In this document: positions 1-64,000 of the stretch, one piece after another
How the letters are laid out: each line of letters opens with the position of its first letter
How positions within the stretch are numbered: the first letter of the stretch is position 1
Source: Streptomyces sp. NBC_01439
Lineage (GTDB): Bacteria; Actinomycetota; Actinomycetes; Streptomycetales; Streptomycetaceae
Length of the DNA: 64,000 nucleotides
Assembly: GCF_036227605.1 (NCBI RefSeq)
Contig: NZ_CP109487.1
Location: forward strand, 4,717,501 to 4,781,500
Reading direction: 5' to 3'
Notes under the pieces: generated by a model
What the model was told of the DNA's origin: nothing
Seen by the model: the letters and a program-made list of their open reading frames with translations, nothing else
Databases searched by the model: none
Program-made: the position numbers and the translations under genes

Positions 1-2
1 TG

Positions 3-908
3 CCGATCGCCGCGCTGCCCGTACTGACCATGCTGATGGGCGGGGGAGAGGCGATGTCCCGCCCGGCCGCCCGCTCCCTCATCCCCTCGCTGCTGCCCGA
101 CGGGCTGCTGGAGCGCGGCAACGCCCTGGTCGCCGGCGCTCACCGCAGTTCGGCCGTGCTGGGCGCGCTGCTCGGTGTCGCACTGGTGGCCCTCGTGGGT
201 GTGCGTACGGCGCTGGTCCTCGCCGGCCTGGTCTTCGCGCTGGGCGCGCTGACCGTGCTGAACGTGCCGGAAGAGGCGCCTTCCTCCGGCAGCGAGCGCC
301 GTTCGGTGCTCAAGGACGCGGCCCACGGGCTGCGGGAGGTGCGCCGCAGGCCCTGGTCGATGGCCGTGATGTTCACCGTCTGCCTGCACCTGTTCGCCGG
401 GTCCGCGACGGCGCTGACCCTGCTGCCGGTGGTGGCCCGCGAGCACTTCGGCGGCGACGTCGCCTACGGCGTGGTCCTGGCCTCGATGGCCGTCGGCGCG
501 CTCCCGGCGATCGTCGTGGCGGGCCGCTGGCGTCCGAAGGCCCCCGGCACGGTGGCCATGCTGGTGCTCACCGGGTACGCCCTGGTCCCGCTCTCGCTGG
601 CGGGCCCGTTCCCCCTGGCAGGGGTCATCGCCTGCTTCGCGCTGGGCGGTTTCGTCGTGGAACTGTACTTCGTGTACTGGGTGTCCGCGCTGCAACGGGC
701 CTTCCCCGGCGACGTCCTGGGCAAGGTGTTCGCCCTGGACCAGCTCAGCGCCTACGCCCTGCTCCCCCTCGGCTACCTCCTGGTCGGCCCGTTCGTCGGC
801 GCCTTCGGCGCCCGCGCCACCCTGATCGGCGGCGGCGTCCTGGTCGTGGCGTCGAGCCTGTTGTGCCTCGCGGTCCCGGGAGTGGCCCGCCTCGGCGACC
901 GGTCGTGA
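3..908 (+). CDS. MFS transporter, 5' end outside the window
   Basis: The reading frame is open from base 3 to the TGA at 906-908, with no need for the internal ATG at 30, so the gene starts left of the window. The visible 301 residues show about seven to eight hydrophobic helices rich in Ala/Leu/Val/Gly and a basic cytoplasmic loop (around KAPGT), as in the second half of a 12-helix major facilitator. The length fits the last two thirds of a 400-420 residue drug-exporter-like MFS protein. The substrate cannot be read from sequence. The next gene, a TetR-type regulator, overlaps its stop codon, which suggests a transporter-regulator pair. Confidence 0.85.
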   Translation, partial: PIAALPVLTMLMGGGEAMSRPAARSLIPSLLPDGLLERGNALVAGAHRSSAVLGALLGVALVALVGVRTALVLAGLVFALGALTVLNVPEEAPSSGSERRSVLKDAAHGLREVRRRPWSMAVMFTVCLHLFAGSATALTLLPVVAREHFGGDVAYGVVLASMAVGALPAIVVAGRWRPKAPGTVAMLVLTGYALVPLSLAGPFPLAGVIACFALGGFVVELYFVYWVSALQRAFPGDVLGKVFALDQLSAYALLPLGYLLVGPFVGAFGARATLIGGGVLVVASSLLCLAVPGVARLGDRS

Positions 909-1480
909 CATCCGGCGAAGGGGCCCACCGTCCGGGAGGGCCCCGTCGACGCTGGAAGCGACCGGCCGTGCGGATGAGTGCGGACGAGCGACGCGAGATC
1001 CTCGTCCGGGCGGCGGTGGTGGAGTTCGCCAGAGGTGGCTACCACGGCACGTCGACGGAGTCGATCGCCCGGCGGGGCGGTGTCTCACAGCCCTATGTCT
1101 TCCGGTTGTTCCCGACCAAGCAGGTGCTCTTCACCGCTGCCACGGACCGGTGCTTCCGTCGCGTCGCGGAGGTCCTCGTACAGGCGGCCAAAGGCTCGTA
1201 CGGTGTCGAGGCGTTGGCGGCGATGGCCGATGCCTACGCGGGACTGCTCGAGGAACGTGACGTGCTGCTCATGCAGATGCAGGCCTACGTCGTCGCCGCC
1301 TCACCGGAGCAGTCCGCATTCGCGGAGGGCCTGCGTCAGCGCTGGTTCGATCTGTGGGAGCTGGTCCACAGCCGTTCCGGGGCCACGCGGGAGGAGCTCG
1401 ACGCGTTCTTCGGCAGCGCCATGCTGATCAACACGCAAGTGGCGCTCGGAGCGGCGGTCCGGAGCGCGGCGCCCCGCTGA
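905..1480 (+). CDS. TetR/AcrR family transcriptional regulator
   Basis: A one-domain repressor of about 191 residues. The N-terminal helix-turn-helix is clear: ILVRAAVVEFARGGYHGTS, then SIARRGGVSQPYVFRLFPTK, the classic TetR pattern ending in a Tyr/Phe recognition helix. The remainder is a helical ligand-binding domain. GTG at 905 overlaps the MFS stop (GTGA), which favours coupling with the transporter gene. GTG 968 and ATG 974, behind GGAAG at 952-956, are alternative starts that would remove a basic leader. It probably controls the upstream transporter; the ligand is unknown. Confidence 0.85.
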   Translation: MTSGEGAHRPGGPRRRWKRPAVRMSADERREILVRAAVVEFARGGYHGTSTESIARRGGVSQPYVFRLFPTKQVLFTAATDRCFRRVAEVLVQAAKGSYGVEALAAMADAYAGLLEERDVLLMQMQAYVVAASPEQSAFAEGLRQRWFDLWELVHSRSGATREELDAFFGSAMLINTQVALGAAVRSAAPR

Positions 1481-1611
1481 TCGTCCCGCGGCAGCCTTCG
1501 CAGGTCAGATGCAGTGCGCACGCCGAGCACCGAGTGGTTCCCGAGCGTGTGGCGCGGGTTCGATCCCCGTCGTCCCGGCCGGGGCGCGGAGCCGCCGCGG
1601 TGCGGCGGGCA

Positions 1612-2853
1612 TCAGCGGCGGAGGGCTTCCGCCGGCTGGATGCGCGCCGCGCGCCATGCGGGGTAGAGGCCCGCGACGAGGCCCGTCGCCAGTCCGATGG
1701 CCGGTGCCGCTGCCGCCGTCGCCGGGTGGACCACCGGGGTCCAGTCGCGGACCACGGCGACCACCACCACGGTCAGGACGCCCAGGGAGGTGCCGACGAG
1801 GCCGCCCAGCGCGCCGAGTGCGCCGGACTCCGCGAGGAACTGCACCGTGATGTGGCGTCCGCGTGCGCCCAGCGCCCGGCGCAGACCGATTTCCCCCGTG
1901 CGCTCCAGTACGGCGACCAGGGTGGTGTTCGCGATGCCGACGGCGCCGATCACGAGGCAGATGGCCGCCAGGAGGAGGAACAGCCGGTTCAGGTCGTCGC
2001 CGACCTGGCCCCGCAGCGTCTTGGGGTCCGGTGGCGGAATGACCTTGAAGTACTCCGGGTGATCGGGGCGGAGCGCCGTCGGGGCCTCGTGCCCGATCTG
2101 CGGAGCCGCCCCGAGACTGGTCGTGACCAGCATCTTCGCTCCGCCGGAGGTGGGCGTGCCCCAGATGCGTTCCGCCGTGCTGCGCGGTACGACGACCGAC
2201 AGCAGCAGGTCGGCCTTCCGCTCCGTGCCGGCGACGATGCCGATGACGGTGAACGGCCGGTTGCCGATGAAGATCGCCGGGTTGGTCTCCAGTGTGGTGA
2301 TGCCGAGCCGGTCGGCAACTCCCGTCCCGATGACGGCCACCGGCGCCGCTTGATCGGAGGCGTAGGCGTCGTAGAGCCTTCCCTCCGCCAGGCGGGCGCC
2401 CGCCGCGGCGAGCACCCCGGGCGAGGCGGCCACGACGTCCGTGGTGTTCTGGGCTCCGCCGCCCCCGACGACGGCGGAGGAGCGCACCGCCTCCTCCGCC
2501 TCCAGCCTCACCGGCCAGAACACCCCTGCGTGCTCGACCCCGTTGAGCCGCTCGATCCGTGCGTCGGCGTCCGTCGGGAAGGCGAGCCCGGCGAACTCGC
2601 TCTGTTCGTGGCCGATGTCCTCGATGGTCACCTCGGTCGCGCTGAGGGCGTTGAACCGGGTGTCGATCTGTGAGGAGGTGGTGGCGGTCAGTCCGAGGAT
2701 CGCCACGAAGGTGCCCACGCCGAGGACCGTACCGAGGGCGGTCAGAGCGGAGCGACCGGGCCGCTGGAGCATTCCGGCGAGGGACTCGGAGAGCACGTCG
2801 TGCCAGGCGAACACGGAAGGCCGGATGGGGTTCGTACGCCGCGCGCGCCTCAT
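1612..2853 (-). CDS. ABC transporter permease, MacB/FtsX type
   Basis: 413 residues. One transmembrane helix near the N-terminus (ALTALGTVLGVGTFVAILGL, residues about 32-51) is followed by a large extracytoplasmic MacB-type domain (about 55-275). Three C-terminal helices with the FtsX signature follow (VLERTGEIGLRRALGARGRH between helices 2 and 3). The ATG at 2853 overlaps the stop of the ATPase gene (ATGA), so translation is coupled. A longer reading frame to 3051 only runs through the ATPase gene. With the adaptor and ATPase it forms a MacAB-like export system; in a Gram-positive cell the usual proposal is export of a peptide or small molecule, but the substrate is unknown. Confidence 0.93.
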   Translation of the reverse strand: MRRARRTNPIRPSVFAWHDVLSESLAGMLQRPGRSALTALGTVLGVGTFVAILGLTATTSSQIDTRFNALSATEVTIEDIGHEQSEFAGLAFPTDADARIERLNGVEHAGVFWPVRLEAEEAVRSSAVVGGGGAQNTTDVVAASPGVLAAAGARLAEGRLYDAYASDQAAPVAVIGTGVADRLGITTLETNPAIFIGNRPFTVIGIVAGTERKADLLLSVVVPRSTAERIWGTPTSGGAKMLVTTSLGAAPQIGHEAPTALRPDHPEYFKVIPPPDPKTLRGQVGDDLNRLFLLLAAICLVIGAVGIANTTLVAVLERTGEIGLRRALGARGRHITVQFLAESGALGALGGLVGTSLGVLTVVVVAVVRDWTPVVHPATAAAAPAIGLATGLVAGLYPAWRAARIQPAEALRR

Positions 2854-3605
2854 GTGGCCACCTCGGAAGCGACCGGGTCCGAGACGCTCAGCACTCCGTC
2901 TCGAATCGTCACGGTGCGCTTGGCGCGGGCCGCGACGAGCGGATCGTGGGTGATCACCAGCACGGTCATGCCGTCCGCGTGCAGCCTTTCCAACAGGGCG
3001 AGTACGGAGTCGGCGTTCGCCGTGTCGAGGTTTCCGGTCGGTTCGTCGCACAGCAGCAGGGACGGCCGGGTCACCAGCGCCCGTGCGATGGCCACCCGCT
3101 GCCGCTCCCCGCCGGACAGCCTCGTGGGCAGTGAGTCGACGCGGTGGCCGAGACCGACCTGCTCCAGTGCGTGCAGGGCACGGGCGCGCCGCTCCCGCCG
3201 GGGTGTGCCGTCGTAGACCAGGGCGAGCGTCACGTTCTCCAACGCGCTGCGCTGGGGCAGCAGGTGGAAGGACTGGAACACGAACCCGATGCGCAGTCCG
3301 CGCAGCGCAGTGCGGTCGGCGTCCCGGAGGGTGCCGGTGTCTATGCCGTCCAGGAGGTACGTTCCGCCAGTGGGGGCGTCCAGGAGCCCGACGATGTTGA
3401 GGAACGTGGACTTCCCCGACCCCGACGGGCCGACGACGGCCACGAACTCGCCCTGCTCGACGGTCAGGTCACAGGCTCTGAGAGCGGTCACGGGAGGCGG
3501 TCCGGGATAGGTCAGTCCGATCCCGCGGAACTCGATCACCGGCTCGGCCGTCGCCCCGTCGGCGGCTGCGGCCCCGTCGGCCTCGGCGGCCGCGGTCGCG
3601 GTCAC
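2850..3605 (-). CDS. ABC transporter ATP-binding protein (MacB/LolD-like)
   Basis: 251 residues. Walker A is GPSGSGKST, the signature motif LSGGERQRVAIARAL, and Walker B LLLCDEPTGNLD, in the spacing of the LolD/MacB/FtsE subfamily. The first 25 residues are an Ala/Asp-rich leader before the conserved core begins at VIEFRGIGLTYPG. The start ATG at 3605 overlaps the adaptor stop and the gene stop overlaps the permease start, both by 4 bases, so the three genes are a tight operon read leftward. It powers the MacB-like permease. Confidence 0.95.
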   Translation of the reverse strand: MTATAAAEADGAAAADGATAEPVIEFRGIGLTYPGPPPVTALRACDLTVEQGEFVAVVGPSGSGKSTFLNIVGLLDAPTGGTYLLDGIDTGTLRDADRTALRGLRIGFVFQSFHLLPQRSALENVTLALVYDGTPRRERRARALHALEQVGLGHRVDSLPTRLSGGERQRVAIARALVTRPSLLLCDEPTGNLDTANADSVLALLERLHADGMTVLVITHDPLVAARAKRTVTIRDGVLSVSDPVASEVAT

Positions 3606-5086
3606 GGGGAAGCCTTCTCCCGCGGCACTCCGGTGATCACCCGGTCGCCTCCGGTCAACGAACCGTCCGCCACGGGTGTCACGGCCACAAACCCGTCCCC
3701 CGCCGTACCCGTCCGTATCTCCACCCGACGCCGCTCGCCGCTCGCTTCGAGCACGGTCACGGTGGTCCGGCCGTCGGCTCCGGAGCTGATCGCCGTGATC
3801 GGCACGACGAGCGCCTTGCCGTCCGTCGACGCCGCGGTGACCGTGACGCGTACGTCCTGGCCGGTCAGGTCGGCCTTCAACGGCGTGCTGGGAGTGATCT
3901 CCACGAGCCAGCCCGTCGCCCCCTGCCCGCCCGCAGCGGGCACACCCGCCCCGCCCTTCGCCTGTCCGGTCGACGAACCGGCAGTGGAACGCTTGTCCGA
4001 GACGAGCGTGACCTCGCCCTTCGCGGACGTACCGGTCACCTCGGAGTAGATCTCGGCCGCGCGTCCCGGCCGTATGAGGTCCTTCTGGTACTCGGGGACG
4101 TACGCCTGCACCAGGAGCTTGCCGGCGGACAGCGTCATCGCGGTGCCGGTCGCCTCGCCACCGACCTTCGCGGCCACCGAGTCCACCCGGGCCGGGAAGC
4201 TCTGCAGGAACACCACCTCGGCCGCGGGCAGCTTCGGCCCGGCGACCGTCTCGGCGGCGGCGAGCTTCTTCTGTGCCGCGGCCAGGTCCTCCTGCGCCCT
4301 GCGCACGGCCTTGCCGTCGTCACCGCCGGCCGGGCCGGCGGTGGTCGCCCCGGAGCCCGGCTTGGCACCCTGCGTCCGCGCGCCCTGGGCGTCCTCCAGA
4401 GCGCGTTGGGCGGCGGTGACCTGGCTGCGGGCCTCCGCGACCGGGTCGCCTTCGGCACCGTTCGCGGATATCGGGTTGTAGCCCGCCGCCTTGTAGAAGG
4501 AATTGAGTGCGGCCTTCGTACCGGAACCGAAGCTGCCGGCGGCGTCGGGCGCCGACGAGTGACCGAGTGCCCGCAGCGCGTTCTGCAACTGCTTGATGTC
4601 GTCGCCCGTGGCGCCGGGGCTCAGGTCACGGTAGACGGGCAGGCCGCCCTCCAGGGCGAACACGGGTCGCCCGGACACCTCCATCAGGACCTGTCCGGCC
4701 CGCACCGTGTCCCCCGGCCGCACCCCCGTCTTGGTGATCACCGGGCGCGCGGCGCCCTCGCCGGCGGTCACCTGGGGAATCACCTCGACCGTCTGGCCCG
4801 CGACCACTTGGCCGCGGGTGATGACCGATGACGTGAGCACCCGGTTCTCCACGGGCGCGGTCAGCACGTCCGGCCGGGGCGCCGCGGCTTCCGCGGCGAC
4901 CTGCGCGGGCGACTTCACCAGCAGCGCCGCCCCCAGGCCCCCGAGGGTCGTGAGTACCGCACCCGCGGCAACGGCTAGCAGCCATCGGCGCCGGCCCGAT
5001 ACGCCGCTCGAACCCGCTTCGGGCACCGCCGGTTCCAGAAGGTTCGACTGAGCCGCATCCGTCGTGGTGCCACTGTCCTGCGCCAT
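3602..5086 (-). CDS. HlyD/MacA-like adaptor with peptidoglycan-binding domain
   Basis: 494 residues. One N-terminal transmembrane anchor (residues about 34-57, WLLAVAAGAVLTTLGGLGAA) is followed by a barrel/lipoyl-like part. At about residues 150-200 there is a PG_binding_1-type segment (LSPGATGDDIKQLQNALRAL, then GSFGSGTKAALNSFYKAAGY). A coiled-coil hairpin rich in Ala/Gln/Glu follows (VTAAQRALEDAQ, VRRAQEDLAAAQKKLAAAE), then beta-rich C-terminal domains. The layout matches actinobacterial adaptors of MacB-type exporters, where the embedded peptidoglycan domain may dock the pump to the wall. It is the second gene of a four-gene operon, 34 bases after the lipoprotein. Confidence 0.9.
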   Translation of the reverse strand: MAQDSGTTTDAAQSNLLEPAVPEAGSSGVSGRRRWLLAVAAGAVLTTLGGLGAALLVKSPAQVAAEAAAPRPDVLTAPVENRVLTSSVITRGQVVAGQTVEVIPQVTAGEGAARPVITKTGVRPGDTVRAGQVLMEVSGRPVFALEGGLPVYRDLSPGATGDDIKQLQNALRALGHSSAPDAAGSFGSGTKAALNSFYKAAGYNPISANGAEGDPVAEARSQVTAAQRALEDAQGARTQGAKPGSGATTAGPAGGDDGKAVRRAQEDLAAAQKKLAAAETVAGPKLPAAEVVFLQSFPARVDSVAAKVGGEATGTAMTLSAGKLLVQAYVPEYQKDLIRPGRAAEIYSEVTGTSAKGEVTLVSDKRSTAGSSTGQAKGGAGVPAAGGQGATGWLVEITPSTPLKADLTGQDVRVTVTAASTDGKALVVPITAISSGADGRTTVTVLEASGERRRVEIRTGTAGDGFVAVTPVADGSLTGGDRVITGVPREKASP

Positions 5087-5120
5087 CCGTGCCCTTCTTC
5101 GTATGACAGGCGTACGCGGC

Positions 5121-5612
5121 TCAGCCGCCGACCGCGCCGCCGCTCGCGTCCGAGGAGCACTTCCGAGCGGCGAGCTGGAACGTGGCCGTCGCGTACGTCG
5201 GCTGCTCCTCGGCGGTCAACTCGACCACGGCCGTCTTCGGGTCGGGGTCCGGGTAGTTGGGGAAGCCGTTCTCGCGCACGCAGGCGCTGAACTTCTTCGC
5301 CTTGGCCACGGCGTCGGCCGGTGCCGGAGCGGCCGCTTCCCGGCCGGGAAGCAGATCGGCGCACTTCGCCTGCGCCTTGGTCTCGACAGCGGCGTCGTAC
5401 TTGTCCTTGTCCACCCGGAGCTGCCCGTCGTCGCGCTTCTCCAGAGTGACGCCGTTCGCTTCGAGGCACCGGTAGTAGGCCTGCTCCTGGGCGCTCGGCG
5501 GCGGGGACTTCGTGTCCGACGCCTGGCCGGAACCTCCCGAACAACCGGTGACCAGGGCGGAGGCGAGCAGCGCCGCCGCCACGAATCCGGGCACGGCCGG
5601 ACGAACGAGCAT
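5121..5612 (-). CDS. Small Cys-rich lipoprotein leading the ABC exporter operon
   Basis: 163 residues with a lipoprotein signal peptide ending in a lipobox (SALVTGC, Cys at about residue 23). The mature part has two similar Cys motifs (YYRCLEANGVTL and FSACVRENGFPNYPDPDP) and a further Cys pair (AKCADLLPG, ARKCSSDASGG). This C-x-NG-F/V-P pattern is a conserved actinobacterial family without known function that often sits next to HlyD/ABC exporter genes, as here. ATG 5612 is preceded by GGAG at good spacing; the longer frame to 5798 crosses the promoter region. It is probably an accessory protein of the pump. Confidence 0.85.
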   Translation of the reverse strand: MLVRPAVPGFVAAALLASALVTGCSGGSGQASDTKSPPPSAQEQAYYRCLEANGVTLEKRDDGQLRVDKDKYDAAVETKAQAKCADLLPGREAAAPAPADAVAKAKKFSACVRENGFPNYPDPDPKTAVVELTAEEQPTYATATFQLAARKCSSDASGGAVGG

Positions 5613-5725
5613 GGAGACTCCGATGAACGTGAACGGGGTGAGCGGGCACGGGTGCCCCAGCCTCGCCCGGCGGAACCGCCGGAGGCGGAGCAGGCATGAG
5701 TCTGCCGGAGCCTTCCGGGCCGAAT

Positions 5726-5745
5726 GATCGAAGAGTAATTCGATC
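5726..5745. promoter_or_regulatory. Inverted repeat in divergent promoter region
   Basis: GATCGAA and TTCGATC form perfect 7-base arms around a 6-base spacer in the 246-base gap between the leftward lipoprotein/ABC operon and the rightward secreted-protein gene. The position fits an operator for one or both promoters. No particular regulator can be assigned. Confidence 0.4.
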
Positions 5746-5858
5746 GGATCGGCTACGTCTAGCTCCTCAAAACAAGTAGACAGTCGAGTTATGGCCATGC
5801 TCTACTGCGGCTGCTTTCGAGTGATCTTGACCATCAACTCGCAACCAGGGGGCGGAAC

Positions 5859-6275
5859 ATGGACATCAAAAAGACCAAGAGGCGCGTCGCGACACTCGCG
5901 GTGTCGGCAGCCGCGATCAGCGGGCTCGCGCTGAGCACCGCCGCACCGGCATCGGCCTGGACCCAGTACAACGGCAACCTGGAGTCCATGGAGTTCGGCC
6001 TGTACTACAACTCGGGGCAGGGCGGCTGCGTCTTCGACCTCGGCTCTTCCCTGGGCGACTTCGCCGGCCACACGTTCGTGGGCGGCTGCTCGGGCTCGGG
6101 CCAGAAGACGAACGACAACACGGCGTCGTACTGGAGCCGCTCCAGCTCCACCTGGTACGTCTGGACCGACCACTACCAGGAGGGCACGCGCGGCTCGATC
6201 CCCGCCGGTTACAGCGGCAACGCCTCCGACACCTACAAGAACAAGATCTCCTCGGCCTCGTGGATCATCTTCTGA
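5859..6275 (+). CDS. Small secreted protein, peptidase-inhibitor I36-like
   Basis: 138 residues. A Sec signal peptide (basic start, hydrophobic core LAVSAAAISGLALSTAA, cleavage after ASA near residue 33) is followed by about 100 residues with two Cys (GGCVFDLG, VGGCSGSG). The mature part is rich in Tyr, Trp, Ser and Asn. The pattern CVFDLGSSLGDFAG with regular aromatic residues resembles the beta/gamma-crystallin-like I36 inhibitor family of Streptomyces, but the match is by eye only. AGGGGG lies 6 bases before ATG 5859. The 3' end overlaps the next gene by 16 bases. Confidence 0.8.
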   Translation: MDIKKTKRRVATLAVSAAAISGLALSTAAPASAWTQYNGNLESMEFGLYYNSGQGGCVFDLGSSLGDFAGHTFVGGCSGSGQKTNDNTASYWSRSSSTWYVWTDHYQEGTRGSIPAGYSGNASDTYKNKISSASWIIF

Positions 6276-7213
6276 TCCGGCGCCACGTGGCCGCCGTCGG
6301 TGCCGTCCTCGCTCTGGCGGGCTGCTCCGCCACGGGCACGGACGGCACCGCCGGAAACACGGAACCGCCGGTGAGCTCCACTCCCGCCATGCTCAAGACC
6401 GTGGGCATCAGCTTTCCGCTGGACGCCTACGAGGCCACTCCCGAGCAGAGCGACACGCTGACGCGGGCACAGTCCACGCTCACCAGCCAGTGCATGGCGC
6501 AGCTCGGCTTCACGTACCGGGCCCCCGAGCAGCGCATCCCCTCCGCCAACAAGTCGAACGCCCGTGTCTTCGGTCTGTCGGACCCGGACACGGCGGCCCA
6601 GTACGGATACATGAATCCCGGGATGGCCAACGCCCCGGAGCAGCCGAACCCGGGGAGTGCGCTGACCGAGGCGGAGACGCTGGCCCTCAACGGATCGAAC
6701 GACCTGAACCCGGCCGACTTGCCCAAGAATCTGGACGAGGCGCAGAAGTCCGGCGGAAGCAGCGTGAAGTTCAACGGGAAGCCGGTGCCCGTGGGCGGCT
6801 GCGTCCGCGAGTCCTTCCTCAAGCTCTACGCGCGCAAGGCGAACGAGGTGGACATCCTCTTCGTGTTCAACCTCAAGGGCGAGGCCGAATCGAAGACGCG
6901 CGAGGACTCCCGGGTCCGCGCGGGCAACAAGCGCTGGTCGGAATGCATGTCGAAGGTCGGGTACCGGGCCACGGATCCCATGCAGGCGACCAAGGAGCTG
7001 GGTATCGCCGGGACCGAGCTCTCCGGCCCCAAGGCGGTCGCCGCCGCCAAGGCTGACGTGCAGTGCAAGCAGGAGGTCAACCTCGTGGGAGTGCACTACG
7101 CGGTGACGACGGCCTACCAGCGACAGCTGGCCGAGAAGCACGTGGAGACGCTGGCACTGGTCAAGGAGCAGCTGGAGTCCCGTCTGCAGCTGGCTGCTTC
7201 ACTGACGCACTGA
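6260..7213 (+). CDS. Putative lipoprotein of unknown function
   Basis: 317 residues from GTG 6260, which lies inside the 3' end of the secreted-protein gene in another frame. The only useful lipobox (AVLALAGC, Cys about residue 22) needs this start or one very close to it, so the overlap is probably real and the gene is translationally coupled. The mature protein has conserved-looking Cys/Gly motifs (SQCMAQLGFTY, GGCVRES, WSECMSKVGYRA) spaced like the small lipoprotein at 5121-5612, suggesting a distant relationship. A strong hairpin follows the stop. Function unknown. Confidence 0.75.
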   Translation: MDHLLIRRHVAAVGAVLALAGCSATGTDGTAGNTEPPVSSTPAMLKTVGISFPLDAYEATPEQSDTLTRAQSTLTSQCMAQLGFTYRAPEQRIPSANKSNARVFGLSDPDTAAQYGYMNPGMANAPEQPNPGSALTEAETLALNGSNDLNPADLPKNLDEAQKSGGSSVKFNGKPVPVGGCVRESFLKLYARKANEVDILFVFNLKGEAESKTREDSRVRAGNKRWSECMSKVGYRATDPMQATKELGIAGTELSGPKAVAAAKADVQCKQEVNLVGVHYAVTTAYQRQLAEKHVETLALVKEQLESRLQLAASLTH

Positions 7214-7238
7214 GTCGCGCCGGGCGTTCGCGGTGGAG

Positions 7239-7267
7239 GGAGACCCAGGTCGGCGACCTGGGCCTCC
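7239..7267. terminator. Hairpin terminator between convergent genes
   Basis: A 13-base stem with one mismatch (GGAG-A-CCCAGGTC against GACCTGGG-C-CTCC, loop GGC) lies 26 bases after the lipoprotein stop and before the leftward TetR gene ends. It probably acts in both directions. Confidence 0.7.
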
Positions 7268-7329
7268 TTCGTTGCCTGCACCCGGATCAGCGGACGACGG
7301 CGGAAGCGCCGGCCGGTCCGGCCCAGCGG

Positions 7330-7917
7330 TTACTGCGGCCCGCGCAGCCCTGCGACGAGGATCGCGACCAGTTGGCGGGCGTCGTAGCGGGGGTCGCTCT
7401 CGGCCCCGATGCAGAGGTTCCCGATGCCGCGCATGAGCTGGTACGCGGTGAGGCCGGTACGGATCTCGCCCGCGGCGGCGGCCGCCTCGAGCAGTTGCGT
7501 GCACACGGGGACGAGCCGGTCGAGGAAGTGGGCGTGCAGCGCCTCGAAGCCGGCGTTGTCCGCCTGCATCGCAGCGGCGAGGCCGTGCTTGGTGACCAGG
7601 AAGTCGACGAAGAGGTCGACCCACCGTTCGAGTGCGGCGTGCGGTGTGGGGCCGGCCGCCAGCAGGGCCGGGCCCGCTTCGGCGCAGGCGTCGACCTGGT
7701 GGCGGTAGACGGCGATGACGAGGTCCGCCCGGGTGGGGAAGTGCCGGTAGAGCGTGGCCACGCCGACGCCCGCCTTCGCCGCGATGTCGCGTACGGGCGC
7801 TTCCACGCCCGAGGCGACGAAGACCGCCGCGGCCGCGTCCAGCAAGGTCTGCTGGTTGCGCCGGACGTCCTTGCGCTGGGGTCCTGCCGCACTCTCCTGC
7901 CGGCCACTGTCACCCAC
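7330..7917 (-). CDS. TetR/AcrR family regulator
   Basis: 195 residues. The DNA-binding domain occupies residues about 18-65: TLLDAAAAVFVASGVEAPV, IAAKAGVGVATLYRHFPTR. The helical effector domain after it ends in VAILVAGLRGPQ, a common C-terminus of the SCO1712-like TetR group. Two copies of a GGAAC-N3-GTTCC palindrome stand just upstream (7952-7994), so it very likely represses its own transcription. No divergent target gene is present, since the next gene is also leftward; other targets must be elsewhere. Confidence 0.93.
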   Translation of the reverse strand: MGDSGRQESAAGPQRKDVRRNQQTLLDAAAAVFVASGVEAPVRDIAAKAGVGVATLYRHFPTRADLVIAVYRHQVDACAEAGPALLAAGPTPHAALERWVDLFVDFLVTKHGLAAAMQADNAGFEALHAHFLDRLVPVCTQLLEAAAAAGEIRTGLTAYQLMRGIGNLCIGAESDPRYDARQLVAILVAGLRGPQ

Positions 7918-7951
7918 TGCGGCACTCCTTCCACGACGGGCCTTGCAAAGT

Positions 7952-7994
7952 GGAACTACGTTCCGTATCGTTCTTAGCGGAACAATGTTCCGCT
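7952..7994. promoter_or_regulatory. Two tandem operators of the adjacent TetR gene
   Basis: GGAAC-TAC-GTTCC at 7952-7964 and GGAAC-AAT-GTTCC at 7979-7991 share the same core. The second extends to a perfect 19-base palindrome (AGCGGAACA-A-TGTTCCGCT, 7976-7994). The centres are 27 bases apart. They lie 35-77 bases upstream of the leftward TetR start, as expected for autoregulation. Confidence 0.7.
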
Positions 7995-8083
7995 TTGCTC
8001 ATCATGGCAGACCCGGGGACCGCCGTCACGCGCCCCGTGGACACGCGGGCTCCCCGCCGAAGGAACCCCACCGGCTTTCGGCC

Positions 8084-8518
8084 CTATCCGAGCCCAAAGG
8101 TCGGGGCCCACGGGTCGTCGATGTCGAGCGTGATCTCGAATCCCGCGGTCGAGCTGACGGTAGCCACGCTCCCTGACCGTCGAATCCGATCGAACGGATT
8201 GGATTCCTCGAAGAACATCGCCCAGATGAGCGCGCGGTCAACGGTCAAGCGCGCAATGAACCCCTCCGACCCGTGCGCCCCCTCACCGCCCCACAGCAGC
8301 CCCTCCCCTCCCAGGTCCACCGCGGCGAGCCCATCGACCGAAGACACCCACGACGGATCGCCTTCCAGCACGTCGTCGAGGTCGAAGGGGGCGAGCACCG
8401 TGAAACCCCTCGGCGCTTCGGGGTCGAGGGCGACGCCGCAGGAGCGTCCGTCGGCATGGTGCAGTGCGTCCTTGATGGGCAGCTGAAGGCCTTCCCACAG
8501 GCGCTCGATCGCAGTCAT
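8084..8518 (-). CDS. Hypothetical acidic protein (possible orphan immunity protein)
   Basis: 144 residues from ATG 8518; the frame extends to 8620 but the upstream part lacks coding character and MTAIERLWEGLQ is a natural start. The protein is acidic and soluble, with no signal or membrane segment. It has a conserved-looking centre: GFTVLAPFDLDDVLEGDPSW and LTVDRALIWAMFFEESNPF. I do not recognise a family firmly. Size, acidity and position directly upstream of a large Rhs gene resemble immunity proteins of polymorphic toxin loci, but it is on the opposite strand, so that is only a suggestion. Confidence 0.6.
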   Translation of the reverse strand: MTAIERLWEGLQLPIKDALHHADGRSCGVALDPEAPRGFTVLAPFDLDDVLEGDPSWVSSVDGLAAVDLGGEGLLWGGEGAHGSEGFIARLTVDRALIWAMFFEESNPFDRIRRSGSVATVSSTAGFEITLDIDDPWAPTFGLG

Positions 8519-8712
8519 TCGTCCTTCCCGTTCCGGGGACACGCCCCCAACCACCCGCCCAAAAGGCCACGTTGGTCCGAGCGCGCCCCCCTCCCACGCC
8601 TCCTGGAAGGCAGCCGGCACGTAGATCGATTATCGGCCATAGATTCGGCCCTTTGTTCGATATTCGCTCGCGGTGGCAGACGATCTTCTTCTTTACTAGA
8701 GGAGGGTGAGCC

Positions 8713-11700
8713 ATGTTCAGATCCGCACGTCGCGGAGTCGTCTTCGTCCTGGCATCGGCGCTCCTGGCTACGGCCGGGGTCACCGATGCAGCGTGGGCAC
8801 GACCAGCGGCTCGGGCCGCGCAGCCGCCGGATTGGGCGGCGACGCGGTTCGCCAAGGACTTACCGAAGCAGCCCAAGGCCATGTCCTTGGCGGAGCGCCG
8901 GAAGGAGATGGACCGGTCCCGGGGGGACCATTCACCGATGCGCGGCTTCGTACAGCCGAAGCCGCCGACGCTCCCCGCAGCTCCGGCGCAGAAGCCGAGT
9001 GCCCCGCCGAAGACCGGCCCCGCCAGCAAACCCGCCGGAGAACGGAGCGGTCCGTCCGGGCAAGCGGCAGCAGGGGTGCCGAATCCTGACTGGGTGTCGG
9101 CGTACGCGACCGCCTACCCCGGCATGCTGACCATCGGCGGACAGACGAAGTTCTCCTCGGTCCCGGCCTCGTCCGTCTCGGGCCTGTGGCTCTACGTCAT
9201 GGACGAGCAGAAGAACCCGGTCCTCCAGCAGGAGATCAAGCGCTCGACCGACGACCCGACCGGCAAGTGGGTGGACAGCGGCGCGTGGTGCTACGGCTGG
9301 TGGTCGTCCAACCCCTACCCCGTTGACCAGTGCTTCTGGTGGAGTTCCAGCCTGCTCAACGGGCATCTCCAGGACGGCAAGAAGTACTACGCCTGGATCT
9401 TCCTCATGGGTTCCGACGGATCGGCGAGCCCCGGGGGGACGACCTCGCCGCTCGTCCAAGCCTTCTACACCCCTGACATTCCCGGCACGCAGGCAGGTCT
9501 GTGCACCTGCTACGGGCAGAGCTACCGGGCGGACCCGGTCAACACGGCGACCGGCATGTTCTACGACCGGAACACCGACGCAACGCTGCCGGGCTCCGGG
9601 ACGCCGTTCTCCCTGGACCGCAACTACCGGTCCGACTCGACCACCGCCGGGCTCTTGGGACGCGGCTGGTCGACGCCCTTCGACTCCAAACTGACGATCG
9701 CCGCCGGCAGCAGCGCGACACTTCATTCGGCCGACGGCGCGCAGGTGGTCTTCAAGGAGCAGCCGGGCGGGGCCTACACCACCCCTGCGGCCTCCACCCT
9801 CACGCTGGCCAAGACGGGCGCGACGTACACGGTCACCGCCTCGGACCACACGCGGCACACGTACAGTGCCTCGGGCCAGCTCACGTCCATCGTCGACCGC
9901 AGCGGCCAGGGCCTCACCCTCACGTACTCCTCGGGCAAGCTCTCGTCGGTCAAGGACGCGGCGGGCCGGAACGTCTCCTTCACGCTCGACGCGGCGGGCC
10001 TGCTGACCAAGGTCACGCTGCCCGACGGGACGTCCCTCTCCTACGGCTACACCGACGGCCTGCTGACCTCGGCGACCGACCAGGCCGGCAAGGCCGCCAG
10101 CTACACCTACGACGCCAACAAGCGGGTGGCCACGGCCACCGGCCGCGGCGGCGGGAAGGTGTCGAACACCTACGACGCGGCCGGCCGGGTCATCTCCCAA
10201 ACCGACAGCTCGGGCAAGACCACGAAGTTCACCTGGGACAACAAGCGGGAGTCCCACACCACCGACCCCAACGGTGGCATCTGGACCGACGTGTACTCCG
10301 GCAACGTGCTGATGGAGAGCGTCGACCCGTACGGCAAGAAGGTCTCCTACAGCTACGACCGGTACCTGCACCCGGTGTCCATCACCGACGCGCGCGGCAA
10401 CACCACGGAGATGACCTACGACGCCGCCGGCCGCATGGCCACGCGGAAGTCCCCGACCTCGGTGGGGCTCACGGAAAGCTGGGCCTACGACGCGGCCGGG
10501 AACATCTCCCGACACACCGACAGCCGGGGCAAGACCTCGACGTACACCTACGACGCCGCCAACCGCGTCGCATCGAGCACCGACCCGTCCGGTGGGAAGG
10601 TCGTCTACGCGTACACGGCCGTGGGCGCGCTCGCGGGCGTCACGACCCCGCGCGGCAAGGCCACCACGTACGCCTACGACACGGACGGCAACCGCACCTC
10701 GGTCACCACGGCAGCGTCCGAGAAGACGACGTTCCGTTACGACGCCGCCGGGCGGGTCACCGCGATGACCGACCCGCGGGGCAACGTCTCCGGCGCCGAC
10801 CCGAACGCGTTCACCACCGGCTACGCCTACGACCAGCGCGGTCTGCTCAGCTCCACGACGGACCCGCTCGGCCACACCACCACGTACGGCTACGACAACG
10901 CGGGCCGGCTCACCTCGGTGAAGGACCCTGCGGGCCGGACCACCGCCTACGCCTACGACACGGCCGGACGTCTCACCAAGACCACGAGCCCGGCGGGCAA
11001 GGTCACGACGCGCGGCTACGACGCCAACGGCAACCTGGCCTCCTCCACGGACGCCCTGGGCAACAAGACCACCCACACCTACGACAAGTCGAACCGGCTG
11101 CTCAGCACGGTCTCGCCGCGCGGCAACCTGTCCGGCGCCAACGCCGCGGCCTTCACCACCACCTACGGCTACGACGAGAACGGCAACCAGACCACGGTGA
11201 CCGACCCGTCGGGCGCCGTGACGACCACCGCCTACGACGCGCTCAACCGACCCGTCTCCGTCACCAACGCCCTCGGCCAGATCACCAAGACGACCTACGA
11301 CGGCAACGACAACGTCCTGACGAGCACCGATCCACTCGGAAAGGTCACCAGCTACACCTACACCGACTCCGGTCTCCCCGCGTCCTCCACCGATCCGCTG
11401 GGCAAGGTCACCTCCTTCGGCTACGACCCGGACGGGAACCGGACCAGCCTGACGACACCACTGGGCTTCAAGACCACCACCACCTACGACGCCGACGGGC
11501 GCATGGCCACGCAGGTCGAGCCCCGGGGCAACGTCGCGGGTGCGGACCCGGCGAAGTTCTCGACCACGTACGCCTACGACCCGGCCGGCAACCTGACCAA
11601 GGTCACCAACCCCCTCGGCAAGGCGACCAGCACCTCCTACGACGCCACCAACCGAGTGGTGGCGACCACGGACGAACTGGGCAGGACCACCAGGTCCGAC

Positions 11701-14700
11701 TACGACGAGCTCGGCCGGATCACGAAGGTGACCGGACCCGACGCCGCCGTGACCAGCTACACCTACAACGCGGCCGGCGACCTGGCCACGCGCAAGGATC
11801 CGAACGACCACACCACCACCTACGGCTACGACGACACCGGCCGCCCGACGTCCGTCGCCGACCCGCTCGGCCGCAAGGACACCTACGGTTATGACGCCGA
11901 CGGCAACCGGACCAAGGTCACCAATGCCCGCGGGGTCACCGCCACCGCCACCTTCGACGCCCGCGGCCTGACGACCGCGGTCAACTACAGCGACACCACG
12001 CCCCAGGTGACGGCCACGTACGACGCCCTCGGACGTCGGAAGACGGTCACTGATGCCACCGGCACGCGAACCCTGGGCTTCGACGCCGCCGGCCGGCTGA
12101 CCGGAGTCACTCCGAGTGCGGGCAAGGGTTCGTACAAGTACGCCTACGACGCCGCCGGTCACTTGACCTCGCGGACCATCGACTACAGCGCTCCCCAGCC
12201 GCTGGACTGGAGCGGCGCCACCCAGACCGCCTCCGGAGACCTCGACGGCGACGGCTACACGGACGTCATCCGCACCGATGCCACCAACGGCATCCGCACC
12301 TTCCTCGGACGTTCGGACGGCACCTTCACGACCGGACCCGCGGTCAGCGGATCGGGCACCGGCTTCCAGCAGGTCCTCACGCTCGAGTACACCGGGGACG
12401 GCAAGCTCGACCTGCTGGCCATCGACAAGGCAACGGGTCATCTCCTGCGCTACGACGGCGACGGCAAGGGCGGCTTCGCCGCAGCCGTCGACCTCGGAGC
12501 CGGCTGGGGACCGATGACCCTCACCCCGGGCGACTTCAACAAGGACGGCAAGCAGGACTTCCTCGCCGTCAGCTCCACCGCCAACACCATGTACCTCTAC
12601 CCGGGCAACGGCACGGGAGGCTTCGCGGCCCGCACGACCGTCGGAACAGGCTGGAAGACCTACCGGGTCGTCCCCATCGAATTCAACGGGGACGGAAAGC
12701 TCGATCTCCTCGCCGTCAACCCGTCCGACGGGCACCTGTACCTCTATCCCGGCGACGGCGCGGGCAAGCTCGGTGACCGTACCGACCTCGGCGCGGGCTG
12801 GGGCGCGATGCAGCTCGTACCCGGCGAGTTCGACAACGACGGCAAGCCGGACTTCCTCGCCGTCGACACCGCCAACCACAAACTGCGCTTCTACCCGGGC
12901 AACGGCACCGGCGGCTTCGGCAACCACGTCGTCCAGCCGGACGACTGGACCGCGTACGGGACACCGGCCGTGGGCCGCTTCGGGTCCTCCGCCAACCAGG
13001 GCGTCGTCGCCCCGGACACCAGCAACCAGCTGCGCAAGTGGAGCGGCGACGGCAAGGGCAACCTGACCGGCAACGCCGTCGCGACGGGCCCGGCCGGCGG
13101 TGCCAAGGTCAGCTACGGCTATGACGCGGACGGACGGCGCACCAGCCAGTCCGGCTCCGCGGGCGCCATCACCTACGGCTACGACCCCGACGGCAGGCTC
13201 ACGAGCACCACCTTGCCGACGGGCAACGGTCACGTCGAAAGCCGGGCCTACGACAACGCGGGCCGACTGTCCGCCATCAGCAACAGCAAGGCCGCCGCCG
13301 TCCTCGCCGAATGGCAGCTCACGCGCGACGACGCCGGCCGGACCACCCGCGTGGCAGCGACCCGTGCCGGCCAGCCGGCGAGCTACCAGTACTACGGCTA
13401 CGACAGCGCCGGCAGGCTCCTCACCGACTGCACCTCGACCACGCAGGCGGCGAGTTGCCCGGACACGGCAGCCGCCACCACCTACACCTACGACTCCGTC
13501 GGCAACCGCAAGACCCAGACCAGGGCCGGTGCCACCACCACCTACACGTACGACGCCGCGGACCAGCTGACCGCCGCCGCCACGGGCTCCACCCACCGCG
13601 GCTTCACCTACGACGCCGACGGGAACCAGACCTCGGACGGCGCCAACACCTTCGGCTACGACGCGAAGAACCAGCTCACCTCGGTCACCGTCGGCGCGGA
13701 CAGCTACACGTTCGCCTACGACGCCGACGGCAACCGCACCAAGGCCTCCAAGGGCAGCACGGTCCTGCGCACCTCCGCCTGGGACGTCAACGCAGCCCTG
13801 CCCGTCATCGGGGCCGAGTACGACGCCGCCGGTTCCCGGACCGCCGAGTACCAGTACAACCCCTTGGGCCAGATCCAGAGCGAAACCACCGGTGGCCGCG
13901 GCTACTTCCTGCACCACGACCAGCTCGGTTCCGTCACCGACGTGACCGACACGAGCGGAGCCGCACGGATCCGCTACGGCTACACGGCATTCGGTGAAGC
14001 CACCAGGACCGATGTGGCTGCCGCTCCGCCCGCCAACCCCTTCACCTACACCGGCGCCTACACCGAGCCCAGCACCAGCGCGGCCGGCTACTACCTGAGG
14101 GCCCGCAACTACGACCCCACCACCGGACGGCTCACCGGAACCGATCCCGCAGCGCTTCCGGCCGGCAGGCCGTACATCTCGGCGTACGCGTACGCCGACA
14201 ACTCACCCACCCGCTTCACCGACCCGACCGGCCTCACCCCGGACGACCCCGACGACGGCAAGGTCCACTCCTTCGGCCAGGCCGCGAGCATCATCGGCGA
14301 CGGACTGGTGGAGGGCGCCAAGCTGCCCTTCCAGTTCGTCGCGGACATCTACCACGCGCTCAGGGGCCAGAACGGCGGCAGTGGCGCGTTCGTCGACAAG
14401 TACCTTCCCGTCCGCCCGGCCTACCGCCTCTACCGGGCCGCCGAGATGTTCCGCGACCAAGGCTGCGAGGAGCTGGCCGACGTCTACAGTCACGCGGGCG
14501 ACGAACTCGCCCAGCAGCTGGCCGTCACCGGCCTGGGCGGTCTGACGGGGTGGCGCCGGAGCGTCGCCGAGTCGGAAACGAGCATCCTCCGGTCCGAGGG
14601 CGCGGCGCGCCCCCCGCTGCCTCCGCTGCGCCAGGCCTACATCGACGAGGTGGAGGGATTGACCCGGCAGGCCGCGGAGATGCGGGCCGCGGGCGCCTCG

Positions 14701-14940
14701 CCCGAGGTGATCGCCCGCACCTTGCACAAGGCCCGCCGGGACATCGGCGTCAAGTACAAGGACCTCACCCCGGAGCCCAAGCGGAATGAGATCTACGAGC
14801 GCAACCTCGGGAAGTACGGTGACAAGCTCGGTCCGTCGATCGATTGGCTCAGGGCGAACGGCAAGACCTGGGAGCAGATCATCGAGAGCGCGACCCGCAC
14901 CGGCGGGAAGGACCTCGGTCTCGAAAAGAGGACGGAATGA
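8713..14940 (+). CDS. Secreted Rhs/YD-repeat protein with FG-GAP insert and toxin-like C-terminus
   Basis: 2075 residues. Signal peptide at 1-30 (VVFVLASALLATAGVTDAA). A Pro/Lys-rich linker and beta domain follow, then a DUF6531-like entry (VNTATGMFYDRNTD, FSLDRNYRSDS, about 277-320). Dozens of YD repeats (YTYDAANR, YGYDNAGRL pattern) run from about 330 to 1150. An FG-GAP/VCBS block of calcium-loop repeats (DLDGDGYTD, DFNKDGKQDF, EFNGDGKLDLL) fills about 1175-1440, and YD repeats resume to about 1770. The Rhs core ends with ARNYDPTTGRLTGTDP and NSPTRFTDPTG (about 1800-1840). The last 235 residues are the variable tail, with KYKDLTPEPKR and KYGDKLGPSIDWLR motifs. GAGGAGG precedes ATG 8713. A polymorphic toxin is the best reading. 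Confidence 0.93.
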   Translation: MFRSARRGVVFVLASALLATAGVTDAAWARPAARAAQPPDWAATRFAKDLPKQPKAMSLAERRKEMDRSRGDHSPMRGFVQPKPPTLPAAPAQKPSAPPKTGPASKPAGERSGPSGQAAAGVPNPDWVSAYATAYPGMLTIGGQTKFSSVPASSVSGLWLYVMDEQKNPVLQQEIKRSTDDPTGKWVDSGAWCYGWWSSNPYPVDQCFWWSSSLLNGHLQDGKKYYAWIFLMGSDGSASPGGTTSPLVQAFYTPDIPGTQAGLCTCYGQSYRADPVNTATGMFYDRNTDATLPGSGTPFSLDRNYRSDSTTAGLLGRGWSTPFDSKLTIAAGSSATLHSADGAQVVFKEQPGGAYTTPAASTLTLAKTGATYTVTASDHTRHTYSASGQLTSIVDRSGQGLTLTYSSGKLSSVKDAAGRNVSFTLDAAGLLTKVTLPDGTSLSYGYTDGLLTSATDQAGKAASYTYDANKRVATATGRGGGKVSNTYDAAGRVISQTDSSGKTTKFTWDNKRESHTTDPNGGIWTDVYSGNVLMESVDPYGKKVSYSYDRYLHPVSITDARGNTTEMTYDAAGRMATRKSPTSVGLTESWAYDAAGNISRHTDSRGKTSTYTYDAANRVASSTDPSGGKVVYAYTAVGALAGVTTPRGKATTYAYDTDGNRTSVTTAASEKTTFRYDAAGRVTAMTDPRGNVSGADPNAFTTGYAYDQRGLLSSTTDPLGHTTTYGYDNAGRLTSVKDPAGRTTAYAYDTAGRLTKTTSPAGKVTTRGYDANGNLASSTDALGNKTTHTYDKSNRLLSTVSPRGNLSGANAAAFTTTYGYDENGNQTTVTDPSGAVTTTAYDALNRPVSVTNALGQITKTTYDGNDNVLTSTDPLGKVTSYTYTDSGLPASSTDPLGKVTSFGYDPDGNRTSLTTPLGFKTTTTYDADGRMATQVEPRGNVAGADPAKFSTTYAYDPAGNLTKVTNPLGKATSTSYDATNRVVATTDELGRTTRSDYDELGRITKVTGPDAAVTSYTYNAAGDLATRKDPNDHTTTYGYDDTGRPTSVADPLGRKDTYGYDADGNRTKVTNARGVTATATFDARGLTTAVNYSDTTPQVTATYDALGRRKTVTDATGTRTLGFDAAGRLTGVTPSAGKGSYKYAYDAAGHLTSRTIDYSAPQPLDWSGATQTASGDLDGDGYTDVIRTDATNGIRTFLGRSDGTFTTGPAVSGSGTGFQQVLTLEYTGDGKLDLLAIDKATGHLLRYDGDGKGGFAAAVDLGAGWGPMTLTPGDFNKDGKQDFLAVSSTANTMYLYPGNGTGGFAARTTVGTGWKTYRVVPIEFNGDGKLDLLAVNPSDGHLYLYPGDGAGKLGDRTDLGAGWGAMQLVPGEFDNDGKPDFLAVDTANHKLRFYPGNGTGGFGNHVVQPDDWTAYGTPAVGRFGSSANQGVVAPDTSNQLRKWSGDGKGNLTGNAVATGPAGGAKVSYGYDADGRRTSQSGSAGAITYGYDPDGRLTSTTLPTGNGHVESRAYDNAGRLSAISNSKAAAVLAEWQLTRDDAGRTTRVAATRAGQPASYQYYGYDSAGRLLTDCTSTTQAASCPDTAAATTYTYDSVGNRKTQTRAGATTTYTYDAADQLTAAATGSTHRGFTYDADGNQTSDGANTFGYDAKNQLTSVTVGADSYTFAYDADGNRTKASKGSTVLRTSAWDVNAALPVIGAEYDAAGSRTAEYQYNPLGQIQSETTGGRGYFLHHDQLGSVTDVTDTSGAARIRYGYTAFGEATRTDVAAAPPANPFTYTGAYTEPSTSAAGYYLRARNYDPTTGRLTGTDPAALPAGRPYISAYAYADNSPTRFTDPTGLTPDDPDDGKVHSFGQAASIIGDGLVEGAKLPFQFVADIYHALRGQNGGSGAFVDKYLPVRPAYRLYRAAEMFRDQGCEELADVYSHAGDELAQQLAVTGLGGLTGWRRSVAESETSILRSEGAARPPLPPLRQAYIDEVEGLTRQAAEMRAAGASPEVIARTLHKARRDIGVKYKDLTPEPKRNEIYERNLGKYGDKLGPSIDWLRANGKTWEQIIESATRTGGKDLGLEKRTE

Positions 14941-15371
14941 TGATCATCCGGTCGTTCGACCGCTACGGCGAGTGGGCCGGTTTTGAACCGGCCACGGGAT
15001 CACTGGAGGTCCACGGCAGGGACGAACCGACACCACCCGGCGCGCCGGACCCAACGGGCCACTACGGCACCTTGGGTGACGTACCGGTGGTGTTCTACCG
15101 GCACGGAGCGACCCTGCACCTCCGCATCGGCGATCAGGAAATCGGACTGGGGAGCAGCCCAGAGGCGCGACACGAACGGCTCGGAGGCCGCTGCCGGCTC
15201 ACCATCGGCAGCACGTCCGTCGTGTACGCGGCTCCTGCGACCCTGATCGACCCTGCCGAGGACCCCACGCCCTTCGCCGAGCCCGAAGACTTCGACATCG
15301 GCCTGTTCATCGTCAACGTGCTCGAAGACCCCGCACGAAGGGACTCCCTCTACACCTCCGAACACGGCTGA
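14937..15371 (+). CDS. Candidate immunity protein for the Rhs toxin
   Basis: 144 residues. ATG 14937 overlaps the Rhs stop (ATGA), behind AAGAGGACGG, so the two are co-translated. The protein is small, acidic and soluble, with many beta-type stretches (VVFYRHGATLHLRIG, CRLTIGSTSVVYAAP) and an acidic C-terminal region (EPEDFDIGLFIVNVLED). I do not recognise its family. Immediate coupling behind a toxin tail is the standard place for a cognate immunity gene. A perfect terminator hairpin follows at 15440-15470. Confidence 0.75.
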   Translation: MMIIRSFDRYGEWAGFEPATGSLEVHGRDEPTPPGAPDPTGHYGTLGDVPVVFYRHGATLHLRIGDQEIGLGSSPEARHERLGGRCRLTIGSTSVVYAAPATLIDPAEDPTPFAEPEDFDIGLFIVNVLEDPARRDSLYTSEHG

Positions 15372-15439
15372 TCCCGCCGTACCGCCCGGCACGGGGCCGG
15401 CACCGCTCCACGGTTCGAGCCCCGTGATCCACTCCATGA

Positions 15440-15470
15440 CGAAGCCCCAGGTCAACGACCTGGGGCTTCG
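15440..15470. terminator. Perfect terminator hairpin after the Rhs-immunity pair
   Basis: A 14-base perfect stem (CGAAGCCCCAGGTC against its complement) with loop AAC lies 69 bases after the immunity stop and separates the Rhs locus from the sulfur cluster. Confidence 0.8.
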
Positions 15471-15545
15471 CCGCTTCGGGGCCCGTGTGGGTGGCCGACG
15501 GCTGGGTAGCCGCCGGGTGAGAGCGGGCTCTCCGCGCCGCAAAAA

Positions 15546-15593
15546 TACCCCCGGGGGTACCCGTGCTAGGCTCGAAATATACCCCCGGGGGTA
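15546..15593. promoter_or_regulatory. Two CstR-type operators upstream of the sulfur cluster
   Basis: The 14-base perfect palindrome TACCCCCGGGGGTA occurs at 15546-15559 and again at 15580-15593, 34 bases apart. Between them TAGGCT (15567-15572) could be a -10 box, so bound repressor would flank or cover the promoter. G/C-tract palindromes ending in TA are the known operator style of CsoR/CstR proteins, and a CstR-like gene ends this cluster. Confidence 0.8.
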
Positions 15594-15618
15594 ATTGTCA
15601 GCCGAAAGGAGCAACCGC

Positions 15619-17001
15619 GTGTTCTTCATCGACACCATCGAGACCGAGGGACTCGGAAACCGCAGCTACCTGGCGGGCGGCGCCACGACCGCGGCGGTCG
15701 TCGACCCGCCCCGCGACATCGACCGGGTCATCGCGGCGGCCGCCGCCCGCGGGGTGCGGATCTCCCACGTGGTGGAGACCCACCTGCACAACGACTACGT
15801 CACCGGCGGCCTGGACCTGGCCCGCCTGACCGGCGCCGCGTACCTGGTGCCGGCCGGTGCCCGCGTCTCCTTCGCCCGGACGCCGGTGGCCGACGGCGAC
15901 ACGGTGGGCGTCGACGACGGCATCGCGCTGCGGGCGCTGGCCACCCCCGGCCACACTCCCCACCACACCTCCTACGCGCTGGAGGAGCACGGCCGGGTGG
16001 CGGCGGTCTTCACCGGCGGTTCGCTGCTGATCGGCTCGGTGGGCCGCCCCGACCTGGTCGAGCCGCGCCTGACCGAGGAGCTGGCCCGCGCCCAGCACGC
16101 CTCCGTCCACCGCCTGGCCGCCGAGCTCCCCGACGAGACGGCCGTGCTGCCCACCCACGGCTTCGGCAGCTTCTGCTCCTCCTCCCAGTCCGAGGGCGAC
16201 GCCACCACCATCGGCAAGGAGAAGAACGTCAACGACGCCCTGGTCAAGGACGTCGACCGGTTCGTCGCCGACCTGCTGGCCGGCCTGGAGGACGTACCCG
16301 CCTACTACGCCCACATGGGCCCGGCCAACGCCGCAGGCCCGGATCCGGTGGACCTGAGCACACCGCCCCTGACCGATGCCGTCGACATCGCCGAGCGGCT
16401 GGCCGCCGGGGAATGGGTGGTCGACCTGCGCAACCGGATCGCCTTCGCCGAAGGTCACGTCGCGGGCTCGTTCAACTTCGAGGCCGACGGAAAGATCGCC
16501 ACCTACCTCGCCTGGATGATCCCCTGGGGAAAGCCCGTCACCCTGCTCGCGGAGTCACCCGCCCAGCTCGCCGCCGCCCAGCGCGAACTGGTCCGCGTCG
16601 GCCTCGACCGGCCCGCGGCGGCGGCCACCGGCACGCCCCGCGACTGGATGCCCGAAGGGCACGGCCCGCGCTCCTTCCCCCGCGCCACCTTCGCCGACCT
16701 CGCCAACCGGGGCGCCCGGGACACCGACTCCACGACGGTCGTCCTGGACGTGCGCCGCGCTGCGGAGCGCGCCCGGGGGTGGATCGCCGGTTCCGTGCAC
16801 ATCCCCGTCCACGACCTGCACCGGCGCCTGACCGAGGTCCCGCCCGGCACCGTGTGGGTGCACTGCGCCGGCGGAATGCGCGCCGCGATCGCCGCCTCCC
16901 TGCTGGACGCCGCCGGACGTGACGTCGTCGCCGTCGACGACTCCTTCGACGCCGCCTCCGAGGCCGGCCTGCCCCTCACCGACGGCGACCGGGACCTCTG
17001 A
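15619..17001 (+). CDS. CstB-like persulfide dioxygenase-rhodanese fusion
   Basis: 460 residues. Residues 1-230 form an ETHE1-type metallo-beta-lactamase dioxygenase with the iron site motif THLHNDYV, then TPGHTPHH and LPTHGFGSFC. A first rhodanese-like domain (about 255-345, VVDLRNRIAFAEGHVAGSFN) ends in VTLLAES where the active-site Cys loop should be, so it is inactive. A second rhodanese domain (about 360-455) has an active loop HCAGGMRA. Dioxygenase, pseudo-rhodanese, rhodanese is the order of Staphylococcus CstB, which oxidises persulfides to thiosulfate. GTG 15619 is chosen because AAAGGAG sits 7 bases before it. It heads the CstR-controlled cluster. Confidence 0.9.
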   Translation: MFFIDTIETEGLGNRSYLAGGATTAAVVDPPRDIDRVIAAAAARGVRISHVVETHLHNDYVTGGLDLARLTGAAYLVPAGARVSFARTPVADGDTVGVDDGIALRALATPGHTPHHTSYALEEHGRVAAVFTGGSLLIGSVGRPDLVEPRLTEELARAQHASVHRLAAELPDETAVLPTHGFGSFCSSSQSEGDATTIGKEKNVNDALVKDVDRFVADLLAGLEDVPAYYAHMGPANAAGPDPVDLSTPPLTDAVDIAERLAAGEWVVDLRNRIAFAEGHVAGSFNFEADGKIATYLAWMIPWGKPVTLLAESPAQLAAAQRELVRVGLDRPAAAATGTPRDWMPEGHGPRSFPRATFADLANRGARDTDSTTVVLDVRRAAERARGWIAGSVHIPVHDLHRRLTEVPPGTVWVHCAGGMRAAIAASLLDAAGRDVVAVDDSFDAASEAGLPLTDGDRDL

Positions 17002-17050
17002 ACCCGTACTCCCGTACTCCTCCTGCCCCATCGACCCGGAAGGAAGACGG

Positions 17051-19160
<2,110 letters not shown>

Positions 19161-19348
19161 CCGGCACCCGCCCCGGCCCGGCCCCTCCGCGGGGCCGGGC
19201 CGGGGCGAGACCGGGGGTGCGCCGCCCCCGGAAGCAACGCCGCGCACCACCGGCACGCACATTCCCCTGAGAAAGGTGTTATCGCCGCGCGCCCCACGGG
19301 TCTCCTTCAATGTCAGGCCAGGTGGGCCCTCACCTTCGAGGAGATGCG

Positions 19349-20302
19349 ATGCGGTATCACGACGATGAGTTCACGTACGGCGCGGAGGCGGACGTGAACG
19401 CGGACGTGGACGGTGCTGGTTCCGGGTCGGGCCGGCGCGGGCGGGCGCGCGCCGCGGGCAGGGCGGCCCGTGGCCACCGCAAGAGCCGGCGCCGAACTCC
19501 CCTGATGGCGGCGGCCGCCGTGGTCCTGCTGGCCGGGGTCGGGAGCGGCTACGCCCTCATATCCGGCGGGGCCCCGGAACGCACAGCGGCGACGGGCTCC
19601 CCCTCCGCGCTCGCCGGCCGGCCGGACGCGGTGGACGCCCCGCCGACCGGCGCGGCAGATCCGACCACCGGCGCCGACCCGTCGCCGGCCGACGGTACGG
19701 CGAGCCCGAGCACCGCCGCTTCCGCGTCCGCATCCGCATCGGCACCCGCATCCGCGCCCGCCGCGCAGGCGAAGGAAGCGGAGCAGCGCTCCGGAGCGAC
19801 GGCCACGGAGCGCACTGCCAAGCCCACCGCGCCCCCGACCCGCAGCACCTCGGGGAGCGGTCCGACGGGACCGGACCCCAAGGTGCCCGGCGCCCGCACC
19901 TCGACGCAGGACGTCGCCACGGCCCAGTCGCTGTCCCTGCAGCTGCTCAACAACGAACGGGCCGCCGTCGGCCGGCCCCCGCTCGCGCTCAAGCAGGACC
20001 TCAGCGACTTCGCCCGCAAGTGGGCCGAGCACATGAGGAAGAACGGATTCGCCCACTCCTCGTCGGCGGACCGCGCCTACCTGAAGACGGGCTCACGCAC
20101 CTGGACCGGCGAGAACATCGTCTGGTTCAGCGATGCCTCGATGACCGCCCAAGAAGCCGCCGAGAAGTTCCAGTCGATGTGGCGCCACAGCTCCGGGCAC
20201 TACAAGGCGCAGGTCAACCCGGACTTCACCGAGGTCGGCGTGGGCCTCTACCGCGACTCCTCGGGCTGGTGGGGCGTGCACAACTTCTCCGACGGCAAGT
20301 GA
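19349..20302 (+). CDS. CAP/SCP-domain secreted or membrane-anchored protein
   Basis: 317 residues. An N-terminal cytoplasmic basic region (RGRARAAGRAARGHRKSRRR) precedes one transmembrane segment (about 54-75). A low-complexity Ser/Ala/Pro/Thr linker (about 80-185) leads to a CAP domain (about 195-317): LLNNERAAVGRPPL, WAEHMRKNGFAH, GENIVWF, WRHSSGHYKAQ, VGVGLYRDSSGWWGVHNF. The catalytic-like His residues of the CAP cavity are present. ATG 19349 follows GGAG. CAP proteins act outside the cell; the exact role in Streptomyces is unknown. Confidence 0.88.
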   Translation: MRYHDDEFTYGAEADVNADVDGAGSGSGRRGRARAAGRAARGHRKSRRRTPLMAAAAVVLLAGVGSGYALISGGAPERTAATGSPSALAGRPDAVDAPPTGAADPTTGADPSPADGTASPSTAASASASASAPASAPAAQAKEAEQRSGATATERTAKPTAPPTRSTSGSGPTGPDPKVPGARTSTQDVATAQSLSLQLLNNERAAVGRPPLALKQDLSDFARKWAEHMRKNGFAHSSSADRAYLKTGSRTWTGENIVWFSDASMTAQEAAEKFQSMWRHSSGHYKAQVNPDFTEVGVGLYRDSSGWWGVHNFSDGK

Positions 20303-20352
20303 CGCGGCTCCCGCGCACGGCGCCGGGAGCAAGGCCAGGGCCCTGATAGCCG

Positions 20353-20375
20353 GTCCTTCTGCTCGCCAGAAGGAC
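20353..20375. terminator. Hairpin terminator after the CAP-domain gene
   Basis: GTCCTTCTG and CAGAAGGAC form a perfect 9-base stem with loop CTCGC, followed by a T-rich stretch (TTCCTCTT). It lies in the 176-base gap between the CAP gene and the DUF1772 gene. Confidence 0.6.
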
Positions 20376-20478
20376 TTCCTCTTGGACTTGGCGTGCGGCA
20401 GCGCGGACCCTGGTGCACGGGCATGCAGCCGCCCGCACCCGCCCGCCGTGAGCACCGACGCACAGGAGCCTACGAACC

Positions 20479-20943
20479 ATGCGCACACGCCTTCTGCTGG
20501 GCCTGGCCCTCCTCTCCACCGGACTCCTCGCCGGCGCGTTCGGATACGGAGCGGCCAACCTCGTTCCCACCTTCAACGCGGTACCGCTCGACATACGCCT
20601 GTCGTTCCACACCGAACTGATGAAGATGAACGGCATCACCATGCAGGCGGCGATGGGCGTGTCGATCGTCAGCTCGCTGACCCTCACCGCCGTGACGCGC
20701 GGCCGTACGCGGCTGCTCGCGGGCGGGGCCGGCCTGCTGGCGCTCACGTCCCTCCTGGTCACCCGGTTCGGCAACGTCCCGATCAACGGCCGGATCAAGG
20801 AGTGGGCGCAGGGCTCGGCCCCGGTCGATCACACGGAGGTCCTGCGCCACTGGGAGATGTTCAACGACATCCGCACCGCCACCGCAGTGCTCGCGTTCGC
20901 GCTCCTGATCTCCGCCGCCCTAAGGGCCCCGGCCCGCGACTGA
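20479..20943 (+). CDS. DUF1772 (anthrone-oxygenase-like) membrane protein
   Basis: 154 residues with four hydrophobic helices and the DUF1772 pattern: an N-terminal GLLAGAFGYGAANLVPTF, a central HTELMKMNGITMQ, and the NVPINGRIKEW loop before HWEMFNDIRTATA. The family includes noranthrone oxygenases of polyketide pathways, but most bacterial members, like this isolated one, have no known substrate. GGAG precedes the ATG by about 11 bases. Confidence 0.85.
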   Translation: MRTRLLLGLALLSTGLLAGAFGYGAANLVPTFNAVPLDIRLSFHTELMKMNGITMQAAMGVSIVSSLTLTAVTRGRTRLLAGGAGLLALTSLLVTRFGNVPINGRIKEWAQGSAPVDHTEVLRHWEMFNDIRTATAVLAFALLISAALRAPARD

Positions 20944-20980
20944 CCGCGCTGGTACGGGGCCCGGGCGCCCCGACCGTGCC

Positions 20981-21100
20981 CTACGACCCGGACTGCGCCG
21001 CACGGACGATGGCCGCCGCGGCCCGGGACGCGGCCCTTACCGGATCGGCGCTCCGCGCGGCACGGCCGAGCATGAACGCGCCCTCCAGCAGGGCGGTCAC
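20981..21100 (-). pseudogene. C-terminal remnant of a TetR-family regulator
   Basis: Read leftward, this stretch encodes 39 residues that look like the last helices of a TetR protein (TALLEGAFMLGRAARSADPV, then AAAAIVRAAQSGS and a stop). Nothing upstream encodes a helix-turn-helix: the frame meets a stop at 21134-21136 and the operator-like palindrome of the divergent hydrolase gene lies immediately before it. It appears that most of a divergently transcribed repressor gene was deleted, leaving its tail joined to the intergenic region. Confidence 0.6.
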
Positions 21101-21119
21101 CGAGCTCGATAGTCTCCCG

Positions 21120-21137
21120 CTAGATCGGTCTATCTAG
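21120..21137. promoter_or_regulatory. TetR-type operator upstream of the hydrolase
   Basis: CTAGAT and ATCTAG arms separated by 6 bases lie just upstream of GGAGG (21140-21144) and the TTG start of the hydrolase. Arms rich in TAGA/TCTA are typical of TetR operators. The repressor that should use it is probably the deleted neighbour at 20981-21100. Confidence 0.55.
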
Positions 21138-21151
21138 TCGGAGGTAGCACC

Positions 21152-21985
21152 TTGCCCGAGATCGAACTGAGCGCAGGCGTCATCGAGTTCACCGACACGG
21201 GCGGCGACGGAGAGGTCGTGGTCCTCGTCCACGGACTCGGCTTCGACGAGTCGGTCTGGGACCAGGTGGTGCAGGAACTGCGGCCCGACTTAAGGGTGGT
21301 GGTGCCCGTACTGCCGATCGGCAGCCACCGCAGGCCGATGCGGCCGGACGCGGACCTCTCCGCACACGGGATCGCCGCGCTCCTGGCCGAGTTCCTGGAA
21401 CGCCTCGACCTGCGCGACGTCACCCTGGTCCAGAACGACGCGGGCACGGCCCAGCTCCTGGTGGGCGTGCGCGACGAACGCATCGGCCGCCTGGTGCTCA
21501 CCTCGTGCGAGGCCCTGGACAACTACCCGCCGGGCATCCAGGGCCGGACCCTGCACGCGGCCGCGCGCGTGCCGGGCGGCCTGTTCCTGCTGCTGCAGTC
21601 CTTCCGGGTCCCCTTCCTCGTGCGGATGGGGAGCTCGCTGGGCGGGATGGCGCGGCAGCCGATCCCGTACGCGCTGGTCCGACGCTGGTACCGGCCCCTG
21701 CTCAGCCGGCGTGCGATCCGTCGGGACCTCGCCAAGTTCTGCCGCAGCACCCGGAAGGACACCTACCTCGAGGCCGCGGAGAAGCTCGCGGACTTCGACC
21801 GGCCCGCGCTGGTCGCCTGGGGCGCCGAGGACCGCATGATGCCGCCCGCCACGGGCCGTCGGCTCGCCGAACTGCTGCCGCAGGGGCGGTACGTGGAGAT
21901 CCCCGGGGCGCGCACGCTCGTCCAGCTGGACAATCCCGGGGCCCTCTGCGCGGAGTTGCGCCGTTTCATCCGGGAAACCGCTTGA
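21152..21985 (+). CDS. Alpha/beta-fold hydrolase with Asp at the nucleophile elbow
   Basis: 277 residues from TTG 21152, 7 bases after GGAGG. The oxyanion HG motif is present (VVLVHGLGFDESVWDQV). The nucleophile elbow reads VQNDAGTAQ, so Asp replaces the usual Ser, as in haloalkane dehalogenases and epoxide hydrolases. The acid region is clear (LVAWGAEDRMMPP), but the expected catalytic His near the C-terminus is absent (IPGARTLVQLDNP instead of a GH-x-x pattern). It may be a noncatalytic or altered-mechanism member. Gene expression is likely linked to the TetR-type operator in front of it. Confidence 0.82.
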   Translation: MPEIELSAGVIEFTDTGGDGEVVVLVHGLGFDESVWDQVVQELRPDLRVVVPVLPIGSHRRPMRPDADLSAHGIAALLAEFLERLDLRDVTLVQNDAGTAQLLVGVRDERIGRLVLTSCEALDNYPPGIQGRTLHAAARVPGGLFLLLQSFRVPFLVRMGSSLGGMARQPIPYALVRRWYRPLLSRRAIRRDLAKFCRSTRKDTYLEAAEKLADFDRPALVAWGAEDRMMPPATGRRLAELLPQGRYVEIPGARTLVQLDNPGALCAELRRFIRETA

Positions 21986-22100
21986 GGCCCGGTCCGTAGC
22001 CGCCGTCCGCCAGCCGCCGAACTGCTGCTCGACACCGTCGCCACCGATGCAGACCGGAAAGCGCCGCCCGTGTCCGCATGAGAACCGTCGACGGCGAAAC

Positions 22101-22134
22101 CCCCGGGTATCGGACCACGGTCCGATACCCGGGG
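22101..22134. promoter_or_regulatory. 34-base perfect palindrome
   Basis: Two 16-base arms (22101-22116 and 22119-22134, core TATCGGACC/GGTCCGATA) are perfectly complementary around a 2-base centre. It lies 61 bases upstream of the ATG at 22195 and has no T-run after it, so an operator of a dimeric or tetrameric regulator is more likely than a terminator. Confidence 0.6.
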
Positions 22135-22194
22135 CCGTGGAAGTGGACCGTGCTCCGACGCGCCAGCACCCTCCCCGGCGCGATCGTTCCCGGT

Positions 22195-22990
22195 ATGACG
22201 ACGACGCCGAGGACACCCCCCGTACGCGACATCCCCGCACCCGCACCCACAGTCACGCCCACCTCCGCACCCGTCCCGGCGAAGGCCCGGCTGCTGCCGG
22301 TGGACCGGTCGGGCGACTGGTCCTTCCCCGGCCGGTGGGTCGGCGGGGTCTCACTGGTGACCGGACCGCTGCTGCTGGCCACCGGAGTCCTGCTGCGGCT
22401 GCCGTTCCACTTCTTCTACCCCGAGCAGCTCGCCGCCCGCGTCGAACACCCCGGCCTGATGGCCACCGCCTACGGCGCATTCGCCGCCGGAACGGTCCTG
22501 CTGTGGCCCGCCCTCGCCACGCTCGCGGCCCGGATCGCGCCCCGCAGCCCGGGCGCCGCACTGTGGGGCGGTGTCTTCGCCGTCCTCGGGCTCTTCGCCC
22601 GAACCTTCCACGCCGGGGTGGACCACCTCGCCTTCCAGCTCGCGGACCGGCAGGGAGCGCAGGCCGCCACCCGGTTCGTCGGCGAGACGTACGGCGCCTT
22701 CCACGTCTTCAGCACCCTCAACATCGCGATCACGGGCGGCTGGCTGATCCTCGCCGTCGGAGCCTGGCGGGCGCGCGTACTCGGCCCGGTGCGCGCCCTC
22801 GCGCTCGCGGCGGCCGCCGCGCTGCCACTCGGCGTGCTCAAGGGCACCACCCCGCTGTCGGTGGTGGCCGCCGCGGGCCTGTGCCTCGCGCTCGTCCCGC
22901 TGGGCATCGCCGTCCTGCGGGACGGCGGACCGGCGCCGCGCCGTGCGAGCGTGCTGCGCTGGACCGCGGCGATCGCCGTCACCGTGGCCC
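22195..22990 (+). pseudogene. Multi-helix membrane protein, truncated at the 3' end
   Basis: From ATG 22195 about 262 residues look native: a Pro/Thr-rich start, then six or so hydrophobic helices (VSLVTGPLLLATGVLLRL, AYGAFAAGTVLLWPALATLA, AALWGGVFAVLGLFARTFHA, LNIAITGGWLILAVGAW and later ones). Coding character stops within what should be a last helix (VLRWTAAIAVTVA). After that the frame runs on to a stop only at 24030, straight through genes on the other strand. At the same point a piece of another gene begins in the opposite orientation, so the 3' end has been lost by a deletion. Family not recognised. Confidence 0.55.
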
Positions 22991-23105
22991 GGGGTCAGCT
23001 CCGTCAGGGCGTACGAGGTCGGCCACATCGTGCCCTCGTCCAGCGGGGCCGGTCGCTGAAGCCGAGGGTGGCGTACCGGGTCTTGAACTTCTGCGTGCCC
23101 TTCAT
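22988..23105 (-). pseudogene. Fragment of a small DUF1801-like protein with a frameshift
   Basis: Leftward from ATG 23105 the sequence encodes MKGTQKFKTRYATLGFSD, then a frame change, then APLDEGTMWPTSYALTELTP. The two pieces join into a pattern I associate with the end of small DUF1801/COG5646-like proteins, although the assignment is not firm. The reading breaks off where the truncated membrane gene begins (about 22990). Both ends of the original gene are missing or damaged. Confidence 0.45.
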
Positions 23106-23154
23106 GTGCAGGTTCCTCGCTCGCGGAGCTCGATCGGATGGTGCGGGTCATGGA

Positions 23155-23778
23155 TCAGGCGGTGGTGGCCGGTACCGCTGCTTCCCACGCGAAGCCGTCC
23201 GGGTCGGTGAAGGGCCCGCCGGCGCCGCCGATCACGAGCCGGTGGGAGCCGGACCCGTCGATCGGGACGCCGACGTCCTTGGCCAGGGCGCGGCGCCCGT
23301 ACAGCGCCAGCTTGAAGGGGCTCGACGGGGTGGCGAACTCGACGTACTTGCTGCCGAAGCTCCGGGCGACGGCGAGGCCGCGGTCGACGTAGAACCGCTT
23401 GGTCTCGGACACGTCGGCGACTCCCAGCAGGAGCACGACGTCGTCGATCCGCCCGGTGGCCGGGCCGGCGTCCCGCTTCGCCGACGTCGCGAGCTTCCAG
23501 ATCGTCCCGTCCGGGGCCTGTACGACCGCGCCGTAGCCCCAGAACGACTTCGAGGGGGGCTTCAGTGCGGTGGCACCCGCGTCCAGGGCGGCGCCAGCGA
23601 GGGCGTCCACGTCGGCCGGCCGGGGGACGGTGAGCGAGAGCGCGAACCCGCGGAAGCCGGTCGTCGGTGCCCCCGAGGCCCGCAGGCGGACCTGCACGCC
23701 CGGAGCGAAGGCGGTGTAGAAGCGGTCGGCGGCCTCGGTGTCGGCCACCTCGAGGGTGAAGGTTTCGGTGGAGGTCAT
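23155..23778 (-). CDS. Two-domain VOC (glyoxalase/bleomycin-resistance-like) protein
   Basis: 207 residues with two betaalphabetabetabeta VOC modules: residues about 3-100 (FTLEVADTEAADRFYTAF, GYGAVVQAPDGTIWKL) and about 113-203 (DVVLLLGVADVSETKRFYVD, GPFTDPDGFAWEAA). Substrate unknown. ATG 23778 overlaps the stop of the AraC-type gene by 4 bases, and a 26-base element also found upstream of the other VOC gene lies 32 bases before the start, so it may be read both from the operon and from its own promoter. Confidence 0.9.
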   Translation of the reverse strand: MTSTETFTLEVADTEAADRFYTAFAPGVQVRLRASGAPTTGFRGFALSLTVPRPADVDALAGAALDAGATALKPPSKSFWGYGAVVQAPDGTIWKLATSAKRDAGPATGRIDDVVLLLGVADVSETKRFYVDRGLAVARSFGSKYVEFATPSSPFKLALYGRRALAKDVGVPIDGSGSHRLVIGGAGGPFTDPDGFAWEAAVPATTA

Positions 23779-24230
23779 GAACACCACGCTAGGTGTGCGG
23801 TGGGGGCGGACGCTTCTCGAATCCTGACCGGTTCGGCGGGTTCGGCGGGTTCGGCCGGCGGTCGGGCGGCGCGCGGATACGCGTCGGGCGCCACGCCGAC
23901 CAGCTCGGTGAAGCGGGTGGTGAAGATGCCCGGCGTCGGGCAGCCCACCGCGCGGCGGACCTCGGCGACGCCGAGGTCGCCAGCGCGCAGCAGGGCCGTC
24001 GCGCGCTGGATGCGGCGCGCCGTCAGGTAGGCGTACGGGGACGCGCCGTACACGAGCCGGAACTGGCGGCCGAGGAGCCCGGCCGCCATGTCCACGGCGC
24101 GGGCGAGTTCCTCGACGTCCAGTGGGCGGGCGTGCTCCCGGTCGATCCGGTCCCGGACGCGGCGCAGCCGCGCCAGGTCCTTCAGGTGCGACGCCTCGAT
24201 CAGTGCCTGTCTCCACGCTGGACGACACAT
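23775..24230 (-). CDS. AraC-family regulator, DNA-binding domain only
   Basis: 151 residues. Two helix-turn-helix units are visible: LDVEELARAVDMAAGLLGRQFRLVYG (given here by its key parts ELARAV and LGRQF) and GVAEVRRAVGCPTPGIFTTRF with the AraC signature ending in GVAPDAYPR. There is no separate ligand-binding domain. The C-terminal tail carries Pro-Ala-Glu repeats (PAEPAEPAEP). It lies between two VOC genes in one leftward operon and probably controls them through the repeated element at 23811-23836 and 24702-24727. Confidence 0.9.
   Translation of the reverse strand: MCRPAWRQALIEASHLKDLARLRRVRDRIDREHARPLDVEELARAVDMAAGLLGRQFRLVYGASPYAYLTARRIQRATALLRAGDLGVAEVRRAVGCPTPGIFTTRFTELVGVAPDAYPRAARPPAEPAEPAEPVRIREASAPTAHLAWCS
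23811..23836 (-). promoter_or_regulatory. Repeated promoter element, copy 1 (upstream of VOC gene at 23155-23778)
   Basis: On the minus strand the core is GGTCAGGATTCGAGAAGCG. A second copy with one mismatch in 26 bases is at 24702-24727. Both stand exactly 32 bases before the ATG of a VOC gene. This copy is inside the 3' end of the AraC coding region and so does double duty. Confidence 0.65.
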
Positions 24231-24258
24231 GGCGGACCCCCTTCGTCGACGTGTGCGC

Positions 24259-24669
24259 TCAGCGGAGTTCTTGGATGCGGATCAGGTTGCCCGCGGGGTC
24301 GCGGAAGGCGCAGTCGCGGACGCCGTAGGGCTGCTCGGTCGGCTCCTGGACGACCTCGGCATCGCCGGCCTGGATCTTCTCGAAGGTGCTGTCGAGGTTC
24401 TTGGTGGCGAGGAGGATCCAGCCGTAGGTGCCCTTCGCCATCATCTCGGCGATGGTGCGGCGCTCCGCCTCGGTGACACCGGGGTCGACGGCCGGCGGGG
24501 CGAGGAGGATGGAGGTGCCGGGCTGGTCGGCGGGGCCGACCGTGATCCAGCGCATCTTGCCCTGGCCGACGTCGCTGCGGACCTCGAAGCCGAGGACGTC
24601 GCGGTAGAAGGCCACGGCGGCGTCCGGGTCGTCCTGCGGGAGGGTGCTCATGTGAATGCTGATGTCCAT
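24259..24669 (-). CDS. VOC-family protein, first gene of the VOC-AraC-VOC operon
   Basis: 136 residues, a single VOC module pair: HMSTLPQDDPDAAVAFYRDV, FEVRSDVGQGKMRW, LLATKNLDSTFEKI, CAFRDPAGNLIRI. Similar proteins are annotated as glyoxalases or extradiol-like, with no specific substrate known. ATG 24669 is used because it fits the family start (MDISIHMSTLP) and the repeated promoter element stands 32 bases upstream. The AraC gene starts 28 bases after its stop. Confidence 0.9.
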   Translation of the reverse strand: MDISIHMSTLPQDDPDAAVAFYRDVLGFEVRSDVGQGKMRWITVGPADQPGTSILLAPPAVDPGVTEAERRTIAEMMAKGTYGWILLATKNLDSTFEKIQAGDAEVVQEPTEQPYGVRDCAFRDPAGNLIRIQELR

Positions 24670-24701
24670 GTCCGTCACGGTAACTACGCCTGGAGCAAGG
24701 G

Positions 24702-24727
24702 CGCTTCTCGAATCCTGACCGATTCGG
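24702..24727 (-). promoter_or_regulatory. Repeated promoter element, copy 2 (upstream of VOC gene at 24259-24669)
   Basis: This copy has the same 26-base sequence as 23811-23836 except for one base, at the same distance (32 bases) from the VOC start codon. It is the best candidate operator for the AraC-type regulator encoded between the two VOC genes. Confidence 0.65.
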
Positions 24728-25091
24728 GCCCCTCCTCCGGCGCCCCCTCCGGCCCCTCCTCCGGCCCCTCTTCCACGTCCCGGTCGCGGCCCCCGCCAGC
24801 GGGGCCGGAACCGGCCGTGCCGGGGCGGCGGCGACCCGGTTCGCGGAGGGGGCCGACCGGTGTCCGTGATCACCACGGGTTGCAGCCGGGCGGGGGACCG
24901 GGCGGCGGGCCCGCGGACCGCCGTCGGCGCAGCTCAGGGCGGTGCCTTCACCCGGGCGGCCCGAAGCCCGGACGATCTTCCCGGTGTGCAGTGCCGGACG
25001 CGTCGGCATAGGTCTGTGTCCGTAGGCGTCGTAGGCGCCCTGTGCCCCCGCACGGGCACCCGCCGCTCCAGCACCCCTGGTGAGGAGTCAC
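24728..25091. other. Gene-free stretch with C/T-rich direct repeats
   Basis: About 360 bases between the VOC operon and the oxidase gene. The left part (24729-24772) contains imperfect repeats of CCCCTCCTCCGG. The rest has no coding pattern on either strand that I trust; it should hold the oxidase promoter, but no clear -10/-35 pair stands out. Confidence 0.4.
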
Positions 25092-26939
25092 ATGTCACGT
25101 ATCAAGCGCCGATCCGCGCGACGATCAGCTCCCCGAGCCGCCCGCTACGCTGCCCGTCGGGCCGCGATCTCCGTGCTCGCTGCCACCGCCGCCCTGGTCA
25201 CCGCCGTCCCGGCAGCCGCGCACGACGGTTCGGCCCGCCCCGAGGAGAAAGCGGCCCTCGGCACCGAACACGCCCAGGAGCATACGAAGGTCCGCGAGCA
25301 GATCCTCAAGCTGGGCGGGTACTCCCAGCTCGCCCGGATCGACAGCCTGAACTCACTGACCCGGTCCCAGGCCGACGTGAACGCCCGCTTCCACCCCAAG
25401 GCGTTCGGTCAGTTCGCCGAGTACTTCCAGTCCCCGGACTTCGCCGCCCACATCGCCATGCTCCCGACCGGCAAGGTGCTGCTCTTCTCCTTCGAGCGCA
25501 TGGAGACCGACCCGACCGAGGAGCCCGCACCGACCAACACCCTCGGCAAGGCCAACGCCGGCCGCGCCTTCCTGTGGGACCCGCGCCGCGGCACCGGCGC
25601 GGCCGCCTTCACGAAGGTCACCCCGCCCGAGCTGGTCGTGCCGGACGGCACGGGCGAGAAGCGCCCGGCGCCCTTCTTCTGCGCCGGACACGCCTTCCTG
25701 CCCAACGGCATGGTCGGTGTCTTCGGCGGCAACCTCGGCTACGGCGGCGGCGCCGGCGCCAAGCTGTCGCTGGTCTTCGACCCGTGGACCGAGAGCTGGT
25801 CCGTGAACAAGGACATGGAGGTCGGCCGCTGGTACCCCTCCGTGGCCGCCGCCCCCGACGGCCGCCTGCTGATCATGTCCGGCCACACCGATCAGGGCTG
25901 GGGCACCTCCACCTCCGTGATCGAGCGCTTCCCCGCCAAGAGCCACCCCGTTCCCTTCGAGAAGACCCTGATCCCCAAGGACGTCCCGACGGACACCCTG
26001 CGCGTGGACGCGCCCTTCGGTACCGACAGCGACTACCCGCACCTGTTCACCCTGCGCGACGGCAAGGTCTACGGCCTGGGCCGGCACGCCACCAAGCAGT
26101 GGGCCTTCGACCCGGTCGCGGAGACCCGTACGGACCTGCCCGCACGCCCCGACGGCGTGCACCGCGGCTATGGCTCCGCCGTGCCGCTGCCCGCCGGAGT
26201 GCGCGGCCCGGACTCCGTACTGGTCCTCGGCGGCGACCGCGACGACCCCAACACCTACCGGCTCACGAGCGGCGGCGACTGGGAGAAGCAGCAGCCCCGC
26301 GCCTTCGGCCGGACGCAGGACGACACCCTGCTGCTCCCGGACGCGAGCCTGCTGACCGTCAACGGCGCCTACGGCATCCGGGACTACGGCAACGGCGACT
26401 ACAACCCCAAGTCCGATCTGAAGTACCGGCAGATCGAGACCCGCAACGCGCTGGGCGAGTGGAAGCTGGGACCGGCGCAGCGGTTGCCGCGCGGCTACCA
26501 CTCCAACGCCGTCGTCCTCCCGGACGGCCGGGTCATGGTCACCGGTGACGAGTTGCAGCAGCTCGCCAACGACCCGAAGATCGACGACGACATGAACGGC
26601 AGCATCGAGATCTTCGAGCCGTCCTACCTCCACCAGGGCGCCCGCCCGGCCCTCGACCGCGCCCCCGACGGGCCGCTGCGGTACGACACCGCCTTCACCG
26701 TGGGGACCTCCACGCCCGACCAGGTCAAGAAGGCCGTCCTGCTGGCCCCGACCACGGCGACGCACTCCCTCAACACCAGCCAGCGCCACCTGGAACTGGC
26801 CATTGTCAAGCGCCAGGGGAACAGCCTGCGCCTGCAGGCGCCGCCCTCGGCCAACGACGTCCCGCCCGGCTACTACATGCTCTTCCTGCTGGACGAGAAC
26901 GGAGTGCCGAGCGCGGCCAAGTGGGTCTCCTTCCGCTGA
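25092..26939 (+). CDS. Secreted copper radical oxidase, galactose-oxidase/GlxA-like
   Basis: 615 residues. A basic N-terminus and hydrophobic core (AAISVLAATAALVTAVPAAA) form a signal peptide, with RR pairs before it that could allow Tat export. A kelch-type propeller and a DUF1929 C-terminal domain follow. Copper-site residues of the family can be placed: Cys in FFCAGHAF (about 196) for the Cys-Tyr cofactor, Tyr in VGRWYPS (about 247), Tyr-His in PRGYHSN (about 468), His in TATHSLNTSQRHLEL (about 557). GAGGAG precedes ATG 25092. In S. lividans GlxA is paired with the synthase CslA; no cslA is in this window. A perfect terminator follows. Confidence 0.88.
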   Translation: MSRIKRRSARRSAPRAARYAARRAAISVLAATAALVTAVPAAAHDGSARPEEKAALGTEHAQEHTKVREQILKLGGYSQLARIDSLNSLTRSQADVNARFHPKAFGQFAEYFQSPDFAAHIAMLPTGKVLLFSFERMETDPTEEPAPTNTLGKANAGRAFLWDPRRGTGAAAFTKVTPPELVVPDGTGEKRPAPFFCAGHAFLPNGMVGVFGGNLGYGGGAGAKLSLVFDPWTESWSVNKDMEVGRWYPSVAAAPDGRLLIMSGHTDQGWGTSTSVIERFPAKSHPVPFEKTLIPKDVPTDTLRVDAPFGTDSDYPHLFTLRDGKVYGLGRHATKQWAFDPVAETRTDLPARPDGVHRGYGSAVPLPAGVRGPDSVLVLGGDRDDPNTYRLTSGGDWEKQQPRAFGRTQDDTLLLPDASLLTVNGAYGIRDYGNGDYNPKSDLKYRQIETRNALGEWKLGPAQRLPRGYHSNAVVLPDGRVMVTGDELQQLANDPKIDDDMNGSIEIFEPSYLHQGARPALDRAPDGPLRYDTAFTVGTSTPDQVKKAVLLAPTTATHSLNTSQRHLELAIVKRQGNSLRLQAPPSANDVPPGYYMLFLLDENGVPSAAKWVSFR

Positions 26940-26960
26940 CCCACCGGGCCTGGCGCCCCA

Positions 26961-26997
26961 CGACACAGCCCCGGGCCGTCCGCCCGGGGCTGTGTCG
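26961..26997. terminator. Strong terminator after the oxidase gene
   Basis: A 16-base perfect stem (CGACACAGCCCCGGGC with its complement) and a 5-base loop lie 22 bases past the stop, between the oxidase gene and the convergent MarR gene. Confidence 0.85.
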
Positions 26998-27035
26998 TCG
27001 CCTCCCGCGGACCTCCGGCAGTCGGCCGGCGGGCG

Positions 27036-27506
27036 TCAGCGGTGGCGCAGCGCGTTCTGGCAGTCGACGTACCTGAGCATGAGGCGGGCGAAGTCGAGGC
27101 GGTCGCGCTCGCTCCAGTCGGCCGTCACGTACTCGAAGGCCGCGCGCTGGTGCCGGCGGAAGCGGTCCATCATGTTCCGGCCCTCGGGGCTGAGGTGAAG
27201 GATCGTGCGGCGGCCGTCCTGCTGGGAGGCGGCGCGGACGAGGTAGCCGGCCGAGATGCTGTCGGACACCATGCGGCTGGCCACCGAGGGGTCGACGGCC
27301 AGGTACTCGGCCACGGCGCCGACGGTGATCTCGCGGCCGTCGCCCTGTTCGGCCTCCAGGACGATGTTGAGGACCAGGGTGCGGCTGAGGTCCTTCTGCG
27401 AGATCGGGTTCTCGACCTCCAGGAGCGAGGAGCGCCGCAGTTTCCCGAACGCCGGGCCCACGGCGTCCAGCACTTCCTCGTCGGTCGCCGGCTCTTGCTT
27501 GGTCAT
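27036..27506 (-). CDS. MarR-family regulator
   Basis: 156 residues. The winged helix reads VGAVAEYLAVDPSVASRMVSDSISAGYL followed by the wing ASQQDGRRTILHLSPEG (motifs here: LAVDPSVASRMV and DGRRTILHL). ATG 27506 fits the family; the longer frame to 27584 is promoter DNA. It is divergent from an NmrA-type gene, and the 99-base gap contains a palindrome, so the usual regulator-enzyme arrangement applies. Confidence 0.92.
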   Translation of the reverse strand: MTKQEPATDEEVLDAVGPAFGKLRRSSLLEVENPISQKDLSRTLVLNIVLEAEQGDGREITVGAVAEYLAVDPSVASRMVSDSISAGYLVRAASQQDGRRTILHLSPEGRNMMDRFRRHQRAAFEYVTADWSERDRLDFARLMLRYVDCQNALRHR

Positions 27507-27545
27507 GCCCCTCATCGTACATACGTGAGCTCGCGCAAACATGTG

Positions 27546-27577
27546 TTGACGCGAAAACGTGTGCATGCAAGCATGCA
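27546..27577. promoter_or_regulatory. Divergent promoter region with palindrome
   Basis: TGCATGC-AA-GCATGCA (27562-27577) is a perfect 7+7 palindrome and TTGACG at 27546-27551 could be a -35 for the rightward gene. This is the likely operator of the MarR protein encoded to its left. Confidence 0.5.
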
Positions 27578-27605
27578 TATGCATCTACGAACAAATGGAG
27601 CTCTC

Positions 27606-28448
27606 GTGACCATCCTCATCACCGGTGCGCGCGGCAAGGTCGGCCGGGCCGTCATCGACCGCCTGCACTCCGCCGGTCTCCCCGTCCGGGCCGCGAGCGC
27701 CCGCCCCGCCGAACTGACCGTCCCGGCCGGCATCGAGACCGCCGAGCTCGCCCTGGACCGGCCGGAAACCTTCGCCGCCGCGCTCCGCGGCGTCCGCCAG
27801 GTCTTCCTCTATCCGGAGCCCGCCGGTATCCACGACCTGATCAAGGCCGCCGAGGCCGCCGGGGTCGAGCACGTCGTCCTGCTCTCCTCGTCCTCGGTGC
27901 TCGCCCCGGACGCCGAGGACGATCCGCTCGCGAGCCACAGCCTGAAGGTCGAGCGCGCCCTCGCAGACTCCGGTCTGACCTGCACGTTCCTGCGCCCTGA
28001 TGCCTTCGCCAGCAACTCGCTGGGCTGGGCCTGGCCCGTCGGCCGGTCGATGCCGGTCCAGCTCGCCTACCCGGACGCGCAGATCGCACCCATCCACCCC
28101 GAGGACATCGCCGACATCGCCGCCCTGGCCCTGACCGGGGACTCCCTCACCGGCCGGGCACTCACCCTGACCGGCTCCGAGTCGCTCTCCTTCCGCGAGC
28201 AGCTCGCCGTCCTCTCGCAGACCCTCGGCCGTACGGTCCCGGTCGAACGCATCACCCGCGCCGAGGCGGAGGAGCAGATGGGCCGGCACATGCCCGCCCC
28301 GATGGCGTCCTCCCTGCTCGACCTGTGGGAGGCGGCCGACCACGGCCCCGCCGTCATCGGCGAGACCACCGAGACCCTGCTCGGCGTACCCGCCCGCACC
28401 TACCGGCAGTGGGCCCGCGAGAACGCGGACGCCTTCACCGGCCACTGA
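27606..28448 (+). CDS. NAD(P)-binding NmrA/SDR-like protein
   Basis: 280 residues from GTG 27606, behind GGAG. Rossmann start ILITGARGKVGRAVIDRLHS with the GxxGxxG pattern, then VVLLSSSSVLAPD and a C-terminal part typical of NmrA-like atypical SDRs (SLTGRALTLTGSESLSFREQ). These proteins act as NAD(P)H or quinone reductases or redox sensors. It is divergent from one MarR gene and followed by another. Confidence 0.9.
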   Translation: MTILITGARGKVGRAVIDRLHSAGLPVRAASARPAELTVPAGIETAELALDRPETFAAALRGVRQVFLYPEPAGIHDLIKAAEAAGVEHVVLLSSSSVLAPDAEDDPLASHSLKVERALADSGLTCTFLRPDAFASNSLGWAWPVGRSMPVQLAYPDAQIAPIHPEDIADIAALALTGDSLTGRALTLTGSESLSFREQLAVLSQTLGRTVPVERITRAEAEEQMGRHMPAPMASSLLDLWEAADHGPAVIGETTETLLGVPARTYRQWARENADAFTGH

Positions 28449-28475
28449 TCCGCCCACCTTCCGAAGGAGCAGGAC

Positions 28476-28904
28476 ATGAAGCCCATCGGCTACTGGCTCA
28501 ACCGCACGGACCAGGCCCTCACCGCGTCCATGGACGCGGCACTGGCCGACTTCGGCCTCACCCGGCTCGGCTGGCAGGTCCTCAATGCCGTCAAGGACGA
28601 TCCGCGGGCCACCGACTCCGCCGTCCGGACCGCCCTGGCCACGGGCGCCGACACCGCGGCGCTGGACTCGGCCGTCGCCTCGGTGCTCGCCGGCGGCTGG
28701 GTGACCCGCCCGCGGCCGGAGGGCCTCGCCCTGACCGACGACGGCCGCGCCCACCTCGCCGAGGTGGCCCGCCGCGTGGCCGACTTCCGCGAACGGTCGG
28801 CGGCCGGGATCACGCGCGAGGAGTACGTCACCGCCGTCACCGTCCTGGAGCGCATGACCCGCAACCTCACCGGGTCGCCAGAGGGGTCCGCAGCTCGGCC
28901 GTGA
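28476..28904 (+). CDS. MarR-like winged-helix protein
   Basis: 142 residues beginning MKPIGYWLNRTDQALTASMD, a start shared by a group of short MarR-like proteins in Streptomyces. A helix-turn-helix like LTRLGWQVLNAVKDD and a reduced wing can be seen (GGWVTRPRPEGLALTDDGRA). It follows the NmrA gene by 27 bases with a good AAGGAG site. Its 3' end overlaps the convergent MFS gene by 38 bases. Confidence 0.85.
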   Translation: MKPIGYWLNRTDQALTASMDAALADFGLTRLGWQVLNAVKDDPRATDSAVRTALATGADTAALDSAVASVLAGGWVTRPRPEGLALTDDGRAHLAEVARRVADFRERSAAGITREEYVTAVTVLERMTRNLTGSPEGSAARP

Positions 28905-30354
28905 CCGGCCGCGGGGTGCTCTTCGGGCGACGCAGGACGGTGGCCGCGATGCCGAGGGCGGCCAGGATCAGCGCGGCGCCGACCGCGAAGGCCAGGTGGT
29001 AGCCGCCGGTCAGCGCCTCGGGGACGGGAGCACCCGCCGCGGTGAGGAACTCCGTGCGGGAGGCGGCCAGGGTGGAGAGGACCGCGACGCCCAACGCCAT
29101 GCCGATCTGCTGGGTGGTGTTGAAGAGCCCGGAGGCCAGGCCCGCGTCGGACTCCTTCGCGCCGGACATGGCCAGCGAGGTGAGCGCGGGGAGGGCGAGG
29201 CCGAAGCCGGCGGCCAGCAGCATCACGGGGAGCAGGTCGGTGAGGTAGTCCGCCTCTTCGGCCCGACCGGGTACGCGCGTCAGCAGACCGAGTACGCCGA
29301 CCAGCAGGACCAGACCGGCCAACAGGACCTTGCGCTCGCCGAAGCGGGAGTTCAGACGGGCCGAGACGGTGAGCGAGACCAGTCCGATCACGGCGGCGGC
29401 CGGCAGCATCGCGAGACCGGTCCCGGACGCCGAGTATCCGAGCACGTTCTGCAGGTAGAGCGCGACGAGGATCTGGAAGGAGAACAGCGCGGCGACCATC
29501 AGCATCTGGACCAGGTTGGCGCCGAGGACGCTGCGCGAGCGGAAGACGCGCAGCGGCACGAGCGGGTTGCGGGCCGTGGCCTGGCGGACGAGGAAGCCGG
29601 CGAGCAGGGCGAGCGCGAGGGTGCCGAACCCGAGGGTGCGGGCCGAAGTCGCCCCGTAGGTCTGGATCTTGACGACCGTGTAGATACCGAGCATCAGACC
29701 GGACGTGACGAGCAGCGCGCCGAGGGCGTCCGCGCCCGCCCGCAGGCCCAGCCCCCGGTCGCCGGGCAGGGCCGGGAGGGCGACGAGGAGCACCGCGATG
29801 CCGATGGGCAGGTTGATGAAGAAGATCCAGTTCCAGGTCAGTGCGTCGGTGAGGACACCACCGAGGACCTGGCCGATCGAGGCGCCGGCGGCGCCAGTGA
29901 AGCTGAACACCCCGATGGCTCCGGCTCGTTCGCGCGGCTCCGCGAAGAGGGTGACGAGGATGCCGAGGCTGACGGCGGAGGCCATCGCGCTACCGGCGCC
30001 CTGCAGGAACCGGGCCGCGATCAGGACCTCGGGCGAGGTGGCGAGCCCGGCCAGCAGCGAGGCGGCGGTGAACACCGCGGTACCAGCCAGGAACATCCGC
30101 TTGCGGCCGATCAGGTCGCCGAGGCGGCCGGCGAGCAGGAGCAGCGAACCGAAGGCGATGAGATAGGCGTTGACGACCCAGCTCAGCCCGACCGGGGTGA
30201 AGCCGAGGTCGCCCTGGATGGCCGGCATCGCGACCGTGACGATGCTGCCGTCGAGGATCGTCATCAGCATTCCGGTGGCCAACACGCCGAGGGCGAGCCG
30301 GCGCGAACGCGCGGGGGGAGCGGAAGGGGAGGGGGTGGTGGCGGTGGTGGGCAC
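28867..30354 (-). CDS. MFS drug exporter, 14-helix DHA2 (EmrB/QacA) family
   Basis: 495 residues, about 14 hydrophobic helices. DHA2 motifs: MLMTILDGSIVTVAMPAIQ in helix 1, GRLGDLIGRKRMF in loop 2-3 (motif A), and GVFSFTGAAGASIGQVLGG in helix 5 (motif C type). It probably expels hydrophobic drugs by proton antiport. GTG 30354 follows GGAGAG. A MarR gene lies just upstream in the same direction, and an inverted repeat lies between them. Confidence 0.94.
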   Translation of the reverse strand: MPTTATTPSPSAPPARSRRLALGVLATGMLMTILDGSIVTVAMPAIQGDLGFTPVGLSWVVNAYLIAFGSLLLLAGRLGDLIGRKRMFLAGTAVFTAASLLAGLATSPEVLIAARFLQGAGSAMASAVSLGILVTLFAEPRERAGAIGVFSFTGAAGASIGQVLGGVLTDALTWNWIFFINLPIGIAVLLVALPALPGDRGLGLRAGADALGALLVTSGLMLGIYTVVKIQTYGATSARTLGFGTLALALLAGFLVRQATARNPLVPLRVFRSRSVLGANLVQMLMVAALFSFQILVALYLQNVLGYSASGTGLAMLPAAAVIGLVSLTVSARLNSRFGERKVLLAGLVLLVGVLGLLTRVPGRAEEADYLTDLLPVMLLAAGFGLALPALTSLAMSGAKESDAGLASGLFNTTQQIGMALGVAVLSTLAASRTEFLTAAGAPVPEALTGGYHLAFAVGAALILAALGIAATVLRRPKSTPRPVTAELRTPLATR

Positions 30355-30390
30355 GGCGGTCTCTCCTGTCGTTGGAGGCAACAGGAAGGA

Positions 30391-30428
30391 CCGTAACAGA
30401 TAGTTTTGTTGCAGACTGTCTTTTACGG
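30391..30428. promoter_or_regulatory. MarR-type operator in front of the MFS gene
   Basis: Two 15-base arms (30391-30405, CCGTAACAGATAGTT, and 30414-30428) are complementary at 12 of 15 positions around an 8-base spacer. The sequence is A/T-rich compared with its surroundings. It lies 37-74 bases upstream of the exporter start, where a MarR repressor would block transcription. Confidence 0.55.
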
Positions 30429-30455
30429 ATCCACTACTGGGGCGACCGCTCCCCA

Positions 30456-30941
30456 CTACCCCTTCTGGCGCGCCCGCCGGGCCGGCCGTGAACCCTCGAC
30501 GGGAGTCTCCAGATGCCCCGTGACCAGGCGGTTCAACGCCCGGAGCAGCACTTCGCGCTCATCCTCGGGCAGAGCGCCGAGCGCGCCCTGGTGGACCTGG
30601 TCGACGATCTTCTGGCTCTCCTTCGCGACCTTCGCCCCCTCCTCGGTCACCGCGATGACCCGGGCCCGGCGGTCGGTGCTGGAGGGCCGGCGCTCGGCGA
30701 GACCGGCCTTCTCCAGCGCGTCGACGGTGACCACCATCGTGGTCTTGTCCATGTCGCCGATCTCGGCGAGCTGCGCCTGGGTGCGCTCCCCCTCCAGGGC
30801 GTGGACGAGCACGCAGTGCATCCGCGGGGTGAGTCCGATCTCGCCGAGCCGCGCGCTCATCTGCGTGCGCAGCACGTGACTGGTGTGGTCCAGGAGGAAG
30901 GACAGGTCCGGTTCGGTGCGCGTGGGTGCCATGGCCGTCAT
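30456..30941 (-). CDS. MarR-family repressor of the MFS exporter
   Basis: 161 residues. Winged helix: LAEIGDMDKTTMVVTVDALEKAGL (core TTMVVTVD) then RRPSSTDRRARVIAVTEEG, the conserved DRR wing of MarR. Start at ATG 30941; ATG 30932 is equally possible and has better spacing from GGTGG. The exporter gene follows 101 bases downstream in the same direction, so the pair is a drug-inducible efflux unit. Confidence 0.92.
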   Translation of the reverse strand: MTAMAPTRTEPDLSFLLDHTSHVLRTQMSARLGEIGLTPRMHCVLVHALEGERTQAQLAEIGDMDKTTMVVTVDALEKAGLAERRPSSTDRRARVIAVTEEGAKVAKESQKIVDQVHQGALGALPEDEREVLLRALNRLVTGHLETPVEGSRPARRARQKG

Positions 30942-30993
30942 GTCCACCAGGGTAACGAGAATCGATCCGTCGCGGATTATCGACAACCGAACT

Positions 30994-31030
30994 ACCGCTA
31001 CCGCTCGGGCCCCACCGCTACCGCTCAGGC
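30994..31030. repeat. 17-base tandem direct repeat at a gene end
   Basis: ACCGCTACCGCTCGGGC and ACCGCTACCGCTCAGGC (one mismatch, period 20) cover the stop codon region of the PLDc_N/SHOCT gene. It looks like a simple local duplication. Confidence 0.6.
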
Positions 31031-31414
31031 CAGGATCTTGGCCTTGGCCCGGTCGAATTCCTCCTGGGTGATGTCGCCCTTGTCCTTGAGGGCGGAGAGT
31101 TTGTGCAGCTCGTCCGCCGAGCCCGACCCGGCGCCGGCCGTCTGCTGCACGTACGCACGGAAGGCCGCCTGCTGGTCCTCGGCCTGCTTGCGGTCCCGTT
31201 CGTGCATGCTGCGCCCACGGGCGATCAGGTACACGAAGATGCCGATGAACGGCAGCACCAGCACCAGGATGAGCCAGCCCGCCTTCCCCCAGCCGCCAAG
31301 GGTGTGGTCACGGAAGATGTCCGTGATGACCTTGAAGAGGAGGAAGAACCACATGACCCACACGAAGAACCACAGCATCGTCCAGAAGAAGTTGAGAAGC
31401 GGGTAGTCGTCCAT
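31025..31414 (-). CDS. Membrane protein with PLDc_N and SHOCT domains
   Basis: 129 residues. Two transmembrane helices (about 10-32 and 45-65) form the PLDc_N module, including FRDHTLGGWGKAGWLILV and LPFIGIFVYLIARG. The C-terminus is a SHOCT motif (LHKLSALKDKGDITQEEFDR, then AKAKILA). The architecture is frequent in actinobacteria but its function is not known. It is divergent from the potassium channel gene. Confidence 0.9.
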   Translation of the reverse strand: MDDYPLLNFFWTMLWFFVWVMWFFLLFKVITDIFRDHTLGGWGKAGWLILVLVLPFIGIFVYLIARGRSMHERDRKQAEDQQAAFRAYVQQTAGAGSGSADELHKLSALKDKGDITQEEFDRAKAKILA

Positions 31415-31527
31415 GCTCCACTCCGATCATGCACGTGGTCCTTCATTCATACAGGCGACCCCGGCGGTCCGCATGCGGAGGACCGGCTCCGGTCGCGCTC
31501 CGGGCTCCGGGCCGTTCTCCTGAAGGC

Positions 31528-32076
31528 ATGGAACGCAACGCAGCCGACCAGCGCCGCCGCGTCCTGCTGGGCCACCTCCTGCGCTCGGTGCTCTCGGTCG
31601 CCCTGCTCACGGGGCTCTACTACGTCGCGCCCCTGGAGGGCGGGTTCGGCATCACCACCGTCCTGACGCTCGTCCTCGGCCTGGCGGTGTTCGGCCTGCT
31701 GACGGCCTGGCAGATCAACGCCGTCTCGCGTGCCCAGTTCCCGCGGATGCGCGCCCTGGAGGCGATGGCCACCGGCGTACCGCTGTTCCTGTTGCTGTTC
31801 TCCGCGACGTACTACCTGCTCGCGACGCAGGACCCCGCTTCGTTCTCGGAGCCGCTGTCCCGCACGGACTCCCTCTACTTCACGATCACCACCTTCGCCA
31901 CCGTGGGATTCGGGGACATCGTCGCCACCGACCAGGGCAGCCGGGTGCTGGTCACCGCCCAGATGGTCGCCGACCTGATCCTCATCGGAGTGATCGCCAA
32001 AGCACTCGTCGGCGCGGTCAAAATCGGCATGCACAGGCGCAGTTCGCAGACCCCCGACCCGGACGACGAGCCCTGA
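31528..32076 (+). CDS. Two-helix potassium channel (Ion_trans_2)
   Basis: 182 residues. Hydrophobic helices at about 16-35, 40-60 and 80-100, then the pore: YFTITTFATVGFGDIVATD, with the K+ selectivity filter TVGFGD (about residue 130), and a last helix VTAQMVADLILIGVIAKALV. The channel part has the KcsA-like pore-loop layout with two extra N-terminal helices. No RCK/TrkA domain. The ClC-like channel gene follows 55 bases later, so the two may be co-transcribed. Confidence 0.9.
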   Translation: MERNAADQRRRVLLGHLLRSVLSVALLTGLYYVAPLEGGFGITTVLTLVLGLAVFGLLTAWQINAVSRAQFPRMRALEAMATGVPLFLLLFSATYYLLATQDPASFSEPLSRTDSLYFTITTFATVGFGDIVATDQGSRVLVTAQMVADLILIGVIAKALVGAVKIGMHRRSSQTPDPDDEP

Positions 32077-32131
32077 GCGGCGAAGTGCGCCCCCGAGGTG
32101 GACCATCGAGGAAGCGGAAAGGAAGTGAGCC

Positions 32132-33517
32132 ATGCCGCAGTCGCGCCCTCGATCGCAGCCGCCCCCCGGCGGAACGCAGCCGCAGGAGGCCGACGTCCTG
32201 AGGCAGACCCTCCGCAGCCCCGGATACCTCAAGCTGCTGTTCTTCTGCGCCCTCATCAGCATCCCCGTGTCCCTCGCGTCGTTCTGGTTCCTCGCCGCGC
32301 TGCACAAGATGGAACACCTGATGTGGACGGACTTCCCCGAGGCCCTGGGCTGGGACGCTCCGCCCTGGTGGTGGCCGCTGCCCCTGCTGCTCGTCGCCGG
32401 TGTCGTGGTCGGCCTGGTCGTCCCGCACATGCGCGGCAACGGCGGTCACCTCCCCGCGGGCGGCCTGCACACCGGTGGGGCCTCGGCCGGCGCCCTGCCC
32501 GGCGTCATCATCGCGGCGGTCGCAAGTCTGCCGCTCGGCGCGGTCCTGGGTCCGGAGGCCCCCCTGATCGCCCTCGGCGGCGGGTTGGCCCTGCTCTTCC
32601 GCAACCTCGCGCAGGCACCGGTGACCCCGCAGGGCACCGCGCTCGTGGGCGCCGCGGGAGCCGCGGCGGCGATCGCCACCATCTTTGGGAATCCGCTGAT
32701 CGCCGCGGTGCTGCTGATCGAGGTGGCGGGCGTGGGCGGGCCGCAACTGTTCACCGTGATGCTGCCGTCCCTGCTGTCCGCCGGAGTCGGGGACCTGGTC
32801 TTCACGGGCCTCGGACGCTGGACCGGACTGCCGATCGGGAGCCTGAAGCTCGAACTGGGCGTACCCGTGCCCCACCTGGACGTGCCGGACGTGCTCTGGG
32901 CGGTGCTCATCGCCGCGGCCCTGGCCCTCGCCCTGCACCCCGTACTGACCGGCGCCCGCGTGATCGCCGCGTACGTCCTCGAACGCCCCCTCCTACGGAC
33001 CGTCCAGTGCGCGCTGGCCGCCGCCGCCTGCGCCAGCCTCTACGCGCTCATCACCGGCCTCACGCCCGCCGATGTCACCGGGTCGGGCCAGGCACTGATC
33101 GGCAGGCTGGCCGCCGACCCGCACGCCTGGGGCGTGGGTGCGCTGATCGGCATCCTCCTCTTCAAGGGCGTCGGCTACGCCATCTGCCTCGGCAGCCTGC
33201 GTGGCGGACCGGTCTTCCCGGCCCTGTGTCTGGGCGCCGTGGCGGGCGTCCTGCTCGGGCCGCTGCCCGGTCTCGGCATCGTGCCCGCCATGGGGGCGGG
33301 CATGGCGGCGACCGCCGCCAGCGCGCTGCGGCTGCCGGTGAGCAGCGTGGTGATGGTGGTCCTGATGCTCGGCGGCACCGCGATGATCCCCGTCGTGATC
33401 ATCGCGTCCGTGGTCGCCTTCGTGGTCACCGAGCTGCTGCCCGTGGGGCCCCCGATCCCCGAGCTGCCCGCCGTACCCGCGAAGCGTGCCGCACCCGCCG
33501 AGCCCGCAGCGACGTAA
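32132..33517 (+). CDS. ClC-family chloride channel/transporter, divergent
   Basis: 461 residues with about ten to twelve hydrophobic helices. The ClC anion-path motifs are present in altered form: GNGGH in place of GSGIP (about 106), GPEAPLIALGGG in place of GREGP (about 146, gating Glu kept), and RGGPVFPALCLGA in place of GGIFAPSL (about 355). No CBS domains follow. The family moves Cl-, sometimes F- or nitrate. AAGGAAGTGAG precedes ATG 32132. It ends in a strong terminator. Confidence 0.88.
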   Translation: MPQSRPRSQPPPGGTQPQEADVLRQTLRSPGYLKLLFFCALISIPVSLASFWFLAALHKMEHLMWTDFPEALGWDAPPWWWPLPLLLVAGVVVGLVVPHMRGNGGHLPAGGLHTGGASAGALPGVIIAAVASLPLGAVLGPEAPLIALGGGLALLFRNLAQAPVTPQGTALVGAAGAAAAIATIFGNPLIAAVLLIEVAGVGGPQLFTVMLPSLLSAGVGDLVFTGLGRWTGLPIGSLKLELGVPVPHLDVPDVLWAVLIAAALALALHPVLTGARVIAAYVLERPLLRTVQCALAAAACASLYALITGLTPADVTGSGQALIGRLAADPHAWGVGALIGILLFKGVGYAICLGSLRGGPVFPALCLGAVAGVLLGPLPGLGIVPAMGAGMAATAASALRLPVSSVVMVVLMLGGTAMIPVVIIASVVAFVVTELLPVGPPIPELPAVPAKRAAPAEPAAT

Positions 33518-33532
33518 GCAACCGGTCGCAGA

Positions 33533-33574
33533 CGGGGAGGACCCCGCCCGGCGTCCCGGGCGGGGTCCTCCCCG
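33533..33574. terminator. Strong terminator between convergent genes
   Basis: A perfect 19-base stem (33533-33551 with 33556-33574) and a 4-base loop stand between the ClC-like gene and the leftward lipoprotein gene, serving both. Confidence 0.88.
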
Positions 33575-33596
33575 TTCGCGACCGGCCGACCGGTCG

Positions 33597-34025
33597 TCAG
33601 CAGCGCAGGCCGGTGGCGGCGGCCGCGGCGGCCTGGTCCAACTGCTCGATCTGCGGCTGCAACTGGGTGCGCGCGTCCTTGCCGGTCGTGTCGCCGGGCA
33701 GGTCCTGGTAGCTCTTCTTGAGGTTCTCGGCAGCCGACTGGACGGCGGCGCGCTCGGCGTCCTTCAGCTGGTTCGCGTTCTCCTTGACGTTGGCCCAGTC
33801 CTTCTGGACGGCCTCGTAGGCGTCCTTGACCTGGTCCTTGGTCGCGTTGGCGGGGTCGAGGGCCTTCAGCTTGGCGTTGTCGGCCTTGAGGGCATTCAGG
33901 TCGGTGCAGAGGTCCGCCGCGGCCTGGGAGGCCTCCTCCGCGGGCGAGCTGCTGTCGTCGGAGCACGCGGAGAGACCGAGAATCGCGCCGACGCAGAGCA
34001 CACCGATCACCGGGAAACGCTTCAT
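33597..34025 (-). CDS. Small helical lipoprotein
   Basis: 142 residues. Lipoprotein signal (VIGVLCVGAILGLSACSDD, lipobox Cys about 20), then an acidic linker and a long charged helical region (LNALKADNAKLKAL, DAYEAVQKDWANVKENANQL) that ends in LRC. Two further Cys (DLCTDL and the terminal one) may form a disulfide. No family role is known. ATG 34025 is chosen for the signal peptide. A perfect inverted repeat lies 26-54 bases upstream. Confidence 0.85.
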   Translation of the reverse strand: MKRFPVIGVLCVGAILGLSACSDDSSSPAEEASQAAADLCTDLNALKADNAKLKALDPANATKDQVKDAYEAVQKDWANVKENANQLKDAERAAVQSAAENLKKSYQDLPGDTTGKDARTQLQPQIEQLDQAAAAAATGLRC

Positions 34026-34050
34026 GGGGGCCTTCCTCAATCTGACGAAC

Positions 34051-34079
34051 CGGGTGTACCGGACTTTCCGGTACACCCG
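34051..34079. promoter_or_regulatory. Perfect inverted repeat upstream of the lipoprotein gene
   Basis: CGGGTGTACCGGA and its exact complement surround CTT. The place, 26 bases before the start codon, fits an operator or a 5'-leader hairpin. It could also end transcription from the FAD-oxidase operon to the right, which is read in the same direction. Confidence 0.55.
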
Positions 34080-34127
34080 GCAAAAATATGCAGATGAAGG
34101 ATGACTCCGCATCCGCACCGCCGCGCC

Positions 34128-35498
34128 TCAGGGCCGGATGTTCTGGTTCAGGTGGAACAGGTTCTCCGGGTCGTAGGCGCGCTTGACCGCGACCAGCCGG
34201 TCGTAGTTGCCCTTGTAGTTGGTCCGGATCCGGTCCTGGTCGTCGTCGGCCATGAAGTTGATGTAGCCGCCCTCCTCCGAGTGCGGGGCGGTCGCCTCGT
34301 AGTAGTCGCGCACCCAGGCGGTGGCGGACTCGTTGATGGCGGGGTCGGGCCACATGCCGGCGATCACCGTGGCGAACGAGGCGTCCCGGTAGGCGAAGGC
34401 GGTCGCGTCGGGCGCGACGCGGTGGCAGGCGCCGTTGATCGGGTAGATGTGGACCGTCGAGTTCACGGCGGGCAGGCCCGGCGCGTGCCGCAGGTGCGCG
34501 TCGATCACGTCGTCGGTGAGCTCGGTGACGAAGTTGGCCTTCCAGTAGTGCTGGAGGCCGGGCGGTACGAGCGCGTCGAAGGCGCTGTTGAGCGCCGGGT
34601 AGGGCATCGGGCCCACGTGCTCGGCGACCACCGGCGCGAAGTCCCGGAAGGCTCCGACGGCGCGCTCCCCCGCGTCGAGCGGCCCGGACCAGCACGCCAC
34701 GATCAGCGCGAACGTGTCACCGTGCCGGTCCTCCGGGATGAACGGGAGCGGCGGGGCTATCTGGAAGGCCGGGAAGCCGCCGAGCTCCTCCGGCGCGTCG
34801 GCGATGAGGTCGGCGAAGGAGCGCAGCACGGTGGGAGCGTCCTCCAGCTCGAAGAGCATCGGTCCGCCGTAGATGTCCTTGACGGGGCTCAGCCGGAACT
34901 CGAACGAGGTCACCGCGCCGAAGTTGCCACCACCGCCGCGCAGCGCCCAGAAGAGGTCGGCGTTCTCCTCCTCGCTCGCCACCACGAGCCGGCCGTCCGC
35001 GGTCACCACATCGGCCGAGAGCAGGTTGTCGCAGCTCAGACCCAGTCCGCGGGCCAGGTAGCCGATGCCGCCGCCGAGGGTGAGGCCGCCGACGCCAGTG
35101 GTGGAGATGATCCCGCCGGTCGTGGCCAGCCCGAAGGCGTACGTGGCCGCGTTGAAGTCGCCCCAGGTCGCCCCGCCCTCCGCGCGGGCCGTGCGCCCGG
35201 CGGCGTCGACGCGGACGCCCCGCATCCCGGACAGATCGGCCACCACGCCGCCGTCGCAGGTACCGAAGCCGGGCACGCTGTGCCCGCCGCCGCGCACCGC
35301 GAGGTCGAGCCCGTTCTCGCGGGCGAAGTCGACCGTGGCCATGACGTCGCCCGCGTTGGCGCAGTGCACGACGGCCGCCGGCCTCCGGTCGATCATGGCG
35401 TTGTGGACCTTGCGCGCCTCGTCGTAGGACTCGTCGTCCGGGGTGACCACCGCCCCGCGTACCCGTTCTCGCAACTGGTCGATCGAGAGCTTGCCCAT
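34128..35498 (-). CDS. FAD-linked oxidoreductase, berberine-bridge-enzyme type
   Basis: 456 residues. FAD-binding N-terminal half: AAVVHCANAGDVMATVDFAR, LAVRGGGHSVPGFGTCDGG with the His for covalent FAD (RGGGHS, about 70), and GLGLSCDNLLSADVV, where Cys sits at the second covalent position of bicovalent enzymes. The C-terminus has the BBE motif (YINFMADDDQDRIRTNYKGN, then YDPENLFHLNQNI). It oxidises sugars, alkaloid-like or polyketide substrates by family analogy. ATG 35498 has GAGGAG 8 bases before it; ATG 35504 is also possible. A monooxygenase-like gene precedes it in the same direction. Confidence 0.93.
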   Translation of the reverse strand: MGKLSIDQLRERVRGAVVTPDDESYDEARKVHNAMIDRRPAAVVHCANAGDVMATVDFARENGLDLAVRGGGHSVPGFGTCDGGVVADLSGMRGVRVDAAGRTARAEGGATWGDFNAATYAFGLATTGGIISTTGVGGLTLGGGIGYLARGLGLSCDNLLSADVVTADGRLVVASEEENADLFWALRGGGGNFGAVTSFEFRLSPVKDIYGGPMLFELEDAPTVLRSFADLIADAPEELGGFPAFQIAPPLPFIPEDRHGDTFALIVACWSGPLDAGERAVGAFRDFAPVVAEHVGPMPYPALNSAFDALVPPGLQHYWKANFVTELTDDVIDAHLRHAPGLPAVNSTVHIYPINGACHRVAPDATAFAYRDASFATVIAGMWPDPAINESATAWVRDYYEATAPHSEEGGYINFMADDDQDRIRTNYKGNYDRLVAVKRAYDPENLFHLNQNIRP

Positions 35499-35542
35499 GG
35501 CCATCGCTCCTCGTGCATCGCGTCGTTCCACGCTGCGTCGTA

Positions 35543-35842
35543 CTACGGCTGCAGGTGGCTGAAGCCCACCTCGAAGCGTTCGACCGAAACGATCCGCTGG
35601 CCCTCCCGCTGCGCGGTCTGCTCGCGGATCCGGGCGGCCTGCTCCTCGCTGTCCAACATGGTCCGTTCGTCGTCCCACAAGGTCAGCGACTTGGCCACGC
35701 CCGTGGCCCGGTCGACGAGGTAGTAGGCGCCCCGGAATCCGGGAACGTCCTGGACCTGCCTGACAATCGCCTCCGAATTCGCGGTCACGTCTCCCTCCGC
35801 GGGGACCGGTGATCCCTGGTAGGTGCTCAGCCTCGCGAACAT
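35543..35842 (-). CDS. ABM-like small protein (ferredoxin-like fold)
   Basis: 99 residues. Sequence such as MFARLSTYQGSP, VQDVPGFRGAYYLVDRATG, SLTLWDDERTMLDSEEQAAR and FEVGFSHLQP has the layout of dimeric antibiotic-biosynthesis-monooxygenase (ABM/Dabb) domains. It starts the leftward pair with the FAD-linked oxidase, 44 bases apart, so the two may act on one substrate. Confidence 0.82.
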   Translation of the reverse strand: MFARLSTYQGSPVPAEGDVTANSEAIVRQVQDVPGFRGAYYLVDRATGVAKSLTLWDDERTMLDSEEQAARIREQTAQREGQRIVSVERFEVGFSHLQP

Positions 35843-35965
35843 CTGCGGCAGTCCTTCCTCGCAGGGCCGCCGGTCGGGGAACAGGCGGCTCCACGACCAG
35901 GGTGCTCCGGCGCGCCGGAGCCCGCATGCCGGAGCGGCGCGACAATGGTGGGGACGGACGCGCGT

Positions 35966-36039
35966 GCCGTTGCGCTGCCGTCGCCGTAGCCGTTGCTGTC
36001 GCCATGGCCGTAGGCGTAGCCGTAGCCGGAGCCGTTGCG
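35966..36039. repeat. Imperfect GCCGTA/GCCGTT hexamer repeats
   Basis: About twelve copies of GCCGTN, partly broken, fill this stretch just before the PP2C gene start. In frame it would read Ala-Val repeats, but the family start lies after it, so it is more likely a 5' untranslated or slippage-prone region. Confidence 0.6.
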
Positions 36040-36063
36040 AGGGCCGAGAGGCGGGACGTCGAG

Positions 36064-36804
36064 GTGCCGTACATAGCTGTGACCGCCCTGAGTCACGTGG
36101 GGCTGGTGCGCGAGCACAACGAGGACAGCCTCGTCATCGGACCGTGGACCCTGTGCGGGACCGTGACCCAGAATCCGCAGACCCTGGTCTTCCCCTTCGG
36201 CAGGCCGCTCGTCGTCGCGGTCGCCGACGGCCTCGGCGGCCAGCCGGCCGGCGAGATCGCCAGCGAGCTGGTGGTGCGCCAGCTCTCCTCGCTCGGGCCC
36301 ACGCTGGACGGCCCGGAAGCCGTCGGTGACGCGCTGAGCATCTGCAACCGCGCCATGTACTCGGCGACCGAGGGCCGGCCGGAGCTGGCCACCATGGGGA
36401 CCACGGTCGCGGGCGCCCTCGTCCTGGCGGATTCGCTGCTCATGTTCAACGTCGGCGACAGCAAGGTCTTCCACGCGGCGCAGGACGGGCTGCGCCAGAT
36501 CAGCGTGGACGACAGCCCGCCGCCGACCCCCGGGTACCGCACCACCTCCGCGGTCACCCAGGTCCTCGGCGGCACCCGCGGGTACAACGAGATCACCCCC
36601 CACATCGAGGCCTTCTCGGTGGCCGAGGGCGACCGCTACTTGGTGTGCAGCGACGGGCTGACCGACCCGGTGCCGACCGAGGAGATCGAGGGGCTGCTGC
36701 GGGTGCACGACGACGGCCGGGCCGCGTTCGAGCTGTGGCGGGCCGCCATCGACGCCGGCGGCCCCGACAACATCACGCTCGCGCTGCTGCGCATCGGCGC
36801 ATAG
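36064..36804 (+). CDS. PP2C-family Ser/Thr protein phosphatase
   Basis: 246 residues from GTG 36064. Metal-binding motifs of PP2C: LVREHNEDSLVIGP (NED), VAVADGLGGQPAGEIAS (ADGLGG), TMGTTVAGALVLADSL, FNVGDSKVF (GDS) and the C-terminal VCSDGLTD and GGPDNITLALL. All four acidic metal ligands are present. Such phosphatases in Streptomyces oppose Hanks-type kinases or act on unknown phosphoproteins. A longer frame upstream consists of the GCCGTN repeats and is not used. Confidence 0.92.
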   Translation: MPYIAVTALSHVGLVREHNEDSLVIGPWTLCGTVTQNPQTLVFPFGRPLVVAVADGLGGQPAGEIASELVVRQLSSLGPTLDGPEAVGDALSICNRAMYSATEGRPELATMGTTVAGALVLADSLLMFNVGDSKVFHAAQDGLRQISVDDSPPPTPGYRTTSAVTQVLGGTRGYNEITPHIEAFSVAEGDRYLVCSDGLTDPVPTEEIEGLLRVHDDGRAAFELWRAAIDAGGPDNITLALLRIGA

Positions 36805-36867
36805 CCGAGCAGGCGCGCAGCCGCGCAGGCGCTGTCAGTGCGTCTGAGGCCGCCGCACCGGTGCGCA

Positions 36868-37233
36868 TCACGGGGTCGCCACGCTCTTGGTGTAGGCCTC
36901 GCCCAGGTCCCGTACGTCCACGGAGGCGTGGACCTCCAGGCCGGTGGCCTTCGCCGTGTGGCGTTCCACCAGCTCCAGCACCGCTCGGGTCAGGCGCGAC
37001 TTGGTCTGCGCCGTGCGGCCCCGGGCGATGGCCATCTCGACGTGCACGACCACCGCCCGGCCGTCGGTGCCCTCCCCGACGACGGACTCCTCCAGCCGGT
37101 GGAAGCGCGTCTTGCAGTTGCCGATCGCCGTGTCGAGGATTTCGGCCACCAGCGCGTGCAGTTCGAGCGCGAACGCCCGGCGGTCGAAGGCACCGGTCAA
37201 CGAGTCCGAATAATCGACGCCTGCGTGGGGCAC
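36868..37233 (-). CDS. CHMI-like tautomerase (5-carboxymethyl-2-hydroxymuconate isomerase family)
   Basis: 121 residues from GTG 37233. It begins MPHAGVDYSDSLTGAFDRRA, so Pro would be the N-terminal catalytic base after Met removal, as in the tautomerase superfamily. Further family marks are NCKTRFHRLEESVVGEG and VHVEMAIARGRT. Authentic CHMI acts in homoprotocatechuate breakdown; no other gene of that pathway is nearby, so the real substrate is open. Confidence 0.82.
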   Translation of the reverse strand: MPHAGVDYSDSLTGAFDRRAFALELHALVAEILDTAIGNCKTRFHRLEESVVGEGTDGRAVVVHVEMAIARGRTAQTKSRLTRAVLELVERHTAKATGLEVHASVDVRDLGEAYTKSVATP

Positions 37234-37686
37234 GGGGCGCTCCCTGCTCTACGGATGCGGGGCGCCGGGCCCCGGTCCCGCGCCGGTCGGCGGGTACGTG
37301 AGTGAAGGTAACCGAGCCGGCCCCACCAGGGGCGAGTACCGGACATCGCCCTCGGGGCGGCACCACGGCAACGGGCGGGAAGGGGCCACGAAAAACGTTC
37401 CGCCATTTATATGATTTTCCGTTTCACATTTCCGCCACTCGGGTGCAGAATTACGAGTGGGGCACGCCGAAATTTCCCTGGCCGCCGACACCCGCTGTGC
37501 TAACGTGACGTCCGTTGCAGTTGTGGTTCCCAAAAACTTACAAGTGCTCTCACCAGATTTTCGGTGGGCGCACTTTTCATTTCCGGTGCATGCAGTGAAA
37601 TCTACTCGTTCCGGTCGGGCCAATCATCACGGCGACACCGGGCCCGCACAGTGCGGGTCCGGGCACTGCCCCAAAGGAGAATTCAT
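37234..37686. other. 453-base A/T-richer intergenic region before the cold-shock gene
   Basis: From about 37388 to 37620 the A+T content is clearly higher than around it (for example CATTTATATGATTTTCCG at 37404-37421). No believable coding frame is present on either strand. Cold-shock genes usually have long leaders, so promoter and structured 5' leader of the rightward csp gene are the likely contents. Confidence 0.5.
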
Positions 37687-37890
37687 ATGGCATCTGGCAC
37701 CGTGAAGTGGTTCAACGCGGAAAAGGGCTTCGGCTTCATCGAGCAGGAGGGCGGCGGCGCCGACGTCTTCGCCCACTACTCGAACATCGCCTCTTCCGGC
37801 TTCCGTGAGCTTCAGGAAGGCCAGAAGGTTACCTTCGACGTCACGCAGGGCCAGAAGGGCCCGCAGGCCGAGAACATCGTTCCCGCCTGA
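37687..37890 (+). CDS. Cold-shock protein, CspA type
   Basis: 67 residues, a single cold-shock domain. RNP1 (KGFGFIEQ) and RNP2 (VFAHYSNI) are intact, and the start [17 protein letters not shown] is that of the Streptomyces SC7.0-like proteins. It binds single-stranded RNA and DNA as a chaperone. AAAGGAG lies 7 bases upstream of ATG 37687. A strong terminator follows. Confidence 0.98.
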
Positions 37891-37945
37891 CGCCCGACGC
37901 CTGACGTTCGAGGTCCACGCCGGCGCCCGCGTCGGCGCGCTGACG

Positions 37946-37983
37946 CGGCCGAGGCCCGCACCCTGGGGTGCGGGCCTCGGCCG
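37946..37983 (+). terminator. Terminator of the cold-shock gene
   Basis: A perfect 17-base stem (37946-37962 with 37967-37983) with loop CTGG lies 56 bases after the stop codon. Confidence 0.85.
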
Positions 37984-38066
37984 TCCGTTCCTCCCCGAGC
38001 GCCCCGAACAGGCCACTCCTCGGAAGCCCGGCCGGTGGGCGAGCGCGCTTGCTAGAGTCCGTGCCC

Positions 38067-38438
38067 ATGTCGATCCCTGACGACCTGCTCCTCGATCTCG
38101 CCGCCATGGTCGAGTCGGAGCAGACCAATCAGATGTCCCTGACCGTCGTGGTCCACGGCGCCGTCATCACCGGCCGTCTCGCCCCCGAGAGCGTCTGGCG
38201 CCAGCGGGTGGCCGAGGTCCTGCGGGACTCCGACCAGCTGGGCCCGTTCGCCGAGGTCTTCAGCTCTCCCGGACGCGGCGACAGACAGCGGGCCGAAGCA
38301 CCCTCACACCTTCATTTCCACGTGGCGCGCATCCTCCAGGGCACCTTGGGCATCCCCGAGACCGGCGGAATGTACCGGATCGCGGTCAAGGACGTCAGCG
38401 CCTGGACCGTCGGGGACTTCAGCTACTCCGACAAATAG
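38067..38438 (+). CDS. Conserved small protein, possibly GvpU-like
   Basis: 123 residues. The segment MSLTVVVHGAVITGRLAPES resembles the beta-rich core of gas-vesicle accessory protein GvpU (VVGGxxISGxL), and the C-terminus RIAVKDVSAWTVGDFSYSD fits the same fold. No gas-vesicle genes are near, and similar proteins are common in Streptomyces without known function. ATG 38067 is preferred over upstream frame extension. Moderate confidence as a gene, low for the family. Confidence 0.78.
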   Translation: MSIPDDLLLDLAAMVESEQTNQMSLTVVVHGAVITGRLAPESVWRQRVAEVLRDSDQLGPFAEVFSSPGRGDRQRAEAPSHLHFHVARILQGTLGIPETGGMYRIAVKDVSAWTVGDFSYSDK

Positions 38439-38562
38439 CCCACCCTCCGCCCGGGCACCACGGAGGACGGCCGTCCGCAATTCACCCGCGGGGGCCGTCC
38501 TCGATGACCCGAGCCGGACGATGGAATGGCAACGCCGCCGAACGGCCCCGCACAATGTCGCC

Positions 38563-41500
38563 ATGCGGATCTCGATGCTGGGGCCCCTGGACGTACGGGG
38601 CGAGGACGGAAGCGGCGTCGGAGTCGGGGGGACCCGCCTGCGGGCACTGCTGATCCTGCTGGCGCTCGAACCGGGGCGGGTGGTCGCCTCCGAGCTCCTG
38701 GTCGACGGGATCTGGCACGACGCTCCACCGGCCGGCGCCACCAACGCCCTTCAGGCACTGGTGTCCCGGCTGCGCCGGGCCCTGCCCGGCGCAGCGGTGG
38801 AAGCGCACCCGGCCGGATACCGCCTGGTCGTCGAACCCGACGCGGTGGACGTGGTCCGCTTCGAACGGCTGGCCTCGGCAGGTCGCGGGGCACTGGCCCG
38901 GGACCCCGCCGCCGCGGCGCGGCTGCTCCGCGAGGCCCTGGAGCTGTGGCGCGGCCCGGCCCTGCTGGACGTCGCGGCCTCCGCGCCCTTCCGGGCCCCG
39001 GTCACCCGGCTGTCGGAGCTGCGGATGGCCGCCCTGGAGGACCGAATCGAAGCGGACCTACGGGCGGGACGCGGCCGGGAGCTGACCGGCGAGCTGACGG
39101 CCCTGGTCGCCGAACACCCCTTGCGGGAAGGGCTCGTCGGGGCGCTGATGCGGGCCCTCGTCGCGGCCGGACGGCCGGCCGAGGCGCTCACCGCCTACGG
39201 GAACGCGCGCGAGGTCCTCGCCGAAGAGCTCGGGGCGGACCCCTCCCCCGAACTGTCCGCCCTGCACACCGCCGTACTGCGCGGACAGGTCGAGGTCCCC
39301 GCGGGGCCGCCGCCCGCGCCCGCCGGAGCGCCACCGCCGTCGCCGTCGCCGTCGCCGTCGCCACCGACCAACCTACGGGCCGGACTGGCCAGTTTCGTGG
39401 GCCGGGACGAGGACCTCGGCCACATCGACTCCCTCATCAGCCGGTTCCGGCTCACCACGCTCATCGGACCCGGCGGTGCCGGAAAGACCCGGCTGGCCGT
39501 CCAGAGCGCCCGCCCCCTGCTCGCCCGATTCCCCGACGGCGTCTGGCTGGTGGAACTCGGACCGTTGGGCGCGGAGGCCGACGTAGCGCCCGCCGTCCTG
39601 AACGCGCTGGGCCTGCGGGACCAGGCGCCCGCAGCGGGTGACCCGCTGGACCGGCTCGCCGCGGCCCTGCGCACCCGTACCGCGCTGCTGGTCCTCGACA
39701 ACTGCGAGCACCTGGTCGAAGCGGCCGCCCGCACCGCTGACCGGCTGCTCGGCGCGTGCCCCGGGCTGCGCATCCTCGCGACCAGCCGGGAGCCGCTCGG
39801 TCTCACCGGCGAGGCGCTGTGGCCGGTGCGGCCGCTGCCCCTCCCGCCCCGGGACGCCGACGCGGCGCACGCCCTGTCGTACGCGGCGGTGCAGCTACTG
39901 AACGACCGTGCGGCGGCGGCCCGTTCCGACTTCGCCGTCACCGAGGCGAACGCCCCGGCCGTGACCCGGATCTGCCGGGCCCTCGACGGAATGCCGCTGG
40001 CCGTCGAACTGGCGGCGGCCCGACTGCGCACGATGAGCGCCGAGCAGCTCGCGGCCCGGCTCGACGACCGCTTCCGACTGCTGACGGGCGGCGCGCGGAC
40101 GGCTCCGCGCCAGCACCGGACCCTGCGCGCGGTGGTCGACTGGAGCTGGGAACTGCTGACGGATGCCGAGCGGGTACTGCTGCGCAGGCTCGCCGCCTTC
40201 CCCGGCGGCGCCACGGTGGAGACGGCCGAGGAGGTCTGCGCGGGCGGCCCGGTCGAGGCGTACGACGTGCTCGACCTGATCACCTCGCTGACCGACAAGT
40301 CCCTGCTGGTGACGGCGGGCGACGGGCGCTACCGGATGCTGGAGACGATCCGTGCGTACGGGCTGGAACGACTCGAAGAAGCCGGTGAGCGGGAAGTGCT
40401 CCGCCGCGCGCACGCCGCCCACTTCACCGGGCTGGCCCGGACCGCGGACCCGTACCTGCGGCGGGCGGAGCAGCTGGAGTGGCTCGGGCGGCTGACCGAG
40501 GAGCACGACAACCTGGCCGCGGCGCTGCGCGGCGCGATCGCGGCGGGCGACGCGCGGGCGGCCGTACGGATGGTGGCGGCGGCCGGCTGGTACTGGTGGC
40601 TCGGCGGGCACAAGGCGGAGGGCGCCGAACTGGCGGCGCGGGCACTCGCGTTGCCCGTCCCGGACGCGGCGGACGAAGCAGACGCGGCCGACGGGGACGC
40701 CGGGGCGGACGGGGACGACGCGGCCCGCGCCGTGGCCTGCGCACTGGCGGTGCTCTTCGCCACGGCCGGACTCGGTGACGACCGGCGGACCGGGGAACTG
40801 CTCCGCCAGGGGATGCTGCTCGCCGCACGCAGCGGGAGCCGGCATCCGGTGGTCCGCTTCCTGGAGCCGCTGGAACGGCTGCTGCGCGGTGCGGAGGGGG
40901 GCGAATCGGCCGTGCCGGACGCGTGGGCGGGGCTGCTGACCGACGAGGACCCCTGGGTCCGCGCGCAGGCCCGGCTGGAGGGTGCCAAGACCCTGCTCGG
41001 GGCCGGCGGCCCACCCGCACGGGCGCGGGCCTCGATCGAGGCGGCCCTGGCCGGGTTCCGCGGGCTCGGGGAGCGCTGGGGGACCTCCTTCGCGCTGACG
41101 CTGCTGGCCGACCTGGTGGCCCGGCTCGGCGACCACCGCGCGGCGATCGGCCACTACGAGGAGGCCGTGGCGGTGATCGGCGAGCTGGGTGTCGTCGAGG
41201 ACCGGCTGTACGCCTGGGTCAGGCAGGCGCAGCTGCGCGGGCTGGCCGGGGACCCGGCGGGCAGCGCGGCGGTGATGGCCCGGGCGGAGCGGGACGCGGT
41301 GGCGGCCGGCTGGCCCGAGGCGCTGGCCATGATGGCGCACGGCAAGGCGGACCTGGCGCGTTGGAACGGCGAGCCGGCGTCGGCCCGGGCCGAACTGGCG
41401 CGGGCCAGGGAGGCGGTGCGCGAGGTCGCCGTGCACCCGGTGTTCGAGGTGGTGGTGCTCGACTCCCTCGCGTACCTGGACGCGGCGGACGGCGAGTTGG

Positions 41501-41823
41501 CCGCCGCCCGAGCCCACCGCGCCGAAGCGCTGGAGCTGGCCGTGGCCTGCGGTCACGCGCCGACGCTCGCCCAGGTGCTGGTGGGCGTCGCGGACCAGGC
41601 GGTCCGGCTGGACCGGCCGCGGGAGGCGGCCCGGCTGCTGGCCGCGGCCCTCGCCGTGCGCGGCGGGCCGGACCACTCGCGCCCCGACGCGGCCCGGGTG
41701 GAGGGTGCGGCGCGCGCCGCGCTGGGTGACGCGTTCGAGGAGTACGCGCGGTACGAGGACGCCGGCGACGCGCCGCGGCCGGCGGCCGCGGGGGACCTCG
41801 CGCGGGTCACCCTGAACGGTTGA
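38563..41823 (+). CDS. Large AfsR/SARP-type transcriptional regulator with NB-ARC and TPR domains
   Basis: 1086 residues. Residues 1-95 form the OmpR-like winged helix (MRISMLGPLDVRGEDG, LRALLILLALEPGRVV). Residues about 96-245 are the bacterial transcriptional activation domain (VDVVRFERLASAGRGALARD, ELTALVAEHPLREGLVGALM). After a Pro/Ser linker with PSPSPSP repeats, an NB-ARC type ATPase follows: Walker A GPGGAGKTR (about 305), Walker B ALLVLDNCEHLV (about 378), ATSREPLGLTGE. The last 400 residues are Ala-rich helical TPR-like repeats. AfsR-type proteins regulate secondary metabolism, often after phosphorylation; the target here is unknown and no biosynthetic cluster is attached. The start is ATG 38563. 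Confidence 0.93.
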   Translation: MRISMLGPLDVRGEDGSGVGVGGTRLRALLILLALEPGRVVASELLVDGIWHDAPPAGATNALQALVSRLRRALPGAAVEAHPAGYRLVVEPDAVDVVRFERLASAGRGALARDPAAAARLLREALELWRGPALLDVAASAPFRAPVTRLSELRMAALEDRIEADLRAGRGRELTGELTALVAEHPLREGLVGALMRALVAAGRPAEALTAYGNAREVLAEELGADPSPELSALHTAVLRGQVEVPAGPPPAPAGAPPPSPSPSPSPPTNLRAGLASFVGRDEDLGHIDSLISRFRLTTLIGPGGAGKTRLAVQSARPLLARFPDGVWLVELGPLGAEADVAPAVLNALGLRDQAPAAGDPLDRLAAALRTRTALLVLDNCEHLVEAAARTADRLLGACPGLRILATSREPLGLTGEALWPVRPLPLPPRDADAAHALSYAAVQLLNDRAAAARSDFAVTEANAPAVTRICRALDGMPLAVELAAARLRTMSAEQLAARLDDRFRLLTGGARTAPRQHRTLRAVVDWSWELLTDAERVLLRRLAAFPGGATVETAEEVCAGGPVEAYDVLDLITSLTDKSLLVTAGDGRYRMLETIRAYGLERLEEAGEREVLRRAHAAHFTGLARTADPYLRRAEQLEWLGRLTEEHDNLAAALRGAIAAGDARAAVRMVAAAGWYWWLGGHKAEGAELAARALALPVPDAADEADAADGDAGADGDDAARAVACALAVLFATAGLGDDRRTGELLRQGMLLAARSGSRHPVVRFLEPLERLLRGAEGGESAVPDAWAGLLTDEDPWVRAQARLEGAKTLLGAGGPPARARASIEAALAGFRGLGERWGTSFALTLLADLVARLGDHRAAIGHYEEAVAVIGELGVVEDRLYAWVRQAQLRGLAGDPAGSAAVMARAERDAVAAGWPEALAMMAHGKADLARWNGEPASARAELARAREAVREVAVHPVFEVVVLDSLAYLDAADGELAAARAHRAEALELAVACGHAPTLAQVLVGVADQAVRLDRPREAARLLAAALAVRGGPDHSRPDAARVEGAARAALGDAFEEYARYEDAGDAPRPAAAGDLARVTLNG

Positions 41824-41906
41824 GCTCCCGCGGACGCAGGCGGCTCGGTTAGCTGCGGCTCCGGATTCCCCGGCGGGAATTCACACACACATTCGCCCAT
41901 TGCAAA

Positions 41907-41945
41907 AACGATCGTTGTGTCAGTGACCGTACTACGCTTGCACGC
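41907..41945 (+). promoter_or_regulatory. Promoter with palindrome and leaderless start
   Basis: AACGATCGTT (41907-41916) is a perfect palindrome. TACGCT at 41933-41938 fits a -10 box, with the ATG of the GNAT gene 7 bases later, so transcription would start at or next to the start codon. There is no ribosome binding site, which agrees with a leaderless message. Confidence 0.45.
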
Positions 41946-42563
41946 ATGCCGACGGAGAGCGTGGAAGTACGGCGCGGGCTGCCCGAGGGGGCCGCCGCGC
42001 GCGTCGCCGAGCTGTACTGGGAGGCCTTCGGGGGAAAGCTGGGCCTCGCACTCGGCCCCGCGGAGGCTGGACGGAGGTTCATCGCCGGGCACCTGCACGC
42101 GGACCGGGCGGTGACCGCGCTGTCCGGCGGCGACGGCCAGGGGGGCGGCCGGGTGATCGGCGTGGCGGGCTACCAGCTGGCCGGGCGCGGCCTGGTCGGT
42201 GGCGACGCGGCCGCGGTCATGGCCCAGTACGGGCGGGTCCGGGGCCTGTACCGGGTGGTCCTGCTGGCGCTGCTGGAACGCACCCCGGCCCGCGGCGAGC
42301 TGGTCATGGACGGCATCGCCGTGGACCGTGCCGAGCGGAGCCGGGGCATCGGCGGGCTGCTGCTGCGGGAGATCGAGGCGATCGCCGTGGAGCAGCGGTG
42401 CCGGCGGATCCGGCTGGACGTGGTCGCGGAGAACCCGCGGGCGCGGACGCTCTACGAGAAGCACGGGTTCCGGGCGGTACGGGTGCAGCGCACGCCCTGG
42501 CTGCGGGACGTACTGGGATTCGGGGGCGTGACGACGATGCACAAGGAGGTGGCGGCGCGATGA
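41946..42563 (+). CDS. GNAT-family N-acetyltransferase
   Basis: 205 residues. Acetyl-CoA site: LVMDGIAVDRAERSRGIGGLLLREIEAIA with the RxxGxG/A loop RSRGIG, then RIRLDVVAENPRARTLYEKHGF, the usual end of the fold. Substrate unknown. The stop overlaps the ATG of a PaaX-type gene, so both are co-translated. Confidence 0.92.
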   Translation: MPTESVEVRRGLPEGAAARVAELYWEAFGGKLGLALGPAEAGRRFIAGHLHADRAVTALSGGDGQGGGRVIGVAGYQLAGRGLVGGDAAAVMAQYGRVRGLYRVVLLALLERTPARGELVMDGIAVDRAERSRGIGGLLLREIEAIAVEQRCRRIRLDVVAENPRARTLYEKHGFRAVRVQRTPWLRDVLGFGGVTTMHKEVAAR

Positions 42564-43384
42564 GCGGGATCCCCACGCGGATGGTGGTGCACGCCCTGGT
42601 CCGGGAGGACGGGACGGTTGCGGGCGAGGAGCTGTACGAGGTCGCAGCCCTGCTCGGGATGACCGACCAGCAGGTGCGGCTGTGCGTGAAGCGGCTGGTC
42701 ACCGAGGGCCGGTTCACGCTCGAGGGCCGCGGCCGGCGGGCCGTGCTGCGCCTGGCGGGAGCGGAGCCGGGGGCCGGGCTGCCGCTCGTACCGGAGGTGG
42801 AGTTCGTCCGGCACGCCTACCGGCAGGACCGGGGTCTGGAGCCGTGGGACGGACTCTGGCACGCCTTCGCCTTCGCCGTACCGGAATCCGCGCGGGCCGC
42901 CCGGGACTCCCTGCGGGACGCACTGACCGGGCTGGGGGCGGCGCCGGTCCAGGGCGGCCTGTACGTCACGCCGAATGCGATCGGGCCGTACGTACGGGCG
43001 CACGCGGCGGAGCTGGGCCTCGCGGAAGCGCTGACCTGCCTGAGCACGCGGGACCTGGCGGTGGGCGGCACCTCGGACCCGCGGGCCCTGGCGGAGCGGC
43101 TGTGGCCGCTGCCGGAGATAGCGGCGCGGTACGGGGAGCTCCGCGCGCTCGCGGAGCAGCCGGCCCTGCCCGGCCGGCCCGCCGGGCTGGCGCACGCCGT
43201 GACGCTGGCCGCCGCCTTCTCCGCCGCGATGCTCCCCGATCCGCTGCTCCCCCCGGAGCTGCTGCCGCAGCCGTGGCTGGGGACGACGGCCCGGGCGGCG
43301 GCGGCGGAGGCCTGGGCTGCGCTGGGGGCCGCCGCCGCCACCGGACCCCGATTGTTCCGCCTGTACGGCGAGGCCCTGACCTGA
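42560..43384 (+). CDS. PaaX-family transcriptional regulator
   Basis: 274 residues. The N-terminal winged helix (ELYEVAALLGMTDQQVRLCVKRLVTEGRF) is followed by GRGRRAVLRL. The central PaaX-type domain (about 90-180) has WDGLWHAFAFAVPESARAARDSL and APVQGGLYVTPNAIGPYV. A C-terminal helical domain completes it. PaaX regulators respond to acyl-CoA thioesters in the best known case; here the coupling to an acetyltransferase gene suggests a related small-molecule signal. ATG 42560 overlaps the GNAT stop. Confidence 0.9.
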   Translation: MSGIPTRMVVHALVREDGTVAGEELYEVAALLGMTDQQVRLCVKRLVTEGRFTLEGRGRRAVLRLAGAEPGAGLPLVPEVEFVRHAYRQDRGLEPWDGLWHAFAFAVPESARAARDSLRDALTGLGAAPVQGGLYVTPNAIGPYVRAHAAELGLAEALTCLSTRDLAVGGTSDPRALAERLWPLPEIAARYGELRALAEQPALPGRPAGLAHAVTLAAAFSAAMLPDPLLPPELLPQPWLGTTARAAAAEAWAALGAAAATGPRLFRLYGEALT

Positions 43385-43448
43385 CCCGGCGCGGACGCCC
43401 GGGACCGACCCCCGCCCCGTCCACATCATGGACAACTACGCTCGTTTC

Positions 43449-44798
43449 ATGAACGCAGAAGCCGACGCCCTCGCCGCCGTGAAAGACGCTGACCGGAAGC
43501 ACGTCTTCCACTCCTGGTCGGCGCAGGAGCTCATCGATCCGCTCGCCGTGGCCGGCGCCGAGGGTTCGTACTTCTGGGACTACCAGGGCAACCGCTTCCT
43601 CGACTTCTCCAGCGCCCTCGTCTACACGAACATCGGCTACCAGCACCCGAAGGTCACCGCGGCCGTCCAGGAACAGGCGGCCAAGCTGTGCACGGTCGCG
43701 CCCGGCTTCGCCGTCGACGTGCGTTCCGAGGCGGCCCGGCTGATCGCCGAGCGCACCCCGGGCGACCTCGACAAGATCTTCTTCACCAATGCCGGCGCCG
43801 AGGCCGTGGAGAACGCCGTCCGCATGGCCCGGCTGCACACCGGTCGGCCCAAGTTGCTGTCCGCGTACCGCTCGTACCACGGCGCCACCTCCACCGCGAT
43901 CAACCTGACGGGCGACGCCCGGCGCTTCGGCAACGACTCCGCGACCGCCGGTGTCGTGCACTTCTGGGGGCCGTTCGCCTACCGCTCGCCCTTCTACGCG
44001 GCCACCGGGGCCGAGGAGTGCGAGCGGGCCCTGCGCCACCTCGAGGACACCATCGTCTTCGAGGGACCGCAGTCCATCGCCGCGATCATCTTGGAGACCG
44101 TCGGCGGCGCCCCGGGCGTGCTCGTGCACCCGGACGGCTACCTCGCCGGCGTGCGCGCGCTGTGCGACCGCTTCGGCATCGTCTTCGTCCTGGACGAGAT
44201 CATGGTCGGCTTCGGCCGCACCGGAAAGTGGTTCGCCTCCGAGCACTGGGATGTGACCCCCGACCTGATCTGCTTCGCCAAGGGCGTGACCAGCGGATAC
44301 CTCCCGCTCGGCGGGGTCGCCATCTCGGCCGCCATCGCCGAGACCTTCGCCCGCCGGCCCTACCCGGGCGGCCTCACGTACTCCGGGCACGTGCTGGCCT
44401 GCGCGGCCGCCGTCGCGACCATCGGCGTCATGGAGGAGGAGGGCATCGTCGAACAGTCCGCCCGGACGGGTGCGGAGCTGCTCGGCCCCGGCCTGCGCGC
44501 GCTCGCCGAGCGGCACCCCTCGGTCGGGGAGGTCCGCGGGCTCGGCACCTTCTGGGCCCTGGAACTGGTGCGGAGCAAGGAGACCCGCGAGCCGCTGGTC
44601 CCGTACAACGCCTCCGGGGCGGACAACGCCCCGATGGCCGAGTTCGGGGCCGCCTGCAAGAAGGGCGGGCTCTGGCCGCTGATCGCCGGCAACCGCATCC
44701 ACATCGCGCCGCCGTGCAACATCTCACCGCAGGACGTCGCCAAGGGGCTGGAGATCCTCGACGAAGCCCTCACTGTGGCGGATGCACACACGGCCTGA
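43449..44798 (+). CDS. Class III (PLP-dependent) aminotransferase
   Basis: 449 residues from ATG 43449; ATG 43428 would add seven. TACGCT 7 bases before ATG 43449 looks like a -10 box of a leaderless message. PLP-fold marks: FFTNAGAEAVENAVRMAR, SAYRSYHGATSTA, VFVLDEIMVGFGRTGKWFA, and the Lys in LICFAKGVTSGYLPLGG (about 283) that forms the Schiff base. C-terminal IHIAPPCNISPQDV. The subgroup acts on omega-amino acids or similar; the exact substrate is not clear. Neighbours do not define a pathway, although a damaged urate oxidase gene follows. Confidence 0.92.
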   Translation: MNAEADALAAVKDADRKHVFHSWSAQELIDPLAVAGAEGSYFWDYQGNRFLDFSSALVYTNIGYQHPKVTAAVQEQAAKLCTVAPGFAVDVRSEAARLIAERTPGDLDKIFFTNAGAEAVENAVRMARLHTGRPKLLSAYRSYHGATSTAINLTGDARRFGNDSATAGVVHFWGPFAYRSPFYAATGAEECERALRHLEDTIVFEGPQSIAAIILETVGGAPGVLVHPDGYLAGVRALCDRFGIVFVLDEIMVGFGRTGKWFASEHWDVTPDLICFAKGVTSGYLPLGGVAISAAIAETFARRPYPGGLTYSGHVLACAAAVATIGVMEEEGIVEQSARTGAELLGPGLRALAERHPSVGEVRGLGTFWALELVRSKETREPLVPYNASGADNAPMAEFGAACKKGGLWPLIAGNRIHIAPPCNISPQDVAKGLEILDEALTVADAHTA

Positions 44799-45152
44799 CC
44801 TGGGCTTCTGTGGGGTCGCCCAAGGCGAGGGGGCTGGTGTTCGGAGGATCCGTACGGGGATCAACCCTCCGTGCGCATGCTGCAATCCGTGCAGGCCGTA
44901 AGACACACAACAGGCCAAGCACCTACGAACCGGGATGCACGTCAGGCCCGGGGCGGTCCCTCCGCGAGGGGCCGAACGGCGGGGAGCGGGACGCCTTGAT
45001 TCGGGCGGGCGCTGGACGCCGGGCGTACGGGATCCAGACCACCGGACTCCGTGTTCCCGAGTACCCGAAGGAAGACAGCATGAGCAAGCACGTCCTGGCC
45101 CAGAACCAGTACGGCAAGGCCGAGAACCGCATCGTGAAGGTCACCCGCAAGG

Positions 45153-45197
45153 GCGCAGGGGGCACCTCCCAGACGGAGTCTGGGGGAGGCTCCTGGC
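45153..45197 (+). repeat. Palindromic DNA element inserted in frame in uricase
   Basis: CTCCCAGACGGAGTCTGGGG and its flanks form an imperfect palindrome. It encodes GAGGTSQTESGGGSW, which has no place in the uricase family between KVTRKG and HEIRDLNVSVAL. A related element at 62966-63011 encodes GAPGGSPRTESGGGA in an unrelated protein. Confidence 0.65.
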
Positions 45198-45674
45198 ACG
45201 AGATCCGCGACCTCAACGTCTCGGTCGCGCTCCGCGGCGAATTCCGCGACGTCCACCTCACCGGCGACAACGCCAACTGCCTGCCGACGGACACCACCAA
45301 GAACACGGTGTACGCCTTCGGCAAGGAGCACGGCATCGACTCTCCCGAGGCCTTCGGCATCCTGCTCGCCAAGCACTTCGTCTCCTCGCAGCAGCCGATC
45401 CGCGAGGCCCAGATCCGCATCGAGGAGTACGTGTGGGACCGCATCCCGGTCCCCACGCGCAAGGAGCAGCACTCCTTCGTCCGCAAGGGCCAGGAGGTGC
45501 GCACCGCGCAAATCACCTACAGCGAGACGACGGGCCTGCAGGTCATCTCGGGTCTGAAGGACCTGACGGTGATGAACTCGACCAATTCCGAGTTCCACGG
45601 CTACATCAAGGACAAGTACACGACCCTGCAGGAGGCGTACGACCGCATCCTGGCGACCAAGGTCACCGCGCGCT

Positions 45675-45706
45675 GGGCGCACTCGGCGCTGGGCGCACTC
45701 GGCGCT
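45675..45706 (+). repeat. 16-bp tandem duplication in uricase
   Basis: GGGCGCACTCGGCGCT is present twice in a row. In the restored single-copy sequence a 7-base direct repeat GCGCTGG flanks the 9 bases GCGCACTCG. Slippage between those repeats adds exactly 16 bases, which explains the duplication and the +1 frameshift. Confidence 0.9.
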
Positions 45707-46057
45707 GGCCGCCGACGAGGCCGGCTACGACTGGGACCAGGCCTACAAGAAGGTCCGCAAGAACCTGCTGGAAGCCTTCGCGGAGACCTACTCGTACTCG
45801 CTGCAGCAGACCCTGAACCAGATGGCCGAGCGGGTGCTCGACAACTGCGCCAAGGTCAACGAGGTGCGCCTGAACCTCCCCAACAAGCACCACTTCCTCG
45901 TCGACCTGGAGCCCTTCGGCCTCAAGAACGACAACGAGGTCTACTTCGCGGCGGACCGGATGTACGGCCTGATCGAGGGCACCATCCACCGCGACGGCGT
46001 ACAGCCGGTGATCGCGACGTCCGACTGGATCGTCGCCTGACGCACGGGTGAACGCCC

Positions 46058-46094
46058 GTTCGGCCCGGACCGCGTCGCGGGGTCCGGGCCGAAC
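46058..46094. terminator. Terminator after uricase
   Basis: A perfect 14-base stem (GTTCGGCCCGGACC and complement) with a 9-base loop lies between the uricase end and the convergent phosphatase-like gene. Confidence 0.8.
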
Positions 46095-46105
46095 CGTTTC
46101 GCCCG

Positions 46106-46576
46106 CTACGGCCCGTCCTGCTCCTGCTCGTCCTGCGGTTGCCCGACCAGCAGGTTCCAGCGCCCCGACCGCCCGGTGAGGGTGGTCACCGACTCCGGCC
46201 GCACGTCGAGCCGCCAGAAGGCCGCCGCGGGCAACTCCAGGGCGTGCACCACGGCCGCCCGGACGACCGCCTGCTCGACCACCACCCGGTGCGTGCCCTC
46301 GGCCAGGCCCGCCAGCTCCGCCCCGACGCGCGCGATCAGAGCGTCCACGGACTCCCCGCCCGGTGGCGCGTACGCGGGATCCGACAGCCAGGCGTGCACG
46401 GCCGCCGGGTCCCGGCCCGCCACCTCGTCCAGGGTGCGCCCGGCCCACTCACCCGTGGCCAGACCGCGCAGCCCCTCGTGGCCCGGGCAGGGCCGGGCGT
46501 GACCGAAGCGGCCCTGGCGGGCGGCTGCGTCCAGCGGGAAGGTGATGAGCCGAACTCGTACCAACGGGGTCTTCAT
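46106..46576 (-). CDS. Histidine-phosphatase-family protein lacking catalytic His
   Basis: 156 residues. The fold of the phosphoglycerate-mutase/histidine-phosphatase family can be traced (RVRLITFPLDAAARQGRFG, GEWAGRTLDEVAGRDPAAV, GGESVDALIARVGAEL, HRVVVEQAVVRAAVVHALEL). The RHG motif reads LITFPLDAA and the second His region reads VVEQAVVRAA, so neither catalytic His is in place. Relatives in Streptomyces also vary here. It is divergent from the B12-riboswitch cbtB-cbtA operon. Confidence 0.82.
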   Translation of the reverse strand: MKTPLVRVRLITFPLDAAARQGRFGHARPCPGHEGLRGLATGEWAGRTLDEVAGRDPAAVHAWLSDPAYAPPGGESVDALIARVGAELAGLAEGTHRVVVEQAVVRAAVVHALELPAAAFWRLDVRPESVTTLTGRSGRWNLLVGQPQDEQEQDGP

Positions 46577-46618
46577 AAGGGGAGCGTAAGCGCGGTACGG
46601 TCACAAATGGTTCAATTG

Positions 46619-46722
46619 ACTTACGACGGAACGACGGAAGCACGGTGAGAATCCGGCACGGTCGCGCCACTGTGAAGCCTCCCGGAGGGGAGGAAAGTCA
46701 GACCCGCCACCGTCGTAGCGAG
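46619..46722 (+). promoter_or_regulatory. Cobalamin (B12) riboswitch
   Basis: The conserved blocks occur in order: GAAGCACGGTGAGAATCCGG (46637-46656), GCCACTGTGAAGCC (46666-46679, the B12 box region) and GGAAAGTCAGACCC (46692-46705). A closing stem pairs TTACGACGG (46621-46629) with CCGTCGTAG (46710-46718). It ends about 40 bases before the cbtB start, in position to control translation or termination of the cobalt-uptake operon when adenosyl- or methylcobalamin is plentiful. Confidence 0.92.
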
Positions 46723-46763
46723 CACCACTGACCGGGACGCGTGTTCCCTCTGGAGGTTCTGCC

Positions 46764-46979
46764 ATGGCCCACTCCGCCGTGCCCACGACGAACTCACCCG
46801 CCGTCGCCCCCATCTCGCTCTCCGCGCTGGCCCCCTGGGCCGTCTTCGTCGGCGTCCTCATGCTCGTCCTGCTGTACTTCGTCGGCGCCGAGCAGGGCGC
46901 CACCTCGGTCTTCGAAGGGGAGACCATCCACGAGTGGCTGCACGACGGCCGCCACCTGCTCGGTTTCCCCTGCCACTGA
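46764..46979 (+). CDS. cbtB: CbtB, cobalt transporter subunit
   Basis: 71 residues. One transmembrane helix (APWAVFVGVLMLVLLYFVG, about 22-40) followed by a short tail HEWLHDGRHLLGFPCH with several His and a Cys near the end that may bind metal, as known for CbtB. GGAGG lies before the ATG. The riboswitch upstream and cbtA downstream confirm the call. Confidence 0.93.
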   Translation: MAHSAVPTTNSPAVAPISLSALAPWAVFVGVLMLVLLYFVGAEQGATSVFEGETIHEWLHDGRHLLGFPCH

Positions 46980-47021
46980 TTCCCCTGCCAGTGACCGACG
47001 TCTCAGCAAGGGAACAGAACG

Positions 47022-47789
47022 ATGACTTCCCCTTCTCCGGGTGGGGTCTCCCCCCGCACCCTGCTCGTCCGCGGCATGCTCGCCGGCCTGCTGGCCGGCG
47101 TGGCCGCCTTCCTCGTCGCCTACCTCCTCGGTGAGTCCAAGGTGGACGCGGCGATCGCCATCGAGGAAGCCGCCGCGGCCGGTCACGACCACGGTGAGGA
47201 CGCGCCGGTCAGCCGGGCCCTCCAGGCCACGGCCGGGCTCGGTACCGGCGTCCTGCTCTACGCGGTGGCGCTCGGCGGCATCGCCGCGCTCGTCTACTGC
47301 TTCGCCCTGGGCCGCATCGGCCGCTTCGGCTCGCGGGCCACGGCGGCACTGGTCACCGGGGGTCTGTACGTCACCGTGACGCTGGTGCCGTTCTTCAAGT
47401 ACCCCGCCAATCCCCCCGCCGTGGGCGATCCCGGGACCGCCGCCCGGCGGACCGCCCTCTACCTCCTGATGATCGCCCTGAGCGTGCTGCTGGCGGCCGG
47501 GGCGCTGATCCTCGGGCGACGGCTCGCACCGAAGCTCGGCAACTGGAACGCGTCGGTCGTCGCCGGCGCGGCCTTCGCCCTGGCCATCGGCCTCTCCTAC
47601 GCCCTGCTGCCCGGCATCAACGAGGTCCCTCCGGGCTTCCCCGCCGCGCTGATCTGGGAGTTCCGCCTCGCGTCCCTGGCCATCCAGACGGCACTGTGGA
47701 CGACTTTCGGCCTGGCTTTCGGTTTTCTAGCCGAACGAGCCCTTGTGCCCGCCCCCGGACCCAAGGAGGCTGTGCAGCCGACGAGTTGA
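47022..47789 (+). CDS. cbtA: CbtA, cobalt transporter
   Basis: 255 residues with five to six hydrophobic helices: TLLVRGMLAGLLAGVAAFLV at the start, LGTGVLLYAVALGGIAALVY, TAALVTGGLYVTVTLVPFFK. The loops contain the CbtA features AGHDHGEDAPVSRALQATAG (a His-rich metal site) and KYPANPPAVGDP. It imports Co2+ for cobalamin synthesis together with CbtB. It starts 42 bases after cbtB. Confidence 0.94.
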   Translation: MTSPSPGGVSPRTLLVRGMLAGLLAGVAAFLVAYLLGESKVDAAIAIEEAAAAGHDHGEDAPVSRALQATAGLGTGVLLYAVALGGIAALVYCFALGRIGRFGSRATAALVTGGLYVTVTLVPFFKYPANPPAVGDPGTAARRTALYLLMIALSVLLAAGALILGRRLAPKLGNWNASVVAGAAFALAIGLSYALLPGINEVPPGFPAALIWEFRLASLAIQTALWTTFGLAFGFLAERALVPAPGPKEAVQPTS

Positions 47790-47810
47790 GCACGAGGGGG
47801 CCGGTAGTAC

Positions 47811-48059
47811 ATGGCGACGGCGATCAGGCAATGGCGGGGCTGGACGGGTGCGGCCCCGTTCTGGCTGAACTCGCTCCTGCTGCTCCTGGCCCCCTGCTGC
47901 GCCGTGACGCTCTTCGGCCAGATCGGGATCATCGCCGCGCTGGCCGCACTGGGCGGCCTGGCCCGCCACCTCTGGTACGGCGACTACGGCCACCCGGCCG
48001 TACACCTGGCCGGGGCGCTGATGGGGGCGGGCGCGGCCGCCCTCGTCATGTGTGGTTAG
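47811..48059 (+). CDS. Small membrane protein in the B12-regulated operon
   Basis: 82 residues starting 21 bases after cbtA, behind GAGGGGG. Two or three hydrophobic segments (FWLNSLLLLLAPCCAVTLFG, IIAALAALGGLARHL, AVHLAGALMGAGAAALVM). A Cys-Cys pair in the first helix (APCCAV) is notable. I recognise no family. Its place suggests a helper of cobalt uptake or handling. Confidence 0.75.
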   Translation: MATAIRQWRGWTGAAPFWLNSLLLLLAPCCAVTLFGQIGIIAALAALGGLARHLWYGDYGHPAVHLAGALMGAGAAALVMCG

Positions 48060-48271
48060 GAGCGTTCGGCCCCTCACCCGTTCGGGCGCATGGGCACCAC
48101 CCCGGGCATCCGGCCGACGGACCCTTCGCGAACTGCGAAGACTCCCCGATCGGGCGACGACACGCCCGTGACGCCACGTCAGTCCACCGTGTTGCACGGA
48201 GTACCGACGGGCAGAGGAGGTGTCCACTGCTCACATGACCCGGCCGCCCGAGCCGGACTGGAGGGAATCCC

Positions 48272-48871
48272 ATGCCCCGCGCCAAGTGGGCCGTCGCTTC
48301 GCTGACGGTGGTCCTGCTGTCCACCGGCATCGCGGCGTTGCAACGGACCGAGGGTGCCCGGCCCGCGGCCGTGACCACCGACGACGCGCTGCCCTCCCGG
48401 GCGTTGGGGCTGTCGGGCCACCGCCGTCTGGTGCGGGAGCTGGAACAGTCCGGCGAACACGCCGCCGGCACGGGGACCCGGTCCCCGAGCGCCGCCCACG
48501 GGCCGCTGCGCACGGTCACCGGACCCCTGCGGGCCGCCCGCCCGCTGCGGCTGCGCATTCCGAGCCTGGACGTGGACGTACCGCTGACCGGCGGCCGTAC
48601 GGAGTACGCCTGGGACACCGGGAGTCCGGCACCGGGTACGGCCGGGACCGCCGTGGTGACGGTGGCGGGGCTTCGCCTCGACGAGTTGCGGCGGGGCCGG
48701 ACCATCGAGATCCCCCGGGCGGACAGTCGTACGGCCGTGTTCACCATCGTACGGATCTCACCGGGCAGGGCCTCCGGCCACGAGGGCGCGCACGGCCGGG
48801 CCCAACTGCGGGTGGTCGGCGGCGAGACCGCCGTACTGGCCCGGCTGACCGGGCAGCGCCGCACTCGCTGA
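48272..48871 (+). CDS. Class-F sortase-like protein without catalytic His and Cys
   Basis: 199 residues. N-terminal membrane segment or signal (AVASLTVVLLSTGIAAL), then a sortase-like domain from about residue 95: LRLRIPSLDVDVPL, DTGSPAPGTAGTAVVTVAGL, ELRRGRTIEIPRADSRTAVF, QLRVVGGETAVLARL. In class F sortases the third block has AGH (catalytic His) and the last has TCGG (catalytic Cys); here these read VAGL and VVGG. The fold seems kept and the active site lost. Role unknown. Confidence 0.78.
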   Translation: MPRAKWAVASLTVVLLSTGIAALQRTEGARPAAVTTDDALPSRALGLSGHRRLVRELEQSGEHAAGTGTRSPSAAHGPLRTVTGPLRAARPLRLRIPSLDVDVPLTGGRTEYAWDTGSPAPGTAGTAVVTVAGLRLDELRRGRTIEIPRADSRTAVFTIVRISPGRASGHEGAHGRAQLRVVGGETAVLARLTGQRRTR

Positions 48872-48964
48872 GACCACCGGATCGGGCGACGTCCTGTCAG
48901 CCGAGGGGGGTGTCTTCGTCCCCCGGTCGGGGGCTTCTCGGGGTCCACCCGGGAGTCGTCCGGC

Positions 48965-49375
48965 GTGGCGGGGCAGACCCCTCGCATGAGCGGCGGGAGG
49001 CACCACGCGCGTTCGGCACTGGCCAGGGCTCTGACCGTGGCCTGTGTCGTGCTGCTGTGCGTCTTCGGAGCCGGTCCGGCCGGCGCCGAAGCGGCCGAGT
49101 TCCGCCCCGCGACGTCCTCCGCGCCCGTCGCGCCGGGCGCCCCGGCAGAGTCTCCCGAACCCGGCGAGGGCCAGTCCGATCCGGCTCCGGCCCCTGATCC
49201 CGAAGCGCGGGCGGCCGTACGGACGGTCACGCGCGGGCTGTCCGGCGTACGGCGGGGACCGCTCGCGGTGTTTCACGTGGAACATGCGGTTGCCCCGGCG
49301 TGCGGGCCCGCCGCGGAGGCGGCCGAACCGGCCCTGTCCCGGCGGGCGGTGCGGAGCGTGGTGCTGCGCTGCTGA
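48965..49375 (+). CDS. Small secreted protein carrying a parS-like site in its gene
   Basis: 136 residues from GTG 48965 (ATG 48986 is the alternative). Signal peptide or membrane anchor (ALARALTVACVVLLCVFGAG, about 17-37), then an Ala/Pro/Glu-rich spacer and a basic C-terminal half. The segment PLAVFHVEHAV is encoded by TTTCACGTGGAACA, a near-match to the ParB-binding site parS, which explains the odd FHVEH peptide. No family recognised; it could be largely a carrier of the site. Confidence 0.6.
   Translation: MAGQTPRMSGGRHHARSALARALTVACVVLLCVFGAGPAGAEAAEFRPATSSAPVAPGAPAESPEPGEGQSDPAPAPDPEARAAVRTVTRGLSGVRRGPLAVFHVEHAVAPACGPAAEAAEPALSRRAVRSVVLRC
49269..49284. other. parS-like ParB-binding site
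   Basis: TGTTTCACGTGGAACA differs from the consensus TGTTTCACGTGAAACA by one base. It is inside a coding region. Streptomyces chromosomes carry about twenty such sites, mostly in the region around oriC. Confidence 0.7.
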
Positions 49376-49432
49376 GCGGACCGAGGTCCGAACGCAGCCC
49401 CCACACCCCCTTGAGCACCGTGAGGTTCCGCC

Positions 49433-49633
49433 ATGCCCATCGACCCGTACGCCGCACTGAACGCCATGCTCCGCGCCGAGGTCACCCGGTTCTCCCCGCC
49501 GGTCCGGCAGACCGAGCCGGCCGCGTCGCCGAAGACCACGGCCACGGCCACGGCCACGGCCACCGCCACGGCCACGGCCGTCGAGGCCGAGAGCGAACCT
49601 CAGCCGACCGCCCCGGCGGATCCGGCCGCGTAG
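49433..49633 (+). CDS. Small protein with Thr-Ala repeats
   Basis: 66 residues. MPIDPYAALNAMLRAEVTRF is a coherent N-terminal helix; the second half has eight Thr-Ala pairs encoded by GCCACG hexamers (49535-49580), then an acidic Pro-rich tail. GAGG lies about 8 bases before the ATG. I believe similar short proteins exist in other Streptomyces, but function is unknown. Confidence 0.6.
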   Translation: MPIDPYAALNAMLRAEVTRFSPPVRQTEPAASPKTTATATATATATATAVEAESEPQPTAPADPAA

Positions 49634-49642
49634 GAACCGCGC

Positions 49643-49689
49643 GGACGCGCCAGGAGCGCCGGGGGGCAACCGGCGCTCCCGGCGCGTCC
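49643..49689. terminator. Large terminator hairpin
   Basis: A 20-base stem with a single mismatch (49643-49662 with 49670-49689) and a 7-base loop lies between the small Thr-Ala-repeat gene and the convergent membrane-protein gene. Confidence 0.8.
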
Positions 49690-49718
49690 CGGCCGTGCGA
49701 CCGGCTCGGTCCTCGTGC

Positions 49719-50126
49719 TCAGTCCTCGTGCGTGTAGTAGCGGTAGAACGCCGCCAGACCGACGCCCGCGGCCACGGCGAGGCCCACCACCACGGCCTTG
49801 AGGATCGACTGGTCGGTGAGGCTGTGCAGGTAGCCCACGGCGATGCCGCCGAAGGCTCCGTACGCGGCGGCGTGGACCTCGCGCATCATCCGGGGACCGA
49901 CCCTGGCCAGGCCGAACATGATCCCTGCGAAGACCACGCCGCACAGGATCCCGAAGAAGACGTTGGCCGTGGTCACCGGACCCGCCTGGCGTTCGATGAA
50001 AGCGGCCCAGAATCCGTAGACGAGTCCGAGGAGCACGGGCCCGACGAACGCGCTCTTGTGCAGGTGGGTCTTGCTCGCCGTCTGCCGGCGCTGCCGCCCG
50101 AAGGCGCTGGGTGCCGCATGTGCCAT
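49719..50126 (-). CDS. Conserved membrane protein, four helices
   Basis: 135 residues from ATG 50126. Hydrophobic segments: AFVGPVLLGLVYGFWAAFI, TANVFFGILCGVVFAGIMFG, AAAYGAFGGIAVGYLHSL, AVVVGLAVAAGVGLAAFY. The N-terminus is basic (SAFGRQRRQTASKTHLHKS). The family is common in Streptomyces with no assigned role. Confidence 0.85.
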   Translation of the reverse strand: MAHAAPSAFGRQRRQTASKTHLHKSAFVGPVLLGLVYGFWAAFIERQAGPVTTANVFFGILCGVVFAGIMFGLARVGPRMMREVHAAAYGAFGGIAVGYLHSLTDQSILKAVVVGLAVAAGVGLAAFYRYYTHED

Positions 50127-50192
50127 GACGGGCTCCTCTCTCCCATCATCCAGGGCACACCCGCCGCCCCCGGGCGGCAAGTGGATCAGCGG

Positions 50193-50591
50193 TCAGGGCG
50201 TGCGCACGGCCACCGCGTCGATCTCGAAGAGCATGTCGGGCAGGGCCAGCGCGGCAACGCCGATCAGGGTCTGGGCGGGCAGTTCGGTCCCCCAGGTGGC
50301 GTGCAGCTGCTTCAGCAGGACCTCGAGCTTCTGCTGGTCGTGGCCGACGACGTAGGTGCCGATGCGGACCACGTCAAGGGGGCCGAGGCCGACGGCCGCG
50401 AGGGCGGTACGGAGGTTGGCGAAGGCCCGCTCCACCTGGTCGGCGAAGTCCCCGGAGACGACGTGGCCGTGCTCGTCGGAGCCGTACTGCCCGGCTATGA
50501 ACACCTGCTCGCCGGGTGCGGAGACGATGTGGCTGTAGCCGTATCCGGTCGGGGTGTGGAGTCCTGCCGGGTTGATGATGCTGCGCGTCAT
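50193..50591 (-). CDS. RidA-family (YjgF/Rid) protein
   Basis: 132 residues. Family marks: GYSHIVSAPGEQVFIAGQYG, QVERAFANLRTALAAVGLG, VVRIGTYVVGH, PAQTLIGVAALALPDMLFEI. The Arg that binds the imine substrate in RidA proper (usually near PxRT/S) is replaced here by PAQT, so it may belong to a Rid subgroup with another function. It lies downstream of an Rrf2 gene in the same direction. Confidence 0.92.
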   Translation of the reverse strand: MTRSIINPAGLHTPTGYGYSHIVSAPGEQVFIAGQYGSDEHGHVVSGDFADQVERAFANLRTALAAVGLGPLDVVRIGTYVVGHDQQKLEVLLKQLHATWGTELPAQTLIGVAALALPDMLFEIDAVAVRTP

Positions 50592-50660
50592 GCCGAGCTC
50601 CCTTTTTCCGTTTCCGTTTCCGTACGTGCGGTGTGGTGCTCCGTGTGCTCCGTGGTGCGG

Positions 50661-51155
50661 CTACCGTGCGGCGAGCCAGGCACGGAGCCGTTCGGGGGCC
50701 TCGGGGGCCTGCCGTTCGGCCTGTTGCCGGATCTCGTCGAGGTTCTGGGCCGCCAGTGCCCTGCGCCAGGCCAGTTCGGCCCGTGTCATGGCGTGCGCGA
50801 TGGCGCAGTCGGCGGCGCCCTTCTCCGGGGCGGAGTCCGCCGGTTCGCCGGCGCCGGGCCCCTGCTGCCGGATCTCCGCGCACCGGAAGGCCTGCTCGGG
50901 CCCTTCGACGGCGGCGACCACGTCCATGAGCGAGATGGCGTCGAGCGGGCGGGCCAGCCGGAAGCCGCCCCGGGGGCCGGGGGTGGAGGTGAGGACGCCC
51001 GCCCGAGCCAGTGCCTGGAGCTGCTTGGTGAGGTAGGCCGCGGGCAGGTCGTGCCAGGCGGCGAGACGCGCCGCCGACACGGCACGGTCCGGGCCGCTCC
51101 AGGCCAGGTTGACGCAGCTGTGCAGCGCCCACTCGACGCCCTCGCTCATCTTCAT
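50661..51155 (-). CDS. Rrf2-family transcriptional regulator
   Basis: 164 residues. Winged helix: VSAARLAAWHDLPAAYLTKQ followed by ALARAGVLTSTPGPRGGFRL, the typical Rrf2 wing. Three Cys follow (CVNLAWSG early, FRCAEIRQQ, ADCAIAHAM), so redox or metal sensing is possible but they do not match the Fe-S IscR spacing. Its operator, a perfect palindrome, is 5 bases upstream of the start. It probably controls itself and the RidA gene behind it. Confidence 0.9.
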   Translation of the reverse strand: MKMSEGVEWALHSCVNLAWSGPDRAVSAARLAAWHDLPAAYLTKQLQALARAGVLTSTPGPRGGFRLARPLDAISLMDVVAAVEGPEQAFRCAEIRQQGPGAGEPADSAPEKGAADCAIAHAMTRAELAWRRALAAQNLDEIRQQAERQAPEAPERLRAWLAAR

Positions 51156-51159
51156 AATC

Positions 51160-51176
51160 TGGATATTAAATATCCA
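51160..51176. promoter_or_regulatory. Rrf2 operator palindrome
   Basis: TGGATATT-A-AATATCCA is a perfect 17-base palindrome in an otherwise GC-rich region. Placed between the Rrf2 start and the divergent membrane-protein gene, it likely overlaps the Rrf2 promoter. Confidence 0.75.
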
Positions 51177-51274
51177 GGATTATCGGCGCAAGGGTGCCGC
51201 TCCGTCCGACGGCCCACCACCCGCCCGCAGCAACACCGCTCGCGCCCGGCCCCGCGTCCGCATTCCCTGGTGAC

Positions 51275-52102
51275 GTGCGCACCATCCTGTCGACGGTACT
51301 CATCGTGCTCGTGGCCCTTCTGGTGCCCGCGAGCGCCGTCGCGTACTGGGCCGACCGCGAACTGGGCAACGCCGACCGGTACACCGCCGCCATGTCCCCC
51401 CTCGCCGAGAACCCGAAGGTGCAGGAGGTCGTCGTCACCCAGGTCACCCGCGCCCTCGCCGGCCAGATCGACGCGGGCCCCTTCCAGATCGGCGTGGACA
51501 CCCTGCTCGGCGAGGCCCTGCACTCCTTCGCCGGCACCCCCGCCTACCGGACCGCCTGGGACGCGGCCAACCGCGCCGCCCACGTCGCGTTCCTCGACGC
51601 GCTCACCACCGGCCACGGCGACGCCCTCACCATCGACCTCGCCCCCGTCATCGCGCAGGTCAGGGGCGACCTCGTCGCCGACGAGGTGCCCTTCGCCGAC
51701 CGCATCCCGGTGACCCACCTGACCGTGAAGGTCATGGAGTACGACAACCTCGCCGCTCTCCGGAAGGGCTTCCACATGCTCCAGGTCGCCGGCGTCTGGC
51801 TCCCCGTACTGACCCTGGTCCTGGCCGCGGCGGCCATCGCCGTCGCCGTCCACCGACGGCGCGCCGTCCTGGCCACCGGAGTGGGGCTCGCGGTCGGGGC
51901 CGGACTGCTGTGGCTCGCGGTGGACGTGTGCCGCCGGCTCACCCTGGACGACCTGCCCGCCGACATCGACCGGCCCGCCGCCGGGGCGGTGTACGACGCC
52001 CTCACGGCGTACCTGCGCACGACCGCCTGGGTGGTGCTGGCGATCGGGCTCGGCGCCGCACTCGCCGCATGGGTGATGGGCCGACTACGCCGCACCCCAT
52101 AA
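51275..52102 (+). CDS. Membrane protein of unknown function (three to four helices)
   Basis: 275 residues from GTG 51275. N-terminal helix (ILSTVLIVLVALLVPASAVA), a 150-residue extracytoplasmic helical region (YTAAMSPLAENPKVQEVVVT), and C-terminal helices (AGVWLPVLTLVLAAAAIAVA, LATGVGLAVGAGLLWLAV, WVVLAIGLGAALAAWVMG). The pattern recurs in actinobacterial integral membrane proteins with no known role. The FUSC-type gene follows 82 bases later. Confidence 0.87.
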   Translation: MRTILSTVLIVLVALLVPASAVAYWADRELGNADRYTAAMSPLAENPKVQEVVVTQVTRALAGQIDAGPFQIGVDTLLGEALHSFAGTPAYRTAWDAANRAAHVAFLDALTTGHGDALTIDLAPVIAQVRGDLVADEVPFADRIPVTHLTVKVMEYDNLAALRKGFHMLQVAGVWLPVLTLVLAAAAIAVAVHRRRAVLATGVGLAVGAGLLWLAVDVCRRLTLDDLPADIDRPAAGAVYDALTAYLRTTAWVVLAIGLGAALAAWVMGRLRRTP

Positions 52103-52184
52103 GCTCGGAAGGTACCAACACGCGCAGAACCATGTAGAAGATCACAGAAGCACCGATTCGCGAGCGGCGGGCACGGAAGCGGGA

Positions 52185-54179
52185 ATGAGCACCGAACGCA
52201 CCGAACACATATCGTCGCGGCGAGCCCGGCACCATCCGCTGGCTCCGCCCTCCTGGCTGCTCAACGGGCTGAAGCCCAGTGCCGCGCCGATCCCGTGGGC
52301 CGCCGTGGCCCGGGCCTCGGTCGCGATGTCCGTCCCGCTCGCCGTCGGCTTCGCCCTCGACGAACCCGAATACGGCGCGCTCGCCTCCATGGGCGCCCTC
52401 GCCGGAGTCATCGGCGACACCGCCGATGCCTACCGGATGCGCGTCCTGAACATCGCCGTCCCCCAGCTCCTCGGCGCCGTCGGCGTGGCGCTGGGCACCC
52501 TGGTCTACGGGCACGGCTGGCTGGCAGTCGGAGCGCTCACCCTCATCGCCCTCGTCTCCGGGATGATCTCCTCCATCGGCACGGTGGCCTCCGTGTCCGG
52601 ACTGCTCCTCCTGCTCAACGCCGTGATCGGCGCCGGACTGCCGCTGCCCGAACCCTGGTGGACGGCCCCGCTGCTGCTGACCGCGGGCGGGCTGTTCGTC
52701 CTCGCGCTGACCCTGCTCGGCTGGCCGCTGCGCCGCCGGCAGCCGGAGCGCACCGCCGTGGCCGACACCTACCGGGCCCTGGCCGACGCCCTGGAGGCCG
52801 CCGGCGGGCCCGGCACCCGGTACGAGGAACGCCGACAGCAGGTCACCCAGGCCATCAACCACGCCTACGACCTCGTGCTCGGCCGCCGGGCTCGGGTGCA
52901 CGGGCGCAGCCCCTCGCTGGTGCGGCTGCTGGCCCAGCTCAACGTGGTGATCCCGCTGGTGGAGGCCGCGCCCGCAGCGCACCTGCGCGGCCGGCCGCTG
53001 CCCCCCGAGATCCCGGCGGCCGTACGGGAACTGGCCGACGCCGTCGAAGAGGGCCGCACCGGAACCCCCGTACTGGAGCTGCCCGCCGCGCACACCCCGG
53101 CCGAACGGGCCGTCGACGCGGCCCTGCGCCACGCCGCGAAGATCGTGTACATCGCCCGACCGGACCTCGACAACGTGGACGACCGGCTCGGCCGGCCCGC
53201 CGCCCTGCGGGTGCGCGCCCGGCGGGCGGTCCGCGACATGGTGTTGTCCCGGGCCTCCTGGCGGTACGGGTTGCGGCTCGCACTGTGCATCGGGATCGCG
53301 CAGTCCCTCGTATCGGTGATCGAGTTCGAGCGGTCCTACTGGGTCGCCCTGACCGTCACCTTCGTCCTCAAGCCCGACTTCGGTTCGGTGTTCTCCCGGG
53401 CCGTGCTGCGCGCGCTCGGCACCGCGGGCGGCCTGGTCATCGCGGCCGCCGTGCTCTCCGAGGTGCCGCGCGGCTGGTGGGACGTCCCGGTGATGGTGGT
53501 GCTGGCCGGGCTGATCCCCGCCTTCTCCGTCAAGGGGTACGCCTTCCAGACCGCCGCGATCACCCCGGTGATCCTGCTCCTCTCGGACCTGCTCAACCAC
53601 CAGGGCTTCGACCTGATCCGGCCCCGGCTGGTGGACAGCCTGATCGGCTGCGCCATCACCCTCGTCTTCGGGTACCTGCTGTGGCCCGAGAGCTGGCACA
53701 CCCGGATCGGGGACCGGCTCGCCGACACCGTGGACGACGCCGCCCGCTACGTGGAACGGGCCTTCGCGCCGGTCGCGGACGAGGCCGCGCACGCGGTGGC
53801 CCGGACCGCCCGCCTCCAGGCTCGGCGGCGCATCTACCGGGACCTGTCGGGCGTGCGCAGCGAGTTCCAGCGGGCGCTGACCGAGCCGCCGCCCACCGGA
53901 GCCCGGGCCGCCGCCTGGTGGCCGCTGGTCGTCGCCGTCGAGCGGATCGTGGACGCCACCACCGCCGCGCGGGTCCGGGTCAACCACGGCGCGGCCCCGC
54001 CCCCCGCCGAGGAAGTGGAGTCGATCGCCCGGCAGCTCCGCGAGCTGGCCGTGCGGGTGCGCAGCAGCAGCATCCCGGTCCGGGTCGAGGCGGGACCGCC
54101 GGGCGAGGCGACGAGCGTGCTGGCCCCGGTCCACCAGGAGATCGCAGCGGCCCTGGCCATTGCCCGGCCGGAGTCCTGA
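52185..54179 (+). CDS. FUSC-family membrane protein (aromatic-acid exporter type)
   Basis: 664 residues. Two blocks of about five to six helices (about 35-190 and 350-500) are separated by a cytoplasmic helical region. FUSC features: ALDEPEYGALASMGALAGVI and YWVALTVTFVLKPDFGSVFS, the latter being the family's most conserved loop. Relatives include AaeB (p-hydroxybenzoate efflux) and YccS. The substrate is unknown. It starts at ATG 52185. Confidence 0.92.
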   Translation: MSTERTEHISSRRARHHPLAPPSWLLNGLKPSAAPIPWAAVARASVAMSVPLAVGFALDEPEYGALASMGALAGVIGDTADAYRMRVLNIAVPQLLGAVGVALGTLVYGHGWLAVGALTLIALVSGMISSIGTVASVSGLLLLLNAVIGAGLPLPEPWWTAPLLLTAGGLFVLALTLLGWPLRRRQPERTAVADTYRALADALEAAGGPGTRYEERRQQVTQAINHAYDLVLGRRARVHGRSPSLVRLLAQLNVVIPLVEAAPAAHLRGRPLPPEIPAAVRELADAVEEGRTGTPVLELPAAHTPAERAVDAALRHAAKIVYIARPDLDNVDDRLGRPAALRVRARRAVRDMVLSRASWRYGLRLALCIGIAQSLVSVIEFERSYWVALTVTFVLKPDFGSVFSRAVLRALGTAGGLVIAAAVLSEVPRGWWDVPVMVVLAGLIPAFSVKGYAFQTAAITPVILLLSDLLNHQGFDLIRPRLVDSLIGCAITLVFGYLLWPESWHTRIGDRLADTVDDAARYVERAFAPVADEAAHAVARTARLQARRRIYRDLSGVRSEFQRALTEPPPTGARAAAWWPLVVAVERIVDATTAARVRVNHGAAPPPAEEVESIARQLRELAVRVRSSSIPVRVEAGPPGEATSVLAPVHQEIAAALAIARPES

Positions 54180-54261
54180 CCCGCCGCCGCGCCCGGGAAC
54201 GGTGTCCCCCGAATGGGTCGGCTCCCGGGCCGGGCGGGGGCGGACGGGGCAGCATCGGAGC

Positions 54262-54963
54262 ATGCACCGCGTCCCCGCCGTGATGGTCCTCGCCGTACTC
54301 CTGGTGGGGTGCGCCGATGTGGAGGGACTGCAGAGCGAGGGCGACCTCGGCACGGTGCACGCCCCGAAGAGCCTGTGGAAGGACATCCGCCCCGACCCGC
54401 CCGCCGCCGACCAGAGGCCGGGCACGGCCGCCGTGGTCCCGGGGCTCCCCAAGGTGACCGATCTGAGCATGCGCGGAGTGGACGCTCTGTCCGTCGTGCG
54501 CGCCGACATCGCCTCCGCCGCCGAGCAGGACGGCGGGACCGGCCGGCTCGTCGACCCGCGCGCCGTCCAGCGGCTCGCGCTCTGCACACAGGCTGTGGAC
54601 GGCGGCCCCGACTGCCCGGTGCGCCCCGCGGTCCTGCACGACCTGACGGGCAACGGCCGGGAAGAGCTCATCACCGCCCTGGACGTCGACGGCCGGGTCA
54701 GCGAGCTGCGCGTCTACACCGTCCAGGACGACGGGAGCATCGCCCGGATCCTGTCCCGGCGCGCGGTGCTGGAGGGTGTGGAGGTGGCCGCCGAGCACCT
54801 GGCGGTCCGCGAGCCCACGACCAACCCCGACCACGTCGCCGTCTTCGACTACGTGTGGGACCCGAAGGCCGGGATCATGAACCTGTCCCAGCTCACCCTC
54901 GACGACTGCCCGGGACGCACCCAGGACCCGACGAACGGGGACGGGGCGCGATGCGCGCGCTGA
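54262..54963 (+). CDS. Lipoprotein paired with a sensor kinase
   Basis: 233 residues. Signal and lipobox VMVLAVLLVGCADVEG (Cys about 17), then a soluble domain with a calcium-loop-like sequence LHDLTGNGREELITALDVD and three further Cys (LCTQ, DCPV, DDCPGR). The next gene, a histidine kinase, overlaps it by 13 bases. The pairing recalls CseA-CseC of the S. coelicolor SigE system, in which a lipoprotein tunes a kinase, but no sigE or response-regulator gene is here. Confidence 0.85.
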   Translation: MHRVPAVMVLAVLLVGCADVEGLQSEGDLGTVHAPKSLWKDIRPDPPAADQRPGTAAVVPGLPKVTDLSMRGVDALSVVRADIASAAEQDGGTGRLVDPRAVQRLALCTQAVDGGPDCPVRPAVLHDLTGNGREELITALDVDGRVSELRVYTVQDDGSIARILSRRAVLEGVEVAAEHLAVREPTTNPDHVAVFDYVWDPKAGIMNLSQLTLDDCPGRTQDPTNGDGARCAR

Positions 54964-56234
54964 GCAGCCTGCGCTGGAAGATCGCACTGACCACCACCAT
55001 GGTGTGCTGCATGGTCGCCGCCGCACTGGGCATCCTGGTGCACAACGTGGTCGCCCGGCAGATGGTCGGAGAGGTCCGCAAGGCCGCCGCCACCGAGCTG
55101 GCGCACGCCTTGGGCCACTACGAGTACGGCACCGCGCACGGCGACGTGAACGCCGCGTTCGACCCGCCCGACCTGCCCCGGCAACTGCGCGAGCTCGTCG
55201 CGAGCGGCCAGACCGGCAGCATCGTCGGCGAACAGGGGGGAAAGCCCGTGATGTGGGCGGCCGGACCCGCCGACGACAAGGCCCTCGCGGTCTGGTTGCC
55301 CTTCGGGAGCACCCGGGAACGGCTGCGGGACATCGACACCGCGATCCTCGCCTCCGCGATCCTCGCGGCCGGTCTGGTGGCGCTGGCCGGCCTGTTCCTC
55401 GCCGACCGGATCAGCCGGCGGCTCGCGACCACGGCCGCCGTGGCCCGCCGGATCAGCGCCGGGGACCTGGACGCCCGGGTGAACTTCCCGGCCGAGGGGG
55501 ACGATCCGGGGCCGGGCGGCTCCCGCGACGAGGTCCGGGACGTGGCGCACGCGCTGGACTCGATGGCGAGCTCGCTCCAGGGCCGGCTGGAGGCGGAGAA
55601 GCGCTTCACGGCGGATGTCGCGCACGAGCTGCGCACCCCGCTCACCGGTTCGCTGGCCGCGGCGGCGCTGCTGCCCGAGGGCCGCCCCAAGGAAATGATC
55701 AACAACCGGCTGAAGGCCCTGCACCTGCTGACCGAGGACCTGCTGGAGATCTCCCGGCTGGACTCGGGCGTCGAACGGGCCGACCTCGCCCGGGTGGAGC
55801 TCGGCCGGGCGGTGGAGCGGGCGGTCGCCGCGGCCGCGGCCGCCGGGAGCGCCACCGCACCGGAAGCCGGTCCGGCCGTGTCGGTACGGGTGGTCCAGGA
55901 CGTGGTGGTGGTCACCGACCGGCGGCGGTTGGACCGGATCCTGGCCAACCTGCTGGCCAACGCCGTGAAACACGGCAGGCCCCCGGTCGAGGTGACCGTG
56001 GAGGGACCGGTGGTGGTGGTCCGCGACCACGGTCCCGGCTACCCCCCCGAGCTGATCGAACGGGGCCCGCAGCGGTTCCGTACCGGGGACCCGGGCCGCG
56101 GGCGCGGCCACGGCCTGGGGCTCACGATCGTGATGGGGCAGGCGGCCGTGCTGGAGATCGCGGTCGGCTTCGCCAATGCGCCCGACGGCGGCGCGGTGAC
56201 GACGCTGCGGCTCCCCGTCGGCAGGGTGCCGTAG
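54951..56234 (+). CDS. Sensor histidine kinase without adjacent response regulator
   Basis: 427 residues. Two transmembrane helices (about 10-33 and 125-147) flank an extracytoplasmic sensor of about 90 residues. HAMP follows (ADRISRRLATTAAVARRISA), then the H-box RFTADVAHELRTPLTG (His about 225), N-box NLLANAVKHGRP (about 337) and G2 region GRGHGLGLTIV. The H-box and ATP-binding site are intact, so it should be active. The response regulator must be encoded elsewhere. Co-transcribed with the lipoprotein before it. Confidence 0.92.
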   Translation: MRALSSLRWKIALTTTMVCCMVAAALGILVHNVVARQMVGEVRKAAATELAHALGHYEYGTAHGDVNAAFDPPDLPRQLRELVASGQTGSIVGEQGGKPVMWAAGPADDKALAVWLPFGSTRERLRDIDTAILASAILAAGLVALAGLFLADRISRRLATTAAVARRISAGDLDARVNFPAEGDDPGPGGSRDEVRDVAHALDSMASSLQGRLEAEKRFTADVAHELRTPLTGSLAAAALLPEGRPKEMINNRLKALHLLTEDLLEISRLDSGVERADLARVELGRAVERAVAAAAAAGSATAPEAGPAVSVRVVQDVVVVTDRRRLDRILANLLANAVKHGRPPVEVTVEGPVVVVRDHGPGYPPELIERGPQRFRTGDPGRGRGHGLGLTIVMGQAAVLEIAVGFANAPDGGAVTTLRLPVGRVP

Positions 56235-56280
56235 GCGAATTGGGCAGCTTGGGTGCGTTGATCCGCGGGGACGCCCGAGA

Positions 56281-56304
56281 GGCGTGTTTCACGTGAAACA
56301 CGCC
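56281..56304. other. Perfect parS site
   Basis: TGTTTCACGTGAAACA at 56285-56300 is the exact parS consensus; four more bases on each side extend the palindrome to 24 bases. It lies between the kinase gene and the convergent PhoX gene, 7 kb from the other parS-like site. Confidence 0.92.
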
Positions 56305-56324
56305 CCTCGGGTCAACTGGACCGA

Positions 56325-58412
56325 TCAGACACCGATGTTGCGGCCGTCCTTGCGCCAGACGGACACGACCGCCGGGCGGACGATCTTGCCGGGGCCGTCG
56401 GGCCACACCGACTGCGGCTTCTCGACGGACGCGCCGTCGATCTCGCCCGGGTGCTGGACGGAGACCAGGACGCGCTTGTCCTGGATGAGCGGGCCGCAGG
56501 TCTCGGCGCCGCGCGGAACGGTCAGGAACTGCTTCAGCTCACCGCGGCGCTCACCGGCCGTCGCGACGCCGAACAGGCCGTCGTGGGAGCCGAGCTGGTT
56601 GCCGTCCGTGGAGATCCACAGGTTGCCGTGCGGGTCGAAGGCCACGTTGTCCGGGCACGAGATGGGGCTGACCTTGTCCTTGGGGAAGCCCGCGAAGTAG
56701 GTGGCTGGGTCGTTCGGGTCACCGGCGACCAGGAAGAGCCGCCAGGCGAAACCGTCGCCCGCCGGGTCGTCGAAGTTCTCGGCGAGCTCCAGGATCTGGC
56801 CGTGCTTGTTCAGGTTGCGCGGGTTGGCCTCGGTGGCGCCTTCCTTGCCCGGCTTGCCGCGGTCGGTGTTGTTGGTCAGTGCGATGTAGACGCGACCGGT
56901 GCGCGGGGAGGGCTCGACGTCCTCCGGACGGTCCATCTTCGTGGCGCCCACCTTGTCGGCGGCCTGCCGCGTGAAGACGTACACCTCCTCGGCGGTCATG
57001 CCCTCGACGTGCGACACGTTGCCGGTGGCCAACTTGATCCACACGCCGGAGCCGTCGAACTCGCCGTCGGAGGGCAGCTTGCCCGTGCCGTCGAACTCGG
57101 CGGCCGGGGAGTCACCGGTGAGCTTGGCGACGTAGAGGGTGCCCTCGTCGAGCAGCGTGAGGTTGTGCTCCTTCGCGGCGCGCGAATTGCCCTTCTTCAT
57201 CCGCTTCGACGAGACGAACTTGTAGAAGTAGTCGAAGCGCTCGTCGTCGCCCATGTAGACGACCGGACGGCCGTCCTCGGTCAGGCGGGGCTGCGCGGCC
57301 TCGTGCTTGAAGCGGCCGAGCGCGGTGCGCTTGCGCGGCACCGAGTTCGGGTCGTACGGGTCCAGCTCGACGACCCAGCCGAAGCGGTGCGACTCGTTGG
57401 GCTCCTGCGCCACGTCGAAGCGCTTGTCGAACCGCTCCCACTTGCGCTCGGTGGCGCCGGCGGTCACGCCGTAACGCTTCAGGCGGGCGGCCTGGGTGGG
57501 CTCGGTGACCTGGCCGGCGTTGCCGAAGTACTGGTTGAAGTTCTCCTCGCCGTGGAGGGTGGTGCCCCACGGGGTGGTGCCGCCGGCGCAGTTGTTGAGC
57601 GTGCCGAGCACCTTGGTGCCGGTGGCGTCGACGGAGGTCTTCAGCAGGCTGCTGCCCGCGGCCGGACCCGTCAGCTTGAACTCGCTGGTGGCGGTCAGTC
57701 GGCGGTTGAGCTGGTGGCGGCTGATCGCGGTCAGCTTGCCGCTGCGGTGGTCCTCCTGGACGGCGACCACGGACAGGCCGTGCGCGGCCCAGGCGATCTC
57801 GACCTGCTCGAGGGTCGGGTTGGCCGGGTCGTACGCCTTGAACATGAGGTTCTCGTCCGTGTACTCGTGGTTGGCCACGAGCAGCTGCTGGCGCTCGTAG
57901 TCGCCGCCGAGCGGGAGGAGGCTCAGGAAGTCGTTGTTGTAGCCGAACTGACCGGCCTGCGCGGCGGCGGTCTGCTTGTCGGCGTTGAAGCCAGGGGCGC
58001 CCTTGACGATCGGGTCGCCCCAGCGGATCACCACGTTCTGCTCGTGGCCCTCGGGAACGGTGACCTTGTCGTCGGTGTTCGGCGCGACGGCCTTGAAGCG
58101 CAAGCCCCGGGCGGCCTCGCCGCCCTTGCCCGCGGCGGCCGCGGCGTCATCGGCCGCGGGGGTGGCGTTGGCGGTCTGCCCCGGGCCGCCGAACGCCACG
58201 GCGGAACCGGCCGCGGTGGCGACCGTCACGACGGCGGCGGAGCGCAGCATCGCGCGGCGGGAGTAGGCACGGGCTATGACGTCACCGACGTACTCGTTGT
58301 CGCTGGTGTTCGGCACCTCGTGGAAGCAGGCGTCGCCACAGCGGTAACGACAGGTGAGAGCGGACCGGCCGCTGCCATGCGGGTTGCCGATGAACGGCAG
58401 GAGCTTGCGCAC
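56325..58412 (-). CDS. PhoX-type secreted alkaline phosphatase (DUF839)
   Basis: 695 residues from GTG 58412, 5 bases after GGAGGA. The N-terminus contains CRYRCGDACFHEVPN and the Tat signal AYSRRAMLRSAAVVTVATAA at about 48-67. The rest matches DUF839/PhoX: EGHEQNVVIRWGDP, LVANHEYTDENLM, NNCAGGTTPWGTTLHGEENF, WVVELDPYDPNSVPRKRTAL, KMDRPEDVEPSPRTGRVYIA, CPDNVAFDPHGNLWISTDGN. It cleaves phosphate esters outside the cell with Fe/Ca cofactors. A PHO box about 90 bases upstream suggests induction by phosphate starvation through PhoP. Confidence 0.93.
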   Translation of the reverse strand: MRKLLPFIGNPHGSGRSALTCRYRCGDACFHEVPNTSDNEYVGDVIARAYSRRAMLRSAAVVTVATAAGSAVAFGGPGQTANATPAADDAAAAAGKGGEAARGLRFKAVAPNTDDKVTVPEGHEQNVVIRWGDPIVKGAPGFNADKQTAAAQAGQFGYNNDFLSLLPLGGDYERQQLLVANHEYTDENLMFKAYDPANPTLEQVEIAWAAHGLSVVAVQEDHRSGKLTAISRHQLNRRLTATSEFKLTGPAAGSSLLKTSVDATGTKVLGTLNNCAGGTTPWGTTLHGEENFNQYFGNAGQVTEPTQAARLKRYGVTAGATERKWERFDKRFDVAQEPNESHRFGWVVELDPYDPNSVPRKRTALGRFKHEAAQPRLTEDGRPVVYMGDDERFDYFYKFVSSKRMKKGNSRAAKEHNLTLLDEGTLYVAKLTGDSPAAEFDGTGKLPSDGEFDGSGVWIKLATGNVSHVEGMTAEEVYVFTRQAADKVGATKMDRPEDVEPSPRTGRVYIALTNNTDRGKPGKEGATEANPRNLNKHGQILELAENFDDPAGDGFAWRLFLVAGDPNDPATYFAGFPKDKVSPISCPDNVAFDPHGNLWISTDGNQLGSHDGLFGVATAGERRGELKQFLTVPRGAETCGPLIQDKRVLVSVQHPGEIDGASVEKPQSVWPDGPGKIVRPAVVSVWRKDGRNIGV

Positions 58413-58503
58413 GAGTGTCCTCCGAGTAGCTGCGTGGGCGCCGACAACGTGTCGGTACGATCCAGCCGCGACGCTAGGCCCGGGTTGCGCCGAAGCGGCG
58501 GCG

Positions 58504-58525
58504 CGGGGATGAACGCTCGGTGAAC
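58504..58525 (-). promoter_or_regulatory. PHO box (PhoP-binding direct repeats)
   Basis: Read on the minus strand it contains two 11-base direct repeat units, GTTCACCGAGC then GTTCATCCCCG, matching the Streptomyces PHO unit (GTTCA followed by C/T-rich bases). It lies upstream of the phosphatase gene in the right orientation. A further single unit, GTTCACGGAGC, is on the plus strand at 58545-58555. The rest of the 294-base gap shows no gene. Confidence 0.75.
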
Positions 58526-58706
58526 CCGGCACGTCGGAGCGGCAGTTCACGGAGCGTGTGCGGGTGGGTGGGTGCCGGGCGCCACGAAAGGCGCCCCTGC
58601 CGAAGATCCACCCCAGCGGCCGATAACCTTACGTGTCCACTCTGGGCAGGGATCATCCGCGCAGCACGGACAAATGACGCACGCACACATGCGAAAGGCC
58701 TGGCCC

Positions 58707-60587
58707 ATGGGTATTCGGAGCTTGTTGCGCAAGGTATTCGGACGGTCCGCGGAATCCGTTCCGGAAACTACGGACACCCCTTCGGCCGCTGTCCCGAACC
58801 AGGCGGAACGGACCCCTCTGGACGTCGCCGCCGAACTGGTGGCGGCGTCCTTCGACAACCCCACGGTTCCGCCGCAGTCCGCCCCGCGCGACCGTGAACC
58901 GGGCACGGTCCTCACGGCCCCCGCCCAGGCGGCGGACCCCACGGTCCCGGAAGCCCGCCGCCCGTCGCCTCCGGCGGTCCAGCCGACCGCCGTTGCCGCG
59001 GAGCAGCCCGAAGCCGAAGCCGAGCCGGCCGCCGCCGATGCGGGGCCCGAGCCCGCCGAGGCCACCGCGCCGCAGGCGCAAGAGCCGGCCGCCGCCGATG
59101 CGGACCAGCCCGAGGCCGAGGCGCCGCAGGCACAGGCCGAGCCCGAGACCGAGGCCGAGCCGGCTGCTGCCGCCGAAGCGGAGCCCGCGGCCGCCGCCGA
59201 GGCCGAGCCCGAGACCACCCATGCTGCGGAGCAGCCCGAGGCGGATGCGCCGCAGGCGCAGACCGAGCCGGCCACCGCCGAACCCACCACGCCGCAGGCC
59301 GAGGCTGCCGCCTCTGCGGAGCAGCCCGAGGCCACCGCGCCGGAGGCGCAAGAGCCGGTCGCCGCTACCGAGCAGCCGGAGACCGAGGCGCCGCAGGCGC
59401 AGTCCGAGCCCGAGGCCGATCCGGCTGCCGCCGAGGCAGAGCCCGAGACCGCCCCCGCTGCGGAGCAGGCCCAGGCGGAGCCCGAAACCGCACCCGAGGC
59501 ACAGGAGCCGGCCGCCGCCGAGGCAGACACCGACGCCGCGGACCAGCCCGAGGCCGAAGCGCCGCAGGCGGACGCGCAGGCCGAGCCGGCCGCCGCCGAG
59601 GCCACCGCGCCGCAGGCGCAGGAGCCGGCCACCGCCGCAGAGCAGCCCGAGGCAGACGCGCCGCAGGCCCAAGCCGAGGCCCCGGCCACCGCGCCGCAGG
59701 CGCAGGCCGAGCCCGAGGCCGAAGCGCAGGCCGAGCCGGCCGCCGCCGAAGCGCACCAGCCCGAGGCCGAAGCGCCGCAGGCAGACGCGCCGCAGGCAGA
59801 CGCGGAGCCCGAAACCGCACCCGAGGCACAAGAGCCGGTCGCCGCCGAAGTCACCGCGCCCGAGGCGGACACCGATGCGGCGGAGCAGCCCGAGGCCGAA
59901 GCGCCGCAGGCACAGGCAGAGGCCGGCGTCGCTGCGAACACGGCCGCCGTCGTGCGGCGCCGGGCTCCTGAGGTCGCCGGCGCGTACAAGGCCGCCGGGC
60001 AGGTGCTCCGGGGCAAGGGGAAGACCGGGGCGCGGGCCAAGGTGTACCTCGTGCTGGACCGGTCCGGTTCGATGCGCGGGTTCTACAAGGACGGCAGCGC
60101 CCAGCACCTCGCCGACCACGCCCTCGCCCTCGCCGCGCACCTCGACGACGCGGCGACCGTGCACACCGTGTTCTTCTCCACGGAGCTGGACGGCACCGCC
60201 GACCTGACCCTCGACGGCCACGACGCCTCCTGGGTCGAGACCCGTCACGCCGAGCTCGGCCGGATGGGTCGCACCAGCTACCACGTGGCCGTCGAGGCCG
60301 TCCTGGAGCGCTACCAGAAGGACGGCGGCGAGGGCCCGGCCCTGGTCGTCTTCCAGACCGACGGCGCGCCCGACAACCGGCAGCCCGCCCGCCAGGCACT
60401 GGCCGACGCCGCCACCGCGGCTCCGGGCGTCCACTGGCAGTTCGTGGCCTTCGGCGACCACGACGCCAAGGCCTTCGACTTCCTGCGCAAGCTGGACGCC
60501 GAGAACGCCGGCTTCTTCCACGCCGGCCCCGCCCCCACCGAGCTGACCTCCGCCGCCCTGGTCAAGGGCATCCTGGAGCGGTTCTAG
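58707..60587 (+). CDS. vWA (TerF-like) protein with long Glu/Ala/Gln/Pro repeat region
   Basis: 626 residues from ATG 58707, 8 bases after AAAGG. The N-terminus [20 protein letters not shown] is followed from about residue 90 to 410 by a low-complexity repeat of units such as [11 protein letters not shown] and AEPAAAEA. The C-terminal vWA domain (about 445-626) has the MIDAS motif [30 protein letters not shown], and [10 protein letters not shown]. This vWA is of the type found in TerF/tellurite-resistance proteins. There is no signal peptide. The acidic repeat may be a flexible spacer. A strong terminator follows. Confidence 0.88.
58978..59935 (+). repeat. Coding repeat region (Glu-Ala-Gln-Pro units)
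   Basis: About 320 codons of imperfect repeats such as GAGCAGCCCGAGGCCGA and GCGCCGCAGGCGCA, in several longer blocks that are nearly identical to each other. The length is likely to vary between strains through recombination. Confidence 0.85.
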
Positions 60588-60620
60588 TACCGGCAGTACG
60601 AGCAGTACGGGCACGACACG

Positions 60621-60661
60621 AAGGCGGCGCCCCCCTCCGGCAAGGAGGGGGGCGCCGCCTT
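60621..60661. terminator. Strong terminator between the vWA gene and aspS
   Basis: A perfect 18-base stem (60621-60638 with 60644-60661) with loop GGCAA lies between two convergent genes, with T residues just after it in the plus direction. Confidence 0.9.
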
Positions 60662-60683
60662 CGGCGTATCAGCGGACCGGGAG

Positions 60684-62507
60684 TCAGCCCCGCGGGGAAC
60701 CGGCGTCCGGGGCGACCGCGTCGGAGACCGGCCGCTCCGCCGCCTTCGTCTCGACCGGCTTGCGCAGCGCGATGTTCAGCTCGCGCAGACGGGCCTCCTC
60801 CAGCACCGTCGGCGCGCCCATCATCAGGTCCTGCGCGTTGCCGTTCAGCGGGAAGGCGATCGTCTCGCGGATGTTCGGCTCGTCGGCCAGCAGCATCACG
60901 ATGCGGTCCACGCCCGGGGCGATGCCACCGTGCGGCGGGGCGCCCAGGCGGAACGCGCGGAGCATGCCCGCGAACTCGCGCTCGACGGTCTCGGCCTCGT
61001 AACCGGCGATCTCGAAGGCCTTCAGCATGACCTCGGGCTCGTGGTTGCGGATGGCGCCGGAGGACAGCTCGATGCCGTTGCAGACGATGTCGTACTGCCA
61101 GGCCAGGATGTCCAGCGGGTCCTTCTCCAGCAGGTCCTTCATCCCGCCCTGCGGCATGGAGAAGGGGTTGTGGGAGAAGTCGATCTTGCCGGTCTCCTCG
61201 TCCTTCTCGTACATCGGGAAGTCGACGATCCAGCAGAACCGGAAGACGTTCTCCTCGAACTGGCCGGCACGCTTGGCCGCCTCGACGCGAACGCCCGACA
61301 TGATCTTGGAGACCTCGTCGAAGTCACCCGCGCCGAAGAACACGGCGTGGCCGGGGACCAGGCCCAGGCGCTCGGTGAGGACCTTGAGGTTCTCCTCGGT
61401 GAGGAACTTGGCGATCGGGCCGGTCAGCGAACCGTCCTCGCCCACGCGCACCCAGGCCAGGCCCTTGGCGCCCAGCGAGATCGCGTACTCGCCGAGGCCG
61501 TCGAAGAACTTGCGCGGCTGCGCGGCGGTGTCCGGGACGGCCAGGGCACGCACGTGCTTGCCGGCGAACGCCTTGAACTCCGAGGCCTCGAACACGTCGG
61601 TGATGTCGACGAGCTCCAGCTTGGCGCGCAGGTCGGGCTTGTCGTTGCCGTACTTGAGCATCGACTCGCGGAACGGGATCCGCGGGAACGGCGAGGTGAC
61701 CTCGCGGCCGCCGCCGAACTCGGTGAAGAGCTCGGTCATCAGGCGCTCGATCGGCTGGAAGACGTCCTCCTGCTCGACGAAGGACATCTCCACGTCGAGC
61801 TGGTAGAACTCGCCCGGCGAGCGGTCGGCGCGGGCGTCCTCGTCGCGGAAGCACGGCGCGATCTGGAAGTAGCGGTCGAAGCCGGAGATCATCAGCAGCT
61901 GCTTGAACTGCTGCGGCGCCTGCGGCAGGGCGTAGAACTTGCCCGGGTTCAGGCGGGACGGCACGACGAAGTCACGGGCGCCCTCGGGGGAGGTCGCGGT
62001 GAGGATCGGCGTCGCCATCTCGTTGAAGCCGAGGGCCACCATCTTCGAGCGGATCGACGCGATGACCGCCGAGCGCAGCATGATGTTGCGGTGCATGCGC
62101 TCGCGGCGCAGGTCGAGGAAGCGGTACTCCAGGCGCCGCTCCTCGTTCACCCCGTCGTCGGTGTTGATCGTGAACGGCAGCGGGGCGGCCGCGCCGAGCA
62201 CCTCGACCGCGGAGACCTCGATCTCGATCTCGCCGGTCGGCAGCTCCGGGTTGACGTTGTCGGCGCCGCGGGAGACGACCTTGCCGTCGATGCGGACGAC
62301 GGTCTCCTTCGTGACGCTGCTCAGCGCCTCGTTCGCCGCGGTGCCGGGCCGGGCGACCAGCTGCGTGATGCCGTAGTGGTCGCGCAGATCGATGAAGAGG
62401 ATGCCGCCCAGGTCTCGACGGTTGTGCAGCCAGCCGCTCAGCCGGACGTCGGCGGCGACGTCAGAAGCGCGGAGCTCGCCGCAGGTGTGGGACCTGTACC
62501 GATGCAT
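60684..62507 (-). CDS. aspS: Aspartyl-tRNA synthetase
   Basis: 607 residues, full bacterial length. OB-fold anticodon domain at the start ([40 protein letters not shown]), class II motif 2 ([17 protein letters not shown] after [10 protein letters not shown]), the GAD insertion domain in the middle (residues about 290-420), and motif 3 near the end ([20 protein letters not shown]). It charges tRNA with Asp; whether it also charges Asn tRNA cannot be told here. It is divergent from the SpoIIE-type gene, as in other Streptomyces near this locus. Confidence 0.98.
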
Positions 62508-62665
62508 CAGTCATCCAGTTCTACGCGATACCAGGGTGGATTCAACCGTCCCAAGGTTACCGTCCGGGAAGGTGACGGGTCGGGCACTCCCTCCAGCCTG
62601 CGCAAATGCGTCCGGTGGTCCGGGCGAACAGGCACGTACCGGATATGACCTGTAAACATGGCCGG

Positions 62666-64000
62666 GTGCGCACCGAGGACGTTCTGGCCGCCATTGCGAC
62701 CGGCCTGTGGCGATGGGACAACGCCTCCGGGACGGTCACCCTCGACGGTGAGGCCGCCCGGCTGCTCGGGCTGCCCGCCGAACCGGTGGTGCTGCCGGAG
62801 GCCGCCGTACGGTCCCGCTTCCACCCGGTGGACTGGAACGAGATCAACGGGATCGTGAACCTGGCCGTCGCCGAGGGCACCCTCGCCGAGGCCCGGCTGC
62901 GGATCATGGACGTCGACGGCCGGGTGCTGCGGACGGTGCGCAGCCGCACCAAACCGATGGCGAACGGGGCCCCAGGGGGGTCCCCCCGGACGGAGTCCGG
63001 GGGCGGGGCCACGGACTACGAGCTGATCGGAACCATCCAGGAGATCGCCGAGCCGCAGCCGGGCACCACGGCCGCCCACACCCCCATCACGGGGGACTGG
63101 CGGCGCTCCCGCGAGGCCTTCCTGCTGGACGCCGGGCGCGCGCTGGCGGAGGCGCGGTCCACGGCCGAGGTGCTGCGGGTCGCCGCCTCGCTGTCCATGC
63201 CCGGTTTCAGCCCGGACGGGCTGGCGGTCTTCGGCGTGGCCGGGGACCGGCTGTCGATCATCGGGCACCACGGGCACGATCCGGGGGGCGAGGGTCCGTT
63301 CTCCGACATGCCGCTGGAGACGAACTACCCGGCCGCGGAGGTCGTCCGTACCGGCCGGGCGATCTACCTGCCCACCCCCGAGGACTACAAGCGGCGCTTT
63401 CCGGCCGCCTGGCCGCTCGCCCAGCGCTTCGACCGGGTCTCCTGGGCCTTCCTACCGCTGATCGTGGCCGGTCGGACCATGGGCGCCTGGATGGCCGCCT
63501 TCAAGCACCCGGCGTCCTTCTCCCCCGACGAGCGGTCCGTCCTGACGACCGTGGCCCGGATGCTGGCCCAGGCGCTCCAGCGCGCCGTGGTGGCCGAATC
63601 CGAGCGGGAGCTCACCACCGGCCTACAGCGGTCGATGATGCCGCAGCTCGGCCCGGAGATCCCCGGCATGCGGATCGCGGCCCGCTACGTCCCGACGGGC
63701 GGCGGACTCCAGGTCGGCGGCGACTGGTACGACATGATCCCGCTGCCGTCGGGCAGGTTCGCGCTGGTCATCGGCGACGTGCAGGGCCACGACGTCCGGG
63801 CGGCCGGCCTGATGGGCCAGCTACGGATCGCCGTACGGGCGTACGCGTCCGAGGGCCACCGGCCGGACGCGGTGCTCTCGCGCGCCTCCCGCTTCCTGGC
63901 CGGGCTGTGCTCGTCGCCGGAGTCCGACCCTTACGGGGACGACGGCGGCCGGGACTCCGACTTCCTCAGCCCGCGCTTCGCGACCTGCCTGTACGTGGAG
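62666..64000 (+). CDS. PAS/GAF/SpoIIE-type protein phosphatase, 3' end outside the window
   Basis: 445 residues are visible, and the frame is still open at the right edge. A PAS-like part opens the protein (GLWRWDNASGTVTLDGEAAR). A GAF domain spans about 145-305 (VLRVAASLSMPGFSPDGLAV, SWAFLPLIVAGRTMGAWMAA). The PP2C/SpoIIE domain begins with LQRSMMPQLGPEIPGMRIAA and has VGGDWYDMIPLPSGRFALVI and GDVQGHDVRAAGLMGQLR, with the metal Asp residues present. GTG 62666 is chosen; ATG 62645 is in frame upstream. The protein contains the in-frame palindromic insert at 62966-63011. Such proteins dephosphorylate anti-anti-sigma factors. Confidence 0.92.
   Translation, partial: MRTEDVLAAIATGLWRWDNASGTVTLDGEAARLLGLPAEPVVLPEAAVRSRFHPVDWNEINGIVNLAVAEGTLAEARLRIMDVDGRVLRTVRSRTKPMANGAPGGSPRTESGGGATDYELIGTIQEIAEPQPGTTAAHTPITGDWRRSREAFLLDAGRALAEARSTAEVLRVAASLSMPGFSPDGLAVFGVAGDRLSIIGHHGHDPGGEGPFSDMPLETNYPAAEVVRTGRAIYLPTPEDYKRRFPAAWPLAQRFDRVSWAFLPLIVAGRTMGAWMAAFKHPASFSPDERSVLTTVARMLAQALQRAVVAESERELTTGLQRSMMPQLGPEIPGMRIAARYVPTGGGLQVGGDWYDMIPLPSGRFALVIGDVQGHDVRAAGLMGQLRIAVRAYASEGHRPDAVLSRASRFLAGLCSSPESDPYGDDGGRDSDFLSPRFATCLYVE
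62966..63011 (+). repeat. Palindromic DNA element inserted in frame in the SpoIIE-type gene
   Basis: CCCCCCGGACGGAGTCCGGG with G/C-rich flanks forms a strong palindrome. It encodes GAPGGSPRTESGGGA between the PAS and GAF parts. It matches the element in uricase (45153-45197) around GACGGAGTC and in the same reading phase. Confidence 0.65.

Follow-up and report, generated by a model that had tools for sequence, protein, structure and literature searches.

In-frame copies of a small dispersed hairpin in a uricase and a SpoIIE-type gene of Streptomyces sp. NBC_01439

The stretch of DNA analysed here (the window: 64,000 nt of Streptomyces sp. NBC_01439, contig NZ_CP109487.1, positions 4,717,501-4,781,500, forward strand) raises the question of how two genes for unrelated proteins came to carry the same small palindrome. 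A sequence-only reading had placed palindromes at 45153-45197 and 62966-63011, and an inverted-repeat search recovered one in each gene, the noted stretches being the hairpin units with a few flanking bases (Table 1). The inverted repeat of the SpoIIE-type copy is 100% identical over 9 nt. Translation confirmed that both copies are read in the phase yielding GG(T/S)xxTESGGG. They correspond to R1 matches G000:C1:4762656-4762691 (uricase) and G000:C1:4780473-4780508 (SpoIIE-type), G000 being the window's own genome. The 9-mer core GACGGAGTC was dropped as a signal: by itself it has 36 matches in the window at up to 1 mismatch, where 39.9 are expected, and so shows no enrichment. A longer hairpin pattern gave 2 matches against 0.33 expected, a count reached by 6 of 100 shuffles.

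Table 1. Host genes and hairpin units in the window (positions are those of the window).
Feature	Position	Strand	Remarks
Uricase gene (factor-independent urate hydroxylase), host of one copy	45080..46040	+	ATG at 45080; homologues with PF01014
31-nt hairpin unit GGGGGCACCTCCCAGACGGAGTCTGGGGGAG within the uricase gene	45158..45188	+	Stem 45166-45174 with 45178-45186; inverted repeat and fold
SpoIIE-type gene, host of the second copy	62666..64000, continues beyond window end	+	Name from the sequence-only reading; frame open through the insert
31-nt hairpin unit GGGGGGTCCCCCCGGACGGAGTCCGGGGGCG within the SpoIIE-type gene	62975..63005	+	Stem 62983-62991 with 62995-63003

Alignment with orthologues, a check that had been proposed along with the palindromes, showed the insert to be either wholly there or wholly missing at one and the same position, which speaks against an ancestral peptide. 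The insert is filled in three of 30 aligned uricase orthologues and empty in 27, and filled in two and empty in 28 of 30 aligned SpoIIE orthologues. Among the 120 best uricase homologues the insert peptide was not seen, one of these being partial and without that region. The peptide had been said to interrupt a family that runs straight on from KVTRKG to HEIRDL. The homologue alignment shows that it stands instead of a three-residue xDG turn (KVTRKG and SWHEIRDL on either side). The uricases carrying the insert belong to more than one clade, so that repeated insertion, recombination and loss are indistinguishable.

The second proposed check, a search for further copies, found them. Across all 9.58 Mb of the genome, the core matched 31 times with up to 2 mismatches, and the same pattern read backwards matched twice. 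Of the 37 genomes of the same genus (read as Streptomyces), 36 had matches, as against none of the 24 genomes of other families. Plasmid records yielded seven matches, every one in Streptomyces; the phage records searched yielded none. Searches of the open-licence literature at the level of titles and abstract beginnings found no description of the element or of such a palindromic repeat in Streptomyces, and the papers returned by a text search there with the element's sequence strings were, judged at that same level, not about it. A search of 15 element loci against Rfam gave no family.

The consensus of the element is about 31 nt long (TGGGGGTCCCCCCGGACGRAGTCYGGGGGAG), with variants that have altered tips or a longer 5′ form. 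The short form has a 9-bp stem with outer C:G pairs and a 3-nt loop, and longer tips make an inner stem. The consensus is free of stop codons in all six frames, so an insert adds a peptide, such as GGSPRTESGG. At one stem pair examined over 134 copies, the combinations were A-T in 59, C-G in 74, A-G in one and C-T in none. Thirty-five 39-nt relatives (all distinct 39-mers among the matches listed) showed 21 double-sided stem changes against 5.9 in shuffles, and a smaller hand-picked set of 20 agreed. Stem changes are thus compensatory in two variable sets. Stem pair counts in the first 30 copies were not above those of shuffles, and three of four folded stretches showed no extra stability over shuffled sequence. 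Four copies have a common 3′ flank.

Filled and empty versions of the same site were compared for the uricase and SpoIIE-type genes and five more sites, and then for six fresh short-form and two long-form sites. At 14 of 14 short-form sites the base next to the right end of the unit on the target side completes an RCG in the empty sequence, which the unit directly follows (background 6.6%), and at seven of the 14 the right junction is GACG (background 1.0%), which is CGTC on the opposite strand; junctions were assigned by eye, with the 31-nt unit taken as fixed. Some relatives at a site are without RCG (L462, L292, L471), and the long-form site L331 has CCG. A stricter rule (GRCG and a net gain of 27 nt) was dropped because the fresh sites followed it poorly (GRCG at one of six, net 27 at four of six), leaving the looser RCG rule, which holds at all six. 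About four target bases are replaced. The aligned sites revealed no target site duplication, a feature of MITEs, a few target bases being replaced instead.

The coding comparison with empty orthologues covered 13 short-form and two long-form sites in unrelated proteins, and all 15 showed a net gain that is a multiple of three (27 or 24 nt for the short form, 39 nt for the long form). The 11 filled units of an apparently non-coding repeat in genome G002 had gains of 26 nt (six units), 27 nt (three), 25 nt and 29 nt (one each). Since the non-coding gain is mostly 26 nt, selection must filter the copies seen in genes, and frame keeping built into the element was dropped as a full account. The notion of a dispersed palindrome that invades genes without shifting the frame thus describes the coding sites correctly, but the property is not purely built in.

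The inserts are very probably copies of a small dispersed hairpin of Streptomyces and its close kin, a REP/RPE-like, apparently non-autonomous mobile element whose frame-keeping copies survive in genes. Filled and empty sites suggest that it is, or recently was, mobile. The orientation of the hairpin would be set by the target, and copies with a net gain that is a multiple of three and no stop would be tolerated in genes, adding about nine residues. For copies read in the TESGG phase, the target would be an in-frame GAC-Gxx codon pair, mostly Asp-Gly.

A true REP/RAYT system, in which a Y1 transposase of the IS200/IS605 type cuts and inserts a single strand and reads a tetranucleotide beside the hairpin, would share the short hairpin, the fixed polarity, the tetranucleotide-like target without duplication and the intergenic preference. 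Y1 transposases (PF01797) were present in four of the 20 genomes tested. The other 16 had no match, and these include the window's own genome as well as G002 (27 R1 hits), G004 (16) and G036 (15); most of the tested carriers do not need a genomic Y1 transposase. Moreover, the target tetranucleotide is replaced rather than kept, and a REP/RAYT origin is unlikely. Much the same low probability attaches to the spread of a useful RNA part, a terminator or stabiliser at gene ends, of which the genic copies are by-products. The covarying stem agrees with such a role, as does the placement of 123 exact copies, of which 89 are intergenic and 31 of those lie between convergent genes. It would account for the spread, but not for arrival at RCG with fixed ends, and 31 of the 123 copies lie within genes, 13 of these antisense. 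Pfam families could be assigned to 10 of the 18 sense hosts and are widely different. An RNA role and mobility are compatible, and both can hold at once.

Local replication errors that form a palindrome separately at each site gain some plausibility from DNA of 72% G+C, in which GC-rich palindromes form easily, and from the lack of enrichment of the 9-mer core, but the return of an identical sequence at unrelated sites makes them highly improbable, and a peptide ancestral to both proteins is contradicted by the empty orthologues of both genes. Mitochondrial byp elements are hairpins of similar size that are skipped during translation; skipping of the insert is just as improbable here, as it would leave the insert length free, while the gains at coding sites, unlike those of the non-coding repeat, are multiples of three and no frame of the consensus holds a stop.

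The mobile hairpin favoured here has counterparts elsewhere. Cyanobacterial small dispersed repeats (SDR) and the GC clusters of yeast mitochondria are very small mobile hairpins, also found nested in other repeats, in other hosts and with other sequences. Among coding palindromes, those of Rickettsia are the best-known case. As described in parts of PMC10969869 and PMC2635572, Rickettsia palindromic elements (RPE-1 type) are in-frame palindromes in unrelated genes that add a peptide, as the element does at 15 coding sites. The sequence-only reading had drawn this parallel, and in-frame insertion in unrelated proteins bears it out; the likeness is one of feature rather than of membership, RPEs being about 150 bp (PMC10969869) and the element 31 nt. 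GTAG REPs and REPINs with RAYT, going by part of PMC3116915, are likewise short hairpins in dispersed copies, presumed to be mobilised in trans, but the consensus here is without a GTAG tag and 16 of 20 genomes are without a Y1 transposase.

The nearest described class is that of the CGTC-tagged REPs, some of whose defining features the element does not have. In the portions of Di Nocera et al. (2013, PMC3733652) drawn on here, this class includes Neisseria dRS3 and Rickettsia RPE-4 and RPE-6, and has an unpaired CGTC (TGTC, CCTC) end tag, a stem of 8-9 bp with A:T as first and second pairs, a 4-5 nt loop and mostly head-to-head dimers. That class and the present element are both dispersed hairpins of 20-40 bp, mostly intergenic, often between convergent genes and sometimes in unrelated genes; both are without a dedicated transposase (here as judged from the absence of PF01797 from 16 of 20 genomes), and CGTC is involved in both, here as the preferred target. 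As to the tag, the filled end of the element reads CTCCCCC in reverse complement, with CCTC in many copies, and CGTC (CGYN) belongs to the empty site, where it is replaced. The element differs from the description of the class in that its 9-bp stem has outer C:G rather than A:T pairs and its short-form loop 3 nt rather than 4-5. The main text of PMC3733652 makes no mention of Streptomyces or Actinobacteria.

More speculatively, Streptomycetaceae may hold a superfamily of hairpins, 30-50 nt long, in which the outer arms are constant and the covarying tips can be exchanged. These hairpins would take their polarity from a CGTC (GACG) target, use no REP transposase and have struck the uricase codon pair at least twice. 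The CGTC tag of the REP/RPE superfamily might then be a target-site trace, and CGTC REPs, dRS3 and RPEs might share a mobilising activity; as a whole this proposal is tentative. The element makes the question of what moves CGTC-type REPs testable. Orthologues with and without the insert abound, and they show directly which target, footprint and frame filter belong to a mobile hairpin this small, in culturable and engineerable bacteria.

Unusual peptides in uricase, PheT, adenylation-like and ABC proteins (GGSPRTESGG, MGVPPAEGWGR) are also accounted for by the element, and their origin is relevant to annotation and enzyme work. In the uricase gene of the window, a 16-nt tandem duplication at 45674-45705, separate from the insert, breaks the frame about 160 codons past it. 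The frames of two other insert-carrying uricases are open, at 314 aa each.

The Streptomyces hairpin is real, widespread and very small, and where it occurs in genes its insertion has left a clean footprint. Both palindromes of the window are in frame, as the sequence-only reading had it, and the units in the uricase and SpoIIE-type genes are read in one phase, giving GG(T/S)xxTESGGG. The evidence of the window by itself is only suggestive, because the palindrome with up to three mismatches matched twice where 0.33 matches were expected, and two were reached in 6 of 100 shuffles. The window occupies G000:C1:4717501-4781500 in a genome of one 9.58-Mb contig with 71.8% G+C. Across this whole genome the core with up to two mismatches gave 31 matches and its backwards control 2, and further copies do exist. 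The consensus of aligned copies, tGGGGGTCCCCCCGGACGRAGTCYGGGGGAGg, holds no stop codon in any of its six frames. Four copies in this genome (L005, L013, L016 and L027) have a longer 3′ flank in common, and L013 is apparently within a larger element whose ends are inverted (CTAGTGCTGCGGCCGGAAAGG).

Hairpin units, compared insertion sites and associated features (G000, Streptomyces sp. NBC_01439; other G-numbers, further genomes of the genus; L-numbers, individual loci)
Feature	Position	Filled in	Net gain vs empty relatives	Remark
31-nt unit in uricase gene	window 45158-45188			gene ATG at 45080
31-nt unit in SpoIIE-type gene	window 62975-63005			
16-nt tandem duplication in uricase gene	window 45674-45705			
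Second uricase-like match	G000:C1:2293867-2294368			
L003		G000, G012, G223	27 nt	
L020		G000, G012, G251	27 nt	
L130		G012	27 nt	
L227		G012	27 nt	
L014		G000, G251	27 nt	

A covariance model built from 30 copies matched, under strict filters, 36 of 37 genomes of the genus (1 to 27 hits each; 11 in G000, 27 in G002) and none of 24 sampled from families other than Streptomycetaceae; Streptomycetaceae were represented in this sample by the one genus, and the absence applies to other families only. A pattern of the outer arms that left the tip free over 6–30 nt was found in 34 of the 37 and none of the 24 other-family genomes; its backwards control gave one hit across all 61. Among the outer-arm matches listed, many tips gave total lengths of 30, 35, 39 or 42 nt. 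At L437 (G033) the same outer arms carry a longer tip (GCTCGAGCGAAGCCGAGAG), at the acyl-CoA dehydrogenase site of the short-form copy L397. Scanned for exact matches, public genome contigs gave at least 120 stretches, and the 80 listed all belong to Streptomycetaceae (75 Streptomyces, 3 Actinacidiphila, 1 Streptacidiphilus and 1 Kitasatospora). Plasmid records gave seven matches, every one in Streptomyces, and the phage records searched gave none.

At one stem pair, for which the public-set search pattern allowed all four combinations, 134 copies from at least 120 stretches read A-T (59), C-G (74), A-G (1) or C-T (0), a result inflated by shared descent. The same inflation applies to 35 different free-tipped relatives, each 39 nt long, among the outer-arm matches listed, in which 21 cells were changed on both sides (5.9 in shuffles) and the covariation score was reached by 0 of 500 shuffles; 20 relatives picked earlier by hand gave the same picture. 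Counting against covariation, stem pair counts in the first 30 copies were not above shuffles. Of four stretches folded against shuffled sequence, uricase alone was clearly more stable (z -4.0), the other three giving z -0.3 to -1.2.

We infer that the hairpin is mobile because of its presence and absence among orthologues, the comparison suggested from the sequence alone. Uricase was matched at E <= 1e-120 in 47 of 392 genomes of the genus, at full length in three (G000, G102 and G012) and shorter by 24–30 nt in the remaining 44. Among 30 aligned loci the insert is present in 3 and absent from 27, with a net gain of 27 nt against most empty sites and 24 nt against four with a turn three bases longer. 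The first 50 residues of the best 120 uricase homologues, nearly all Streptomyces where named, contain no insert (one partial sequence is without the region). The SpoIIE-type gene, matched at E <= 1e-60 in 173 of 392 genomes, has the insert in 2 of 30 aligned (G000 and G251) and not in 28, the net gain over the closest empty loci being 27 nt. Five additional sites, compared across five relatives, are given in the table.

A uricase tree (24 sequences, 473 nt after the insert) needs three changes for the three carriers, at least two of them forced by strongly supported branches, and the three inserts have the rarer left arm ACCTCCC in common. Repeated insertion at one site, recombinational transfer or loss may account for this distribution. 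The 16-nt duplication, which disrupts the frame of the insert-carrying uricase, may be an assembly error. In G098 the L130 site reads CCAGGGGGAG, 24 nt below the filled-form length, and is likely a remnant left by loss between two G runs. GGGGGAG is present and the hairpin absent at L283 (G098) and L442 (G025), possibly remnants from slippage between the element's two G runs. In pheT of two genomes, the element occupies sites that are close to each other but not the same (L351 and L431), apparently through separate insertions.

Junctions were assigned by eye, with the 31-nt unit taken as fixed and the nearest or best-aligned empties as reference. At all 14 short-form sites the right end of the unit comes directly after an RCG present in the empty site, and at seven of them after GACG (background in 13 empty loci, 6.6% and 1.0%); even if any of seven registers could be chosen freely, the RCG result would have a probability of about 1e-6. 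A few relatives differ at the junction (L462, L292 and L471). A strict rule of GRCG and net 27, drafted on eight sites, was rejected on six fresh short-form sites (nine pieces searched, L399 and L417 left out of the comparison): RCG was found at all six, GRCG at one (pheT in G002), a net 27 nt at four (L335, L361, pheT in G002, and L397, where it is 27 against the shortest empties and 24 against others) and a net 24 nt at two (L317 and L351). The long-form sites L331 and L374 have an extra 5′ part resembling GAGCGAAGCGAGA and a gain of 39 nt, their empty sites ending in CCG and ACG, respectively.

In G002 the hairpin is found inside an abundant repeat, AGCCC(G/C)TCCGGCG(A/T)TTGAGG, of which empty copies are also present. 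A coding test on ten of the 11 filled units classed none as coding, and the gains, from possibly non-independent units, were 26 (6 of 11), 27 (three), 25 (one) and 29 nt (one). Gains at coding sites are divisible by three in 15 of 15 cases, whereas those in the repeat mostly are not, a difference that favours both translation across the insert and selection on its length.

The hairpin is a variant of the REP/RPE-like coding palindromes. Y1 transposases (PF01797) were absent from 16 of 20 genomes searched, including G000, G002, G004, G036 and G251. The nearest described class is the CGTC-tagged REPs, which in the relevant sections of PMC3733652 include RPE-4, RPE-6 and dRS3, are said to be without a dedicated transposase, and are found inside genes too; its main text mentions neither Streptomyces nor Actinobacteria. 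In the corresponding portions of two stem-loop surveys, Streptomyces appears once, in the reference list only (PMC1590033), or is unmentioned (PMC2267715); those of PMC1525189 mention it once, for IS117, and those of a 2024 review of prokaryotic MITEs describe in-frame RPEs with no mention of Streptomyces (PMC10969869). Searches of open-licence literature, a scope outside which most subscription papers fall, gave no description of the hairpin.

For 123 exact copies with 150 nt or more between them and the end of their stretch, among at least 120 public stretches, genomic context was assigned with our own simple gene finder. Inside predicted genes were 31 (18 sense, 13 antisense), with 3 overlapping gene ends and 89 intergenic, 31 of the latter between convergent genes; random positions in the same loci fell inside genes in 4726 of 6000 cases. 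Of the 18 sense copies, 14 are read in the GVPPDGVWG-type phase, 4 in the GSPRTESGG-type phase and none in the third. By a codon-position test, 31 of a second pool of 103 copies were in coding sequence (24 sense, 7 antisense), the sense copies divided by phase as 15, 8 and 1. Insertion into unrelated proteins, first proposed from two genes, extends to the 10 of the 18 sense hosts run against Pfam, whose families are unrelated: Pyr_redox_2 (two), GNAT, PheT domains, ArsC, acyl-CoA dehydrogenase, ABC transporter, GFO/IDH/MocA, AMP-binding and DAO. The inserts probably lie in turns or linkers. Four copies in G036 (L250, L251, L257 and L258) are directly before YRTGDL, presumably a motif of adenylation-like proteins, in hosts of that kind; either repeated insertion or spread by gene duplication may be their origin.
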